A DNA stretch of 64,000 nt from Manihot esculenta (taxonomy: Eukaryota > Streptophyta > Magnoliopsida > Malpighiales > Euphorbiaceae). The notes beneath the pieces are model-generated. The model searched no databases and was not told the DNA's origin. It saw only the letters and a list, made by a program, of their open reading frames with translations. Below, one piece after another: positions 1 to 64,000 of the stretch (its first letter is position 1; each line of letters begins with the position of its first letter). Position numbers and translations under genes: made by a program. The stretch spans positions 9,046,058-9,110,057 of the forward strand of contig NC_035168.2 in assembly GCF_001659605.2 (NCBI RefSeq), read 5' to 3'.

Positions 1-1762
1 CTTGAAAGCAGACTTTCGGCCGCCGAAGGCAATGTTCGGCCGCCGAAAGTGCCTGACTTTCGTCTCTGGAGAGAGGGTTCGGCCGCCGAAGGTGCCGCCG
101 AACCTACCCGAGTTTCGTCTCTGGAGGAGACTTTCGGCCGCCGAAGGTGCCGCCGAAAGTGCCCTGTCCAGCCGTTTCTTGGGTGTTTTCCATGCATGTT
201 TAAGTGATGTTTAGAGGGGTTTTTGGGGAGTTTCTTATGAGTTGTTAGAATGTGTTTAGTACCTCATGTGAGTCCATCTGTGTAGGATTGGACCTGAGGA
301 GAGGTGTCTAGCTTCAGTGCTAGTTGACCCAGAGTTTGTTGAGCAGTGGCTTCAGGTGAGTAGAACTAAACTTAATCTTTTACGTTAAAAGAAATCTAAT
401 GCCTAAAGCATACTCATACATCATGTTATGTAATAGGATGATTGCATTAGCTTCACCATGCCCATGCACCATGTTTATATGTTATAGGATGATTGCACTA
501 GTTTCACGAAGGTGACGCATTGCATAATGTGCTATGTATATGATGTGATGGGTGGACCAAGGCGACCTCAATAGCCCGCAAGTCTGTCAATGAGTCTTTG
601 TCAATCGGGCGAGTACATATAGGAAAGCCCCATGAGAGCTCCTTCGGGGCCAAGTTTTGACAGAGGGAACGTTGGGGTCATGTCTAACCCTGAGGGGAAG
701 GACGTTACGTGAACCCTCTAAAATCACCCGCAAGAGGAAGAGATTTGCTAGTATGAACTCAAGCGGGGGTGAGATGTTTGTTGTGATATAATTGTGATAT
801 GACGCATTTCATGAAAGCATGAATAAGAAGAATAATTGAATAAAATGTCTTTATAATAAAATACATAAAAAGGGTGGAACAATAAAAGGCATAATAATAT
901 ACCTAAAAATGGAGGAACTAAATCAAATGTTTTTCTCTGTTTCTACTCACTGGGCTCTTGTAGCTCACCCCATTCCCTTAACCCCAGTTTTGCAGGGCCA
1001 GAGTATGTCAAGCCAGAGTAAGTCAGAAGAACTATGGGATAGAAGAGGTTCAAGCATGGGTTGCCATGTTTGGTTGTAATAGCTTAGCTTGTTCTGTTTA
1101 TGTTTATGTATAAGGAGAGATGCTTATTGTATATGTTTATGGAGATAGTATGTGATGTAAGTTGCTAAAGAGATGATATGTTATGTAATGCTATGAATGC
1201 TTTGTATGCTTGTATAGTTTAGTTGTGGACATGATGATGATGACGATGTATGGACATGTTGTGAGCATATGAATGAGTAGAAAGAGTAATGTTATAAAGA
1301 GATAGAGCCAAGTTAAGAAAAGTATAGATATACCATGTGTTGTAGCATGAGATGTATAGAATTGTGCTTTGCCTAGAGAGTTGGTAAATCCCTTTTTGTT
1401 ATGCATGATCTTGAGAAAATGTTTCAAATGTTATGAGTTTTGAATGGCCCGTGAGGGAAGAAAGGGTTCCAATCCCTTGACCCAAAGCGGATATGTTTTA
1501 AAGCAAGCTTGATGACCCATTTGGTATGAGGTTCTATGTTTTCATGCATAGGTCAAGCTGAGGTAAGGAAAACAAGTTTAAAGGTTTTTATGAGACCAAA
1601 GCTTAAGTTTTATGAAAAAGTTTGATCATGCACGGGATTATACCTAAAGTTCAGGATGTATAGAGGCTTACTACGGGTCCCGGCGGCCTTAAGCCGATCT
1701 GGATCCTAGTGCCGAGCAGTTTGGAGCCGTTATAGAAGGGTACCGGTTTCCGGGCTGTTACA
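1..1762 (+). mobile_element. Tekay-type LTR, right-hand part, inserted in Athila-D gag
   Basis: This is the 3' portion of a chromovirus LTR. Its end matches the ends of the E1 LTRs: the CTACGGGTCCCGGCGGCC block, the AAGCCGATCTGGATCCTAG block, and a terminus in GTTACA at 1762. It also shares the internal CTCACTGGGCTC...CCCTTAACCCCAG block (about 945-995). No primer-binding site follows. At 1763 an Athila gag frame starts immediately, so this is a solo LTR or a 3' LTR inserted into that gag. The right target-site copy would be CAGCT (1763-1767). The left end and left target site lie outside the window. It contains no gene. Confidence 0.85.
15..160 (+). repeat. P1 palindrome cluster in the Tekay LTR
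   Basis: Four copies of TTCGGCCGCCGAA (15-27, 35-47, 78-90, 133-145) have arms TTCGG/CCGAA around a CCG centre. They are interleaved with TTTCGTCTCTGGAG blocks and half-units of the CCGCCGAA type. Short open frames across it read as SAAEGAAE or FRPPKVPP peptides in every copy of the window. They are by-products of the motif and not genes. Confidence 0.85.
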
Positions 1763-3003
1763 CAGCTGCTGTCCTTGCTGAATTTGAAGCTAAAAACGTT
1801 GAGGCAAGAGCTCCAATGGCACAAGAAAAAACTCTTCGCGAACTAGCAACACCCTTGAATGATCAAGAACTATGGTGCATCACTTACCCACCTTTGACAG
1901 CCCCTTTTAAGCTCAAAACCGGATTAATTCATCTCCTTCCAAAATTCAGAGGTCTAAAAAATGAGGATCCACACAAGCACCTCAAAGAATTTCACATTGT
2001 GTGCTCAACAATGAGGGCTCAAGGTATTTCCGAAGAGCATGTTAAATTAAGAGCTTTTCCCTTTTCTCTTGATGATTTTGCCAAAGAATGGTTGTTCTAT
2101 TTACCACCTGGATCCATCACTTCATGGGATGGGATGGTGAGAGTCTTCTTGAGCAAATACTTCCCAACCTCAAAAGCTATTGGCATCAAAAGAGAGATCA
2201 GTTGCATCAAGCAAAAGGATTATGAAGAGCTATATGAATATTGGAAAAGATTCAATCGATTGTGCACAAGCTGTCCTCAACATGACATCTCTGATAAGTC
2301 ACTCATTGAATACTTCTATGGAGGTTTGCTACCTTCGGAAAGAAAGTTCATAGATGCAGCATGTGGAGGATCAATTGAATACAAGTCACCTCAAGCCATA
2401 AGGGATTTAATTTCCACCATGGCAGCAGCCTCACAACAATTTGGAGACCAAGAACAGCCACCAAGAAGGGTGAATGAGGTGAGTACATCCACTTTAGCAT
2501 CCTAAATTTTTGATCTCACCAATGCTGTTCGTAGCCTTGTTGTGGGTCAAGCCCAACAAGCCCAACAAGTCCAACAGATTCAGCAACCCAAACCATATGG
2601 AATATGTGGAAACTTGAGCCACCCTACTGACCTATGTCCCTCCCTTCAAGAAGAGGACCAGCAAGTAGGAGGATTTAATGGGCAACGGAGGTATGATCCC
2701 TATTCTAACACCTACAACCCAGGTTGGAGGGACCATCCAAATTTCAGTTATGCAAGGGGCAACCAATATCCAAGCTACCAGCAAAGAAATCAACCTCAAG
2801 CTGCACCTCAAAAGTCCAACACACCTCTTGAAGAGATTGTGAAGTCCTTAGCAAATACGGTGCAAAATCTGGAGCAACAAATGAGCCAAATGGCCACTTC
2901 AGTGAGCAAACTTGAGTCTCAAGGAAAACTACCCTCCCAAACTGAGATAAATCCAAGGCAAAATGCTAGTGTTATCACATTGAGGAGTGGCAAAGAGCTG
3001 TAA
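1763..3003 (+). pseudogene. Athila-class gag, 5'-truncated, one internal stop
   Basis: Capsid/nucleocapsid polyprotein fragment of a retrotransposon. The frame is already open at the junction with the left LTR, so the N-terminus has been lost. Visible family blocks are ELATP...CITYPPL, LKTGLIHLLPKFRG, HKHLKEF, LRAFPFSLDDFAKEW, LPPGSITSWD and KYFPTSK, then SCPQHD and FYGGLLPSERKF. A nucleocapsid stretch YGICGNLSHPTDLC keeps Cys-His-Cys, but its first zinc ligand is Tyr (Athila-B has Cys here). An in-frame TAA at 2503-2505 splits the frame, which then resumes unchanged to a TAA at 3001-3003. The tail KLPSQTEINPRQN...TLRSGKEL is shared with Athila-A, -B and -C. It is not expected to make a full Gag. 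Confidence 0.85.
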
Positions 3004-3828
3004 GATAGCAGGCCTGAGAAAATGCAAAAATAGGTCATTGAACAGAATCTGCCAGAAAGTGATAAGGGCAGTCGATCTGCCCAAATCACTAACCCAATTG
3101 CTAGGCAGACTAAGCTGCCCAACAGTAGCGATCTGCCCAAATCACCAGAGAAGGCAGAAGTCGATCTGCCCAAATCAACAGATCAGGTAGAATCCAGTCA
3201 TAGGCAGAAAATACAGCAACCAGCAGAAAAATTCAAGGTACCTCCCCCCTTTCCCAAGAGATTTGCAAGATCACAAAAAGAAAAAGAAGAGAAATAAATA
3301 CTTGCAACCTTTCGCAAAGTGGAGATCAATATACCTTTGCTTGATGCTGTCAAACAAATACCAAGGGACACTAGCCAGGAGGATGAGGAGAACAGGAAAA
3401 ATTTGAAAGAAACGGAAGAGACAGCATGCTGCACAAACTGGTCTAGAGGCGATTTGCCCAAATCACTTGTACAGACAAAATCTAATTTGCCCAAATCACT
3501 TGAACTGGCAGAAATCAAATCAACAATGCAGACAGATTTTGATTTGCCCAAATCATCAGTGCAAGCAGAATTTGATTTGCCCAAGTTTAGTACCAGATTG
3601 CAGCCACCTTTTATGGAGAAATATGAATTGGAGTTCAAAGTGCTGCCTAATCACCTCAAAAATTCAAACATAGAGGCTAGAAGCACAACTCACTTGAAAG
3701 AGAAAAAACTAATCATGTTACTTCATGAGTACATGAAAAAAATAGGATGGGTTATAACCAAAATGAAAGGTGTGCTGCACTTCTTACTTAATTCTGTTGG
3801 GATCCTTTTCCCTCCCCCCATTACTTGA
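3004..3828 (+). pseudogene. Athila-D linker with RT N-terminal remnant
   Basis: A broken continuation of gag-pol. It keeps PPPFPKRFARSQKEKEEK followed by a stop, then TFRKVEINIPLLDAVKQIPR, the segment that precedes protease in Athila-A and -B. No protease active site follows. The frame 3319-3828 instead carries repeated LPKS peptides made by motif P2, then FKVLPNHLK and KKIGWVITKMKGV. Those peptides resemble the very start of the Athila RT domain (LPxHLK... KKAIGWxIxDIKGI). The frame then ends, with no catalytic RT motif. Function is lost as an enzyme. Whether the linker protein is made is unknown. Confidence 0.7.
3074..3587 (+). repeat. P2 palindrome array (GATTTGCCCAAATC)
   Basis: Near-identical 14-mers with arms GATTTG/CAAATC start at 3074, 3130, 3163, 3451, 3484, 3541 and 3574. 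Three neighbouring pairs are spaced exactly 33 bp (11 codons). The last four are aligned to the same codon phase as the open frame, where they encode LPKS. Further copies lie at 3901, 4147, 5319 and 5389 in the 3' region and LTR of the same element. Confidence 0.85.
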
Positions 3829-3849
3829 GCCTTTCAAGTCAGAAAAGTC

Positions 3850-4137
3850 CAGCTCGCGACTTTAAACTAGGGCGCTACTGGGAGGCAACCCAGCAGAGGT
3901 GATTTGTGCAAATCGATGGGAAAATCAGCAAAACTTAACTACAGCAGAGATGACAGTATAGGAGACAGCAGAAGAGGCACCACAGCAAGAAGCAGATGAG
4001 GTACCACCAGAAGCACCTTAAGACCAGACAGTAGAGGCTCGTCTCAGCAGAATAGAGGACATAATACATCATATGGAGCACCTGTTGCAACTGCTGGTGG
4101 ACCACTTCCTGCCTACAAGCCATGACAGACAGTGATT
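3850..4137 (+). pseudogene. Remnant of the Athila 3' coiled-coil frame
   Basis: A GCGCTACTGGGAGGCAACCC block at about 3870-3893 lies just before this frame. I recall it as typical of sequence downstream of integrase in Athila-class elements. The frame that follows includes RISRIEDIIHHMEHLLQLL, a short helix-forming stretch ending at a TGA. A similar peptide, TRIDHMENHFENIL, occurs in Athila-C (about 53570-53610) after its ATHILA/env-like frame. I read it as the last piece of the third Athila frame, with its main domain deleted here. Confidence 0.45.
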
Positions 4138-5155
4138 TGGCCGAGTGATTTGCCCAAATCACCTGGCCAAATCACCCACAGGCCAGGAAGTCCCTTTCTC
4201 TTTCCTTCTTAATTTTTTTATATATTTGTTTAAACATTGAGGACAATGTTTGCAGTAGGTGTGGGGGTACTGTTGGATTATTTTTGCACTATATTTTGCT
4301 TTCTTTTTGTCTCTCTTTGCATCTTTTTGCCCTATGACATACACCAAAATTTTTTTTTCTTTTCACACATTTTTCTTTTGCACACATTTTTCACTTTCTG
4401 GACACACACAGAATTTTGTCTTAGCTTTTGCTCTACTCAGCATAGATAACAAGGTAAAAAAAGCTTCCTATCTCATGACCCCATTGATTTTCCACCCCTT
4501 TAAGCCTAAATTGAATCAATTACAGTGTGCTACCTTCACTTTGGAAGTTTTTTTCTTGAATTGAATCCTTAAATTTGCTGTGGTCAAGGGAAATAAAAAT
4601 ATAAATACATGCAAATAAAAAGTTAGTGTAACTCCCTATGAGCTGATTTGCCCAAACTATTATGAAAAGAAAAGAAAAAGAAAAACCAGCACAAAGCACA
4701 AATCATAAACCTGTTCCAATGGTCAAATGAGCTATGAACAGAGCTAGTAGCCACTTGAACAAGTGACTAACTGAGTAACTGGAAGTGGGTATCACCAATA
4801 TGCACCTTCGCGTAAAAATGTTGATGACTTTTTCAGGCAAGAATAAAGAAAAAGTGCTGCTGAATAAAAAGTGTGTTTAAAAAGAAGGGCAAGTTACTCT
4901 TAGAGGGTTGCATCAAGATTAAAACAAAAGAATAAGCATGATTGAACCAAAAACCTTTCTTTTGGCCATGGTAGGTGAAAGGAAAAAAGGAAAAGGGAGA
5001 ACAACCTTAGTGCATGTACTCTATACTGTGATACTTTAATTTGGGAGTCTAGGGGGGGCTGATTAAGTGGTACTTAGGCTCAAAAGAAAAAAGAGCTTGA
5101 TTGACTAAGTTGTTTGTTGCTTGAGGACAAGCAAAAAGCTAGGTGTGGGGGTATT
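4138..5155 (+). other. Athila-D 3' noncoding region with two polypurine blocks
   Basis: I see no gene here. It has two TTGAGGACAA...GTGTGGGGG blocks, at 4237-4268 and 5121-5155. The second abuts the LTR and is the likely plus-strand priming polypurine tract. Between them are conserved Athila noncoding blocks also present in A and B: CATGACCCCATTGAT, GAGCTAGTAGCCACTTG, and a degenerate P2 copy at 4644. The stretch is A/T-rich with poly-T runs near 4350. Confidence 0.7.
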
Positions 5156-6565
5156 TGATCAAACATAATTTAGCCACATTTTTATTATCTTTATTATTGC
5201 TTAAATACACATTTTCCAGCTTCATTTATGGTTTTTGTTATGTTTTTACAGGAAAGGAAGAAAATGGAAAGTTGGAGAAAAAGTGCAGAAAAAGCTGAAA
5301 AAGTGATTGGGTCAGAGTGATTTGGCCAAATCAAGCAGAGGAAGCTGAGGCAGAAACCTGGAAGCTCACAGAAACGATTTGGGCAAGTGATCTGCCCAAA
5401 TCACCCACCCAAATCACTTTGACGCAGAGAAGGACAGCAGAAGTGGGAAAATGTGCAGAAAACCAAAATTCAAAAGTGGAGAAGTCCAAATCCATTTCAA
5501 ACACTGCAAGATCAGTCCCAAGAGCCACGAAAAGGGTCTTTCACTTGAGGAATTCCATTCACAATTAAATACAAGATCCAAAGAGGAATCAAAGACCACA
5601 AAAGACCAAGTCAAGATGGGGATTTCCAAACCCTAATTGGATTAAAACTCTCAAGCTATAAAAGGAGACAACATCTAACCCAGCATCATCATCTTCTCTC
5701 CACAGCAGAATCACTGCAGAATTACAGCAGCAAGTCTGCGGCAGCCTTTCCATCTTCCTTTCTTCTTTCTTCTGTGATTTTGTCCACCATGAGTGGCTAA
5801 ATTCCATCTTTTCTAGTTGAAATTGGGGATATTCAGATTTGTGATGAATTGGGAGATTTAAAACTCCATTATTAAACTCTTATTTGATTTCAATATTTAT
5901 GCAACTTGATCTTTCTATAATTATTGCTTTGCTTTTAGAATCAATTAAGGCATGTTGCTTTTAATTGCTTGAGTAATATATTGTTTGAATAATTTAGGTC
6001 CGTAATTGCTTAGATTGTTTAAACACAAGTATAATCAGTTGCATAATCTAAACTTGACCACGCGGTTGGCAAGGTTAGAGTTGGGTTTCTCTAAGTCCTA
6101 ATGCAGTTAACAGTTGTTCGATGCTAAAAGCCCCAAGGACGTTCCTTGGCAACTTATTAACTAGAGTTTGATTAGCAAACGTTTCCTAATCAAACTAAAA
6201 CTAAGGAGGAATTTGGATTGTGAGAAGCGTCTTCCACGTCCTAAACTAACTTATTGAAATAAATAAGAGTATCAAAAAGATCAATGATCAATTCTAAACA
6301 AACTGAAATAGATCCACGCTTCAACTAGAATTCTTATCCTATTGAAATTCTCATCTATTTAAATTATTGCTTTCTCTTGCTATTTAGTTTTAATCATCAA
6401 AACAAAACCCCCCTCTTTTAATTATTTGTTATTTACTTGTCCAAGTCATTATTAAGAAAATCCGTAGTATCAAATCCCTGTGGTTCGACCCTATTGCCAC
6501 TATCTACAAGTTAATTGTTGATTGTTTAATAGGTTTATTTTTGACGGCTTCGACAATCGCTATCA
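5156..6565 (+). repeat. Athila-D 3' LTR
   Basis: It starts TGATCAAACATAATTTAG directly after the polypurine block and ends GCTATCA at 6565. About 1410 bp. Internal order matches the other Athila LTRs here: a family-specific cassette (P2 copies at 5319 and 5389), a TATA box, the hairpin CCAAGGACGTTCCTTGG at 6133-6149, and a terminal CTGTGGTTCGACCC...CGGCTTCGACAA block. A rearranged second copy lies at 63049-63756. Confidence 0.85.
5657..5664 (+). promoter_or_regulatory. TATA box of the Athila-D LTR
   Basis: TATAAAAG in the middle of the LTR, followed by the conserved leader that includes a GAGTGGCT block. Position and sequence fit an LTR core promoter. No start site is visible. Confidence 0.6.
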
Positions 6566-8551
6566 CACGGTGAAGATCCGTGCTGGACCTGAAGGACCTT
6601 CCCCTTGGGAACCTGCTGAAGAAGAGGTTGTCCCTCTCCCTCTACCTCGCCCTTTACCATGTGATGTGGCTAAAGCTGCTGGCTGAGCTACGCTGCCAGA
6701 AGCTGTCTGTTGGGACTGAGTCATTCTAGCTGCATTGGGACACTCATGTGTCATGTGCCCCTCTTGACCACATCTATAACAAGTTGTAGTCCCAAACCGA
6801 CAAAGCCCTTTGTGCGGCTTACAGCACCTCACACATCCAGAGCTATCTGAACCAGAGCTTGAACCACTACCCATTCCCAGACCATACTTCAACCTGTTCC
6901 AAAACTTGTTCTTCTTAGTCTTCCTAGTGGATTTGTTCCACTTTTTACTCCCCGTGGTAGCTGCATTAAAGAAGAGAGATCAAATCTTTTTGTACTCGAG
7001 GTCTTGGAACTCGGGGACTTTGCCTCCTGTTATTTTATTGTTCCCCGTATGATGGCACTAGCCTCCATTTTTCTGGCTGTATCCACTATAGTGTGGAAAC
7101 TCTCTCTCTCTACCGCTAAGATCAAGGAGGAATACCTAGAGTGGAGTCTCATGGTATACCTCCTAGCCTTCTTCCGGTTAGTGTCATAAGCCTGACCCAC
7201 AAACTGAAGCAACTCCAGAAATTTATCTGTGTACTCATCCACACTCATTTCTTCAGTCTGTCATAGCTGTTCAAACTATATTACCTTCAACTCCCTCGAA
7301 TTGTCTGGAAAGGCCCATCCTGCAAACTCATTTGCAAACTGTTCCGAGGATAAGTCGTCCAGTTTTTGGTCCACATAATTCTTGAACCACTCTTTTACCT
7401 TCTTGCACTCTAGAGTGAACCCCGCCATCTGAATGGCTCTACTGTCATTGGCCCCTAGCTCATTAGCTATCATTTTCACTGCTTTAATGTACTCGAACGA
7501 GTCATCCCCTTCTTTACACTTAGGAGCATCCAACTTCAGATAATATGTCATTTTAACCTTTTTCCCTGCTGAGGGGTTAGGTTTGGGAGGTTGAGCTTCA
7601 GGAATTACTGGTTCTGATGGTGGGGGAGGAGGTGGTGCAGCACTCTCTGGGTTAGGCTTTGCCAGATTCTGATAAAAGGGTGGAGGTGAAAACATGGGAT
7701 AAGGTGGATATGGTGGGTAATAGGGAGGATAGGGCATGTGTGAGGGGTACGAGTGGTAGCTAGAGTAATCTAATGTTCCTCCCATCGGATACGCGGGTCC
7801 CTGTGGGTAAGGTTGGTGTTGAGGTGGGTAGGCAGATCCTGAGGCCTGAGCGCCTCCTTCAGACTCTCTCATACCCTCTCCTTCAAAACTCACACCCAGA
7901 CTTCCATCTTTCCTTTGATCATCCCTTACTGTTTCCTTGATATATGTAGACATTCAGATAATCTGTAATTTTAACCTTTTTCCCTGCTGATGGGTTAGGT
8001 TTGGGAGGTTGAGCTTCAGGAATTACTGGTTCTGATGGTGGGGGAGGAGGTGGTGCAACACTCCCTGGGTTAGGGTTTGCCAGATTCTGATAAAAGGGTG
8101 GAGGTGAAAACATGGGATAAGGTGGATATGGTGGGTAATAGGGAGGATAGGGCATGTGTGAGGGGTACGGGTGATAGCTAGAGTAATCCGATGTTCCTCC
8201 CATCGGATACCCGGGTCCCTGTGGGTAAGGTTGGTGCTGAGGTGGGTAGGCAAATCCTGAGGCCTGAGCGCCTCCTTCAGACTCTCCCATACCCTCTCCT
8301 TCAAAACTCACACCCAGACTTCCATCTTTCCTCTGATCATCCCTTACTGTTTCCTTAATATCTGTAGACATTGTTTTCGGATCTATTCTTCTTCTATTTA
8401 CATCAAAAGTCCTTCTAGGGTCCCTTGACGTTTCACCCCTGTTAGTCCTACTTGACTGTGCTCTTGACGGAGCGGCAGGGGAGAGGGCATCCATACCCTC
8501 ATTTTCAAGTGGAACTCCAGTCAACCGTGCAGATCGACGTGAGCCTCGCAT
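6566..8551 (-). pseudogene. E2 gag (Tekay type), truncated and frame-disrupted
   Basis: Gag of a minus-strand chromovirus, starting at the ATG at 8551 (MRGSRRSARLTGVP, matching the starts in E1 and E4). A Pro/Tyr-rich N-terminal region is followed by a retrotransposon Gag domain (EWFKNYV, FANEFAGWAFPDNSRE) and a zinc knuckle [14 protein letters not shown] near 6735-6780. A 418-bp tandem duplication shifts the frame, because 418 is not a multiple of three. At least two stops lie between 7249 and 7275. The gene is cut at 6566 by the Athila-D LTR just after the ARIFTV peptide that precedes protease. Not functional. Confidence 0.85.
7531..8372 (-). repeat. 418-bp tandem duplication inside E2 gag
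   Basis: About 7531-7954 and 7949-8372 are near-identical copies offset by exactly 418 bp. For example the TTTTAACCTT block is at 7551 and 7969, and ATCCCTTACTGTTTCCTT is at 7921 and 8339. E1 and E4 gag have a single copy, so this is a local duplication. Few differences separate the copies, which suggests it is younger than the element. Confidence 0.9.
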
Positions 8552-8694
8552 CCTGTCTTCTGAAAAGAAACATTCATCATATAGACATTAGCATCATATG
8601 GTTCATGTGGATCACACATAACATATCAACAATGCACATGCATACAGTCATGGCATCACACATCATCACACTTTCATCAAGACAGGACTCTATA
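8552..8694 (-). other. E2 5' leader, part next to gag
   Basis: Noncoding leader of E2, interrupted at 8694/8695 by E1. It resumes at 18332. The same leader is continuous in E4 (about 50843-51088), where GACAGGACTC runs straight into CACATCCTATCC. Confidence 0.8.
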
Positions 8695-8871
8695 TGTAAT
8701 ACCCGGCTAGAGTTCGGCATCGGAATTCTACTTTTCGATGGAGTTTAAGATGCCGAGAGTCTCTAGAAGGGTTAGATTTATGTGTTTTTAAAAGGTTTTG
8801 GTATGTTTCATAGTTTTAAAACATAAGGAAATGAGTTTTTGAGTGAAATGAACCAAGGCAGAAAAGCCAGG

Positions 8872-9745
8872 TTCGGCCGCCGAAGTTGAGGTTCGACCGC
8901 CGAACATGCATGGCTTTCGGTTTCACGTGTGACCGCCGAAGGTGGTCTGGCCAGCCACCTATAAAAGGCCCTCAGTCGGTTGAAATGATAAGATCACCGT
9001 TTCTTTTACCTTCTGAGGTGAGACCCTGTTCTTTTTAGAGTTTTCTTCATGTTTTCATTAAATCATGCAAAGATTTGATTGATTTTTATGTTGTTTTGAA
9101 GGTTTTGAGTTAGAAACTTGAATTTTGAAGTTTGGAGAGTTTGAAGGAGAGTTGCTCCAAAACTCCACGTTAGGATTGTTCATCTTCTTGGTTTCAAGAG
9201 GTAAGTGAAGATCCTGAGCTTGTTTTTATGTTTTCTGAAGGTTTTATGAGGTTATGGGAGAGAGTTGCATGAATAGGGGTAAAAGAGAGTTTTTGATGGT
9301 TTTGTGAGAAAAGCTTGTATATGTGTTTTATGTTTTGTGTTGTTGGGGTTTTTAGGTAGTTTTTGACCCCTTTGAGCATATACTTGGGTGTATGCAAGTT
9401 GAGGAATTGAGGTGGTTGAGATTGGGAGAGTTTTGTGCTTTTGGTGAGAGGCAGAGCAAGTTTCTGCCTTGCGGATGAACTCAGGTTTGGCCGCCGAACC
9501 CATGAGGAGGTGGCTTCGGCTGCCTAAGCTTGCCCCCGAGCTTTTGGACTTTCGGCTCTGGAGGGGAGTTCGGCCGCCGAAGGTGCCGCCGAAGGTTAGA
9601 GACTTTCGTCTCTGGAGTGCCTTTCAGCCTCCGAAACTTGCCCCCGAAAGGGTTCGGCTGCTGAAAGTAGAGATTCGGCCGCCGAAGGTGCATGAGTTTC
9701 GTCTCTGGAGAGGACTTTCGGCCGCCGAACCTGCCGCCGAAAGTG
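8872..9745 (+). repeat. P1 clusters of the E1 5' LTR
   Basis: TTCGGCCGCCGAA and close variants, for example at 8872-8884, around 9570-9590 and 9717-9729. Mutated copies such as TTCGACCGCCGAA are also present. They are mixed with TTTCGTCTCTGGAG blocks. The matching clusters in the 3' LTR are at about 16328-16376 and 16921-17185, with gains and losses of whole units. Confidence 0.85.
8960..8967 (+). promoter_or_regulatory. TATA box of the E1 5' LTR
   Basis: TATAAAAG within CCACCTATAAAAGGCCCTC, immediately downstream of a P1 pair. The same site is at 16397-16404 in the 3' LTR and, inverted, at 52988-52995 in E4. Confidence 0.65.
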
Positions 9746-10125
9746 TTCTGTCCAGCCTTCTCTTGCATGCTTTGCATGGATGTTTGAGTGAGTTTAAGGG
9801 GAGTCTTAGAGAATTAAATAGAGGTGTTTATAAGTTAGTTTGGTCCCTCATTTGAGTTTATCTGTGCGTACACAGACCAGAGGAACCAGAGAGAGCAGCA
9901 GTGAGTACTGCGCCAGAGTTTGTCAGAGCCTGCAGAGTCAGTCAAGCTAGCCAAAGGTGAGTGGAACTAAACTTAATATTTTTAATTGAGAAATGAAATG
10001 CTTTTAGCATAGTTCATGCATCATGAGTATACAGTAGGTTGTTTGTATTAGAATCCACGAATATGTTGCATTGCATAGTTATTTATTGATGTGGGTGAAT
10101 GCTGAATGATCCAATAGTCTCTGAG

Positions 10126-10241
10126 AGAAGTCCAGGAGCCTTTGACTACGCCCTGACGGGTATAGAGAAGTCCAGGAGCCTTTGACTACGCCCTGGCAAG
10201 TATAGCAAAGTCCAGGAGCCTTTGACTACGCCCTGGCAATG
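10126..10241 (+). repeat. 40-bp minisatellite, three copies, E1 5' LTR
   Basis: AAGTCCAGGAGCCTTTGACT repeats begin at 10128, 10168 and 10208. The 3' LTR has only two copies (17572 and 17612). E4 and the solo LTR at 55259 carry different minisatellites in the same relative position of the LTR. Confidence 0.95.
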
Positions 10242-10930
10242 GTAAGTACAGAGGTGTTATATACACATATACATATATGACAAGAAGACCAGGTGCTCGA
10301 TTCTACGCCCTGGCACGGCAGAGTTACCGGGACTATGTGGTGATAGGTTTACCCTTGATGTGGATTGTCTGTGGTTTGATGCATTCCATCAGAGCATGTG
10401 TTAATGACTATTTTACTGTTCTACTCACTGGGCTATAGAGCTCATCCCACTCCCTTAACCCCAGATTTGCAGGTTCAGTGTACAGTGTACAGGGAAAGTC
10501 CAGCAGAGTACAGGAAGAGAGAAGAGTTTTGTAATAGAACATTGTGGACATGTAAATTGCAAGAGATGTAACAGTTGTGTATAAAGTTAGAATTGTGCTT
10601 GACTTAGTTATTTTTGTGTTGTAAATCTTTTGTATACATGGTCTGTTTATGTATAACTGTTTTATAGAGTATGTGAAAAACCAGGCTTAACAGGTATGAA
10701 TGAACCCATCTAGAGCAAGCTCTAATCAGGGGTACAGAGTACAGAGATAGTGCATGCACAGGTTAAGCCTTGGTCCAGAGAAAAGTTTTTATTTTCACAG
10801 AAAATGTATGACCATGTATGATTGTTTACAGGTGTTCAGAGAGTATAGCAGGCTTGCTACGGGTTCTGGCGGCCTTAAGCCGATCTGAATCCTAGCGCCG
10901 GTGACGGTCCATTTTGGGGTCGTTACAGAT

Positions 10931-10942
10931 TGGTATCAGAGC
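10931..10942 (+). other. E1 primer-binding site (initiator Met-tRNA)
   Basis: TGGTATCAGAGC, complementary to the 3' end of plant initiator Met-tRNA, three bases after the LTR. The same site is in E4 (51089-51100, inverted), and E2 has a one-base variant. Confidence 0.9.
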
Positions 10943-11138
10943 CCTAGGTTCACATGATCGGACCTATAGAGAGAATGTCGGGCTCATAGAGGTTAGAAGT
11001 GGTCAAGCACAATAGGAAATCATGTCCACTAGGATAGGGTATTGAGTCCTATCTGTTTGATGCTATGAAATGCCATGAGTTATTGATATGTGTTTATGTG
11101 CTAAAGTGCTATATTATGTGTTTTTTTCCAGAGTCAAG

Positions 11139-14100
11139 ATGAGAGGAACTCGTCGATCAGCTCGATTGACTGGAGTCCCACCAGATAGTGAGAGAATAGC
11201 TGCTCGTCCTCCTGCATTGCCGAGGGCAAGGTCTTAGAGATCTAGCAGGGAAGGTACGTCAATAGACCCTAGAAGGTCTGTCGACGAGAGCAGAAGGGGA
11301 ACGGCTAGGGGAGGAAGATCAGAGGAAAGGAGGGAGGCTATGGAGATTGACCAGTCTAGAGATGACAGCATGGGTGTAGGCAGATTTGAGGAAGGTATGG
11401 GAGAGTCGCAGGGAGGCGTTCAGGCCTTAGGTTTTGGCTATCCAGCCTTTCCGCAGGACCTAGAGTATCCGATGGGAGGTATGTCGGAGTACTCTAGTTT
11501 TGTCCCATATCCTACTTACATGCCATATATGCCTTATCCTCATTATTACCCACCATATCCTATGTATCCACCTTCCCCTATCCATCCAAGTGCAGCACAC
11601 CCAGAGCTAAATGACCCAGTACCATCACCACCAGAACCAGTAGCCCTTGTTGTTGACAGACATCAACCTAGCTCATCTGGAGGTAAAGTGCAAATGACAG
11701 AGTACTTGAAATTGGATGCTCCTAAATACAATACGGGAGATGATCCATTTGAATACCTTAGATCAGTTAGGATGATAACCAGTGAATTGGGAGCAGATGA
11801 TAGTAGAGCCACTGAGATGGCAGGGTTTACACTCAAATGCAAGAAAGCCAGAGAATGGTTCAAGAATTATGTGGAACTCAGGATGAACAGTATGTCATGG
11901 GGAGAGTTCGCCAATGAATTTGCAGGGTGGGCTTTTCCTGACAGTTCTAGGGAGATGAAAGTAATAGAGTTCGAACAGTTGAGACAGACAGACGAAATGA
12001 GTGTTGATGAATTCACAGATAAGTTCCTGGATTTGCTTCAGTATGTGGGTCAAGCCTATGATACTGATCAGAAGAAGGCAAGGAGATATACTATGAGACT
12101 GCATCCCAGGTATTCTTCCTTGATTCTTCTAGCAGAGAAGGAGAGATTCCACACTATAGTGGACGCAGCCAGGAAAATGGAAGCTAGTGCCAATATTCAG
12201 AAACAGTCAAAGGCACAGGCTTCGGGTTCTAAGGCCCCCAGTTTAGCAATTGCAAGCAGCAAGAGATGGGATAGAGCAAAAGGGTTAAAGAATAAGTTCT
12301 GGAGTAAAGCCAAGGCTAGTCTGGGAATAGGTAGTGGCTCAAGCTCTGGCACAGCTTATCCAGTATGCAGAAGATGCGGAAGACCACATGGAGGAGCTTG
12401 TCGGTTGGGATCTACAGCTTGTTATAGATGTGGACAGGAAGGGCATATTGCTCGGGATTGTCCTCAGGTGACTTTTGCACCATCCCAGCAGATGAGTTCA
12501 GGCAGTGTGGTACAGCCAGTTGTACAGCCAGTAGCTCCAGTCATGCCTCAGAGTAGTGGCAGAGGTAGAGGGAGAGGGGCAACCTCTACTTCAGCAGTAG
12601 GTTCCCGAGGTGGAAATCCGGTAGCCCCAGCACGGATTTTCACTGTGACACAGGAGGAGGCTAACACGTCGAACACAGTGGTGTCAGGTAATCTCATCAT
12701 TGGGTGTTCAGATGTGTATGCTTTGATGGACCCCAGTGCTTCTCATTCCTTTATTGCTTCGAGAGCCATAGAGAGATTGGGTTTGATCAGTTCTGAGTTA
12801 GAGTATCCTCTCTGAGTCAGTGGACCCAAGTGTGACCCATCAGTGGCAGTGTCAGTCTGTCGTTTCAGTCCAGTGTTCATAGAGGGTAGATGCCTTCCAG
12901 CTGACCTTGTGGTTCTAGACTTGACAGATTTTGATGTCATTCTAGGGATGGATTGGCTATCTGCATATAGTGCTACTTTGGACTGTAGAGAGAAGATAGT
13001 TAGCCTCAGATACCAGGATGGGTCAGAGTGTGTCTTCAGAAGAGACAGGAGGGGTACACCCAGAGGTTTGATTTCAGCCCTTCAGGCTCGTCGTTTGCTT
13101 AGGAGGGGTTATCAGGGGTTTCTAGCTCATGTGAGAGAGCTAGACAGACAGGTTAGGGAACCAGCTTCGCTACCAGTAGTCCGAGAGTTTCCAGATGTTT
13201 TCCCAGACAAACTTCCAGGACTACCACCTGGTAGGGAGATAGAGTTTGAAATCGACTTGCTGCCTGATACCAGACCTATCTCTATTCCTCCCTACAGGAT
13301 GGCACCAGCAGAATTAAAGGAGTTGAAAGAGCAATTGCAAGATTTGGTAGATAAGGGTTTCATCCGCCCTAGTACCTCACCTTGGGGTGCTCCAGTGCTC
13401 TTTGTCCGAAAGAAGGATGGATCCCTTAGACTTTGTATCGACTACAGACAATTGAACAAGGTCACTATCAAGAATAGGCATCCTTTACCTAGGATTGATG
13501 ATCTATTCGACCAGCTAGCTGGAGCAGGTTGTTTCTCTAAAATAGATCTGAGATCCGGGTATCATCAGTTGAGAGTCAGAGAGGCAGATGTGCCAAAGAC
13601 AGCTTTCAGGACCAGATATGGGCATTATGAGTTCTTAGTGATGCCGTTCGGGTTGACTAACGCCCCTGCAGCATTCATGGATCTCATGAACAGAGTTTTC
13701 AGTGAGTTTCTGGATCACTTTGTCATTGTTTTCATTAATGATATCTTAGTGTATTCCAGAGATGCAGAGGAGCATGCCCAGCATCTGAGGATAGTTCTGC
13801 AGACACTGAGAGAGCATGGTTTGTATGCCAAGTTCTCGAAGTGTGAGTTTTGGTTGAGGAGCATTTCCTTCTTGGGACATGTAGTATCAGTAGAGGGTAT
13901 TGAGGTAGACCCCAAAAAGATAGAGGCTGTAGCTAACTGGCCCAGACCCACTACAGTGACTGAGATTAAAAGCTGTCTGGGACTGGCAGGTTACTACAGG
14001 AGGTTCGTTCAGGACTTCTCCAAGATAGCGGCTCCTATGACCAAATTGACTCAGAAGAACCAGAAGTTTGTCTGGTCAGACTAGTGTGAAGAGAGCTTTG

Positions 14101-16073
14101 AGAAGCTCAAGAAGAGATTGACAACAGCACCAGTGTTAGCTCTGCCTGTCAGTAATGAGGAGTTCACAGTGTTCTGTGATGCGTCTCGAGTGGGATTGGG
14201 TTGTGTTTTGATGCAGAGTGATAGGGTGATTGCTTATGCTTCTAGACAGTTGAAGAAGCACGAGATGAATTACCCTACCCATGACCTAGAGATGGCAGCA
14301 GTTATTTTTGCACTCAAGATGTGGCAGCATTACCTCTACGGGGTTAAATGCGAGATCTTCACTGATCACAAGAGTTTACAGTACACCTTGAGCCAGAGAG
14401 AGCTGAATTTGAGGCAGAGAAGATGGGTAGAATTGCTCAGTGATTATGATTGTAAGATCCAGTATCATCCGGGAAAGGCGAATGTTGTGGCAGACGCCCT
14501 AAGCCGGAAGTCACTAGGCAGTTTATCCCATATAGCAGCAGAGCGGAGACCAGTCGTGATGGAGCTTTACAAGCTCTTAGAAGAGGGGTTACAGCTAGAG
14601 TTGTCTGGTACAGGTGCGTTGATAGCACAGATGAGAGTAACACCTGTGTTTCTGAAGCAGATAGCTCAGAAACAGCACGAGGACCCATAGTTGATGAAAA
14701 TTGCCAGGACTATTCAGTCAGGCAACAGTGCAGAGTTTCGATTTGATAGTAAAGGGATCCTCCGCTATGGGAGTCGACTTTGTGTACCAGATAGTAGCAG
14801 TATGAAGGAAGACATTATGAGGGAAGCTCATAATGCGCGGTATAGTGTTCACCCAGGAGCCACCAAGATGTATCAAGATCTGAAAAGGGTCTATTGGTGG
14901 CCAGCCATGAAGAAAGAAGTGGCACAATTTGTGACAGCCTGTGAGGTTTGTCAAAGGGTGAAACTAGAACATCAGAAGCCGGCTGGAATGCTTAACCCAC
15001 TGCCGATACCAGAGTGGAAATGGGAGAACATAGCCATGAATTTTGTAGTGGGCTTACCGGTAGCGTCCAACAGGATAGACTCCATATGGGTGATTGTGGA
15101 CAGACTCACGAAATCTGCTCATTTTCTTCCAGTTCGGAGTAACTATGCTGTGGATAAGTTGGCACAGGTATATTTGGATGAGATAGTGAGATTACATGGA
15201 GTTCCAGTATCTATAGTCTCAAACAGAGGACCTCAGTTTACCTCCAGATTTTGGCGGAGTCTGCAGAGTGCGATGGGTATGAGATTGGATTTTAGCACTG
15301 CTTTCCATCCGCAGACTGATGGACAGTCAGAGAGGACCATCCAGACCATAGAGGATATGCTTCGACTGTGTGTGTTAGACTTTGGCGGTTCTTGGAAGCA
15401 GCATCTACCTTTGGTGGAGTTTGCCTACAATAACAGCCATCATGCTAGCATAGGGATGGCTCCTTATGAAGCGTTGTATGGGAGGAAGTGCAGATCACCT
15501 GTTTGCTGGGAAGAGGTAGGCGAGAAGGCTCTTGTAGGGCCAGAGTTGATAGAGATTACCAGTAGAGTGGTGCCTATGATCAGAGAGAGAATCAGAACAG
15601 CTCAGAGTAGACAGAAAAGTTATGCAGACATTTGCAGAAAGCAGTCAGAGTTTCAGGAGGGTAGTATGGTATTGCTGAAGGTGTCTCCAATGAAAGAAGT
15701 GGTTCGTTTTGGAAGAAAAGGTAAGTTAGCCCCACGATACATTGGACCCTTTGAGATCTTACAGAGGATCGGAAATGTATCGTATAAGCTGGATTTACCT
15801 GCTTCTATGGAGAGAATTCACCCGGTATTTCATGTTTCTATGCTACGGCAGTTTGTGTCAGATCCGAATCAGGTTTTGAGTGAGTCTGATGTGGAGATTC
15901 TAGGGGATCTCACTTATATAGAGCAGCCAGTACAGATTCTGGACACGCAGATCAGACAGCTAAGGAACAAAGAGATTCCGATGGTGAAAGTTCTGTGGAA
16001 CCACCATAATCTAGAAGAATGTACCTAGGAGACGCGGGAGTCTATGCTTCAGCAGTATCCATATTTGTTTTGA
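11139..16073 (+). pseudogene. E1 gag-pol polyprotein (Tekay), five stops, lost catalytic sites
   Basis: One reading frame of 1645 codons with order Gag, zinc knuckle CYRCGQEGHIARDC (12420-12461), protease, RT, RNase H, integrase and a chromodomain-like tail (about 15910-16065). No frameshift is visible. In-frame stops are at 11235 (TAG), 12813 (TGA), 14082 (TAG), 14688 (TAG) and 16026 (TAG). Compared with E4, the protease motif is DPSA instead of DPGA (12729-12740). The RT motif is FIND instead of FIDD (Asn at 13737-13739). Integrase has Asn for the first Asp (15039-15041, MNFVVGLP) and for the second Asp (15222-15224, SNRGPQF). Each of these four changes is G to A in the coding strand. RNase H runs at about 14130-14510 and the integrase zinc region at about 14830-14960. 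The product is predicted to be inactive in every enzyme except perhaps RNase H. Confidence 0.95.
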
Positions 16074-16138
16074 GGTTAGTTTCCTCCTTTTTATGTGTTA
16101 GTTGTTTGTTTTTGGAACATTCGAGGACGAATGTTCTT

Positions 16139-16151
16139 AAGGGGGGGAGAA
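16139..16151 (+). other. E1 polypurine tract
   Basis: AAGGGGGGGAGAA directly before the 3' LTR, after the conserved TTCGAGGACGAATGTTCTT block. It is the plus-strand primer site expected for Tekay elements. The E4 equivalent is inverted at about 45751-45762. Confidence 0.85.
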
Positions 16152-18331
16152 TGTAATACCCGGCTAGAGTCCGGCATCGGAATTCTACTTTCTGATGGAG
16201 TTCAAGATGCCGAGAGTCTCTAGAAGGGTTAGATTTATGTGGTTTTAAAAGGTTTTGGTATGTTTCATAGTTTTAAAGCATAAGGAAATGAGTTTTTGAG
16301 TGAAATGAACCAAGGCAGAAAAGCCAGGTTCGGCCGCCGAACATGCATGGCTTTCGGTTTCACGTGTGGCCGCCGAAGGTGGTCTGGCCAGCCACCTATA
16401 AAAGGCCCTCAGTCGGTTGAAACGATAAGATCACCGTTTCTTTTACCTTCTGAGGTGAGACCCTGTTCTTTTTAGAGTTTTCTTCATGTTTTCATTAAAT
16501 CATGTAAAGATTTGATTGATTTTTATGTTGTTTTGAAGGTTTTGAGTTAGAAACTTGAATTTTGAAGTTTGGAGAGTTTGAAGGAGAGTTGCTCCAAAAC
16601 TCCACGTTAGGATCGTTCATCTTCTTGGTTTCAAGAGGTAAGTGAAGATCCTGAGCTTGTTTTTATGTTTTCTGAAGGTTTTATGAGGTTATGGGAGAGA
16701 GTTGCATGAATAGGGTTAAAAGAGAGTTTTTGATGGTTTTGTGAGAAAAGCTTGTATATGTGTTTTATGTTTTGTGTTGTTGGGGTTTTTAGGTAGTTTT
16801 TGACCGCTTTGAGCATATACTTGGGTGTATGCAAGTTGAGGAATTGAGGTGGTTGAGATTGGGAGAGTTTTGTGCTTTTGGTGAGAGGCAGAGCAAGTTT
16901 CTGCCTTGCGGATGAACTCAGGTTCGGCCGCGGAAGGTACATTCGGCCGCCGAACCCATGAGGAGGTGGCTTCGGCTGCCCAACCTTGCCCCCGAGCTTT
17001 TGGACTTTCGACTCTGGAGGGGAGTTCGGCCGTCGAAGGTTAGAGACTTTCGTCTCTAGAGTGCCTTTCAGCCTCCAAAACTTACCCCCGAAAGGGTTCG
17101 GCTGCCGAAAGTAGAGATTCGGTCGCCGAAGGTGCATGAGTTTCGTCTCTGGAGAGGACTTTCGGCCACCGAACCTGCCGCCGAAAGTGTTCTGTCCAGC
17201 TTTCTCTTGCATGCTTTGCATGGATGTTTGAGTGAGTTTAAGGGGAGTCTTAGAGAATTAAATAGAGGTGTTTATAAGTTAGTTTGGTCCCTCATTTGAG
17301 TTTATCTGTGCGTACACAGACCAGAGGAACCAGAGAGAGCAGCAGTGAGTACTGCGCCAGAGTTTGTCAGAGCCTGCAGAGTCAGTCCAGCTAGCCAAAG
17401 GTGAGTGGAACTAAACTTAATATTTTTAATTGAGAACTGAAATGCTTTTAGCATAGTTCATGCATCATAAGTATGCAGTAGGTTATTTGTATTAGAATCC
17501 ACGAATATGTTGCATTGCATAGTTATTTATTGATGTGGGTGAATGCTGAATGATCCAATAGTCTCTGAGAGAAGTCCAGGAGCCTTTGACTACGCCCTGG
17601 CAAGTATAGCAAAGTCCAGGAGCCTTTGACTACGCCCTGGCAATGGTAAGTACAGAGGTGTTATATACACATATACATATATGACAGGAAGTCCAGGTGC
17701 TCGATTCTACGCCCTGGCACGGCAGATTTACTGGGACTATGTGGTGACAGGTTTACCCTTGATGTGGATTGTCTGTGGTTTGATGCATTCCATCAGAGCA
17801 TGTGTTAATGACTATTTTACTGTTCTACTCACTGGGCTATAGAGCTCATCCCACTCCCTTAACCCCAGATTTGCAGGTTCAGTGTACAGTGTACAGGGAA
17901 AGTCCAGCAGAGTACAGGAAGAGAGAAGAGTTTTGTAATAGAACATTGTGGACATGTAAATTGCAAGAGATGTAACAGTTGTGTATAAAGTTAGAATTGT
18001 GCTTGACTTAGTTATTTTTGTGTTGTAAATCTTTTGTATACATGGTCTGTTTATGTATAACTGTTTTATAAAGTATGTGAAAAACCAGGCTTAACAGGTA
18101 TGAATGAACCCATCTAGAGCAAGCTCTAATCAGGGGTACAGAGTACAGAGATAGTGCATGCACAGGTTAAGCCTTGGTCCAGAGAAAAGTTTTTATTTTC
18201 GCAGAAAATGTATGACCATGTATGATTGTTTACAGGTGTTCAGAGAGTATAGCAGGCTTGCTACGGGTTCTGGCGGCCTTAAGCCGATCTGAATCCTAGC
18301 GCCGGTGACGGTCCATTTTGGGGTCGTTACA
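16152..18331 (+). repeat. E1 3' LTR
   Basis: TGTAATACCCGGCTAG to GGGTCGTTACA, 2180 bp. Relative to the 5' LTR it lacks one P1 pair near 16335. It has one extra P1 unit near 16921-16960, lacks a CCGCCGAA half-unit near 17030, and has two minisatellite copies instead of three. The rest differs mainly by scattered substitutions. Confidence 0.95.
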
Positions 18332-18445
18332 CTACATCCTATCCTAGTGGACATGATTTTTCCTAATTGTGCTTGCCCTTCTATAACATTTATGAACCCA
18401 ACACTCTAGGTCCGACCATATGAACCTAGGGCTCTAATACCACTC
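18332..18445 (-). other. E2 5' leader with primer-binding site
   Basis: The leader resumes after E1. GCTCTAATACCA at 18431-18442 is the inverted Met-tRNA primer site with one change from E1 and E4. The E2 LTR begins at 18446 with the inverted terminus TGTAACGATC. Confidence 0.85.
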
Positions 18446-19588
18446 TGTAACGATCTAGGAACTGGACCGCTACTGGCGCTAGGGTTCAGATCGACATAAG
18501 ATCGCTGGAACCCACAGCAAGCCTACTATACATCCTGTTACACATGATAAAATCCCATACATGATCACAAGAAACTATAAACATAAATATTCCATGAACC
18601 AAGGCTCGACCTGTGCATGTGTCAAAACTAAGAACATAAAACCCATACTAGAGCCCTCATCAAATGCTCTAGTATGGTAAACATCACATGACTCAAGCTT
18701 AGTTCAAATATAAACTCATACTTAAAACTTTTACATAAGGATCATATAAACAGGGATTACAAGACAAACACTAGAGCAAACCATAATTCTAAAACCATAA
18801 AATAAAACATGTCCACATCTATACTATTACAAAAGGCTATACCAATAATTCAGCCGACTTCCCCGAGCTAACTCTGATCCTGCAATCCTGGGATTAGGGG
18901 AAAGGAATAAGTTACAAGAGCCTAGTGAGGAGAACATAAAAACAGTTTAATAAACATATGATCGAATGAAATGCGTCACAACACAAACAATTCACATTAA
19001 GATGGATTTTTCACCAGTAACCCTTTACAAATTCTAATAGTGCCCGGCCCATGACGGGTGCTCCTCAGAACTTCCTCTTAAACATAAAATAACATAATAA
19101 ATCCATAGTTCCAGGGGTGAAGAATGGGCCTCGACCTGGACTTTCTCTTACATATTGCCAGGGGCGTAGAATGAGCCTCGACCTAGACTTCTATATACAT
19201 CATAACATATCATACTCGAGGGTTAGTGGGTCATCCAACATCCATCCACAACAACAGTAAATTATGTAATGCATCATATTCGTGAATTCTAATGCAAACA
19301 ACCTAATACATATACATGGCATTCGTGATGTAGGAGCATGCTTAAAAGGCTTGATCACTTTAAAATAATAGATTAGTTCAATTCTACTCACCTCTAGCCG
19401 ATGCTCGCCTAACACTGACGCAACTCTATCACTACAGGCCTCTACAGTCTCCCAAGTTCGATCCTACACAGATGGACTCAAATAAGGGGCCAAACATAAC
19501 TTTTACAAAACTCTAAATAAATCCCCAAGAACCCTCTAAAACATACCAAAACATGCATAGAAAACAAGCAGGGAAAGGCTGGCAGGGG
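18446..19588 (-). repeat. E2 5' LTR, piece 1 of 3
   Basis: Inverted Tekay LTR end, starting TGTAACGATCTAGG, with the GCAAGCCTACTATACATCCTG block. The inverted CTCACTGGGCTC block is near 18920. It also has a two-copy minisatellite-like GGGGCGTAGAATG...CTCGACCTGGACTT region at about 19030-19190. It is cut at 19588 by Athila-A and continues at 30639. Confidence 0.85.
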
Positions 19589-21254
19589 TGATAGAGTATA
19601 TTTTAGTCCATATTATCATGATCTTATTGATATTTATTTACACCTTTTCTAACTAATTTTGTGGTTTTAATCATGTTTTGCAGATATTAGGTGTAAAGAG
19701 ACAATCAAGAGAAAATGCTCTCAAAACTGCCAAAAAGTGCCAAATCTGGAAAAACCACCTTCGGAAGCACCTTCGGCGGCCGAAAGGCTCATCCAGAACC
19801 GAAACTCAACTACCTTCGGAAGCACCTTCGGCGGCCGAAAGTCTCGTCCAGAGCCAAAAGTCACCCATTTTCGGCAGCACCTTCGGCGGCCGAAAGTTTG
19901 CTCCAGAGCCGAAAGTTCAGCTTCCGAAAACAAGTTTAGGCAGCCGAAAGTCCTCCCTAATTGCCTCTTCCTTATTCAAGAAGCCAAATCTTGAAGATCA
20001 CATGTTTCCCACTTCATGCCATGCATATTCAAAATTCAAAAGAAGGCTCCACCTTCCTCTTTAGTGCATGAATGGCAAGAATAATGTGAAGAAGACTTCT
20101 TGGACACACCTTGGACAGCAATTAAAAGACCAAAAAGCCCCTCCCTTGCCTTCACACATGCACATAGAAGGCACATATTGACCAAGAGCACTTTGGGCAA
20201 CCTCTAAAAGATGCATGGACACCCAAAAAACCCTAGGCAGCCTCCCAAGATATATTTAAAGGCCTTATGAAGACAAGATTTCAAGGAACTCATCACCCCA
20301 TCTCCTTCAACCTTCGGCCGCCGCTCCTCCTCCACTCTTGCCGCCGCCGGTTCCTCCTTCCACCTTCTCTTCTTCTACTTTCTGTTTTGGTTTAGCCATG
20401 AGTGGCTGAAACCCTTAATTCTAGTTGAAGATTGGTTGAAACTAAGGTTGTTTTAAAGGGTTGTGAGATCTGAACATAAAGTGTTTGCTTTTGGTTTGTT
20501 CAATATCCATGCAATTGTGTGCTTAAATCTAAGAATGCTTTGTTGTTTTGATCAAATTGGCCACTTGATTCTTGATTGCAAAGTTAATTGACTGTTACTT
20601 GGGATATTTGTTAGTCCGTAATTGCTGAAAATATTCTGACCTAAGAACACTTGGTGTAAAAACTAAGGAATTGTATGATCTAGCAACATCTCATGCGTTT
20701 GAGTAGCTAGGGTTGGATCTCTCTCTTTCTTCATGCAATTGACAATTGTTTTGATGCCTAAGGCCCAAGGACGTTCCTTGGCAATTTGTTAATTAGTAAT
20801 TGATTAGAGGACGTTCCCTAATTGATTTAATCATAAGGAGAGACATGGTGGTGAGAAGTGTTTTCCATCCCCATAACCAATCTATTGAACCAACTAAGAG
20901 CACATAAGTTTCAATGATCAATCCAAGCAACCAAGGTGGATCCATATCTTCAACTAGACCTTTCTCATATTGATTTCCTCTTTTATTTTAATTACTTGCT
21001 AATTTAATTGTTTTCAATAGTTGTTAGTCAAATCAATCTCAAACCCCCCTTTTTTACTTTATTGCACTTTACTTTTGTCTTGCTTTCAATTACTTGCTTT
21101 CCGTTGTGTTTTCAGTTGAATCTCTTGATCTTGTTGGGAAAAATAGATAAGTATACAATTCCCTGTGGATTCGATCCTTTCACCACTATCTGTAGTTGTA
21201 AATTGTTGATAACCAGAAAGGTTATTTTTTACCAGCTTCGACAACCGCGAGTCA
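19589..21254 (+). repeat. Athila-A 5' LTR
   Basis: TGATAGAGTATATTTTAG to CGCGAGTCA, 1666 bp. A P1 cluster lies at about 19757-19945. A TATATTTAAAGG TATA-like site is at about 20237-20248. The CCAAGGACGTTCCTTGG hairpin is at 20765-20781, and the conserved terminal block ends in CTTCGACAACCGCG. The 3' LTR lacks one P1 unit of about 50 bp. A P1-like GC-rich stretch CTTCGGCCGCCGCTCC lies near 20312. Confidence 0.9.
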
Positions 21255-21259
21255 AAAAT

Positions 21260-21277
21260 TGGCGCCGTTGCCGGGGA
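21260..21277 (+). other. Athila-A primer-binding site
   Basis: TGGCGCCGTTGCCGGGGA, the primer site typical of Athila-class elements, which are reported to use tRNA-Asp. It lies five bases after the LTR. Athila-B has the same site with one change. Confidence 0.9.
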
Positions 21278-21305
21278 ATTGATTTAACTTGTTTATTTTT
21301 CTTTC

Positions 21306-24022
21306 ATGACCAGATCTGAACACAGGGACACTCTATCCTTGGATCCAGAAATTGAACGCACCCTCAGAAGATTAGGAAAGCAAGCTGCCGAGCATTCTGC
21401 CCAACATTCGGCCGTCGAACTTCATCAACCTTCGGCCGCCGAACCTTCCTTACTTCAGCAACCGAATTTTGCACCAATGGCAGAACCTAATGCACAAGCT
21501 GCTGCCCCTAATGGACATGCTATCCAGAACCAAATAATTCAAGAAAATCCAGCAATAAGACCACAGATGCCAAGGGAAAGAACCATGAGAGAATTGGCAA
21601 CACCAGTAGGTGATCAAGCACCACTTTGCATCACCTACCCACCTCTGACAGTTCCCTTTGAACTGAAGACAGGTTTGATTCATCTTCTCCCAAAATTTAG
21701 AGGTTTGCAAAATGAAAATCCATACAAGCACTTGAAAGAGTTTAATATTGTTTGCTCATCTATGAGACCTCAAGGTATTTCTAAAGATCATGTTAAATTA
21801 AGAGCTTTTCCTTTTTCATTAGATGACTTTGCTAAAGATTGGTTATTTTATTTGCCACCTGGATCTATAACTTCTTGGGATGATATGGTCCAAACCTTTT
21901 TGAACAAATACTTCCCAACATCTAAGTCAATTGGCATAATAAGAGAAATCACTAGCATAATGTAACAGCCCGAAAATCGGACTTCTACCGGCGAAACTCT
22001 CTTGTATGAGCTGGAAACCCGCCTCAGTACCAGTAGTGAGTTCTTAGATGTTTTCCCAGATAGGCCGCCGAGTGTACCATCTGCTAGGGGGATGGAGTTT
22101 TAAATTAAAGTGATAATGGGGACCAGACCCATCCCTACCTCTCCCTACAGGGTAGCACCTGCAGAGTTAAAGGAGTAGAAAGAGCAGTTAAAAAAAGTTG
22201 GTAGACAAGGGTTTCATCCGACTGAGTACCTCGCCTTGCAATACTCTAGTGTTGGTTATGGAAATGAAGGATGGACCCTCAGGACTTTGTATCGACTACA
22301 AGTCGTTGAACAAAGTCACTACCCAAAACAAGTATTTGTTACCTTGGATCGACGATCTATGTTAAACCAGCTAGCAAGAGCTGGTTGCCTTTCCAAGATA
22401 GATCTGAAGTCCAGGTACCATCAGTTAAGATCAAGGAAGAAGATGTACAGAGAGCAGTATTTAGAACTAGATATGGGCACTATGAGTTCCTAGGAATGTC
22501 GTTCGGGTTAATGAACGCCCCTACAGCATTCATGGATCTCATAAGCAGAGTTTTAGTCGATTTCTGGATCACTCCGTTATTGTCTTCATTGACGGTACCT
22601 CGATGAGTTCCAGAAATACAGAAGGGTATGCCCATTACCTGAGGTCAGGATTGCAAATCCTGAGAGAACATGGCTTGGATGCCCAGTTCTCCAAATGTGA
22701 ATTCCGGTCAAGGAGCATATCTTTCTTGGGTCATGGTATGTCGGAAAAAGAAAAGTGAGGTAAACCCGAGGAAGTTGAAGTTGTAGCTAACTAGCCCAGG
22801 CCCATTGTAGTGACAAAGATCAAGAGTTTTTTTGGGTTGGGCAGGTTACCTACTGGAGGTTCATCTAGAACTTCTCTAGAGTTGCCGCTCCTATGGCCAG
22901 ATGGATCAAGAAGAACCAGAGGGTTGTGTGGTCTACTCAGTGTGAAGAGAGCTTTGAAGAGCCGAAGAAAATGTTAATGTCTATGTTAATGCATGCACAG
23001 ATTGAGTTTGGTTCATGAATGAAAAAGAAAAGATCAATTTTTATGTATGTTGTTGATCATGTATGGGATTAAATAGGTTCACAGGATGTATGTTAGGCTT
23101 GCTACGGGTCCCGGCGGCCTTAAGCTGATTTGGATCCTAGAGCCGGTAGCGGTCCGATTTTCGGGTCGTTACATATAAGAAAGAAACCAACTGAAGATTT
23201 ATATGATTGTTGGGAAAGGTTTGAAAGACTGTGTACAGGTTGTCCACAACATGATATGTCAGATAGGTCCCTCATACAGTTCTTCTACGGAGGATTGCTC
23301 TCATCAAAAAGGAGATTCATAGATATAGCTTGTGGAGGATCCATTGCAGACAAGACACCTAGGGAGATGCGAGAGTTGATTTCTACACTTGCAGCCTCAT
23401 CTAGGCAGTATGGAGAAGAACAGCAAATGCAAAGAGGAGTCAATGAAGTAAGTTCTCCTACTATTTCTGAACTGACAGCTGTTATGAAAGATTTTGCTAT
23501 AGGACTGGTTCAACAGATGCAAGCAGCCCAACCACCTAGGCCATATGGTATCTGTTCATATGTAGGACATCCAACTGATCAATGTCCTACGCTGCAAGAA
23601 GACAACCAGCAGGTTAATGCCATTGGAGGGTACAACAACCAGCCTAGACATGATCCATATTCAAACACATACAATCTAGGTTGGAGAGATCACCCCAATT
23701 TCAGCTACGGAAGGGCCAACAACAATCAGAACTATCAAAGGAACCAAGCCCAACCAGCACCTTCAAATCCTATCCAACGCCTTGAAAAGATGATGAAGTC
23801 CATGGCCGGTGCTATACAAAGCCTCAATCAGTGTATAGATCTGATGGCCACATCCGGAAGCAATTCTGAAACCCAAGGTAAACTCCCTTCTCAAACTGAA
23901 ACTAACCCCAGACAGAATATCAGTGCTGTTACTTTGAGAAGTGGAAAAGAGCTTCAAAATGCAAGATATGAGGAAGAAAAGCAAATAGCACCAAAGCCTG
24001 CGCGATCTGAAACCTTCCCTGC
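21306..24022 (+). pseudogene. Athila-A gag, interrupted by a 1.2-kb insertion
   Basis: It starts at ATG 21306 (MTRSEHRDTLSLDPEIERTL), 28 bases after the primer site. Athila-B starts the same way. The Gag core is the same as in Athila-D. Two P1 copies lie in frame in the N-terminal coding part (about 21404-21450), encoding SAVELHQPSAAEP where Athila-B has none. Gag is split at 21960 by the 21961-23173 insertion and resumes at 23175 in the same frame. The nucleocapsid motif reads YGICSYVGHPTDQC, with Tyr for the first Cys. The solo LTR at 24023 cuts it again. Apart from the insertions the frame is continuous into protease. Confidence 0.85.
21961..23173 (+). mobile_element. 1.2-kb mosaic Tekay derivative inserted in Athila-A gag
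   Basis: Starts TGTAACAGCCCGAAAATC, ends GGGTCGTTACA, flanked by CATAA/TATAA (one change). After about 50 bp of LTR-like start it passes directly into degenerate Tekay protease-RT sequence. Readable peptides there are FLDVFPDRPPS, YRVAPAELKE, CLSKIDLKSRYHQL and FGLMNAPTAFMD. From about 22985 it passes into the last 190 bp of a Tekay LTR. Most of both LTRs and the rest of gag-pol are missing. Its length plus the 5-bp duplication is 1218 bp, a multiple of three, but it carries many stops. Confidence 0.8.
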
Positions 24023-25677
24023 TGATAGAGCATATTTTAGTCCACTTTATCATAATCTTATCGATGTTTATTCGCACCTATTCTACCTAATTTTGTGGTT
24101 TTAATCATGTTTTGCAGATATTAGGTGTAAAGAAGCAATTTGGAGAAAATGCTCTTAAAAATACCAAAAAGTGCCAAAATTGGAAAAAGCCACCTTCGGC
24201 AGCACCTTCGGCGGCCGAACCTTCGGTCCAGAGGCGAAACTCAATCTCCTTCGGAAGCACTTTCGGAAGCCAAAACTGCTTGTCATCTTCGGCGGCACCT
24301 TCGGCGGCCGAACCTTTGCTCCAGAGACGAAAGTCACCCATGTTCAGCGGCACCTTCGGCGGCCGAACCTTCATTCCAGAGCCGAAAGTCCTGCCGCCGA
24401 AACTAAACTTAGGCGGCCGAAAGTCCCTCCAAACAGCCTCCTTCTTGTTCAATAAGCCAAATCTTGAAGATCACATATTTTCCACTTAGTGTCATGCACA
24501 TTCAATATTCAAATCAAGGCTCCACCTTCCTCTTTAGTGCATGAATAATGTGAAGAAAGCTTCTTGGACACACTTGGACATCAAACAAAAGACTAAAAAG
24601 GGCTTGCAACTCCACACAAGCACATAGAAGACTCAAGGGCATTTTGGGCAACTCCCTAAAGATGCATGAAACCCTAAGCAGCCTCTCAAGAACATATTTA
24701 AACATCATATGAAGGCAAGAGAGGCAGATTTTGTTCCATACAACTTCTCCAAGGGTTCTCCATCTTAGTTCTTCATCTTTTTGCTTTCTTTTCTTCTATT
24801 TTCTGTTTTGGTTCAGCCATGAGTGGCTGAAACCCTTATTCTAGTTGAAGTTTGGTTGAAACTAAGGTTGTTTAAAGGGTTGTGAGATCTGAACATAAAG
24901 TGTTTGCTTTTGATTTATTCAATATTCATACAATTGTGCTTAATTCTAAAGATTGCTTTGTTGTTTTGATCAAATTGGCCACTTGATTCTTGATTGCAAA
25001 GTTAATTGATTGTTGGTTAGGATATTTGTTAGTCCGTAATTGCTGGAAATATTCTGATCTAAGAACACTTGGTGTAAAAACTAGGGAATTGCATGATCTA
25101 GCAACATCTCATGCGTTTGAGTAGCTAGGGTTAGATCTCTCTCATTCTTCATGCAATTGACAATTGTTTTGATGCCTAAGGCCCAAGGACATTCCTTGAC
25201 AATTTGTTAATTAGTAATTGATTAGAGGACGTTCCCTAATTAATTTAATCATAAGGAGAGACATGGTGGTGAAAAGCGTTTTCCACCCCCATAACTAATC
25301 TATTGAATTAATCAAGAAAACCTAAGTTTCTATGATCAACCCAAACAACCAAAGTGGATCCATATCTTCAACTAGACCTTTTCTCATATTGATTTCTTAT
25401 TCTATTTTGATTACTTACTGTTTTAATTACTTTCAATAGTTGTTAGACAAATCAATCTCAAAATCCCCCTTTTTTACTTTTATTGCACTTTACTTTCATT
25501 CAACTTTTGATTTACTTGCTTTCTCTTGTGTTTTCAATTAGTTCTCTTGGTCTTGATTGAGAAAAATAAATAGGTAATCAATTCTCTGTGGATTCGATCC
25601 TTCACCACTATCTGCAGTTGTAAATTGTTGATAACCAAAAAGGTTATTTTTGACCGGCTTCGACAACCGCACTGTCA
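24023..25677 (+). mobile_element. Solo LTR of the Athila-A family inside Athila-A gag
   Basis: TGATAGAGCATATTTTAG to CGCACTGTCA, 1655 bp, flanked by a perfect CCTGC duplication (24018-24022 and 25678-25682). P1 copies are at about 24197-24425. It lacks the GCCGCCGCTCC stretch seen in the two flanking Athila-A LTRs. It therefore came from a different copy, not by recombination within this element. Confidence 0.95.
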
Positions 25678-25682
25678 CCTGC

Positions 25683-26568
25683 GCTTTCTGAAACACAAGT
25701 TGCGCCAAAGCCAAGGCAACCTGAAGCCTCTCCAGCGCAACCTGAAGCACCACCTACGCAGAAGATTGATCAAAAGGTAAGTTTCCACATTCCACCTCCT
25801 TTTCCAAAAAGATTTGAAAGAACACAAAAAGAAAAGGAAGAGAAGGAGATCCTTGACACCTTCAGAAAGGTCCAAATCAACATACCTCTACTAGATGTTG
25901 TTAAGCAGATCCCAAGGTACGCTAAATTTCTGAAAGAATTGTGCACCAATAGAAGAAAGCTAGCTGAAAGAGAAAAAGTAAGTGTAGGTGAGGTTGTCAC
26001 TGCTGTTATTAAAAGAGAACTCCCTACTAAGTGCAAGGACAAAGGTATGTTTGCTATTTCTTGCAAAATTGGAAATGTTGGAATTAAGAAAGCCATGTGT
26101 GGTCTTGGTGCATCTATAAACGTCATGCCTATTTCCATCTATAAATCTCTGAATGCATGTGCACTGAAAGACACAAGAGTTGTGATTCAACTAGCTGATA
26201 GATCTGTGGTATATCCCATAGGTGTTCTAGAAGATGTGTTAGTCAAAGTAGATGAACTTGTCTTTCCTGCAGATTTTTATGTGATTGATACTAAGGAAGA
26301 TAGTTGCAATACTAGTTCTGATATCCTTCTTGGACGTCCTTTCTTGAGTACTGCTAGAACTAAGATTGATGTACATGATGGTACTTTGACCATGGAATTT
26401 GAAGGGGAAGTCATTAAGTTTAATGTCTATGATGCCATGAAATATCCACATGATATGTCCCCTGTTTATGGTCTTGATATTGTTGACTGTTTGAGCCAGG
26501 AAATTTTTGATAAAAATCAAGATAATATTCTTAATAGTGATTTCTACAGAGATACTAATCAGATATAG
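25683..26568 (+). pseudogene. Athila-A gag C-terminus and aspartic protease, active-site Asp lost
   Basis: Gag-pol continues after the solo LTR. The sequence is a Pro/Gln-rich stretch, PPPFPKRFERTQKEKEEKEI, INIPLLDVVKQIPRYAKFLKEL, then the protease domain from about 26040. The active site reads GLGASINVMP, where Athila-B and -C have DLGASIN. The catalytic Asp is therefore replaced by Gly. A second conserved block ILLGRPFLSTARTKIDVHDG is intact. An in-frame TAG at 26566-26568 ends the frame where Athila-B has a Gln codon. Confidence 0.85.
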
Positions 26569-26824
26569 ATTGAAAGCCAGAAAGAGCCAAAACTGAAAGA
26601 AACTGTTTGCAGTATCCAACAAATTGATGTTGCGCAGACTGAAGACTTTCGGCCGCCGAATACAGACAAATTTCGATTGCCGAACCTGACTGCCTTCCAG
26701 ACGTAGAGTCCATCACCACAGCCTGCCCAACACACTGAAAATTTTCGGCCGCCGAATCCAGACCTCTTTCGGCCGCCGAATCTGATCGTCCTTCAGACAC
26801 CGAATTCTGTTACTCCACTTCAGA
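26569..26824 (+). repeat. Protease-integrase linker with P1 copies, in place of RT-RNase H
   Basis: Only about 250 bp separate the protease frame from the integrase frame, where an autonomous Athila would have RT and RNase H. P1 copies start at 26648, 26744 and 26768. Degenerate copies follow at about 26854 and 26872. There is one net frame change relative to protease. Athila-B has a linker of similar position rich in Ser, Gln and Pro but without P1. Confidence 0.8.
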
Positions 26825-28312
26825 ATGAACCTGCACAGACTGAAATTTTTTCGGCAGCAGAATACAGACATCCTTCGGCCGCTGAATCCTTCACCACAGC
26901 CTTCAACGCAAACAAGCTCTTCCAGCCCGCCTTTTCAGTCAAGCCAAGAGCACCTTTCAAAATCTGAAGAATGTAAGAATGACCTACTTGAACAAATCTT
27001 CCTTGCCCACTCTGATGAGCCATGGTACGCAGACATGGTAAACTACTTGGCCACAGGTAACTTGCCATCTGACATGCCTAAGCATACCAAAGACAAGATA
27101 AAGAAAGATGCTAAGTACTATGTTTGGGATGAACCATATTTGTGGAAATATTGTGCTGACCAAATGATAAGGAGATGTATCCCAGATCAAGAGATAGCTT
27201 CTGTGCTTACTTTCTGTCATTCATATAGTTGTGGTGGACACTTTGGTCCAAGAAAGACTGCTCATAAGATACTTGAAAGTGGCCTGTTTTGGCCCACTAT
27301 GTTTCGAGATGCTTTTCTGTTTTGCAGATCATGTGCTAGGTATCAACAGACTGGAAATCTGAACAAAAGGAATCAAATGCCACAAAACCCCATCATGGTC
27401 TGTGAGGTATTTGATGTTTGGGGCATTGACTTCATGGGCCCATTCCCACCATCCTTTGGATACACTTACATCATCCTTGCAGTGGATTATGTGTCCAAGT
27501 GGGTGGAAGCTAGAGCAACTAAGACTGATGATGCTAAGGTAGTAGTAGAATTTATGAAGACCAACATCTTTGCCAGACATGGAGTACCAAAGGCAATCAT
27601 CAGTGATAGAGGGACCCATTTTTGCAATAGGGTAGTGGAAAGCCTTCTCAGAAAATACAACGTCATACATAGGACATCCACAGCCTACCACCCTCAAACA
27701 AATGGGCAAGCTGAAGTGTCCAATAGAGAAATCAAGGCCATTCTTGAAAAGACAGTGTCTCCTAACCGAAAGGACTGGAGTACAAGATTAGAAGATGCTC
27801 TATGGGCATACATAACAGCCTACAAGACTCCCATAGGTATGTCTCCTTATAGATTGGTCTATGGAAAAGGTTGTCACCTTCCAGTTGAACTTGAGCACAA
27901 AGCCTATTGGGCTGTAAAGAATTGCAACATGGACCTCAAAGAAGCTGGACAACATCGCAAGCTGCAACTGCAGGAGCTAGAGGAAATAAGACGAGATGCA
28001 TATGAGAATTCTTGGAACTACAAAACAAAAACCAAAGCCTCCCATGACAATCATCTTTCAAGAAAACAATTTGAGGTTGGTAATAAAGTCTTACTCTTTG
28101 ACTCTCGTTTGAAATTATTTTTAGGAAAGTTACGGTCTAGGTGGATTGGATCATTCATAGTAGAACATGCTTATCCACATGGAGCTGTAGACATCCGAAG
28201 CATAGAAACTGAAAAAATCTTCAAGGTGAATGGACATCGTCTGAAACCATACTTTGAAGGATTCACAGTACAAGTGGTGGAAGAAATTCCACTACAACAT
28301 CCCTCAGCCTAA
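26825..28312 (+). CDS. Athila-A integrase, 495-codon open frame
   Basis: Retrotransposon integrase of the DDE family. The ATG at 26825 is simply the first in the frame, and the protein was originally part of a polyprotein. An [11 protein letters not shown]...[12 protein letters not shown]...WDEPYLWK lead-in is followed by a zinc-binding region whose last Cys is Tyr (CARYQQ; Athila-B has CARCQQ). The catalytic core keeps D (WGIDFMGPF), D (ISDRGTHF) and E ([10 protein letters not shown]). The C-terminal part runs to [13 protein letters not shown]. The frame has no internal stop or frameshift, unlike the gag-protease part. No promoter of its own is visible. Confidence 0.8.
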
Positions 28313-29027
28313 AGAATCACATACCATGCACCTTACACCCCAAGGGAGTATTCAGTTTCCTTTGTTCTTTTATGTTTCTTATACATTGAGGACAATGCAT
28401 GATTTAAGTGTGGGGGTGCATATCTCTCTTCCTCTCCCCTTCTTCTTCTTCTCCCTTCCCTTCTTCTTCTTCCCTTCTTCTTCTGCAAATTCACAATGCT
28501 TTCAGATTGCGAAATTTTTTCTTTTTCCCCTTTCACTTTTGCGTTTCTTTCAGTATGAATAGCCACAGTTGAAATTTTTTTTAGTTTATGCTTTCAATAA
28601 AACACACACAACCACAACCTTCTTCTTCTTTTTGTTTTGCTCTACTCAAACTAATGAACTATGTTGGATGAGTTTTTCTTTCCATGACCCCATTGATGTG
28701 ATGACTCTTTAAACTTATGTTGAATCAATTGTAGTGAGTTGTATTCATGTTTGAGAATTGCCTTTTGAATTGAATCTTTGAGTTTGCCATGGTGAAAAAT
28801 ATATTCATGACCCTCATTAGAGAGAATAATTGAAAATTGTGTGAATGAACTTAACATGACTTGATTTAGCAATTGGTGTTGATTTGCCCAAATCATTGAG
28901 AGAAAGAAAATTCAGCAAAGGCAAAGACCTCAAAAGCACAAATCAAAAACTGTTCCAATGGTCAAAAGACTAATAACAGAGCTAGTAGCCACTTGGAAAG
29001 GTGACCAACTGAGTAACTGGGGGTATT
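28313..29027 (+). other. Athila-A 3' noncoding region, terminal polypurine block deleted
   Basis: No gene. The internal TTGAGGACAA...AAGTGTGGGGG block is at 28386-28416. A pyrimidine-rich TTCTTC run follows at about 28437-28490 and a single P2 copy at 28881-28894. Compared with Athila-B, about 345 bp before the LTR, including the terminal polypurine block, is missing. GAGTAACTGGGGG runs directly into TATTTGATAG. Confidence 0.75.
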
Positions 29028-30638
29028 TGATAGAGCATATTTTAGTCCATATTATCATGATCTTATTGATGTTTATTTACACCTTTTCTACCTAATTTTG
29101 TGGTTTTAATCATGTTTTGCAGATATTAGGTGTAAAGAGACAATTAAGAGAAAATGCTCTCAAAACTGCCAAAAAGTGCCAAATCTGGAAAAACCACCTT
29201 CGGAAGCACCTTCGGCGGCTGAAAGTCTCGTCCAGAGCCGAAAGTCACCCATCTTCGGCAGCACCTTCGGCGGCCGAAAGTTTGCTCCAGAGCCGAAAGT
29301 CCAGCTTCTGAAAACAAGTTTAGGCAGCCGAAAGTCCTCCCTAATTGCCTCTTCCTTATTCAAGAAGCCAAATCTTGAAGATCACATGTTTCCCACTTCA
29401 TGCCATGCACATTTAAAATTCAAAAGAAGGCTCCACCTTCCTTTTTAGTGCATGAATGGCAAGAATAATGTGAAGAAGACTTCTTGGACACACCTTGGAC
29501 AACAATTAAAAGACCAAAAAGCCCCTCCCTTGCCTTCACACATGCACATAGAAGGCACATATTGACCAAGGGCACTTTGGGCAACCTCTAAAAGATGCAT
29601 GGACACCCAAGAAGCCCTAGGTAGCCTCCCAAGATATATTTAAAGGCCTTATGAAGACAAGATTTCAAGGAACTCATCACCCCATCTCCTTCAACCTTCG
29701 GCCGCCGCTCCTCCTCCACTCTTGCCGCCGCTGGTTCCTCCTTCCACCTTCTCTTCTTCTACTTTCTGTTTTGGTTCAGCCATGAGTGGCTGAAACCTTT
29801 AATTCTAGTTGAAGATTGGTTGAAACTAAGGTTGTTTTAAAGGGTTGTGAGATCTGAACATAAAGTGTTTGCTTTTGGTTTGTTCAATATCCATGCAATT
29901 GTGTGCTTAAATCTAAGATTGCTTTGTTGTTTTGATCAAATTGGCCACTTGATTCTTGATTGCAAAGTTAATTGACTGTTACTTGGGATATTTGTTAGTC
30001 CGTAATTGCTGAAAATATTCTGACCTAAGAACACTTGGTGTAAAAACTAAGGAATTGTATGATCTAGCAACATCTCATGCGTTTGAGTAGCTAGGGTTGG
30101 ATCTCTCTCTTTCTTCATGCAATTGACAATTGTTTTGATACCTAAGGCGTAAGGACGTTCCTTGGCAATTTGTTAATTAGTAATTGATTAGAGGACGTTC
30201 CCTAATTGATTTAATCATAAGGAGAGACATGGTGGTGAGAAGCGTTTTCCATCCCCATAACCAATCTATTGAACCAACTAAGAGCACATAAGTTTCAATG
30301 ATCAATCCAAGCAACCAAGGTGGATCCATATCTTCAACTAGACCTTTCTCATATTGATTTCCTCTTTTATTTTAATTACTTGCTGATTTAATTACTTTCA
30401 ATAGTTGTTAGTTAAATCAATCTCTAACCCCCCTTTTTTACTTTATTGCACTTTACTTTTGTCTTGCTTTCAATTACTTGCTTTCCGTTGTGTTTTCAGT
30501 TGAATCTCTTGATCTTGTTGGGAAAAATAAATAAGTATTCAATTCCCTGTGGATTCGATCCTTTCACCACTATCTGGAGTTGTAAATTGTTGATAACCAG
30601 AAAGGTTATTTTTTACCGGCTTCGACAACCGCGAGTCA
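29028..30638 (+). repeat. Athila-A 3' LTR
   Basis: TGATAGAGCATATTTTAG to CGCGAGTCA, 1611 bp. It shares with the 5' LTR the GCCGCCGCTCC stretch and the CGCGAGTCA end, which the solo copy lacks. P1 copies are at about 29205-29335, one unit fewer than in the 5' LTR. Confidence 0.9.
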
Positions 30639-30952
30639 ATGGGACTTTCGGCGGCAGGTTCGGCGGTCGAAGGTCCCTTCACAGATCCGAAAGTTTGAAC
30701 TTTCGGGGGCATGTTCGGCAGCCTAAAGCCCTTCACAGACCTGAATTCTGAACTTTCAAGGGCAGATTTAGCGGCCAAAAGGCTGCCTCCACAAGCAGGT
30801 TTGGCGGCCGAACCTGGGTTCTCCAGCAAGGCAGAACCCAATTTTGCCCTAATATTCAGCTTCCCAAAGCACCTCAAAACACACATGCAAAGGGTTTAAC
30901 AGCAACCACACCTGTTTAACATATCTAGGAGACTAAAAAACTGGCTCTAACC
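30639..30952 (-). repeat. E2 5' LTR, piece 2 of 3
   Basis: Continues the inverted E2 LTR. GGGACTTTCGGCGGCAGG matches the same region of the solo LTR at about 56338, followed by P1 copies at about 30650-30830. It is cut at 30952 by Athila-B and continues at 39446. Confidence 0.85.
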
Positions 30953-32671
30953 TGATAGAGCATAATTTAGTCCATTTTATATTAATATTATTGATAAATA
31001 TTTATATGATTTCTGCTTAATTTATTGCTTTTAATATTATTTTGCAGAAAATGGTGTAAAAGGACAATGTGGAGAAAATGCCCCTAAAACTGCCTTATTA
31101 GAGCAAAGAATGAGGAAAAGATTTTTAAAATATTCAAGCAACTTGGGCCCGCTTATGGACAGCCCGCTCTTGCACCTTGGGCCCACGAAAGCATTTCAAC
31201 GCTCACTCCAACTCCAGCCCATTCGCACTTGCACGTGGAACGCACCTCACCAACGCGCAAATGCCCGCACATGCACCATGGAGCAATTCACCTCACCAAC
31301 GCAATTGGACCTTCATCACTCACGCTCACCAGCACTCCACCGTGGACAGCCCATTCACGTGAGAGGACCGAATTCACGCATCCGCGCATTCCTTCACCTT
31401 GGGCCAAGCGCGGCTTGGACCCACCACACGCAGCCCACTCACGCAGTACCCACACACTCCTTCACCATGGACCAGCACGCCGCAAATTCTCACACATGGG
31501 CAGAGACCGCACACCAATCTTCATCCAGCATGGGCCCCGCCAAGGCGCTTCAACGAGCCCGCGTATGGACGGCCATTCCTGCAGATGGACCAACGCACTC
31601 CCACTTCAACTCCAGCGCACGAGGGAAGCAATTAAACCCTAAATGAGCTCCTCTCCTATAAAAAGGACCTTAAGTGGCCAAGGACAGACAACTCACAGTC
31701 ACTTCAATTCGGCAATTTCCGCAAGAAGGCAGAAGGCATAAATCGTCCTCTTCGGTTCTTTTCTTTTACTTTTATTTTTCTGTTTTCAATTCAGTCAATG
31801 TGTGGCTGATTTTCTTAATTCTAGTTGAGGATTGGTTGAAACTAAGATTGTTTAATGGGTCGTGAGATCTGAACATAAATTATTGTCTTTGGTTTTGTTC
31901 AATATTTATGCAATTGATGCTTTAATTACATGATTACTTTGTTGTTTTGATCAAATTGGCCACTTGATTTTAATTGCAAAGTTAATTGATTGTTAGTTGG
32001 GATTATTTTTAGTCCGTAATTGCTGGAAATATTCTGACCTTAGAACACTTGGTGTGAAAACCAAGGAATTGCATGATCTAGCGTTATCTCCATACGTTTG
32101 GGTAGCTAGGATTGGATCTCTCTATTTCTTTATGCAATTGACAATTGTTTTGATGCCTATAGCCCAAAGACGTTCCTTGGCAATTTGTTAATTAGTAATT
32201 GATTAGAGGACGTTCCCTAATTAATTTAATCATAAGGAGAGACATGGTGGTGAGAAGCGTCTTCCACCCCCATAACTAATCTATTGAACCAATCAAGATA
32301 ATCTAAGTTTCAATGATCAATCCAAACAACCAAAGTGGATCCATATCTTCAACTAGACTTTTCTCATATTGATTTCCTCTTTTATTTTAATTATTTTCTT
32401 TCTATTATTATTCTCATTCTTAGTTACTACAATCAATCTCAAACCCCCCATTTTACGTTTACTGCAATTTATTTTTGCTTTCAGTTTATCTCGTTTGATC
32501 CCACTTTCAGTTTTTTTTATCTCATTTTTAGTTTATTTTCTTGGTCATAAAAAGAGAAATAGGTGAGTTCTCAATTCCCTGTGGATTCGATCCTTTCACC
32601 ACTATCTGCAGTTATAAATTGTTGATAACCAGAAAGGTTATTTTTGACCGGCTTCGACAACCGCACAGTCA
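30953..32671 (+). repeat. Athila-B 5' LTR
   Basis: TGATAGAGCATAATTTAG to CGCACAGTCA, 1719 bp. Where Athila-A has P1 copies, this LTR has a GC-rich cassette (about 31140-31640) rich in GGGCCC, CCATGG and CACGTG-like blocks. The flanks are close to Athila-A. The TATA box is at 31657-31664 (TATAAAAA), followed by the conserved leader and the terminal CTTCGACAACCGC block. Confidence 0.95.
31657..31664 (+). promoter_or_regulatory. TATA box of the Athila-B 5' LTR
   Basis: TATAAAAA in CTCTCCTATAAAAAGGACC, just downstream of the GC-rich cassette. It is repeated at 38436-38443 in the 3' LTR. Confidence 0.65.
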
Positions 32672-32676
32672 AAAAT

Positions 32677-32694
32677 TGGCGCCGTTGCCGGAGA
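32677..32694 (+). other. Athila-B primer-binding site
   Basis: TGGCGCCGTTGCCGGAGA, five bases after the LTR. One difference from the Athila-A site (GGAGA for GGGGA). Confidence 0.9.
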
Positions 32695-32722
32695 ATTGAT
32701 TTAACTTGTTTATTTTTCTTTC

Positions 32723-34449
32723 ATGACCAGATCTGAACACAGGGACACACTGCCCTTTGATCCAGAAATTGAACGCACTCTCAGAAGACTTAGAAAGCAA
32801 GCCGCAGAAGCTTCATCTGAAGCAACCGAATTTTGCCAACAAACCGCACCAATGGCTGAACATAATCCACAAGTTGCTGCCCCAAATGGACATGCTGTCC
32901 AGAATCAAATAGTCCAAGAAAATCCAGCAAATAGGCCTCAAGAACAAAGAGAAAGAACCATGAGAGAATTGGCCACTCCTGTAGGTGACTACGCACCACT
33001 TTGCATCACCTACCCACCTCTGACGGTTCCCTTTAAACTAAAGACAGGTTTGATACATATTCTCCCTAAGTTTAGAGGTAGAGAGAATGAAAATCCACAC
33101 AAACACTTGAAAGAATTCGCCATTATTTGTTCATCTATGAGACCTCAGGGTGTTTTTGAAGATGATATCAAGTTAAGAGCTTTTCCCTTTTCATTAGATG
33201 ACTTTGCTAAAGATTGGTTATTTTATTTGCCACCTGGATCCATAACTTCTTGGGATGACATGGTCAAAATATTTTTGAACAAATACTTCCCGACCCATAA
33301 ATCAATTGGCATCATAAGAGAAATCACAAGCATAAGACAAAAACCATCTGAAGATCTATATGATTATTGGGAAAGGTTTGAGAGACTTTGTACAGGATGC
33401 CCCCAACATGACATGACAAATAGAGCCCTCATTGAGTTCTTCTATGGTGGATTGTCTTCTTCGGAAAGAAAATTTATCGATGTAGCTTGTGGAGGATCCA
33501 TTAAAGACAAGACACCCAGACAGCTAAGAGAATTGATCTCCACTCTTGTAGCCTCAGACAATATGGAGAAGAAAAACAACTACAAAGAGCCAATGAGGTA
33601 AATTCTACTATTGTCTCTGAACTAACATATGTTATGAAAAGTTTTGCCATAGAATTAGCTCAACAGATGCAAGCACCCCAGCCATCAAGGCCATGTGGTA
33701 TCTGTTTATATGTGGGACACCCAACTGATCAATGCCCCACACTCCAAGAAGACCATCACCAAGCCAATACAATTGGGAGGTACAACAACCAGCCCAGATA
33801 TGATCCGTACTCCAATACCTATAATCCAGGTTGGAGAGACCATCCCAACTTCAGCTATGGAAAGGGCAACAATGATCAGAATCACCAAAGTTACCAAAGA
33901 AGCCAAGTCCAACCAGCACCACCAATGGACACTAATAATGAGGTAATGAAGACCTTGCAAATGATGCAACAACAGATGGGACAAATGGCCATCTCCATAA
34001 ATAGGCTTGAAGCTCAAGGAAAGTTGCCATCCCAAACTGAGGCAAATCCCAAATAAAATGTAAGTGCCATTACTTTGATAAGTGGGAAAGAACTTCAAGA
34101 TACTAGATGTGAGGAAGAAAGACAAGTTGCACCAAAGTCTACACCATCTGAAACACTTGCACAAGAGCCAAGGCAACCCGAAGCCTCTTCATCACACTCT
34201 GCACCACCTCCTGCGCAAAAAGCTGATCCAAAGGTAAGATTTCACATTCCACCTCCTTTTTCAAAAAGATTTGAAAGAACTCAAAAAGAAAAAGAGGAAA
34301 AGGAGATCCTTGGGACTTTCAGAAAAGTGGAAATCAACATACCACTGCTAGATGCTGTCAAGCAGATTCTTAGGTATGCAAAATTTCTGAAGGAACTTTA
34401 CACAAATAGAAGAAAGCTTGCTGAAAGAGAAAAAAGTAAGTATAGGTGA
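32723..34449 (+). pseudogene. Athila-B gag, with frameshifts and a stop
   Basis: Starts at ATG 32723 (MTRSEHRDTLPFDPEIERTL) and carries the full Athila Gag core (CITYPPL, LRAFPFSLDDFAKDW, KYFPTHKSIG). A 4-base deletion near 33559 relative to Athila-A shifts the frame. Gag continues in the next frame from about 33564 to a TAA at 34054, where Athila-A has a Gln codon. The nucleocapsid motif CGICLYVGHPTDQC is a complete C-x2-C-x4-H-x4-C knuckle, unlike A and D. An extra A in a poly-A run at about 34430 shifts the frame again at the gag-protease border. It lacks the P1 codons found in Athila-A gag. Confidence 0.85.
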
Positions 34450-34957
34450 GGTAGTTACTGCTGTTATTAAAAGAGAACTCCCTACCAAATGCAAGGATAA
34501 AGGTATGTTCGCTATCTCTTGTAAGATTGGGAATGTTGGTATCAAGAAAGCCATGTGTGATCTTGGTGCATCCATCAATGTTATGCCTCTCTCCATCTAT
34601 AAATCTCTGAATGCATGTGCTTTGAAAGAAATAAGAGTTGTGGTTCAACTAGCTGATAGATCTGTGGTATATCCCATAGGTGTTCTAGAAGATGTGTTAG
34701 TCCAAGTAGATGAACTTGTCTTCCCTGCAGATTTTTATGTGATTGATACTAAGGAAGATAGTTGTAGCACTAGTTCTGACATTCTTCTTGGACGTCCTTT
34801 CTTGAGTACTGCTAGAACTAAGATTGATGTGCATGATGGTACTCTCACTATGAAATTTGAAGGGGAAGTGATTAAATTTAATGTCTATGATGCTATGAAA
34901 TATCCACATGATATGTCCCCTGTTTATAGTCTTGATATTGTTGACTGCTTGAGTTAG
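34418..34957 (+). pseudogene. Athila-B aspartic protease
   Basis: Protease part of the polyprotein, in its own frame because of the upstream shift. It keeps the active site DLGASINVMP and the ILLGRPFLSTARTKIDVHDG block. It ends at a TAG (34955-34957) replacing Gln in the CLSQEIF peptide of Athila-A. The reading frame is otherwise continuous into the integrase, so this stop is the only break between the two. Confidence 0.85.
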
Positions 34958-36691
34958 GAAATTTTTAATGAAAATCAAGATAATATTCTTAACAGTGATT
35001 TCTGCAGAGATACTGGTCAGATACAGATTGATAGCCAGACAGAGCCAAAACTGAAAGAAACTGTCTGTAGCATCCAGCAGATAGTTTACAGTCAAGCACA
35101 GAATGAGGGAAACTCCCTCCAGACGGATGCACAGAAGAGCCTTGTGCCATCTGAAACACCTTCATGCGCAACTCTTCAGCTCCCAACGCAAAGCTCACCC
35201 GCCAATCCTCTTCTGCAGTCCAGTTTTGCGCACAAGGAGTCCTCTAAGGCCAGTCTTGTGCAAGGTAAACAATCTGAAACCCTTTCTGACAAGATTCCAA
35301 CACAAGCAAGCTCTTCTAGTCCTCATTTGCAACACCCTCCTGAATCTGAAGAATGTAAGGATGATCTCCTTGAACAAATCTTCCTTGCTCAAACTGACGA
35401 ACTATGGTACGCAGAGATGGTAAACTACTTGGCCACAGGTAACTTACCCTCTGACATGCCAAGGCACACTAAAGACAAGATAAAGAAAGATGTCAAATAC
35501 TATGTTTGGGATGAGCCATATTTGTGGAAACATTGTGCTGATCAGATGATAAGGAGATGTATACCAGACCAAGAAATAGCTTATGTTCTTACTTTTTGTC
35601 ATTCATATAGTTGTGGTGGACACTTTGGTCCAAGAAAGACTGCTTATAAAATACTTGAAAGTGGCCTGTTTTGGCCCACTATTTTTCGAGATGCTTTTCT
35701 GTTTTACAGATCTTGTGCTAGGTGTCAACAGACTGGAAATCTGAGCAAAAGGAATCAAATGCCACAGAACCCCATCATGGTCTGCGAGGTGTTTGATGTA
35801 TGGGGTATAGACTTCATGGGCCCCTTCCCACCATCCTTTGGATACACTTACATCATCCTTGCAGTGGATTATGTATCCAAGTGGGTGGAAGCTAGAGCAA
35901 CAAAGATCGATGATGCAAAGGCAGTAGTTGACTTTGTTAAGACCAACATCTTCACCAGACATGGAGTACCAAAAGCAATCATCAGTGATAGAGGGACCCA
36001 CTTTTGCAACAAGGTAGTGGAAAGCCTTCTCAGAAAGCACAATGTGATCCATAGAACATCCACAGCCTACCACCCTCAGACAAATGGGCAAGCTGAAGTG
36101 TCCAACAGAGAGATAAAGGCCATCTTAGAAAAAACAGTGTCCCCCAACCGAAAGGATTGGAGTTCACGTTTGGAAGATGCTTTATGGGCCTACAGGACAG
36201 CCTACAAGACCCCCATAGGTATGTCCCCTTATAGATTGGTCTATGGAAAAGCTTGTCACCTTCCAGTTGAACTTGAACACAAGCCATATTGGGCTGTAAA
36301 GAATTGCAACATGGACCTCAAAGAAGCTGGACACCATCGCAAGTTGCAACTACAAGAGCTAGAAGAGATAAGACGAGATGCATATGAGAACTCTTGGAAC
36401 TACAAAACAAAAACCAAAGCCTCCCATGACAGTCATCTTTCAAGAAAACAATTTGAGGTTGGTGATAAAGTTTTACTCTTTGACTCTCGTTTGAAATTGT
36501 TTCTAGGAAAGCTACGATCTAGGTGGATTGGACCATTCATTGTGGAACATGTCTACCCCCATGGAGCTGTAGACATCAAAAGCATAGAAACTGAAAAAAT
36601 CTTCAAAGTAAATGGGCATCGATTGAAACCATATTATGAAGGATTCGCAGTTCAAGTAGTGGAAGAAATTCCACTCTCTCGGTCTGAATAG
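34958..36691 (+). CDS. Athila-B linker and integrase, long open frame
   Basis: Open to the TAG at 36689-36691. The first part (to about 35350) is a Ser/Gln/Pro-rich linker with no similarity to RT or RNase H. Integrase follows: [12 protein letters not shown], a zinc region with intact CARCQQ, and a core with D (WGIDFMGPF), D (ISDRGTHF) and E ([10 protein letters not shown]), all present. The tail runs to [12 protein letters not shown]. No internal stop. It would have been translated as part of gag-protease-integrase. Whether a protein is made today is unknown. Confidence 0.8.
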
Positions 36692-37731
36692 TGATCATGC
36701 CATGCACACCACACCCCAGGGGAGTACTCAGTTTCATTTGTTCTCTTCTCTTCTCTTCTCTTCTTCTCTCTTCTTTTACATTGAGGACAATGCATGATTT
36801 AAGTGTGGGGGTGCATATCTCTTCTTCCTCTTCTCTTTTTCTTTCTTTCTATCTTCTTCTTCTCTCTTTTGCAATTTCTCCTTTCAGATTTTTTTCAAAA
36901 AAAAAAAAAATCCTTTCAGTTATGCGATTTATGCTTTCTTTTAGTTTATTTTTACTTTCAATAATACACACACAACCACAACCTTTTTTTTTCTTTTTGT
37001 TTTGCTCTACTCAAACTGATGAACTATGTTGAATGAGTCTTTCTTTCCATGACCCCATTGATGTGAAAACTCTTTAAACTTATGTTGAATCACTTGCAGT
37101 GGGTTATATTCATGTTTGAGAATTGCCTTTTGAATTGAATCTTTGAGTTTGCCATGGTGAAAAATATATTGATGACCCTCAATTGATTGAGAATAAATTA
37201 AAGTTGTGTGAATGAACTTAATGTGACTTGATTTAGCAATTGGTGATGATTTGCCCAAATCATTGAGAGAAAGAAAATTTAGCAAAGGCAAAGATCTCAA
37301 AAGCACAAAAAAATGTTCCAATAAAAGAGCTAGTAGCCTCTTGGAAAGGTGATCAACTGAGTAACTGGGGGTGGGTATCACAAATATGTACCTTCACGTC
37401 AAAAGGTTGGTGATTTTTTCAAGCAAAATCAAAGTGCAAAAAGCCTGAATAAAGTACTTCAAGGTAAGGGCAAGCCAATCCAAAAGCTAGAAAAAGTCTT
37501 AACAAATTAATGTGCATGTCTCTCTTGGGAAAAACAAATCCTAGCCATGGTAAGCAAAAGGAAACAAGGAAAAGAGGTGAGTAATCTTCATGCATATATT
37601 CTTCACTGCAATGATTCAAAATAGGGGTTTAGAGTAAGAGTTTAAGTGGAAATAAGGATCTAGAGTGAGAAAGCTTGTTTGACTATGTTTATTTGCTTGA
37701 GGACAAGCAAAAGGCTAAGTGTGGAGGTATT
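36692..37731 (+). other. Athila-B 3' noncoding region with paired polypurine blocks
   Basis: No gene. TTGAGGACAA...AAGTGTGGGGG at 36781-36812 and TTGAGGACAA...AAGTGTGGAGG at 37697-37728 lie about 0.9 kb apart, the second abutting the LTR. It includes TTCTC repeats near 36743-36775, an A run near 36897-36910, and a single P2 copy at 37248-37261. Confidence 0.75.
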
Positions 37732-39445
37732 TGATAGAGCATAATTTAGTCCATTTTATATTAATATTATTGATAAATATTTATATGATTTCTGCTTAAT
37801 TTATTGCTTTTAATATTATTTTACAGAAAATGGTGTAAAAGGACAATGTGGAGAAAATGCCCCTAAAACTGCCTTATTGGAGCAAAGAATGAGGAAAAGA
37901 TTTTTGAAATATTCAAGCAACTTGGGCCCGCTTATGGACAGCCCGCTCTTGCACCTTGGGCCCACGAAAGCATTTCAATGCTCACTCCAACTGCAGCCCA
38001 TTCGCACTTGCACGTGGAATGCACCTCACCAACGCACAAATGCCCGCACATGCACCATGGAGCAATTCACCTCACCAAAGCAATTGGACCTTCATCACTC
38101 ACGCTCACCAGCACTCCACCGTGGACAGCCCATTCACGTGAGAGGACCGAATTCACGCACCCGCGCATTCCTTCACCTTGGGCCAAGCGCGGCTTGGACC
38201 CACCACACGCAGCCCACTCACGCAGTACCCGCGCACTCCTTCACCATGGACCAGCACGCCGCAAATTCCTGCACATGGGCAGAGACCGCACACCAATCTT
38301 CATCCAGCATGGGCCCCGCCAAGGCGCTTCAACGAGCCCGCGTATGGACGGCCATTCCTGCAGATGGACCAGTGCGCTCCCACTTCAACTCCAGCGCACG
38401 AGGGAAGCAATTAAACCCTAAATCAGCTCCTCTCCTATAAAAAGGACCTTAAGTGGCCAAGGACAGACAACTCACAATCACTTCAATTCGGCAATTTCCG
38501 CAAGAAGGCAGAAGGCAGAAGGCAGAAATCGTCCTCTTTTCCTTTTATTTTTCTGTTTTCAATTCAGTCAATGAGTGGCTGATTTTCTTAATTCTAGTTG
38601 AGGATTGGTTGAAACTAAGGTTGTTTAATGGGTTATGAGATCTGAACATAAATTATTGTCTTTGGTTTTGTTCAATATTTATGCAATTGATGCTTTAATT
38701 ACATGATTACTTTGTTGTTTTGATCAAATTGGCCACTTGATTTTAATTGCAAAGTTAATTGATTGTTAGTTGGGATTATTTTTAGTCCGTAATTGCTGAA
38801 AATATTCTGACCTTAGAATACTTGGTGTGAAAACCAAGGAATTGCATGATCTAGCGTTATCTCCATACGTTTGGGTAGTTAGGATTGGATCTCTCTATTT
38901 CTTTATGCAATTGACAATTGTTTTGATGTCTATGGCCCAAGGACGTTCCTTGGCAATTTGTTAATCAATAATTGATTAGAGGACGTTCCTTAATTAATTT
39001 AATCATAAGGAGAGACATGCTGGTGAGAAGCGTCTTCCACCCCCATAACTAATCTATTGAACCAATCAAGATAATCTAAGTTTCAATGATCAATCCAAAC
39101 AACCAAAGTGGATCCATATCTTCAACTAGACTTTTCTCATATTGATTTCCTCTTTTATTTTAATTATTCTCTTTCTATTATTATTCTCATTATTAGTTAC
39201 TACAATCAATCTCAAACCCCCCCATTTTACTTTTACTGCAATTTATTTTTGCTTTCAGTTTATCTCGTTTGATCCCACTTTCAGTTTTTTTTATCTCATT
39301 TTTAGTTTATTTTCTTGGTCATAAAAAGAGAAATAGGTGAGTTCTCAATTCCCTGTGGATTCGATCCTTTCACCACTATCTGCAGTTGTAAATTGTTGAT
39401 AACCAGAAAGGTTATTTTTGACCGGTTTCGACAACCGCACAGTCA
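37732..39445 (+). repeat. Athila-B 3' LTR
   Basis: TGATAGAGCATAATTTAG to CGCACAGTCA, 1714 bp. Differences from the 5' LTR are few, for example an extra GCAGAAG repeat near 38508 and scattered substitutions. The GC-rich cassette is at about 37925-38425, and CCAAGGACGTTCCTTGG at about 38937-38953. Confidence 0.95.
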
Positions 39446-40087
39446 TAACCCAACATGCAATAAAAGCAACGCACAAGAGAAAGCATACATCAACACAAAT
39501 AGACTCAAACCTTAGAACCTTAGGATAAACACATACATGCATCATCAACCATTCCTTAAACCCCTTTAAAAACTTGCTGGAAATTCTCAGAAAACCGAAG
39601 GAAAGCAAAGATTGAACTTACCTCTTGAAGGACAAGGGAAACACAGGAATTAAAGCTTGTAGAAGAGGAAAAAAAATGATTCTCAGAAGGTCTCCACGAT
39701 TGAAAACTTTAGGTTTGACCTCAAATCTTCAAAACCATAGAAGAAAAACATGAAATCTTGTGGGATTTGGAGAAATTCGACAAAAATGCCTCAAAGGATG
39801 CATGAACTCACCTCTGCCCAAAAATGAGGAGAGAAACCTTCACATTTTTTGGTGGATGGCCTTTTATTGGTGGCTGAGGAAGCCATGTTCGGCGGCCGAA
39901 CCTAAGGATTCCTCAAGACTCTTTCCTCTTTTCTTTTAACACGATTCCAAACAATAAAACCCAAAAATTCATTTTATAAAAACCTTATTTTACCCTTTTA
40001 AAGATTCCAGTTTTGAGATTCCAAATTTCGATGGAGATTCTGCTGAAAAGTGGAAATTTCGATGCCGGAGTTTAGCCGAATATTACA
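39446..40087 (-). repeat. E2 5' LTR, piece 3 of 3
   Basis: The remaining outer part of the inverted E2 LTR. It has the CTTACCTCTTGAAG block, the inverted TATA-like GGCCTTTTATTGGTGGCTG, one P1 copy near 39889 and the inverted LTR start GCCGAATATTACA at 40087. Athila-C gag begins directly after it. Confidence 0.85.
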
Positions 40088-40822
40088 CGATCCTTTTTCA
40101 AATACGTATAATCCAAGATGGAGAAACCGCCCGAATTAGCTATAAGCAACAAAATCTTCAAAGCTATCAGCCTAAACAAATTCAGCAGCAGCAACAAGCG
40201 TCTTCGTCTAATTTAGGTATGTCCTTGGAAGACATTGTTAAGAGTTAAATACTTAATAATTTCAATAGGAGACTCAACAATTTCAACATGATACCCGAAT
40301 GAGTTTTCATAATCTAAAAATACAAATGAGTCAATTGATAGTATCAATGAACAAAATGGAAAATCAAGGTAAACTACCCTCTCAGGCCATAGTAAACCCC
40401 AAGCAGAATGTAAGTGCTATTACATTGAGAAGTGAAAACGAGTTGCTGCAAAATCATCATGAGGTAAGTCGTGGGCACAAAGAAAGTGCAAACTTGGAAA
40501 ATGAAATTCCAGCACTTGAAATAAACAATAAATCGACATTATCACCTAAACAAGCTAAACATGATGATCTCATAATCAAACCTCCTTTTCCTCCAAGTCC
40601 AAAATGAAGAAAGAATAGAAGGAGATCATTGAGAGATTTTACAAAGTAGAGGTAAATATATCATTGCTTGATGCAATTAAACAGGTGCCTCACTATGCAA
40701 AATTCTTAAGGAAATTATGCACCAAAAAGAAGAAGCTAGTAGGTTATCAAAAGGTTTATATGGATAAAAATATTTCTGCTATGTTCCAAATGAAGCTTCC
40801 TACTAAATGCAAGGATTAAGGT
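40088..40822 (+). pseudogene. Athila-C gag C-terminal remnant
   Basis: Fragments line up with the other Athila gags: SNTYNPRWRNRPN at the E2 junction, MSQLIVSMNKMENQGKLPSQ, NPKQNVSAITLRSENEL, then DAIKQVPHYAKFLRKLCTKKKKL. Several stops (for example near 40136 and 40246) and a frame change separate them. Gln-rich runs lie at about 40180-40200. Not functional. Confidence 0.75.
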
Positions 40823-41278
40823 ATGTTTGCTATTTCTAGTAAAATTGTCAATATTGGTGTGAGAAAAGTAATGTGTGATTTAGGTGCATCAATAAATATC
40901 ATGCCTTTGTCAGTTTTTCAATCTTTAAATATTGGTCCATTAAAAGAAACGGGTGTAGTGATTCAAATGGCTTACCGCTCTATTATTTATCCTGATGGGG
41001 TGCTAGAGGATGTTTTAGTACAATTAAATAATTTGATATTCCCTGCTGATTTTTACATGGTTCCTACGGAGGATAATAAATTATTAAATTCTTGTGATAT
41101 TTTTTTAGGGAGACCCTTTTTATCTATTGCTAGAACGAAAATAAATGTTTATGATGACACTTTCACCATAGAGTTTGGTAGGGAAGTCATTGAATTTAAT
41201 GTTTATGATAATGTGAAATACCCTAGTAATGTTTCTAGTGTGTGTAAAGTGGATGCCAGTAAATCTCTAGTTCAGTAA
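40823..41278 (+). pseudogene. Athila-C aspartic protease domain
   Basis: A 151-codon open piece with active site DLGASINIMPLS and the IFLGRPFLSIARTKINVYDD block, similar to Athila-A and -B protease. A stop just upstream (KCKD, then a stop, near 40818) separates it from gag. The catalytic Asp is retained. Confidence 0.8.
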
Positions 41279-41700
41279 GTGTTTAAATTGGAATATGGAG
41301 ATGAGTTGAATACTAAACTTTATGAGAATTTTGGAAAATCCAACTCAATGAATATGAAGAAAATTTTTTATTGTTTAAAAGAAGTGGTATATAAATGAAA
41401 AGCAAACAAACCATTACACCATATTGCTTCTATTGAGGAATCACCTATTATCTATACTAAATTTTCACCTTCTATTGTGCAAGGAATAAAAGTGGAATTG
41501 AAATTACTGTCCGGTCAACTACCTCCATTCATAAATGAGAATCGCACTTCATACAGTTTGAAATTGTCATTCCAATAAGTATTTCTCAAGCCATTTTATA
41601 AAGAGTTCAAGGTGGAACCAGCTAAGGAGATCACTTTAACTGATCCAACACCAAATTGTCTGATAGCCACGATATTTAAATAGAGTCTAGTTACGACTAT
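41279..41700 (+). pseudogene. Athila-C pol remnant: RT lead-in joined to integrase tail
   Basis: After protease, a short stretch (VELKLLSGQLPPFINEN, about 41488-41540) resembles the region just before RT. It is followed after a stop by FLKPFYKEFKVEPAKEITLTDP, which resembles the very end of Athila integrase. The 2 kb or more of RT, RNase H and integrase expected between them is absent, implying a single large deletion. Confidence 0.55.
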
Positions 41701-41763
41701 AAACTACAACTACTCCAGCCATTCTCTAGTTAGATTTTATTTCTTTTATTCAAAAAATAATAG

Positions 41764-41766
<3 letters not shown>

Positions 41767-41832
<66 letters not shown>
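41767..41832. repeat. (AT)n microsatellite
   Basis: About 33 uninterrupted AT units between the integrase tail and the env-like frame of Athila-C. The sequence on both sides is ordinary A/T-rich noncoding DNA. Confidence 0.98.
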
Positions 41833-41834
<2 letters not shown>

Positions 41835-43488
41835 GATTCCGCAAGGATATGTTTATATTTTTCATTATGCCTATAACCAACCCCACGTTGGATAACAAGG
41901 TTGTCCTGCTGTTCTGATTTTTACTTATTTATGTTTTATTTGTTTCATTTAATTTTAATTTCCAGTCTTCTTCTTCAGTGGTAATCTTTAGATTTTATAG
42001 GTTTGTGTTTTTTTTCTCCATATCCAAAATGGTGTGTTTTGGTGTAGGAGATAGTATTAGGGTTATATCAGTAAATGTTTCCCTTTTTACTCTTTATTTT
42101 TCACTTTTTACTCTTCCTAAACCTAAATCAATTTTCTCTCTTCTCTCTCTTTCAGCAGCCGCATATCACATACTCTCATAGGTCCTAAACACAGATCCTC
42201 CTCAACCACCACTAACGACCGGCAAGTTTGAACCTTCAACGGTCGCAACCTGTCGCGCCCTGAACCACCAACACCATCGCCGAAGTCTCACTAGATTGCA
42301 TCACTTCTATCATCGCAGGTCCTTCACACGATGTCGTAGCCACGACAAGCCATCATCGACACACCAGATTGCTTTGCTTCTTCCATCGCGAGTCCCTTAC
42401 GTTCCAATGTTGTTGCCTCCTCTCCACCTCATGACCAGCCACAGTTGCACAATGCACCAGCGATAAACCACTTACCCGCGTCGCCCGATGACACTACCAC
42501 TGCCAACAACCTCCTCACTCCCCCAACGCGGTTGTCTCCTCTCCTGCCGATTCATCCTCATCAGCCACCATCGACGACGAACATCTTTCTGCCAGTTTGC
42601 TTCACTCCACCTTTACTTCTTCTATGGGAGATCATTCTCCTGCATCTCTAGCAAATAACCCCGCCATGGTAAATGTCTCTATTGTTGGTACACGGTCATG
42701 CCTTGGAAGGGGTAGGCATCACCTACCTCCGGCTCCATCACAGTTAAACGGTAACTCTCATTTTACAGATGCAAAAGAAAAAGCAAGGTATATTGTAGTT
42801 ACAACTCTTCCTATTGTACAAGGTACAGTCTTATATGATCCTACTGTGCAAGAATTAAATTTAAATGTGAATGTTTTAATTATGAATATTGTTTGGGAAA
42901 ATTTCTTTGCCATTAACTGTCCCATCTACTATGAACTTATATGGGAATTTTATTCCATATTCTCTGTTGATTCACTAACTGATTGCACACTCGATACTAT
43001 TGAGGTTGTCAAATTTAGATTAATGGGTCAATGATTTGCATATTCACTCACTGAGTTTAATAGAATACTTGGGCTGATTGATGATGAATCTGCACACTCG
43101 AAAACTTATTTGCATGCATACACTAACATATGCAATGACTTTAACCCACAGATAGTGCATGAACTACTCACACATCGACCACCAGCATCTTTTAATCCTG
43201 AAAAATCGAGTGATTCATATTTACATTCACCTACACTGATCTATTTGCACCATTTGCTTGCATATTCTTTTTTAGGAAGGAAGGATTCTCTTGGGATCCT
43301 ATCTAAGACTGAAGTATTTTTTCTATGGTACATGACTGAGACTAAAAGGGTCAATTTGGGTTCTTTTATTGCTTCACAGATATGCACTACTGTTAATTGT
43401 CGTAGACCTGTAATTCTAGGACACATAGTCACCCACATTACTTTACATGAAGGATTGATTGACTTAACAAATAATGATTTGCATAAAG

Positions 43489-45748
43489 TGTAACGACCCA
43501 AAAATCGAACCGCTACCGGCGCTAGGATCCGGGTCGACTTAAGGCCGTCGGGACCCGTAGCAAGCCTAACATGCATCCTGTGAACCTGATTAATCCCATA
43601 CATGATCAACAACATACATAAAAATTAAAACTTTTCTTTCATACATTCTATCATACACCAAACTCAACCTGTGCATGCACTGAACATAGTTTTACTCATA
43701 CACTTGACCCCTCTGTGGAATCTCATCAATGCCCCTAATGGGTGGCATAACATGTGTTGAGTTGGTTTACATCTACATCATAAAACATCTAAGATCATGT
43801 AATAAAAGGGATAACAACATCCATAGGGTCAAGCACAACTTCTAATCCTCAATATCATTATACATAACATGACTATTCAAACTTTACATTATCTTACAAT
43901 TTATCATGTCTACTTTCTATCTATTACAAACACATGACTTTACTCTTCTTGACTTCTCAGTCTAGCCCGTACCTGCAATCCTGGGGGATTAGGGAAAAGG
44001 GGTGAGCTACTAGAGCCCAGTGAGCAGAATAATAGAAAACAACAATTAAAATCTCATGCCATCATGTAATGCAACACATCACAACAAATCACATCTCGGA
44101 TGGTATTGTCACCAATAGTCCTCTACATTCCAAAGTGCCGGGACGTAGAATGGGTACAACTGGTCTTTCTCTTAACATAACATATCATAACATTCCAATG
44201 TGCCAGGGACGTAGAATGGGTAAAACCTGGACTTTCTCTTACATAGTGCCAGGGACGTAGAATGGGTACAACCTGGACTTCCATACCATATCATGCCGTA
44301 ACATCATTATACCATATGAGGACTAAAGGGTCATCCAATAACCAATCCACATCAACATCATAAATGCAATGCAACATATTCGTGATTTCTAATGCAAACA
44401 ACCTAATTCATCACATGGCATTCATGATGCATGAACATGCTCAAAACTTTATAATTTATTTGCTTTAAACCGTAAAGGTTTATTCTACTCACCTCTTGGC
44501 TAGCTCTGACAAAGATTGATGCAGCTAACTCACTGCTGGGGTCCTCGGTTCCTCGAGTCCGAACCTACACAGGTGGACTCAAATGAGGGACCAAACAACT
44601 AGAACATAACTCTAAAAACATCCCCCAAAAACCCCCTAAAACACCTCAAAACAATCATGCAAAATCATGCAAAGGAAGGCTGAACAGGGCAGGTTCGGCG
44701 GCACCTTCGGCGGCCGAAAGTCCCTCCAGAGCCAAAACCCAGGTAGGTTCGGCGGCACCTTCGGCGGCCGAAAGTCCCAGACAGAGACGAAAGTCTCTTT
44801 TCGGGGGCAGGCTTCGGCAGCCGAAAGGCTTGCCTCCCCAGCCATGTTCGGCGGCCGAAAGTCCTTCGGCTGCCGAACCTGGTTTCTACCAAAGGGCAGA
44901 AACTTGGCTCCTCTATGCGCATTTGCCTCCAAAACTTCCAATCATGCATAAACTTATTCTACAACACACATACTCAAGCATACAAGTTCCTAGGGGCTTC
45001 AAACCAACTAAAACCCCATCTACAACACATCAAACAACACAAATCCAACATACATTTCCCATAATCCAACAAAAACCCAAAAACTCATAAAACCCTACAC
45101 ATGCATTTCTACTTCAAGAATCAACTTAAAACTTGTTAAAAACATATAGTGAGCTCAAGATCGGCCCTTACCTCTTGAAGATCGAGAGGAAAACGACCCT
45201 AGCTCGAAGATGGGAGAGATTTGAGTTCTTGAACCTCAAAGCTCCAAAACTCGCTTTAAACTCGAAAATCTTCAAAACAAGATGAAAACTCATAAGAAAA
45301 ACATGAGATCTCGAAGGGAGAAGCTCAAAACAGAGGAGGGGCGGTGGAGAACTTACCTTGGCCGAAAACGGGAAGAAAAGCTTGCCCGTTTCGGCCATGG
45401 GGTCATTTTATAGGGCTGTCCTTACCACCTTTCGGCGGCCTAACGTGCCCCCACAGCGCATGCAAGTTCGGCGGCCAAACCTTGGCTGGTTTAAACAAGG
45501 CTTTCGGAGGCCTAAAGCGCTCCCAAAACCTCCCCACGTTCGGCGGCCGAACATGACTTTCGGCGGCCGAACCTGGCAAAGTCTCCAAGGCCCTCTCCAC
45601 TCAAAACATTGTTTTATTTTCATTAAAAACCATAAAATACATCAAAACATTTTAAGAAAACATGGTTTTACCCTTCTAGGGGTCTCCGACATCCGAGATT
45701 CCCCCGGACGGTAGGAATTCCGATACCGGAGTCTAGCCGAGTATTACA
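43489..45748 (-). repeat. E4 3' LTR
   Basis: Inverted: TGTAACGACCCAAAAATC at the left and GAGTATTACA at 45748, 2260 bp. P1 clusters at 44693-44885 and 45434-45575. An irregular three-copy GGGACGTAGAATGGGTA minisatellite lies at about 44140-44285. Inverted TATA at 45405-45412. Compared with the 5' LTR it has 32 extra bases near 44908, between AAACTT repeats, and lacks one 19-bp P1 unit near 45470. Confidence 0.97.
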
Positions 45749-45750
45749 TT

Positions 45751-45762
45751 ATCCCCCCCTTA
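45751..45762 (-). other. E4 polypurine tract
   Basis: ATCCCCCCCTTA on the plus strand, that is a TAAGGGGGGGAT purine run on the element strand, directly inside the 3' LTR. It is followed by the conserved ACATTCGTCCCCGAATGTTC block. Confidence 0.85.
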
Positions 45763-45856
45763 AGAACATTCGTCCCCGAATGTTCTTCAACTAGCATATA
45801 GCATGGCATACACATATCATACATACAAAGCACATAAAAATCACAAGGAACGAACC

Positions 45857-48800
45857 TCAGAAAAGATAAGGGTATTGCTGGAGCATGGACTCCCGTGTCT
45901 CCCAAGTGCATTCTTCCATATTGTGGTAGTTCCACAGGACTTTCACCATCGGGATTTCCTTGTTTCTCAGCTTCCTGATCTGGGTGTCTATGATCCGCAC
46001 TGGCTGCTCAACATATGTGAGATCCTCTTGGATCTCCACATCAGGCTCACTAAGAACCTTGCCCGGATCTGACACAAACTTCCTCAACATTGAAACATGG
46101 AAAACCGGATGGATTCTTGCCATTGAAGCAGGCAATTCTAGCTTGTACGACACATTCCCAATCTTCTGCAAGATTTCAAAGGGTCCGATGTATCATGGGG
46201 CTAGTTTACCTTTCTTCCCAAAGCGAACCACTCCTTTCATAGGAGACACCTTGAGCAATACCAGATCCCCCTCCTGAAACTCTACTTGCCGTCTGCGGAT
46301 ATCTGCATAGCTCTTCTGTCTGCTTGCAGCTGTCTTGATCCTCTCTCTGATTATGGGTACCACCCTGCTGGTAATCTCTACTAGCTCAGGCCCTGCCAAG
46401 GCCTTTTCTCCAACTTCTTCCCAGCAAACAGGTGATCTGCACTTCCTTCAATATAAAGCTTCATATGGAGCCATCCCGATGCTAGCATGATGGTTGTTAT
46501 TGTAGGAAAACTCCACCAAAGGTAGATGCTACCTCCAAGAACCGCCAAAATCCAGCACACACATTCTGAGCATATCCTCGATAGTCTGGATGGTCCTTTC
46601 TGACTGTCCATCAGTCTGGGGGTGGAAGGCAGTACTGAAATCCAACCTGGTACCCATGGCATTCTGCAGACTCCGCCAAAACCTGGAGGTGAACTGGGGC
46701 CCTCTATCAGACACTATTGAAACAAGAACCCCATGCAGCCTGACGATCTCATCCACATATACCTGCGCCAACTTGTCCATAGAGTAGCCACTCCTGACAG
46801 GGATGAAGTGAGCAGATTTGGTGAGTCTGTCCACAATCACCCACAAGGAGTCCAATCTGTTGGACGTCGCCGGTAACCCCACTACGAAGTCCATAGCTAT
46901 ATTCTCCCATTTCCACTCTGGAATAGGTAGCGGGTTAAGCATTCCAGCCGGCTTCTGATGTTCTAGCTTCACCCTCTAACACACTTCGCAGGCTGACACA
47001 AACTGTGCCACTTCTTTCTTCATCGCTGGCCACCAATAAACTTTCTTCAAATCTTGATACATCTTGGTGGCTCCGGGGTGAACGCTGTATCTTGCATTAT
47101 GAGCCTCTCTCATAATGTCTCCTTTTAGCCCTATGTCATCTGGTACACAAAGTCTGCTCCCATAGCGGAGGATCCCCTTACTGTCAAATCTGAACTCACT
47201 GTCCTTGCCTGACTGAACAGTCCTGGCAATCTTCACTAACTCTGGGTCCTCATGCTGTTTCTGAGCCACCTGCTCCAGAAACACAGGTGTCACTCTCATT
47301 TGGGCCACTAAAGCACCTGTACCAGACAACTCCAACTGTAGACCTTCATCAATGAGCTTGTAAAACTCCTTCACCACTGGTCTCCTCTCTGCCGTGATGT
47401 GGGATAGACTGCCTAGTGACTTCCGGCTTAGGGCGTCTGCCACGACATTCGCCTTACCCGAATGATACTGAATCTTGCAATCATAGTCACTCAGCAGCTC
47501 TACCCACCTTCTCTGTCTCAAGTTCAAATCTCTTTGACTCAGGATGTACTGCAGGCTCTTATGATCTGTAAAGATCTCACATTTTACCCCATAGAGGTAG
47601 TGCCTCCACATCTTGAGTGCAAAGATTACTGCTGCCATCTCAAGGTCATGTGTGGGGTAATTCAACTCATGCTTCTTTAGCTGCCTAGAAGCATAAGCGA
47701 TCACCCTCTCATTCTGCATTAGTACACAACCCAGTCCCACACGGGACGCATCACAAAAGACTGTAAAGTCTTCATCACTAGATGGCAGAGCTAACACTGG
47801 TGCTGAAGTCAACCTCTTCTTAAGCTCTTCAAAACTCTCTTCGCACTGGTCGGTCCACACAAACTTCTGATTCTTCCTGGTTAACCTGGTCAGAGGAGCT
47901 GCAATCTTTGAGAAGTCCTGAACGAACCTCCTGTAGTAACCTGCCAAACCCAAGAAACTCCTGATCTCTGTTACTGAAGTGGGTCTAGGCCAGTTAGCCA
48001 CAGCTTCTACCTTCTTGGGGTCCACCTCTATTCCATTCTCTGACACTACATGCCCCAAGAACGAAATGCTCCTCAACCAGAACTCACACTTAGAGAACTT
48101 GGCATACAAGCCATGTTCCCTCAAGGTCTGCAAAACCAACCGCAGATGATGGGCATGCTCCTCTGCCTTCCTGGAATACACTAAGATATCATCTATGAAG
48201 ACAATAACAAAGTGATCCAGGTATTGACTAAACACTCTGTTCATGAGATCCATGAATGCTGCAGGGGCGTTGGTTAACCCGAACGGCATTACAAGGAACT
48301 CAAAATGCCCATATCTGGTCCTGAAAGCTGTCTTCGGCACATCCTCTTCTCTTATCCTTAGCTGATGGTACCCCGATCTCAGATCTATTTTGGAGAAACA
48401 ACCTGCTCCGGCTAGTTGGTCAAATAGATCGTCGATCCTAGGCAACGGGTACTTATTCTTGGTAGTGACTTTGTTCAACTGCCTGTAGTCGATACAAAGT
48501 CTAAGGGATCCATCCTTCTTCCTGACAAACAAGACTGGTGCACCCCAAGGTGAGGTGCTCGGTCGGATGAAGCCCTTTTCTACCAGCTCTGACAACTGTT
48601 CCTTCAATTCTTTCAACTCGGCTGGAGCCATCCTGTAGGGAGGGATAGAGATCGGTCGGGTTCTAGGCATCAGTTCTATCTCGAACTCTATCTCCCTAGC
48701 AGGTGGTAAACCTGCCAGCTCGTCTGGGAAGACATCTAGAAACTCTCTAACCACTGGCACCGAGGCGAGCTCTCTAACCTGACTGCTAAGCTCTCTCACA

Positions 48801-50842
48801 TGAGCCAAATACCCCTGACATCCCTTCCTAAGCAACCTACGAGCCTGAAGAGCTGATATCAGACCTCTAGGTGTACCCCTCCTGTCTCCCCTGAAGACAA
48901 CCTCTGACCCATCCTGACCTCTGAACCTGACTACCTTGTCCCTGCAGTCCAAGGTAGCACCATGGGTAGATAACCAGTCCATCCCTAGAATGACGTCAAA
49001 ATCTGTCAAGTCTAGAACCACAAGGTCGGCGGAAAGGCATCTTCCCTCAACAAAGACTGGACTGCACTGGCAGACTGACTCTGCCACTGATGGATCACAC
49101 TTGGGTCCACTGACCCAGAGAGGCCACTCTAACTCAGAGATCATCAACCCTAACCTCTGAACGGCTCTCGGAGCAATAAAAGAATGAGATGCACCAGGGT
49201 CTATCAAGGCATACACATCTGAACAACCAATGACTAAATTACCTGCCACCACGATGTTAGATGTATCTGCCTCTTGTTGAGTCATTGTGAAGATCCGTGC
49301 TGGAGCTGATGGACCTTCACCTCTGAAACCCGCTGAAGAAGAGGCTGCTCCTCTCCCTCTACCTCGGCCACTGGCCTGAGTCGTGGCTGGAGCTGCTGGC
49401 TGAGCCACACTACCAGAAGCTGTCTGCTGAGACTGTGCTCCAAAAGCTGCCCTAGGACACTCCCGAGCCATGTGTCCCTCTTGTCCGCATCTGAAGCAGG
49501 CTGTTGTCCCAGCCCGGCAAACTCCCCTGTGTGGCCTACCACACTTTGCACAAACTGCATTATCCGCACCAGAGCTCGAGCCACTACCTAGTCCCAGACT
49601 GGATTTGACCTTGTTCTAAAACTTGTTCTTCTTGGGCTTCCTAGTGGTGTTACTCCACTTTTTGCTACCTGAAGCTGCTGCACTCAGAGAAGAAGAGCCT
49701 GGGATCTTGGAACCAGAAGGCTGTGCCACAGACTGTCTGACTGTTCCCTGAACGATGGCACTGGCCTCCATTTTCCTGGCCATATCCACTATGGCATGGA
49801 AGCTCTCCCTATCTGCTGACTGGATCAAGGAGGAATATCTGGAGTGGAGTTTCATGATATACCTCCTTGACCTTTTCTGGTCTGAGTCAAGATTTTGCCC
49901 TGCAAATGGCAACAGCTCCAAGAATCTGTCTGTGAACTCCTCTACACTCATCTCATCAGTCTGCCTCAACTGCTCAAACTCTATCATCTTCAGCTCCCTT
50001 GAACTATCTGGGAAAGCCCATCCTGCAAACTCGTTTGCAAACTCTTCCCAAGACATGTTGTCCACCCTCGGGTTCACATAATTCTTGAACCACTCTCGTG
50101 CCTTCTTGCACTTAAGCGTGAACCCGGCCATCTGAATGGCTCTACTGTCATCAGCCCCAATCTCATCTGTGATCACCTTAACCCTTTCAAGATACACAAA
50201 TGGGTCATCCCCTTTTTCATACTGAGGAGCACCCAGTTTCATGTAGTCGGTCATCTTGACCTTGCTCCCACTGGCTGAGCTAGGTCTAGAAGGTTGAGTA
50301 ACTGGGGCTGTTGGTTCTGTAGGTGGTGGAGGTGGTGCAACATTTTCTGAGGTAGGGTTTGCTGGATTTGGATAGTAAGGTGGGGGTGGATACATTGGGT
50401 ATTGTGAATATGGTGGGTAGTAGGGTGGGTATGGCATCTGTGTGGGATAAGGGGTGAAGCTAGGGTAATCCGATGTACCTCCCATCGAATACCCGGGATT
50501 TTGTGAGAAGTGTGGGTAGTGGGGTGGCTGAACAAATCCCGAGGCCTGAGTGCCTCCTTGGGACTCTCCCATTCCCTCTTCTGACATGCTAACTCCCAGA
50601 CTGCCATCCCTCCTCTGCTCTACATCCATATCATCCCCCATGTCTTCTGACATTCCTCCCTGAATTGTTCCCCTCACTGATCTGCTCCTTCCCAGATCCA
50701 AAGACCTTCTAGGGTCTCTTACTTCTCTTTCTCTGTTAGACCTACTAGACATTGCCCTAGGCAATGTAGGAGGACGGGCGCTCATGCCCTCATCCACAGG
50801 TGGCACTCCAGTCAATCGTGCAAATCGACGAGTTCCTCTCAT
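45857..50842 (-). pseudogene. E4 gag-pol polyprotein (Tekay), five stops, catalytic sites intact
   Basis: One frame of 1662 codons from ATG 50842 (MRGTRRFARLTGVPP) to TGA 45857, with no frameshift. Order: Pro/Tyr-rich Gag, Gag core (EWFKNYV, FANEFAGWAFPDSSRE), zinc knuckle [14 protein letters not shown] (about 49459-49500), protease DPGA (49191-49202), RT with FIDD (Asp codons 48188-48193), RNase H (about 47450-47830), integrase zinc region, and a core with Asp at 46889-46891, Asp at 46706-46708 and Glu at about 46598-46600. The chromodomain-like tail is at about 45860-46010. Stops: TAG 49616-49618 (for Trp), TAG 46976-46978 (for Gln), TAG 46529-46531 (for Gln), TGA 46448-46450 (for Gly) and TGA 46193-46195 (for Arg). 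The 831-codon segment 46976-49471 covers protease to the integrase zinc region without a break. Confidence 0.97.
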
Positions 50843-51088
50843 CCTGTTTTCTGAAAGGCAGCACACAACAAGCAAACATTAGCATCATATGGTTCATGCG
50901 GGCACACATGAACCCTCATCACATACATCACATATCATTAATGCACATGCATATAATCATGGCATTTCACATGATCATGCAAGACAGGACTCCACATCCT
51001 ATCCTAGTGGACATTATCTTCCTATTGTGCTTGACCTTCTATAACATCTATGAGCCCGACACTCTAGGTCCGACCATATGAACCTAGG
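50843..51088 (-). other. E4 5' leader
   Basis: Noncoding leader between gag and the primer site, uninterrupted. It shows the order that E1 split in E2 (GACAGGACTC then CACATCCTATCC, near 50982-51004). Confidence 0.85.
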
Positions 51089-51100
51089 GCTCTGATACCA
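51089..51100 (-). other. E4 primer-binding site (initiator Met-tRNA)
   Basis: GCTCTGATACCA on the plus strand, the complement of TGGTATCAGAGC, three bases from the 5' LTR. Confidence 0.9.
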
Positions 51101-51103
51101 TTC

Positions 51104-53352
51104 TGTAACGACCCGAAAATCGGACCGCTACCGGCGCTAGGATCCGGGTCGACTTAAGGCCGCCGGGACCCGTAGCAAGCCTAACATGCATCCTGTGAAC
51201 CTGATTAATCCCATACATGATCAACAACATACATAAAAATTAAAACTTTTCTTTCATACATTCTATCATACACCAAACTCAACCTGTGCATGCACTGAAC
51301 ATAGTCTTAATCATAAACTTGACCCCTCTGTGGGATCTCATCAATGCCCCCAATGGGTGGCATAACATGTGTTGAGTTGGTTTACATCTACATCATAAAA
51401 CATCTAAGATCATGTAATAAAAGGGATAACAACATCCATAGGGTCAAGCACAACTTCTAATCCTCAATATCATTATACATAACATGACTATTCAAACTTT
51501 ACATTATCTTACAATTTATCATGTCCACTTTCTATCTATTACAAACACATGACTTTACTTTTCTTGACTTCTCAGTCTAGCCCGTACCTGCAATCCTGGG
51601 GGATTAGGGAAAAGGGGTGAGCTACTAGAGCCCAGTGAGCAGAATAATAGAAAACAACATTTAAAATCTCATGCCATCATGTAATGCAACACATCACAAC
51701 AAATCACATCTCGGATGGTATTGTCACCAATAGTCCTTTACATTCCAAAGTGCCGGGACGTAGAATGGGTACAACTGGTCTTTCTCTTAACATAACATAT
51801 CATAACATTCCAATGTGCCAGGGACGTAGAATGGGTAAAACCTGGACTTTCTCTTACATAGTGCCAGGGACGTAGAATGGGTACAACCTGGACTTCCATA
51901 CCATATCATGCCGTAACATCATCATACCATATGAGGACTAAAGGGTCATCCAATAACCAATTCACATCAACATCATAAATGCAATGCAACATATTCGTGA
52001 TTTCTAATGCAAACAACCTAATTCATCACATGGCATTCATGATGTATGAACATGCTCAAAACTTTATAATTTATTTGCTTTAAACCGTAAAGGTTTATTC
52101 TACTCACCTCTTGGCTAGCTCTGACAAAGACTGATGCAGCTAACTCACTGCTGGGGTCCTCGGTTCCTCGGGTCTGAACCTACACAGGTGGACTCAAATG
52201 AGGGACTAAACAACTAGAACATAACTCTAAAAACATCCCCCAAAAACCCCCTAAAACACCTCAAAAAAATCATGCAAAATCATGCAAAGGAAGGCTGAAC
52301 AGGGCAGGTTCGGCGGCACCTTCGGCGGCCGAAAGTCCCTCTAGAGCCGAAACCCAGGCAGGTTCGGCGGCACCTTCGGCGGCCGAAAGTCCCAGACAGA
52401 GATGAAAGTCTCTTTTCGGGGGCAGGCTTCGGCAGCCGAAAGGCTTGCCTCCCCAGCCATGTTCGGCGGCCGAAAGTCCTTCGGCTGCCGAACCTGGTTT
52501 TTGCCAAAGGGCAGAAACTTCCAATCATGCATAAACTTATTCTACAACACACATACTCAAGCATACAAGTTCCTAGGGGCTTCAAACCAACTAAAACCCC
52601 ATCTACAACACATCAAACAACACAAATCCAACATACATTTCCCATAATCCAACAAAAACCCAAAAACTCATAAAACCCTACACATGCATTTCTACTTCAA
52701 GAATCAACTTAAAACTTGTTAAAAACATATAGTAAGCTCAAGATCGGCCCTTACCTCTTGAAGATCGAGAGGAAAACGACCCTAGCTCAAAGATGGGAGA
52801 GATTTGAGTTCTTGAACCTCAAAGCTCCAAAACTCGCTTTAAACTCGAAAATCTTCAAAACAAGATGAAAACTCATAAGAAAAACATGAAATCTCGAAGG
52901 GAGAAGCTCAAAACAGAGGAGGGGCAGTGGAGAACTTACCTTGGCCGAAAACGGGAAGAAAAGCTTGCCCGTTTGGGCCATGGGGTCCTTTTATAGGGCT
53001 GTCCTTACCACCTTTCGGCGGCCTAACGTGCCCCCACAGCGCATGCAAGTTCAGCGGCCGAACATGAGGTTCAGCGGCCGAACCTTGGCTGGTTTAAACA
53101 AGGCTTTCGAAGGCCTAAAGCGCTCCCAAAACCTTCCCACGTTCGGCGGCCGAACATGACTTTCGGCGGCCGAACCTGGCAAAGTCTCCAAGGCCCTTTC
53201 CACTCAAAACTTGGTTTTATTTTCATTAAAAACCATAAAATACATCAAAAAAATTTTAAGAAAACATTGTTTTACCCTTCTAGGGGTCTCCGACATCCGA
53301 GATTCTACCGGACGGTAGGAATTCCGATACCGAAGTCTAGCCGGGTATTACA
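51104..53352 (-). repeat. E4 5' LTR
   Basis: Inverted: TGTAACGACCCGAAAATC at the left and GGGTATTACA at 53352, 2249 bp. P1 clusters at about 52306-52500 and 53015-53180. Inverted TATA at 52988-52995. It retains a P1 unit near 53050-53068 that the 3' LTR lacks. Otherwise it is close to identical to the 3' LTR by eye. Confidence 0.97.
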
Positions 53353-53464
53353 TAAAGCTTGTGACATGTTGCCCTTGGATTTAATGAATCTCGATGATAT
53401 GGGTCTACTGTGCAAAAATTGTGCTATGTTTTCTCTTTGTCCTCTAGGTCCCATCATCCTATGA

Positions 53465-54887
53465 TAAGGCCGAGTTTTCAAGGGAGGTGTTGTACGCACT
53501 ACTCCTATTCTCCCTACTCCATCTATGGCTAACCCTCTATTTAATGCCCAGTAAGCATTTCAAGCTCTCAATACCAGAATTGATCATATGGAAAATCACT
53601 TTGAAAATATCTTGGAGCGCATTGCTACTCATCTAGCATGCCTAGCAAACAAAGTCAACGACATGCAGGCCACAATTCATTCCACAGACCAGCAGCGACA
53701 GTAGGAGGCAATGGCATCCTTCCTTACACCGGTAAACTCTCTTCTTGCTTTATACTGTGATCTAAGTGTGGGGGAAAGCTGGACATATACCTGCTTTAGT
53801 TGCCTTAATTTTTTTTTTACATTGAGGACCATGTGATCCAAGTGTGGGGGAGAGTCTGTCCATATACATGGAGCTCAACTGTTCTGTTTTTGTGTTCTTT
53901 AGTATTAGCTTTATTTTCTTTTATTGTAATTATTCTTTATTCTGTTTGATTTATTTATTTTCTTTTTAGTTGAAAAAAATAACTTTCAGAGTTAAATTAA
54001 ATTATTTTAGATAGCTAATACAAATGGCATTCTCTTATCTTTTTATGCAAATCATTACGAGATTCTAACATTTTTTTTATGAGTTTAAATGTGTAAACTT
54101 ATATTTAAGTAAATTGATATTGCTTGATAAAAGACCAATAGTGCATTTTAAAACTTTACTTTAACCTACTGTAGTAAGTCTTAACACTTTCCCATGGAAC
54201 TAAGCTTTCAGTTCAAAAAAAAAATATTAATAATAGTGAGTGGTTTACCAACATTGGCTGGTTCAAATGGTACAACATTTGTTCCCCTTAAGCAAGGGAT
54301 ATCTCTTATGAATGGAGAAAGCTAGTGATTGGGAGAATTATACCCCGTAGGGACTGTTAATAGTTTGAAACATACCACTAATGATATGATTTACCATCAC
54401 CGGTTGGTTAGGGTGGTTTGGGCCCATTCCCTTTAAGCAAGGGATGTCCTATGTGAATGGAGAAAACTAGTATTGTGAGAGTATATCCTTATAGGAGCCA
54501 ACAAAAATCTCAAAATAAAAATAATAATAATAATAAAATAAATAAATAAATAAAAACTGAATTCTTGTGTTCCTTGGTGAAAATTATAAAGAGACCTTCT
54601 TGGTTGGTTGGGTATGAGTTTCTTTATGCACTAACTTAAGAATTTGATTGAACTTAATTGTATGATCACATATTAAGAATGATTTTATTGCATTTCAGCT
54701 TTGAAAATTGTATTAGTATTTCTTTTATGATTTGTATACACTGATGAGATTTTGCTGTGGCATGCTAGTTGCTTAAAGTAAATTAACTTAACTCTTTGAG
54801 CCATTGATTATGGATAGCTTTTGTGTGTCCTTTTTGATTGATGAGTACGTACTTGAGGACAAGTCTGATCTAAGTGTGGGGTTATTT
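53465..54887 (+). other. Athila-C 3' noncoding region with polypurine blocks
   Basis: No clear gene. A short coiled-coil peptide remnant (TRIDHMENHFENIL, about 53570-53612) matches one in Athila-D. Signature blocks are CTAAGTGTGGGGG near 53762, TTGAGGACC...AAGTGTGGGGG at 53823-53850 and TTGAGGACAA...TAAGTGTGGGG at 54853-54881. A tandem-like pair (TTAAGCAAGGGATATC and TTTAAGCAAGGGATGTC) lies near 54290 and 54430. A (AAT)n/(AAAT)n run is at 54525-54556. Confidence 0.65.
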
Positions 54888-55258
54888 TGTAGTTTTAATA
54901 TTCTAAAACACTTAAAAATTGAGTTTGATTTTATTTACAACATGTTGATTCGTTTGAATTTTGATATCTTGATAGGTTAAATAAGGATTGGAAAATAATA
55001 AGAGAAAAATCCAATTTGAACTCTATATTTTAAAATCAAACATGGACATAATTAAATTCATAGAAGGATAAGAAGCAGAGTCATACTTAAACTCTAATTT
55101 TCAGATGAACTGTATTATGGACTACGTTATAGGCATAACATACTTGACGAACAAAGTCCAGTTTCAAATTCGAGAAACAAATAGATAACTCTCATCTACC
55201 AAGATGTACTCAACGTTGATTTTAGCTACTTGTATTTAGGTTAAGTTAGGACTCCTAG
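54888..55258 (+). repeat. Start of the presumed Athila-C 3' LTR
   Basis: TGTAGTTTTAATATTC follows the terminal polypurine block, as in Athila-B and -D. It is cut at 55258 by a solo Tekay LTR. It probably continues at 57251, where a TATAAAAAG box (57259-57267) suits the middle of an LTR. The 3' end of this LTR is not identified with confidence. Confidence 0.55.
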
Positions 55259-57250
55259 TGTAACGACCCGGAAATCGGACCGCTATCGGCGCTAGGATTT
55301 AGATCGACTTAAGGTTGCCGGAACTCGTAGCAAGCCTAACATACATCCTGTACACCTGATAAAATCCCATACATGATCATACATTTTCATAAAAATTTTA
55401 AACTTTTCATACACCAAGCTTGACCTGTGCATGCACCATAACTGTAAACATAAAACCCCACACTAGAGCCCTCATCAAATGCTCTAGTTGGGTCAATATA
55501 ACATACATCAAGCTTGGTTCAACATTTCTCATCATTAAAACATTTCATATAGATCATGTACAAAAAGGGATTAACCATACATTAGGGCCAAGCACAATAC
55601 TAAACCATGAAACATTTCTCTACATTACATTACACTATACCGTTTTACATTACATGTCCACTACTAAACTATTACATAAACATAACCTTGCCAACTTTCC
55701 CATGGCTACCTGTGCTCCTGCAAACCTAGAGGTTAGGGGAGAGGGGTGAGCTACAAAAGACCAGTGAGCAGAACAATAAAAACAATTTAATAAACATATG
55801 CTTTCATGGAATGCATCACAGCACAAACAATTCACATCACGGATGGACTGACCCAAAAATCCCTCTACTCTGTGCCCGGCCCTCGGTGGAGCTCCTCAGG
55901 ACTTCTATTACATACATAAGCTCTGTGCCCGGCCCTCGGTGGGGCTCCTCAGGACTTCTGTTACATAACATAATATCTAAAGGGCTAATGGGTCGTCCTA
56001 TTGTCCATCCATACCCACAATGAATAATGCAATGCGCTATATTCGTGAATTCTAATGCAAACAACCTGTTATATATCATGATGCATGAACATGCTTAAAA
56101 CATTTGATTTCTTGAAATAGAAGATTAGTTTAGTTCTACTCACCTCTGGCTGACTCTGAACTAACTCTAAAGCAGCTATCTCACTTCTGATCACCTCGGT
56201 TCCTTAGGTCCGATCCTACATAGGTGGACTCAAATGAGGGACCAAACATACTCTAACATGACTCTAAACATCTCCCCAAAAACCCCCTAAAACATCATAA
56301 TCATGCATGGAAAAACAGGCAAAAGAAGGCTGGGTAGGGGACTTTCGGCGGCAGGTTCGGCGGCCGAAGGTCCCTCCAGAGCCGAAAGTCAGGCACTTTC
56401 GGGGGCGAGTTTAGGCGGCCTAAAGCTGCTTCCACAGGCAGGTTCGGCGGCCGAACCTGGGCTCTCCCAAAGGGCAGAACCCGATTCTGCCTCTCACATC
56501 CAGCCACCCAAAACCTCACAACATGCATTCAACTATTCTAAAACATGCATAAACACTCATTCAAGCATATAGGGGCATAAAACTAGTCTAAACCCCAACA
56601 AACATCAACATATAATCTCATTAAGCATAAAGGGTATATAAACCCTAACATTTTACAACTAGCTTAAACATGCATCAAAACCCTTAACCCCTTCTTAAAA
56701 CTTGCTTAAAACATAAAAGAAGACGAGGATTAACACTTACCTCTTGAAGATCGAGAGGAGATGTGATCCAAACTTGGAGATTGGGAGAAATCCAGCTTCG
56801 TGGGTCTCCAAGCTTCAAAAGCTTGATCTTAGCTTAAAATCTTCAAAACAAAAGTGAAAACTCATAAAAATCATGAGAGACTTGAAGGAAAAGCACAAGA
56901 TCAACAAGGGGTGGCGGAGACTCACCTTGCCCGGAAATGGAGAGAAAAAACTCGCCCATTTTCGAACAGGGGGCCCTTTATAGGTGGCTGGCCAGACCAC
57001 TTTTGGGGGCTAAAAGTGCCTCCGCATCTGCCCCATGTTCGGCGGCCGAACCTGGGTTTGCCTCCAAGCTCTTTTCTTTTTCAAAACTCAATTTCTTTCT
57101 CTAATAAAACCATAAAAACATTTAGAAACATTTTAGAAAACCTTTATTTTACCCTTTTAGAAGGCTCCGACATCCGAGAAATTTCAGATTCCAATGGAAA
57201 TTCTGCCGGAAGGTAGGAATTCCGGTGCCGGGGTCTAGCCGGGTATTACA
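55259..57250 (-). mobile_element. Solo Tekay LTR
   Basis: Inverted LTR, 1992 bp, TGTAACGACCCGGAAATC to GGGTATTACA, with a perfect CCTAG duplication (55254-55258 and 57251-57255). P1 copies at about 56340-56460 and 57036. Inverted TATA (CCCTTTATAGG) near 56968. A two-copy 54-bp minisatellite (CTCTGTGCCCGGCCCTCGG, at 55867 and 55921) occupies the same slot as in E1 and E4 but with another unit sequence. Confidence 0.95.
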
Positions 57251-58476
57251 CCTAGCACTATAAAAAGAGGATATTCTGATGTATCTGACATCTCATCTGA
57301 TCTCTCATCTCTCATTCTTAATTAGTTTAGGAGGTTGAAAACACTCTTCTCATTGATTTATTTCATGTTTTTTGTATATGCAAATTATATGTTTATGCTT
57401 TAAATGTTAAACCACTAAACTTGTAAATTGAAAATTGGGCTGTTTGATTAATGGCATTAATTAAAGTTTGTGTTTCTAGGTTTTAAGAATGACTCATAAG
57501 ATGAGTTGGTCAATGGTTGGCCTAATGGGCTTAGGCCCAAACTCTTCATTGGGATAATTCTAAAAGGCTAAACACACAATTTTAAAATGGGCTTAAACTA
57601 AAAATAAAATCGGAAATGCTATGATTATTATTGCTATGTATAATGAACGTCATTGCATGGTGCACTCACGAGCCTTATTTTGGGTTTGTAAATTAAATAT
57701 GGCATGTGTGTCGTTTATCAATTTTGTAATGTACATTAAATTTTATAGTGTAGAATTTGAAGATGGAGCCCAAGTTGGGGAGCTAACTTGTCTTGGCCCA
57801 GTAGTTGTGAGGTAATTCATTTTGGCTCAACTAATTGGTGAGGTAATTCATTTTGGCCCAACTCAAAGAAGAAGACTATTTTGTAATAGGTCTTAGTTCT
57901 CATTTATAGGTCTTTTGGCCCATCAGTGACATGTTTACTTTTACTCTTTATACTTATGAATGTGTGAATGTATGGATATCCGTTTTACCATGTAAGCCGT
58001 TTTCCAAATAATCCCTAAAAATTAAGTCAATATGAATTGCCTTCCTAAATTGAAACTTATCAAGGCATCGATCATCAAAGCGTAGGCTAGCCAAAGCTAG
58101 GTGCATTAGATTATATTTATGAGGCAAGTATTAAAGTAATTTGTTACGCTTAACACTTGATTGTAGGTTTAAACTTAACATGGGTAGTTAGATTTGCTCT
58201 TGGCCTTGGCAATCTAAAATGGGTATGTGCCTTACATACAATGTCAACCCATTAAAACTAAGAATCATATAGGATATAATTGAAAAGAGTTTCTACCTAA
58301 ATAGCCCAGTCTTAAGAGTACAAACTCACTTTGACTAAGACAAAGCGAAATACAGATCTTGACCCACAATTTAATCACTAACAAATGAATTATTTATGGG
58401 ATATTAATTCGAATTGTGGGATTATAATTAAAGACCTTATCTAATCTTGTTTCAATTAAACTTTGTAGATTGAACT
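57251..58476. other. Noncoding: probable rest of Athila-C LTR, then copia 5' region
   Basis: No gene seen. A TATAAAAAG box and CATCTCATCTGATCTCTCATC pyrimidine-rich leader lie at the start. Further right the sequence is A/T-rich with repeated TTGGCCCA blocks (57790-57930). No clear LTR boundary or primer site for the copia fragment was found. The border between the two elements cannot be placed. Confidence 0.4.
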
Positions 58477-59995
58477 ATGACTACAAACAACAATAAAATA
58501 TTTTCACTGCGATCTATCCTTGAGAAGGAAAAGCTAAATGGAATCAATTTTATTGACTGGTCTCACAATTTGAGAATTGTACTCAAATAAGAGAAGAAGT
58601 TAGATGTATTGGATCAACCATTACCCGTTGAACTTGCAAGAAATGCCACAGCTGCTCAAAGGCGGGCTTTTGAGAAAAAGAAAAGTGATCGAATGACGTG
58701 ACCTGCCTCATGTTGGCAATTATGACTCCTGATTTGCAAAAGCAATTCATGGATCAAGAGGCCTTCGCAATAATGGTACATCTTAAGAAAATATTCCAAG
58801 AGCAAGCTTTTCACGAAAGGTTCGTGACTACTAAGGCATTGACATCCTGCAAGATGGCACCGGGGACTCCTGTTAGTTCCCATGTACTCAAGATGAAAGA
58901 GTATCTTGCTCTTGAGAAGCTTGATGCGTGTGTCTGTAGGGAACTTGCAACTAACCTAATTCTGGGGTCACTTTTGGATAGTTATGATTTATTTATCATG
59001 AACTATAACATGCACAAAATGGATAAATCAGTTACCGAGTTGCATGGGATGCTCAAGGTGCTTAAGAGAACATCCATAAAACTAATCTTGTGCTCATGGT
59101 TCAAAAGGGCATTAGCAAGAAGGGGAAAGGCAAGAGAAAGGTTCCACCTAAGCCCAAGGATAACAAGGCTGGGCCTGAGTCCAAAGGCAAGGAGAAAAAG
59201 GCACCCAAGCCCAAGCCTAAGCAACAAGAGAGCACATGCTTCCACTATAACAATATTGGGCATTGGACAGGGAACTGTCCTCTATACTTGGAAGAGTTGA
59301 GAAAGGGAAACTGAGTTATTAGACGTAATACATACTGACATATGTGGACCCTTAAGCTCATCTGCTAAAGGTGGTTTTTAGCTAGTTCATAACATTCACG
59401 GATGATTTTAGTTGATATGGCTATGTCTATTTGACGAAGCACAAATCTGAGACTTTTGAAAAGTTCAAAGAGTTTCAAAATGAAGTGCAAAACCAACTTG
59501 GCAAAGGTATAAAAAGTCATTCAATCCGATCGAGTTGGCGAATACTTAAGCTAAGAGTTTGACAATCATCTATAAGAGTGTGGAATAGTTTTATAACTTA
59601 CTCCTCCAGGAACACCTCAATGGAATGGTGCGTCTAAAAGGAGAAATCGAACTCTATTAGATATGGTTTGATCAATGATTAGTCAAGCTGATCTTCCAAC
59701 TTCCTTCTGGGGTTTTGCCCTTGAAACAGCTGCATTCCTGCTAAACAAAACTCCAACTAAAGTAGTTGACAAGACACCATATGAAATATGGATCGGGAAA
59801 AAGCCCAACATGTCTTTTATGAAGATTTGGGATTGTGAAGCTCATGTTAAGAAATTAACATCGGAAATGCTATCCGCCAAAACTTCAAAGTGCTTGTTTG
59901 TGGGGTATCCTAAAGAAACTAAAGGATACTATTTCTACAATCCTGAAGAGAACAAAGTGTTTATTGCTCTAAAAGCTATTTTTCTAGAAAGATAA
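58477..59995 (+). pseudogene. Ty1/copia gag-integrase fragment, internally deleted
   Basis: Gag starts at ATG 58477 (MTTNNNKIFSLRSILEKEKLNG, DWSHNLRIVL). It has a stop near 58588 and frame changes near 58690 and 59080. The zinc-knuckle region reads CFHYNNIGHWTGNC, with Tyr for the second Cys. Directly after LEELRKGN comes an integrase core (LLDVIHTDICGPL, then SDRVGEYL, then TPPGTPQWNG and NRTLLD), so protease and the integrase zinc region have been deleted. The expected catalytic Glu before RRNRTLLD is Lys (59636-59638). The open piece 59675-59995 (LPTSFWGFALETAAFLLNKT to YPKETKGYYFYNPEENKVF) ends the integrase. No RT follows. Old and inactive. Confidence 0.8.
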
Positions 59996-60892
59996 TTTAT
60001 TCTCAAGAAAAACAGTGGGAGTAGTATACAACTTGAAGAAATTCAAGTTCCACAAACTCCTATTCAGGATAGTTTGAAAATGGAATCGATTTCACAACAA
60101 GTAATTTTTGTAGAGATTAAAAAATTAAATGAATCAAGTCATTAAATTATTTTTGAAGTTAATGAATTGTAATTTTTTTGAATGCATATTGTATTGAGGT
60201 AATTTATATATATTAATAAATAAATTATCTGAAAAAGGTGGTCTATAATTTAGACTATATAAAAAAATAAAGTGCATATCTTTATCAAAAAGAAGAAAAT
60301 AAATTAAATGATAAATACACATTAAATTGATTGTTTTGAATTTATTGATGGGTTTGATGGAATTAAATAATTTTGATAATAAAAAAGAAATTATAATTAA
60401 TAAAATTAACTGTTTTAGTAGTTATTAACTGTTTAAATAAACATATGTGGCTAAATTTTTTCTTTTATTTAAAAAGATAATTAAGGTTTTAGTTCAATTG
60501 GTTGTTAGATTTATGTGATTTTATTGTTTCTTTAATTGTTTTTGATATTTATATTATTTTTATAACTAGTGTTTACTATTATTCTATTGATTATTATAAT
60601 AAAGGCCCGTTGCACAGTTGTTAGAATAATATATTGCTATTCAGATTGATTAAATCTATAATTGTTCAGTTTAAAATGAAATAAGTAGTGAATTAGGTTA
60701 CATAAGGTTCTCCTAAGGAACAATATAATCTAACTTAAATCAAACAAGCGTCTCACATTTATTAGTTAGAATCAGATCCTTCTAAATCTTAATGTTGTAA
60801 TTAGATTAAATTCTAGAAGTGTCTCCTATTGTTGTCCAAGAGTTAGAGTTAGTTAACGAGTGTCTCTTAACTAGTTTAAAATCTAAGATTGG
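59996..60892. other. A/T-rich noncoding stretch
   Basis: After the copia integrase there is a short continuation (KKNSGSSIQLEEIQVPQTP) and then no coding signal. From about 60650 to 60892, GTGTCTCTTAACTAG-type blocks faintly recall the leader of Athila LTRs. This could be an old Athila LTR end. The assignment is weak. Confidence 0.4.
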
Positions 60893-62453
60893 TGACTCGC
60901 GGTTGTCGAAATCGGTCAAAAATAACCTTTCTGGTTATCAACAATCTTACAACTGTAGACAGTAGTGAAAGGATCGAATCCACAGAGAATTGAAAACTTA
61001 CCTATCTTCCTTGTCAAGACCAAGAGAATTAACTGAAAGTAAAGAAACTGAAAGCAAAATAAAAATAAAGTGCAATAAAAGTAAAAAGGGGGGTTTTGAG
61101 ATTGATTTAATTAATCTAATACTGAAAGCAATAAAAGTAAAGCGAATAATAAAAACAAAGGGAAATCAATAATGAGAAAGCTCTAGTTGAAGAATTGGAT
61201 TCACTTCAGTTGTTGGGATTGATCATTAAAACTTATGTTTTTTTGATTGATTCAATAGATTAGTTATGGAGGTAGAAAACGCTTCTCACCACCATGTCTC
61301 TCCTTAATCATAAACCAATTAGGGAACGTTCTCTAAATAATTACTAATCAACAAGTTGCCAAGGAACGTCCTTGGGTCTTAGGCATCAAAACAACTGTCA
61401 ATTGCATGAAGAGATAGAGAGATCTAATCCTAGCTACCCAAACGCATGGAGATGTTGCTAGATCATACAATTTCCTTAGTTCTTACACCAAGTGTTCTTA
61501 TGTTTGAACAATTCAAGCAATTATGGACTTAAAACTATTCAAACTAACAATATATTACCTTGCAATCATGAATCAAGTGGCCACATTGATCAAAATAACA
61601 AAGCAATAATGGAATCAAGCATGAAATTGTATGAATATTGAATTAATCAAAGACAAACAATGTATGTTCAGATCTCACAATCCATATAACAACTTAAGTT
61701 TCAACCAATCTTCAACTAAAATAAAAGGTTTCAGCCACTCATGGCTGAAACGAAACCAAAAAAAAGGGAAAAGAAGAAGAGAAGATGAAGAACCAAACCC
61801 TTGGAGAGGTGGAGCTTGGGCGGCCGATTGGAGAGAATGGTGAGAGAGGATCGGCGCCCCTTTGAGGAGAGTTTAAATAGGAATTAAGGGCTGCCCTAGG
61901 TCTTCTTACTTGCTGTCCAAGTGTCTTCAAGTTGCCACCTATTGCATAAAGGATGTGGGGCCTCTCTTTGCAATTTGAATTTTGAATGTGCAAGGCATGT
62001 GTGACATGTGTGACTTCTTTGGCTTCTTTGACAAGCTGAATTTGAATTTCAAAATCTAAATGTGCATCTTAAAGAATTGGCTTCTCAAATAAGGAAAAGG
62101 AATTCTTGAAGATCTTGAATTTCAAACTGATCTGTTGACTGCACTTTCCTTATTTGGCACTTTTCTTATTTAGCACTTTCCTTAATGAGCTAAATCTTGA
62201 ATTTGAATTTTGAATTCTCTTGAGGATTTGAATTTTGAATTTCAAATTACTTTCCTTATTTGGCTCCTTTCAGTTGCACTTGGCATGCTTGCTCTCCTTT
62301 GCTCCAATTAAGGCAGTTTTAGGGGCATTTTCTCCAAATTATCTCTTTACACCATTTTCTGCAGAATAAGATTAAAATCACAAAATTATGTAGAAATAAT
62401 GTAAATTAACATCAATAACATCATAATAATATGGTCTAAATTATGCTCTATCA
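60893..62453 (-). mobile_element. Inverted solo LTR of the Athila-A/B group
   Basis: TGACTCGCGGTTGTCG to ATGCTCTATCA, 1561 bp, the inverse of the TGATAGAGCAT...CGAGTCA termini. The perfect ATTGG duplication is at 60888-60892 and 62454-62458. It has the inverted hairpin CCAAGGAACGTCCTTGG near 61360 and the inverted leader. Its cassette slot (about 61950-62290) has neither P1 nor P2, but repeated TGAATTTGAATTT and CTTTCCTTATTTGGC blocks. Confidence 0.95.
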
Positions 62454-63048
62454 ATTGGATATCTGAAGCATTTTCGATATCTATAACTGGTTTATCAATA
62501 ATTAATTTTGGATTATTTTTATATCTGCAATCAATCAATAAAACTGAAACTAAGATTATTTCTTTGACTAAATATTTGTCATCTTGCTTCTCTCTCTTAA
62601 ATTTAATTGCTTCTTTCTTTGAATTAGTTTTATTTATTTTTTTTATTTCTCTACATGCAAAACCTCCCCTATTTTATTTTATTTTATTTTATTTCTTGGT
62701 CATTCAATAGAATTAATTTACTTACTAGTCTCAGTGGGATCGACCATACTTACCATTATCACAAATTTTATTCTAAGTAGGAATTTATTCCATCAATTAG
62801 GCTCTTCAACTGGATTTGATCCTTCAGTCTCTTATCGATAGTTTTGGTAGTTTTATTACAACTTTAATATGAAAAAGATGGAGTATACACTGCCAAGTTG
62901 CATAACCACCTGGTTACTACACAAAAATAATATGCACAGTCATAAGGCAAGGAGGTTGCCTTATTGCTAGTTCTAATGGGATTAGAAAGAAGAGCAACGA
63001 GAAAGGAAAAAAGAACAAACCTTTTATGCCAAGTGCATCATCAAAGAT
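62454..63048. other. A/T-rich noncoding stretch, possible old Athila LTR end
   Basis: No gene. A (TTTTA)n run lies at about 62672-62696. AGTGGGATCGACCATACTTACCA near 62734 resembles the GTGGATTCGATCC...CACCACTATC block near the end of Athila LTRs, so this may be the end of an older LTR interrupted at 60893. Low certainty. Confidence 0.4.
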
Positions 63049-63756
63049 TGATCAAACATAATTTAGTCACATTTTTACTATCTTTATTACCGTTTAATTA
63101 CACATTTTTCAGCTTAATTTATGGTTTTTGTCATGTTTTTATAGAAAAAGAAGAAAATGGAAAGTTGGAGAAAAAGTGTAGAAAAAGCTGGAAAAGTGAT
63201 TGGGTCAAAGTGATTTGACCAAATCACTGCCCAAATCAAGCATCGGAAGCAGAGGTAGGAAGCCGGGGCAGAAACCTAGAAGTGAATTCACAGAAACGAT
63301 TTGGGCAAGTGATTTGCCTAAATCACATCGACATAGTAAGGGACAGCAGAGCGGGAAAAAGGGCAGACTTTTCAACTGTTAACTGCCTTAAGACTTAGAG
63401 AAACCTAATTCTATTCTTGCCAACTGCGTGGTCAAGTTTAGATTATGCAACCGATTATACTTGAGTTTCAACAACCTAAGCAATTACGGATCTAAATCAT
63501 TCAAACAATATATTACTTAAGCAATTAAAAGCAACAGGCCTTAATTGATTCTAAAAGCAAAGCAATAATTATAGAAAGATCAAGTTGCATAAATATTAAA
63601 AGTAAACAAGAGTTTAATAATGGAGTTTTAAATGAAGAAAGGAAGATGGAGAGATGATTTTATGCTGGTTTGAGGCTGCCTCCTTTTATAGGTGAAGAGT
63701 CCTAATCCAATTAGGACTTGGAATCCTAATTTGAATTGGTCTTTTTGTGGTCTTTT
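63049..63756 (+). mobile_element. Rearranged Athila-D LTR with an internal inversion
   Basis: 63049 to about 63375 matches the start of the Athila-D LTR (TGATCAAACATAATTTAG, with P2 copies at 63212 and 63311). From about 63379 to 63756 the sequence is the reverse complement of the middle of the same LTR (5597-6117, including the GACCACGCGGTTGGCAAGG block). The stretch between is missing. It is cut on the right by a Tekay LTR. Confidence 0.8.
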
Positions 63757-64000
63757 TGTAATACCCGGCTAATTTAGACATCGGAATTTCTACCGTCCGG
63801 TGGAATTCGGGGATGTCAGAGACTTCTAGTGGGAGGGTATTAGAAAGTTTTGCAAAGAATAGAATAGGATTGAGTTTTGAAAAGAAAAGGCTTGGGGGAC
63901 AAAGGCCAGGTTCGGCCGCCGAAGGTTATGTTCGGCCCCCGAAAGTTGCATGGTTTTGCATGCAGTTTCGGCAGCCGAAGCTGAGGTGGTCGGTTAGTTG
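63757..64000 (+). mobile_element. Start of a plus-strand Tekay LTR, running off the window
   Basis: TGTAATACCCGGCTAATTT and the following ACATCGGAATTTCTACCGTC match the Tekay LTR start. A P1 copy TTCGGCCGCCGAA lies near 63911, then a variant with CCC centre. The left flank CTTTT (63752-63756) would be the target-site copy. Confidence 0.85.

Follow-up and report, generated by a model that had tools for sequence, protein, structure and literature searches.

Introduction

The U3 region of long terminal repeats (LTRs) is subject to modular turnover. Among described systems, the Arabidopsis Ty1/copia family ONSEN has acquired, in its LTR promoter, a palindrome-like site that a host factor binds and that couples the element to this factor, and the available part of that report (PMC3907296) describes one family and a known factor, HSFA2. 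The VANC targets of VANDAL DNA transposons consist of a short motif that is densely repeated in tandem at several places in the element (available parts of PMC5735166 and PMC10398659), and their copy number changes rapidly between related copies (PMC5735166). According to the available part of PMC5735166, the VANC21 motif, YAGTATTAY, is asymmetric, shows enrichment in a single family, lies for the most part in noncoding DNA and has a known binder. The dimer sites of LBD (LOB-domain) proteins are GC-rich, and discrimination of palindromes by dimers is reported in the part of PMC10118128 available.

Here we describe a short palindrome, P1, in retrotransposons of cassava. The reading of P1 preferred below resembles ONSEN in that a promoter would have gained a factor-binding site, but P1 occurs in three lineages and also in element interiors. 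Like the VANC targets, P1 forms dense tandem arrays along elements and changes rapidly in copy number; unlike VANC21, it is a palindrome, and it is not largely confined to a binder-encoding family but is spread over three unrelated lineages and two superfamilies. LBD proteins are only a candidate binder by analogy: their sites are likewise GC-rich and their dimers are reported to discriminate palindromes, but the core GCGGCG quoted in the available part of PMC10118128 is absent from it.

Abundance and spacing of the palindrome

The P1 13-mer is one form of the strict palindrome TTCGGC-N-GCCGAA. The window, meaning the whole 64-kb stretch of DNA that was analysed, contains 42 exact TTCGGC-N-GCCGAA sites with a one-base spacer and none with spacers of 0 or 2-12. 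Exact P1 13-mers number 36 (15 on the forward and 21 on the reverse strand), and 142 strand-matches carry at most two mismatches, against 0.23 expected; most sites are scored on both strands because P1 is palindromic around one base. In the 640-Mb cassava assembly there are 333,204 sites with the one-base spacer, compared with 33 for the two-base spacer, the sole alternative counted genome-wide, and 4 for a backward control. The central base is free, being C or G in 273,055 genomic sites and A or T in 60,149. On these counts a chance origin was rejected.

Further samples were taken from 20 genome stretches with round coordinates, chosen by hand on 17 chromosomes and therefore non-random, and from six small stretches hand-picked for their differing spacers from those of the 1,657 close pairs that were listed. 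Inside or beside Tekay matches lie 142 of the 152 sampled P1 sites. Scans of viral contigs gave 12 contigs with the P1 pattern, and further scans gave 5 and 1 matches, without relatives. A literature search with the letters of P1 returned a single match, an unrelated paper on C. elegans. In searches on LTR modules shared among plant elements, or on palindromes in cassava, the titles and abstracts listed, 12 of 148 in one of the searches, offered nothing relevant.

P1 clusters and the TATA box in Tekay LTRs

P1 is present in all eight mapped Tekay LTR copies that reach the P1 region, namely the piece at 1-450, two LTRs each of elements E1 and E4, a solo LTR, a split nested LTR and the LTR at 63757. 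The lineage name Tekay is taken from the preliminary description; the Ty3/gypsy type rests on Pfam domains, since the E1 and E4 open reading frames (ORFs) jointly contain gypsy-type gag, protease, reverse transcriptase (RT), RNaseH and integrase. The stretch 1-1762 had been described as Tekay LTR, but only about 1-450 of it matched other Tekay LTRs. A 3'-end fragment of a Tekay LTR at 22981-23173 stops short of the P1 region.

Tekay LTRs carry two P1 clusters. Cluster 1 adjoins the TATA box; in all six Tekay LTRs of the window with a TATA box in view, the start of the last P1-like site is 31-32 bp upstream of that box. In the E1 5' LTR (8872-8940, forward strand) this site has three mismatches and starts 32 bp before TATA; cluster 1 of the E1 3' LTR (16329-16377, forward) has one 20-bp P1 repeat fewer. 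Both E4 LTRs (45431-45571 and 53014-53174, reverse) have a last site with one mismatch 31 bp before TATA. The solo LTR, flanked on both sides by the target site duplication (TSD) CCTAG, has one P1 at 57038-57050 (reverse) and an extra site with four mismatches 32 bp before TATA, and the nested LTR has a single promoter-proximal P1 (39888-39900, reverse) 32 bp before a TATA-like AATAAAA. A further cluster 1 lies at 63911-63979 (forward) in the LTR cut by the window end. Of 20 LTR starts sampled, 13 show the same distance and 7 have no TATA by the search pattern; the distance is fixed although the count of upstream sites varies. As in ONSEN, a site array stands upstream of the LTR TATA box in Tekay, and likewise in the copia LTR discussed below.

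The promoter-proximal site is often degenerate (half-site mismatches of 3, 2, 1, 1, 4 and 0 in these six LTRs of the window), and this counts against its reading as a binding site. Shared descent alone could also preserve the P1-TATA distance, as it could some flank bases. After insertion, the CpGs of P1 decayed much as other CpGs did (6/49 vs 33/173); therefore no lasting protection is visible, and the idea of CpG protection in dead copies was dropped for want of a clear difference.

The shared unit and its proposed capture by Athila-A

The preliminary description had held that the likeness between the Tekay and Athila-A LTRs extends beyond the 13-mer. This is true of cluster 2 of Tekay, which contains a long unit of about 55 bp that is also found in Athila-A; cluster 1 matches the unit at the P1 core only. 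Cluster 2 lies at 15-145 in the first LTR piece (reverse strand; two full 55-bp units), at 9486-9729 and 16923-17173 in the 5' and 3' LTRs of E1 (reverse, with units antisense to the element), at 44706-44877 and 52321-52492 in the LTRs of E4, the latter being its 5' LTR (forward, with the element on the reverse strand), and at 56344-56455 in the solo LTR (forward).

All three Athila-A LTRs of the window carry P1, so the earlier report of P1 in both lineages was correct and indeed fell short of the extent found here. Their U3 blocks lie on the forward strand at 19752-19948 (LTR1; three 55-bp units and an edge variant of P1, collinear with Tekay cluster 2 but reversed), 24195-24431 (the solo LTR2; three units) and 29194-29339 (LTR3, with two units against the three in LTR1 of the same element). 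The lineage name Athila is again that of the preliminary description. An Athila-type element would be expected to have Retrotrans_gag, a protease-RT linker, integrase and LTRs of the form TGATAGAG..CA with 5-bp TSDs. The TSDs were read by eye as TAACC/TAACC, CCTGC/CCTGC and AGGGG/ATGGG; Pfam found gag and integrase in Athila ORFs, and a scan of four Athila A/B ORFs gave no RT.

The unit is sense in the Athila-A U3 and antisense in Tekay LTRs, confirming the opposite orientation noted before. A unit profile gave 20 matches of at least 41 bits. The 8 that fall in Athila-A LTRs are without exception sense, and the 12 in Tekay LTRs without exception antisense; since these units had themselves gone into the profile, the scores are not independent. 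The orientation call rests on the flanking CCAGAG-CGAAA block because P1 itself is nearly directionless.

Exchange between the lineages, as had been proposed, is supported. The Athila-A block corresponds, as a single collinear stretch, to part of P1 cluster 2 of Tekay. Among Athila LTRs with common ends the U3 slot differs: it holds the P1 block in A, GGCCCA-rich sequence in B and a AAATTCAA array in C, which fits modular turnover of U3, although here the module can be traced to an unrelated donor lineage and is inverted. The Athila-C LTR is without the block even though its sequence can be aligned with that of A to the left and to the right of the block (right side 56, shuffle maximum 27), and the Athila units fall within Tekay diversity (mean identity 0.804 vs 0.819). 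From these two observations we infer that transfer ran from Tekay to Athila-A; the unit tree is weakly resolved, good support being limited to one of its 17 inner branches. On this reading, the U3 of an ancestral Athila-A would have captured a block of Tekay cluster 2 in inverted orientation.

It had been argued that orientation should be kept when copying occurs by RNA template switching, but this is not binding here. An Athila-A element (19589-30638, forward) is inserted in an antisense Tekay LTR whose cluster 2 lies at 30647-30812 (forward, the LTR being on the reverse strand), about 8 bp from the unit at 30647-30697, and read-through RNA would therefore bear a Tekay block in Athila-A orientation. 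The units are arranged head to tail in tandem arrays, and P1 copy number shifts in steps of about 20, 55 and 110 bp, as in tandem repeats. P1 sites may thus multiply by tandem duplication while the unit of about 55 bp passes between lineages. With a collinear block and tandem-like changes in copy number, the independent short mobile unit suggested earlier is unneeded.

P1 in Athila-A coding sequence

P1 had been reported from LTRs only, but it also stands inside Athila-A coding sequence. In the gag frame (21407-21466, forward) a P1 pair with 24-bp spacing, the first with one mismatch, is followed by a degenerate third site and is read SAVE / SAAE. The protease-RT linker (26648-26886, forward) holds a P1 array of 24-bp doublets within a repeat of about 100 bp, the first part of which is read FRPPN. 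Coding P1 recurs in further Athila copies (L055, L056, L058 and L059) and in P0094; the gag copies read SAAE, those of the linker mostly xRPPN. As P1 is translated in different frames in the two places, it is the DNA and not the peptide that recurs, and a repeat at the peptide level was rejected. We propose that these stretches are weakly constrained. The coding copies are atypical of a promoter site, which counts against the binding-site reading.

A third host lineage

Two LTR lineages proved too few, and the unit is not confined to them: a young Ty1/copia family also carries it, so that P1 has at least three host lineages, Tekay, Athila and Ty1/copia, across two superfamilies. Its type is given by a copia-type gag beside the LTR (Retrotran_gag_2, E 1.7e-27 in L042), and its LTR pairs differ at 1, 6 and 1 of about 1560 sites. 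The unit match, 23.8 bits, exceeds by a modest margin the best of 300 P1-keeping shuffles, 21.7. P1 pairs also precede a putative internal promoter, and 3' of this internal cluster is an open ORF of 425 amino acids with the domain PF20167. No DNA-binding domain above the curated Pfam cut-off was found in this ORF, the only other hit up to E 1 being TMF_TATA_bd (E 0.038; 14.6 bits, cut-off 29.1); no homologue appeared among 7,993 scored candidates, nor was a PDB relative found.

These features bear on anti-silencing of the VANC/VANDAL kind, in which an element-encoded protein, for instance the copia PF20167 product, would bind the arrays and strip silent marks while other lineages ride free. 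Arrays at several places along elements, beyond the LTR promoter, the gain and loss of tandem repeats among related elements, like that of VANC target repeats (available part of PMC5735166), and the position of the open PF20167 ORF would suit it. We nevertheless regard it as unlikely, for the ORF has neither a DNA-binding domain above the cut-off nor a PDB relative, the fixed TATA distance better suits ordinary activation, and VANC21, as the available text describes it, is rare outside its own family and mainly noncoding, whereas P1 occurs in two superfamilies and in coding DNA.

Flanking bases and the nature of the site

An A/T pair at positions ±9 is symmetric and enriched, while positions 7 and 8 are variable. 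Among 79 distinct Tekay contexts, 82% have the pair's base on the one side and 82% on the other; outside Tekay the figures are 21/32 and 23/32 contexts (p ~1e-12 vs base frequency). Both occur together in 2/4 Athila LTR, 4/14 Athila coding, 6/7 copia LTR and 3/7 copia interior contexts; this weaker signal outside Tekay counts against the binding-site reading. Each ±9 base is frequent without covariation, and palindromic covariation from ±7 to ±14, when sought, was near expectation (largest excess 0.37 vs 0.26, at ±12).

A functionless tandem repeat, spread by replication slippage and ordinary recombination and hitchhiking with successful LTR families, is a rival reading with some points in its favour: tandem duplication can raise all numbers, most sampled sites belong with the abundant Tekay family, and the promoter-proximal site is often degenerate. 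We think this explanation improbable, in view of the roughly 10,000-fold preference over the two-base spacer, the symmetric ±9 enrichment in lineages with different flanks, the repeated occurrence both within coding frames and ahead of TATA, and the intact sites of a very young family.

The preliminary description had also raised a hairpin. As a packaging, dimerisation or processing element of retrotransposon RNA, P1 could form a 5-bp stem, and for three of the six segments folded the structure surpasses that of almost all 200 shuffles (z -2.3, -3.3 and -3.8), but the other three are weaker (-0.26, -1.89 and -1.89). In Tekay, cluster 1 is upstream of TATA, and a hairpin has no need for an A/T pair at ±9 separated by variable bases. 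An RNA-level role is thus very improbable, and the mixed folding scores leave a simple hairpin unsupported.

The binding element also suggested earlier fares better as a candidate, given the strict spacing and the symmetric ±9 bases. We consider it probable that P1 is the core of a palindromic dimer site of about 19 bp, a retrotransposon promoter or enhancer element that has spread as captured blocks and through tandem duplication. The putative site, A-NN-TTCGGC-N-GCCGAA-NN-T, would be bound by a dimeric, sequence-specific DNA-binding protein encoded by the host or by an element, and would activate transcription. Promoter or enhancer arrays would stand upstream of the Tekay TATA box and in the U3 of Athila-A and the young Ty1/copia family, with further arrays before the putative copia internal promoter and extra copies in Athila-A coding stretches.

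Conclusions

The occurrence of P1 in promoters and genes of at least three unrelated lineages suggests that it is probably the docking site of one DNA-binding protein that these elements exploit. A more far-reaching version is rather doubtful: one protein, possibly element-encoded, would read the 19-bp code in at least three lineages and jointly activate them or shield them from silencing, forming a cross-family regulon that an element enters by capturing the code or evolving it. Should P1 be a control site common to the lineages, it would let one ask whether elements take over regulatory or anti-silencing code from one another, and the 19-bp palindrome would be a ready bait for pulling out the binder. 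If the binding-site reading is right, one control site common to unrelated retrotransposons would make up about 0.7% of the letters of the genome (333,204 x 13 bp / 640 Mb), transposition would have dispersed about a third of a million sites for one factor, and the site may provide a handle on the drivers of retrotransposon bursts in cassava.

Distribution of the P1 unit

The preliminary description reported a 13-mer, P1, and a surrounding unit of about 45 bp in two LTR lineages of the window in opposite orientation, and both are indeed present. Exact P1 occurs 36 times in the window, and with up to two mismatches there are 142 strand-matches where 0.23 are expected. The motif is palindromic around a single base (TTCGGC-N-GCCGAA). 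Exact half-sites facing each other across one base number 42, with none at spacers of 0 or 2-12, and the centre base of these palindromes is C or G in 36/42 and A or T in 6/42. Read in the orientation of the Athila-A lineage, the unit is a half-site (TTCGG-NNGC-ACC) followed by P1 and usually by AAAGTC, CCAGAG and CGAAAGTC. A profile of the unit gives 20 matches in the window at 41 bits or more, which are the same units from which it was built; the eight that fall in Athila-A LTRs are all sense, and the 12 that fall in LTRs of the Ty3/gypsy-type Tekay lineage are all antisense.

Across the 640,357,471 bases of the genome, we counted 273,055 exact copies of P1 and 333,204 palindromes with any centre base, compared with 4 for the pattern read backward and 33 for a two-base spacer. 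Among 20 stretches of 10 kb at hand-chosen places, 12 contained a total of 152 sites. By BLAST against the window elements, 142 of these were in or adjoining Tekay matches and eight were in a sequence without a window match (L026). The remaining two (L029:417-460) lie in an LTR that we read as Athila-A-like (357 bp at 81%), the script having labelled them by a stronger neighbouring Tekay match.

Proposed transfer between Tekay and Athila-A

The Athila-A U3 block of about 150-240 bp corresponds as one collinear, inverted piece to the second P1 cluster of the Tekay LTR, and an edge variant, TTCGGCTGCCTAA, is common to this block and the 5' LTR of Tekay element E1. The related lineage Athila-C has no block and aligns with Athila-A on either side of it (right side 56, shuffle maximum 27). 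Athila-B also has none, and beyond that position no similarity between its U3 and that of Athila-A is detectable (25, shuffle maximum 27). Unit similarity is 0.804 between Athila and Tekay and 0.819 within Tekay, and the unit tree is weak. The simplest reading would be a transfer from Tekay to Athila-A. Every Athila lineage has its own motif array in the U3 slot: where Athila-A carries the P1 block, Athila-B has a GGCCCA-rich stretch and Athila-C an array of AAATTCAA (31100-31760, 37880-38535 and 61810-62300). For the Athila-B gag, the top-scoring database protein belongs to Manihot esculenta (cassava), with 85% identity.

Athila-A at 19589-30638 lies inside an antisense Tekay LTR, a few bases from a unit, with an imperfect duplication (AGGGG/ATGGG). 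Because it is nested beside a unit of an antisense LTR, read-through RNA would supply the block in the observed orientation, and nested insertion is thus a possible route for capture. As the block is already part of this Athila-A copy, the copy is an illustration of the route and not the capture event itself. The parts of a nesting study on which we draw state that LTRs are not commonly targeted for insertion, and that a preference for palindromes at insertion sites is slight and significant in four families, Athila among them (PMC6911290); given these results, we do not assume targeted insertion into P1 clusters. The surrounding region (18446-40088) is a minus-strand Tekay LTR split by the nested Athila-A and by Athila-B, the latter flanked by the target site duplication TAACC. 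Athila-A itself contains a solo Athila LTR (duplication CCTGC) and a Tekay fragment. A separate Tekay internal fragment includes a 418-bp tandem duplication at 7535-8372, with two copies about 96% identical.

P1 in coding sequence

P1 is also found within Athila-A coding sequence, in the gag N-terminus (21407-21466), where it reads SAVE and SAAE, and in the protease-RT linker (26648-26886), where it reads FRPPN; at the corresponding places Athila-B has no P1. Since the peptide readings differ, the recurrence is at the level of DNA and not peptide. In a database gag of 180 aa (P0094), SAAE appears twice at an interval of 8 residues, in the same place as in Athila-A gag, and P1 pairs occur in four other stretches, in gag (L056, L059) and in the linker (L055, L058), with open frames in L059 and in both linkers. 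Coding P1 is therefore no private accident of the window copy. Site pairs 10-17 bases apart number 1,657 genome-wide, and eight that were inspected comprised four in Athila and four in copia elements. The Athila-A and Athila-B interiors (25687-29024 and 34147-37372) extend from the protease to the integrase region. Domain scans of four Athila-A and Athila-B ORFs detected neither RT nor RNaseH, so both lineages may be non-autonomous.

A third lineage, a young Ty1/copia family

L026 represents a third LTR lineage carrying P1, in a 110-bp tandem array of 3.9 copies. The gag adjoining another copy of this LTR (L042) is copia-type (Pfam Retrotran_gag_2, E 1.7e-27), which places the lineage in another superfamily. 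The LTR has 664 candidate copies, of which 40 were scored and are 98-100% identical, and LTR pairs differ at 1/1558, 6/1561 and 1/1559 sites; from these pair differences, the family is a very recent burst. Its array holds the window unit in sense orientation at 23.8 bits by the window-built profile, the best of 300 P1-preserving shuffles reaching 21.7, and includes GACAGAGACGAAAGTC, common to the Tekay unit at 44760. Among 12 young LTRs, 2/104 P1 columns are variable compared with 61/1454 outside P1, a difference that is suggestive, although the counts are small.

Within the copia interior, four copies show a further P1 cluster immediately before a conserved TTAAAA and a CT-rich stretch; for two of these copies, identity to stretch L054 is 80% and 85%. 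The reading frame preceding this cluster is presumably the end of RNaseH. In the one copy read, the cluster precedes an open ORF of 425 aa in which a PF20167 domain is recognized ('putative plant transposon protein', E 1.9e-25), and the cluster with its TTAAAA and CT-rich stretch is a putative internal promoter of this gene. The ORF (L061:532-1806), in this very young, high-copy family, has a glutamine-rich, possibly coiled C-terminus, and no homologues were found among 7,993 scored candidates. Its product is a candidate P1 binder worth testing.

Extended pattern and promoter position

Beyond the 13-mer, A at position -9 and T at +9 each reach 82% among 79 distinct Tekay contexts. Contexts were counted as distinct at a flank identity below 80%, and they are not fully independent by descent. 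In other lineages -9 is A in 21/32 and +9 is T in 23/32 contexts (p ~1e-12 against base frequency), and positions ±7 and ±8 are variable. The ±9 signal is uneven among lineages: both bases occur together in 52/79 Tekay, 2/4 Athila LTR, 4/14 Athila coding, 6/7 copia LTR and 3/7 copia interior contexts. When contexts with either base are counted, the figures are 78/79, 3/4, 13/14, 6/7 and 7/7, respectively. Such a symmetric 19-bp pattern of fixed and free positions would be the expected footprint of a dimeric DNA-binding protein.

The first Tekay cluster is directly upstream of a TATA box. In 6/6 window Tekay LTRs with TATA in view, 31-32 bp separate the start of the last P1-like site from TATA, and the same distance (at most 3 mismatches) was found in 13/13 sampled Tekay LTR starts with TATA, which was recognized by pattern in 13/20 starts and in none of the other 7. 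Between two and seven sites precede TATA across these 13 copies, so sites are gained or lost stepwise while the last one stays put. In copia LTRs the last sites are 110 and 131 bp upstream of TATA in five copies (from six loci, of which L026 and L041 coincide). Counting against a promoter element, the TATA-nearest Tekay site is often degenerate, with 3, 2, 1, 1, 4 and 0 half-site mismatches in the six window LTRs; the intact one faces a TATA-like AATAAAA. Post-insertion CpG mutation affects 6/49 sites in P1 and 33/173 elsewhere; P1 CpGs thus mutate about as often as others, which speaks against protection of old copies. Folding of the RNA gave a mixed picture, with z values between -0.26 and -3.84.

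Relation to known systems

The boldest open alternative is that P1 is an anti-silencing code. Targets of VANC, the anti-silencing system of VANDAL DNA transposons, are described as motifs in tandem arrays with rapid turnover from one copy to the next (PMC5735166); unlike these, P1 is common to superfamilies and lies partly in coding DNA. The heat-responsive Arabidopsis element ONSEN shows that the site of a host factor can be acquired by a plant LTR (PMC3907296); P1 differs from that case, too, in being shared by superfamilies and partly coding. Among the titles and abstracts listed by a literature search whose reach excluded most subscription papers, nothing was on point for the letters of P1, a shared LTR module or a cassava palindrome.

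The P1 feature is genuine, very large in extent and so far unexplained. The reading we favor, and regard as fairly probable, is that P1 binds a dimeric protein and serves the elements as part of their promoters, and that it would have spread by capture and tandem duplication.
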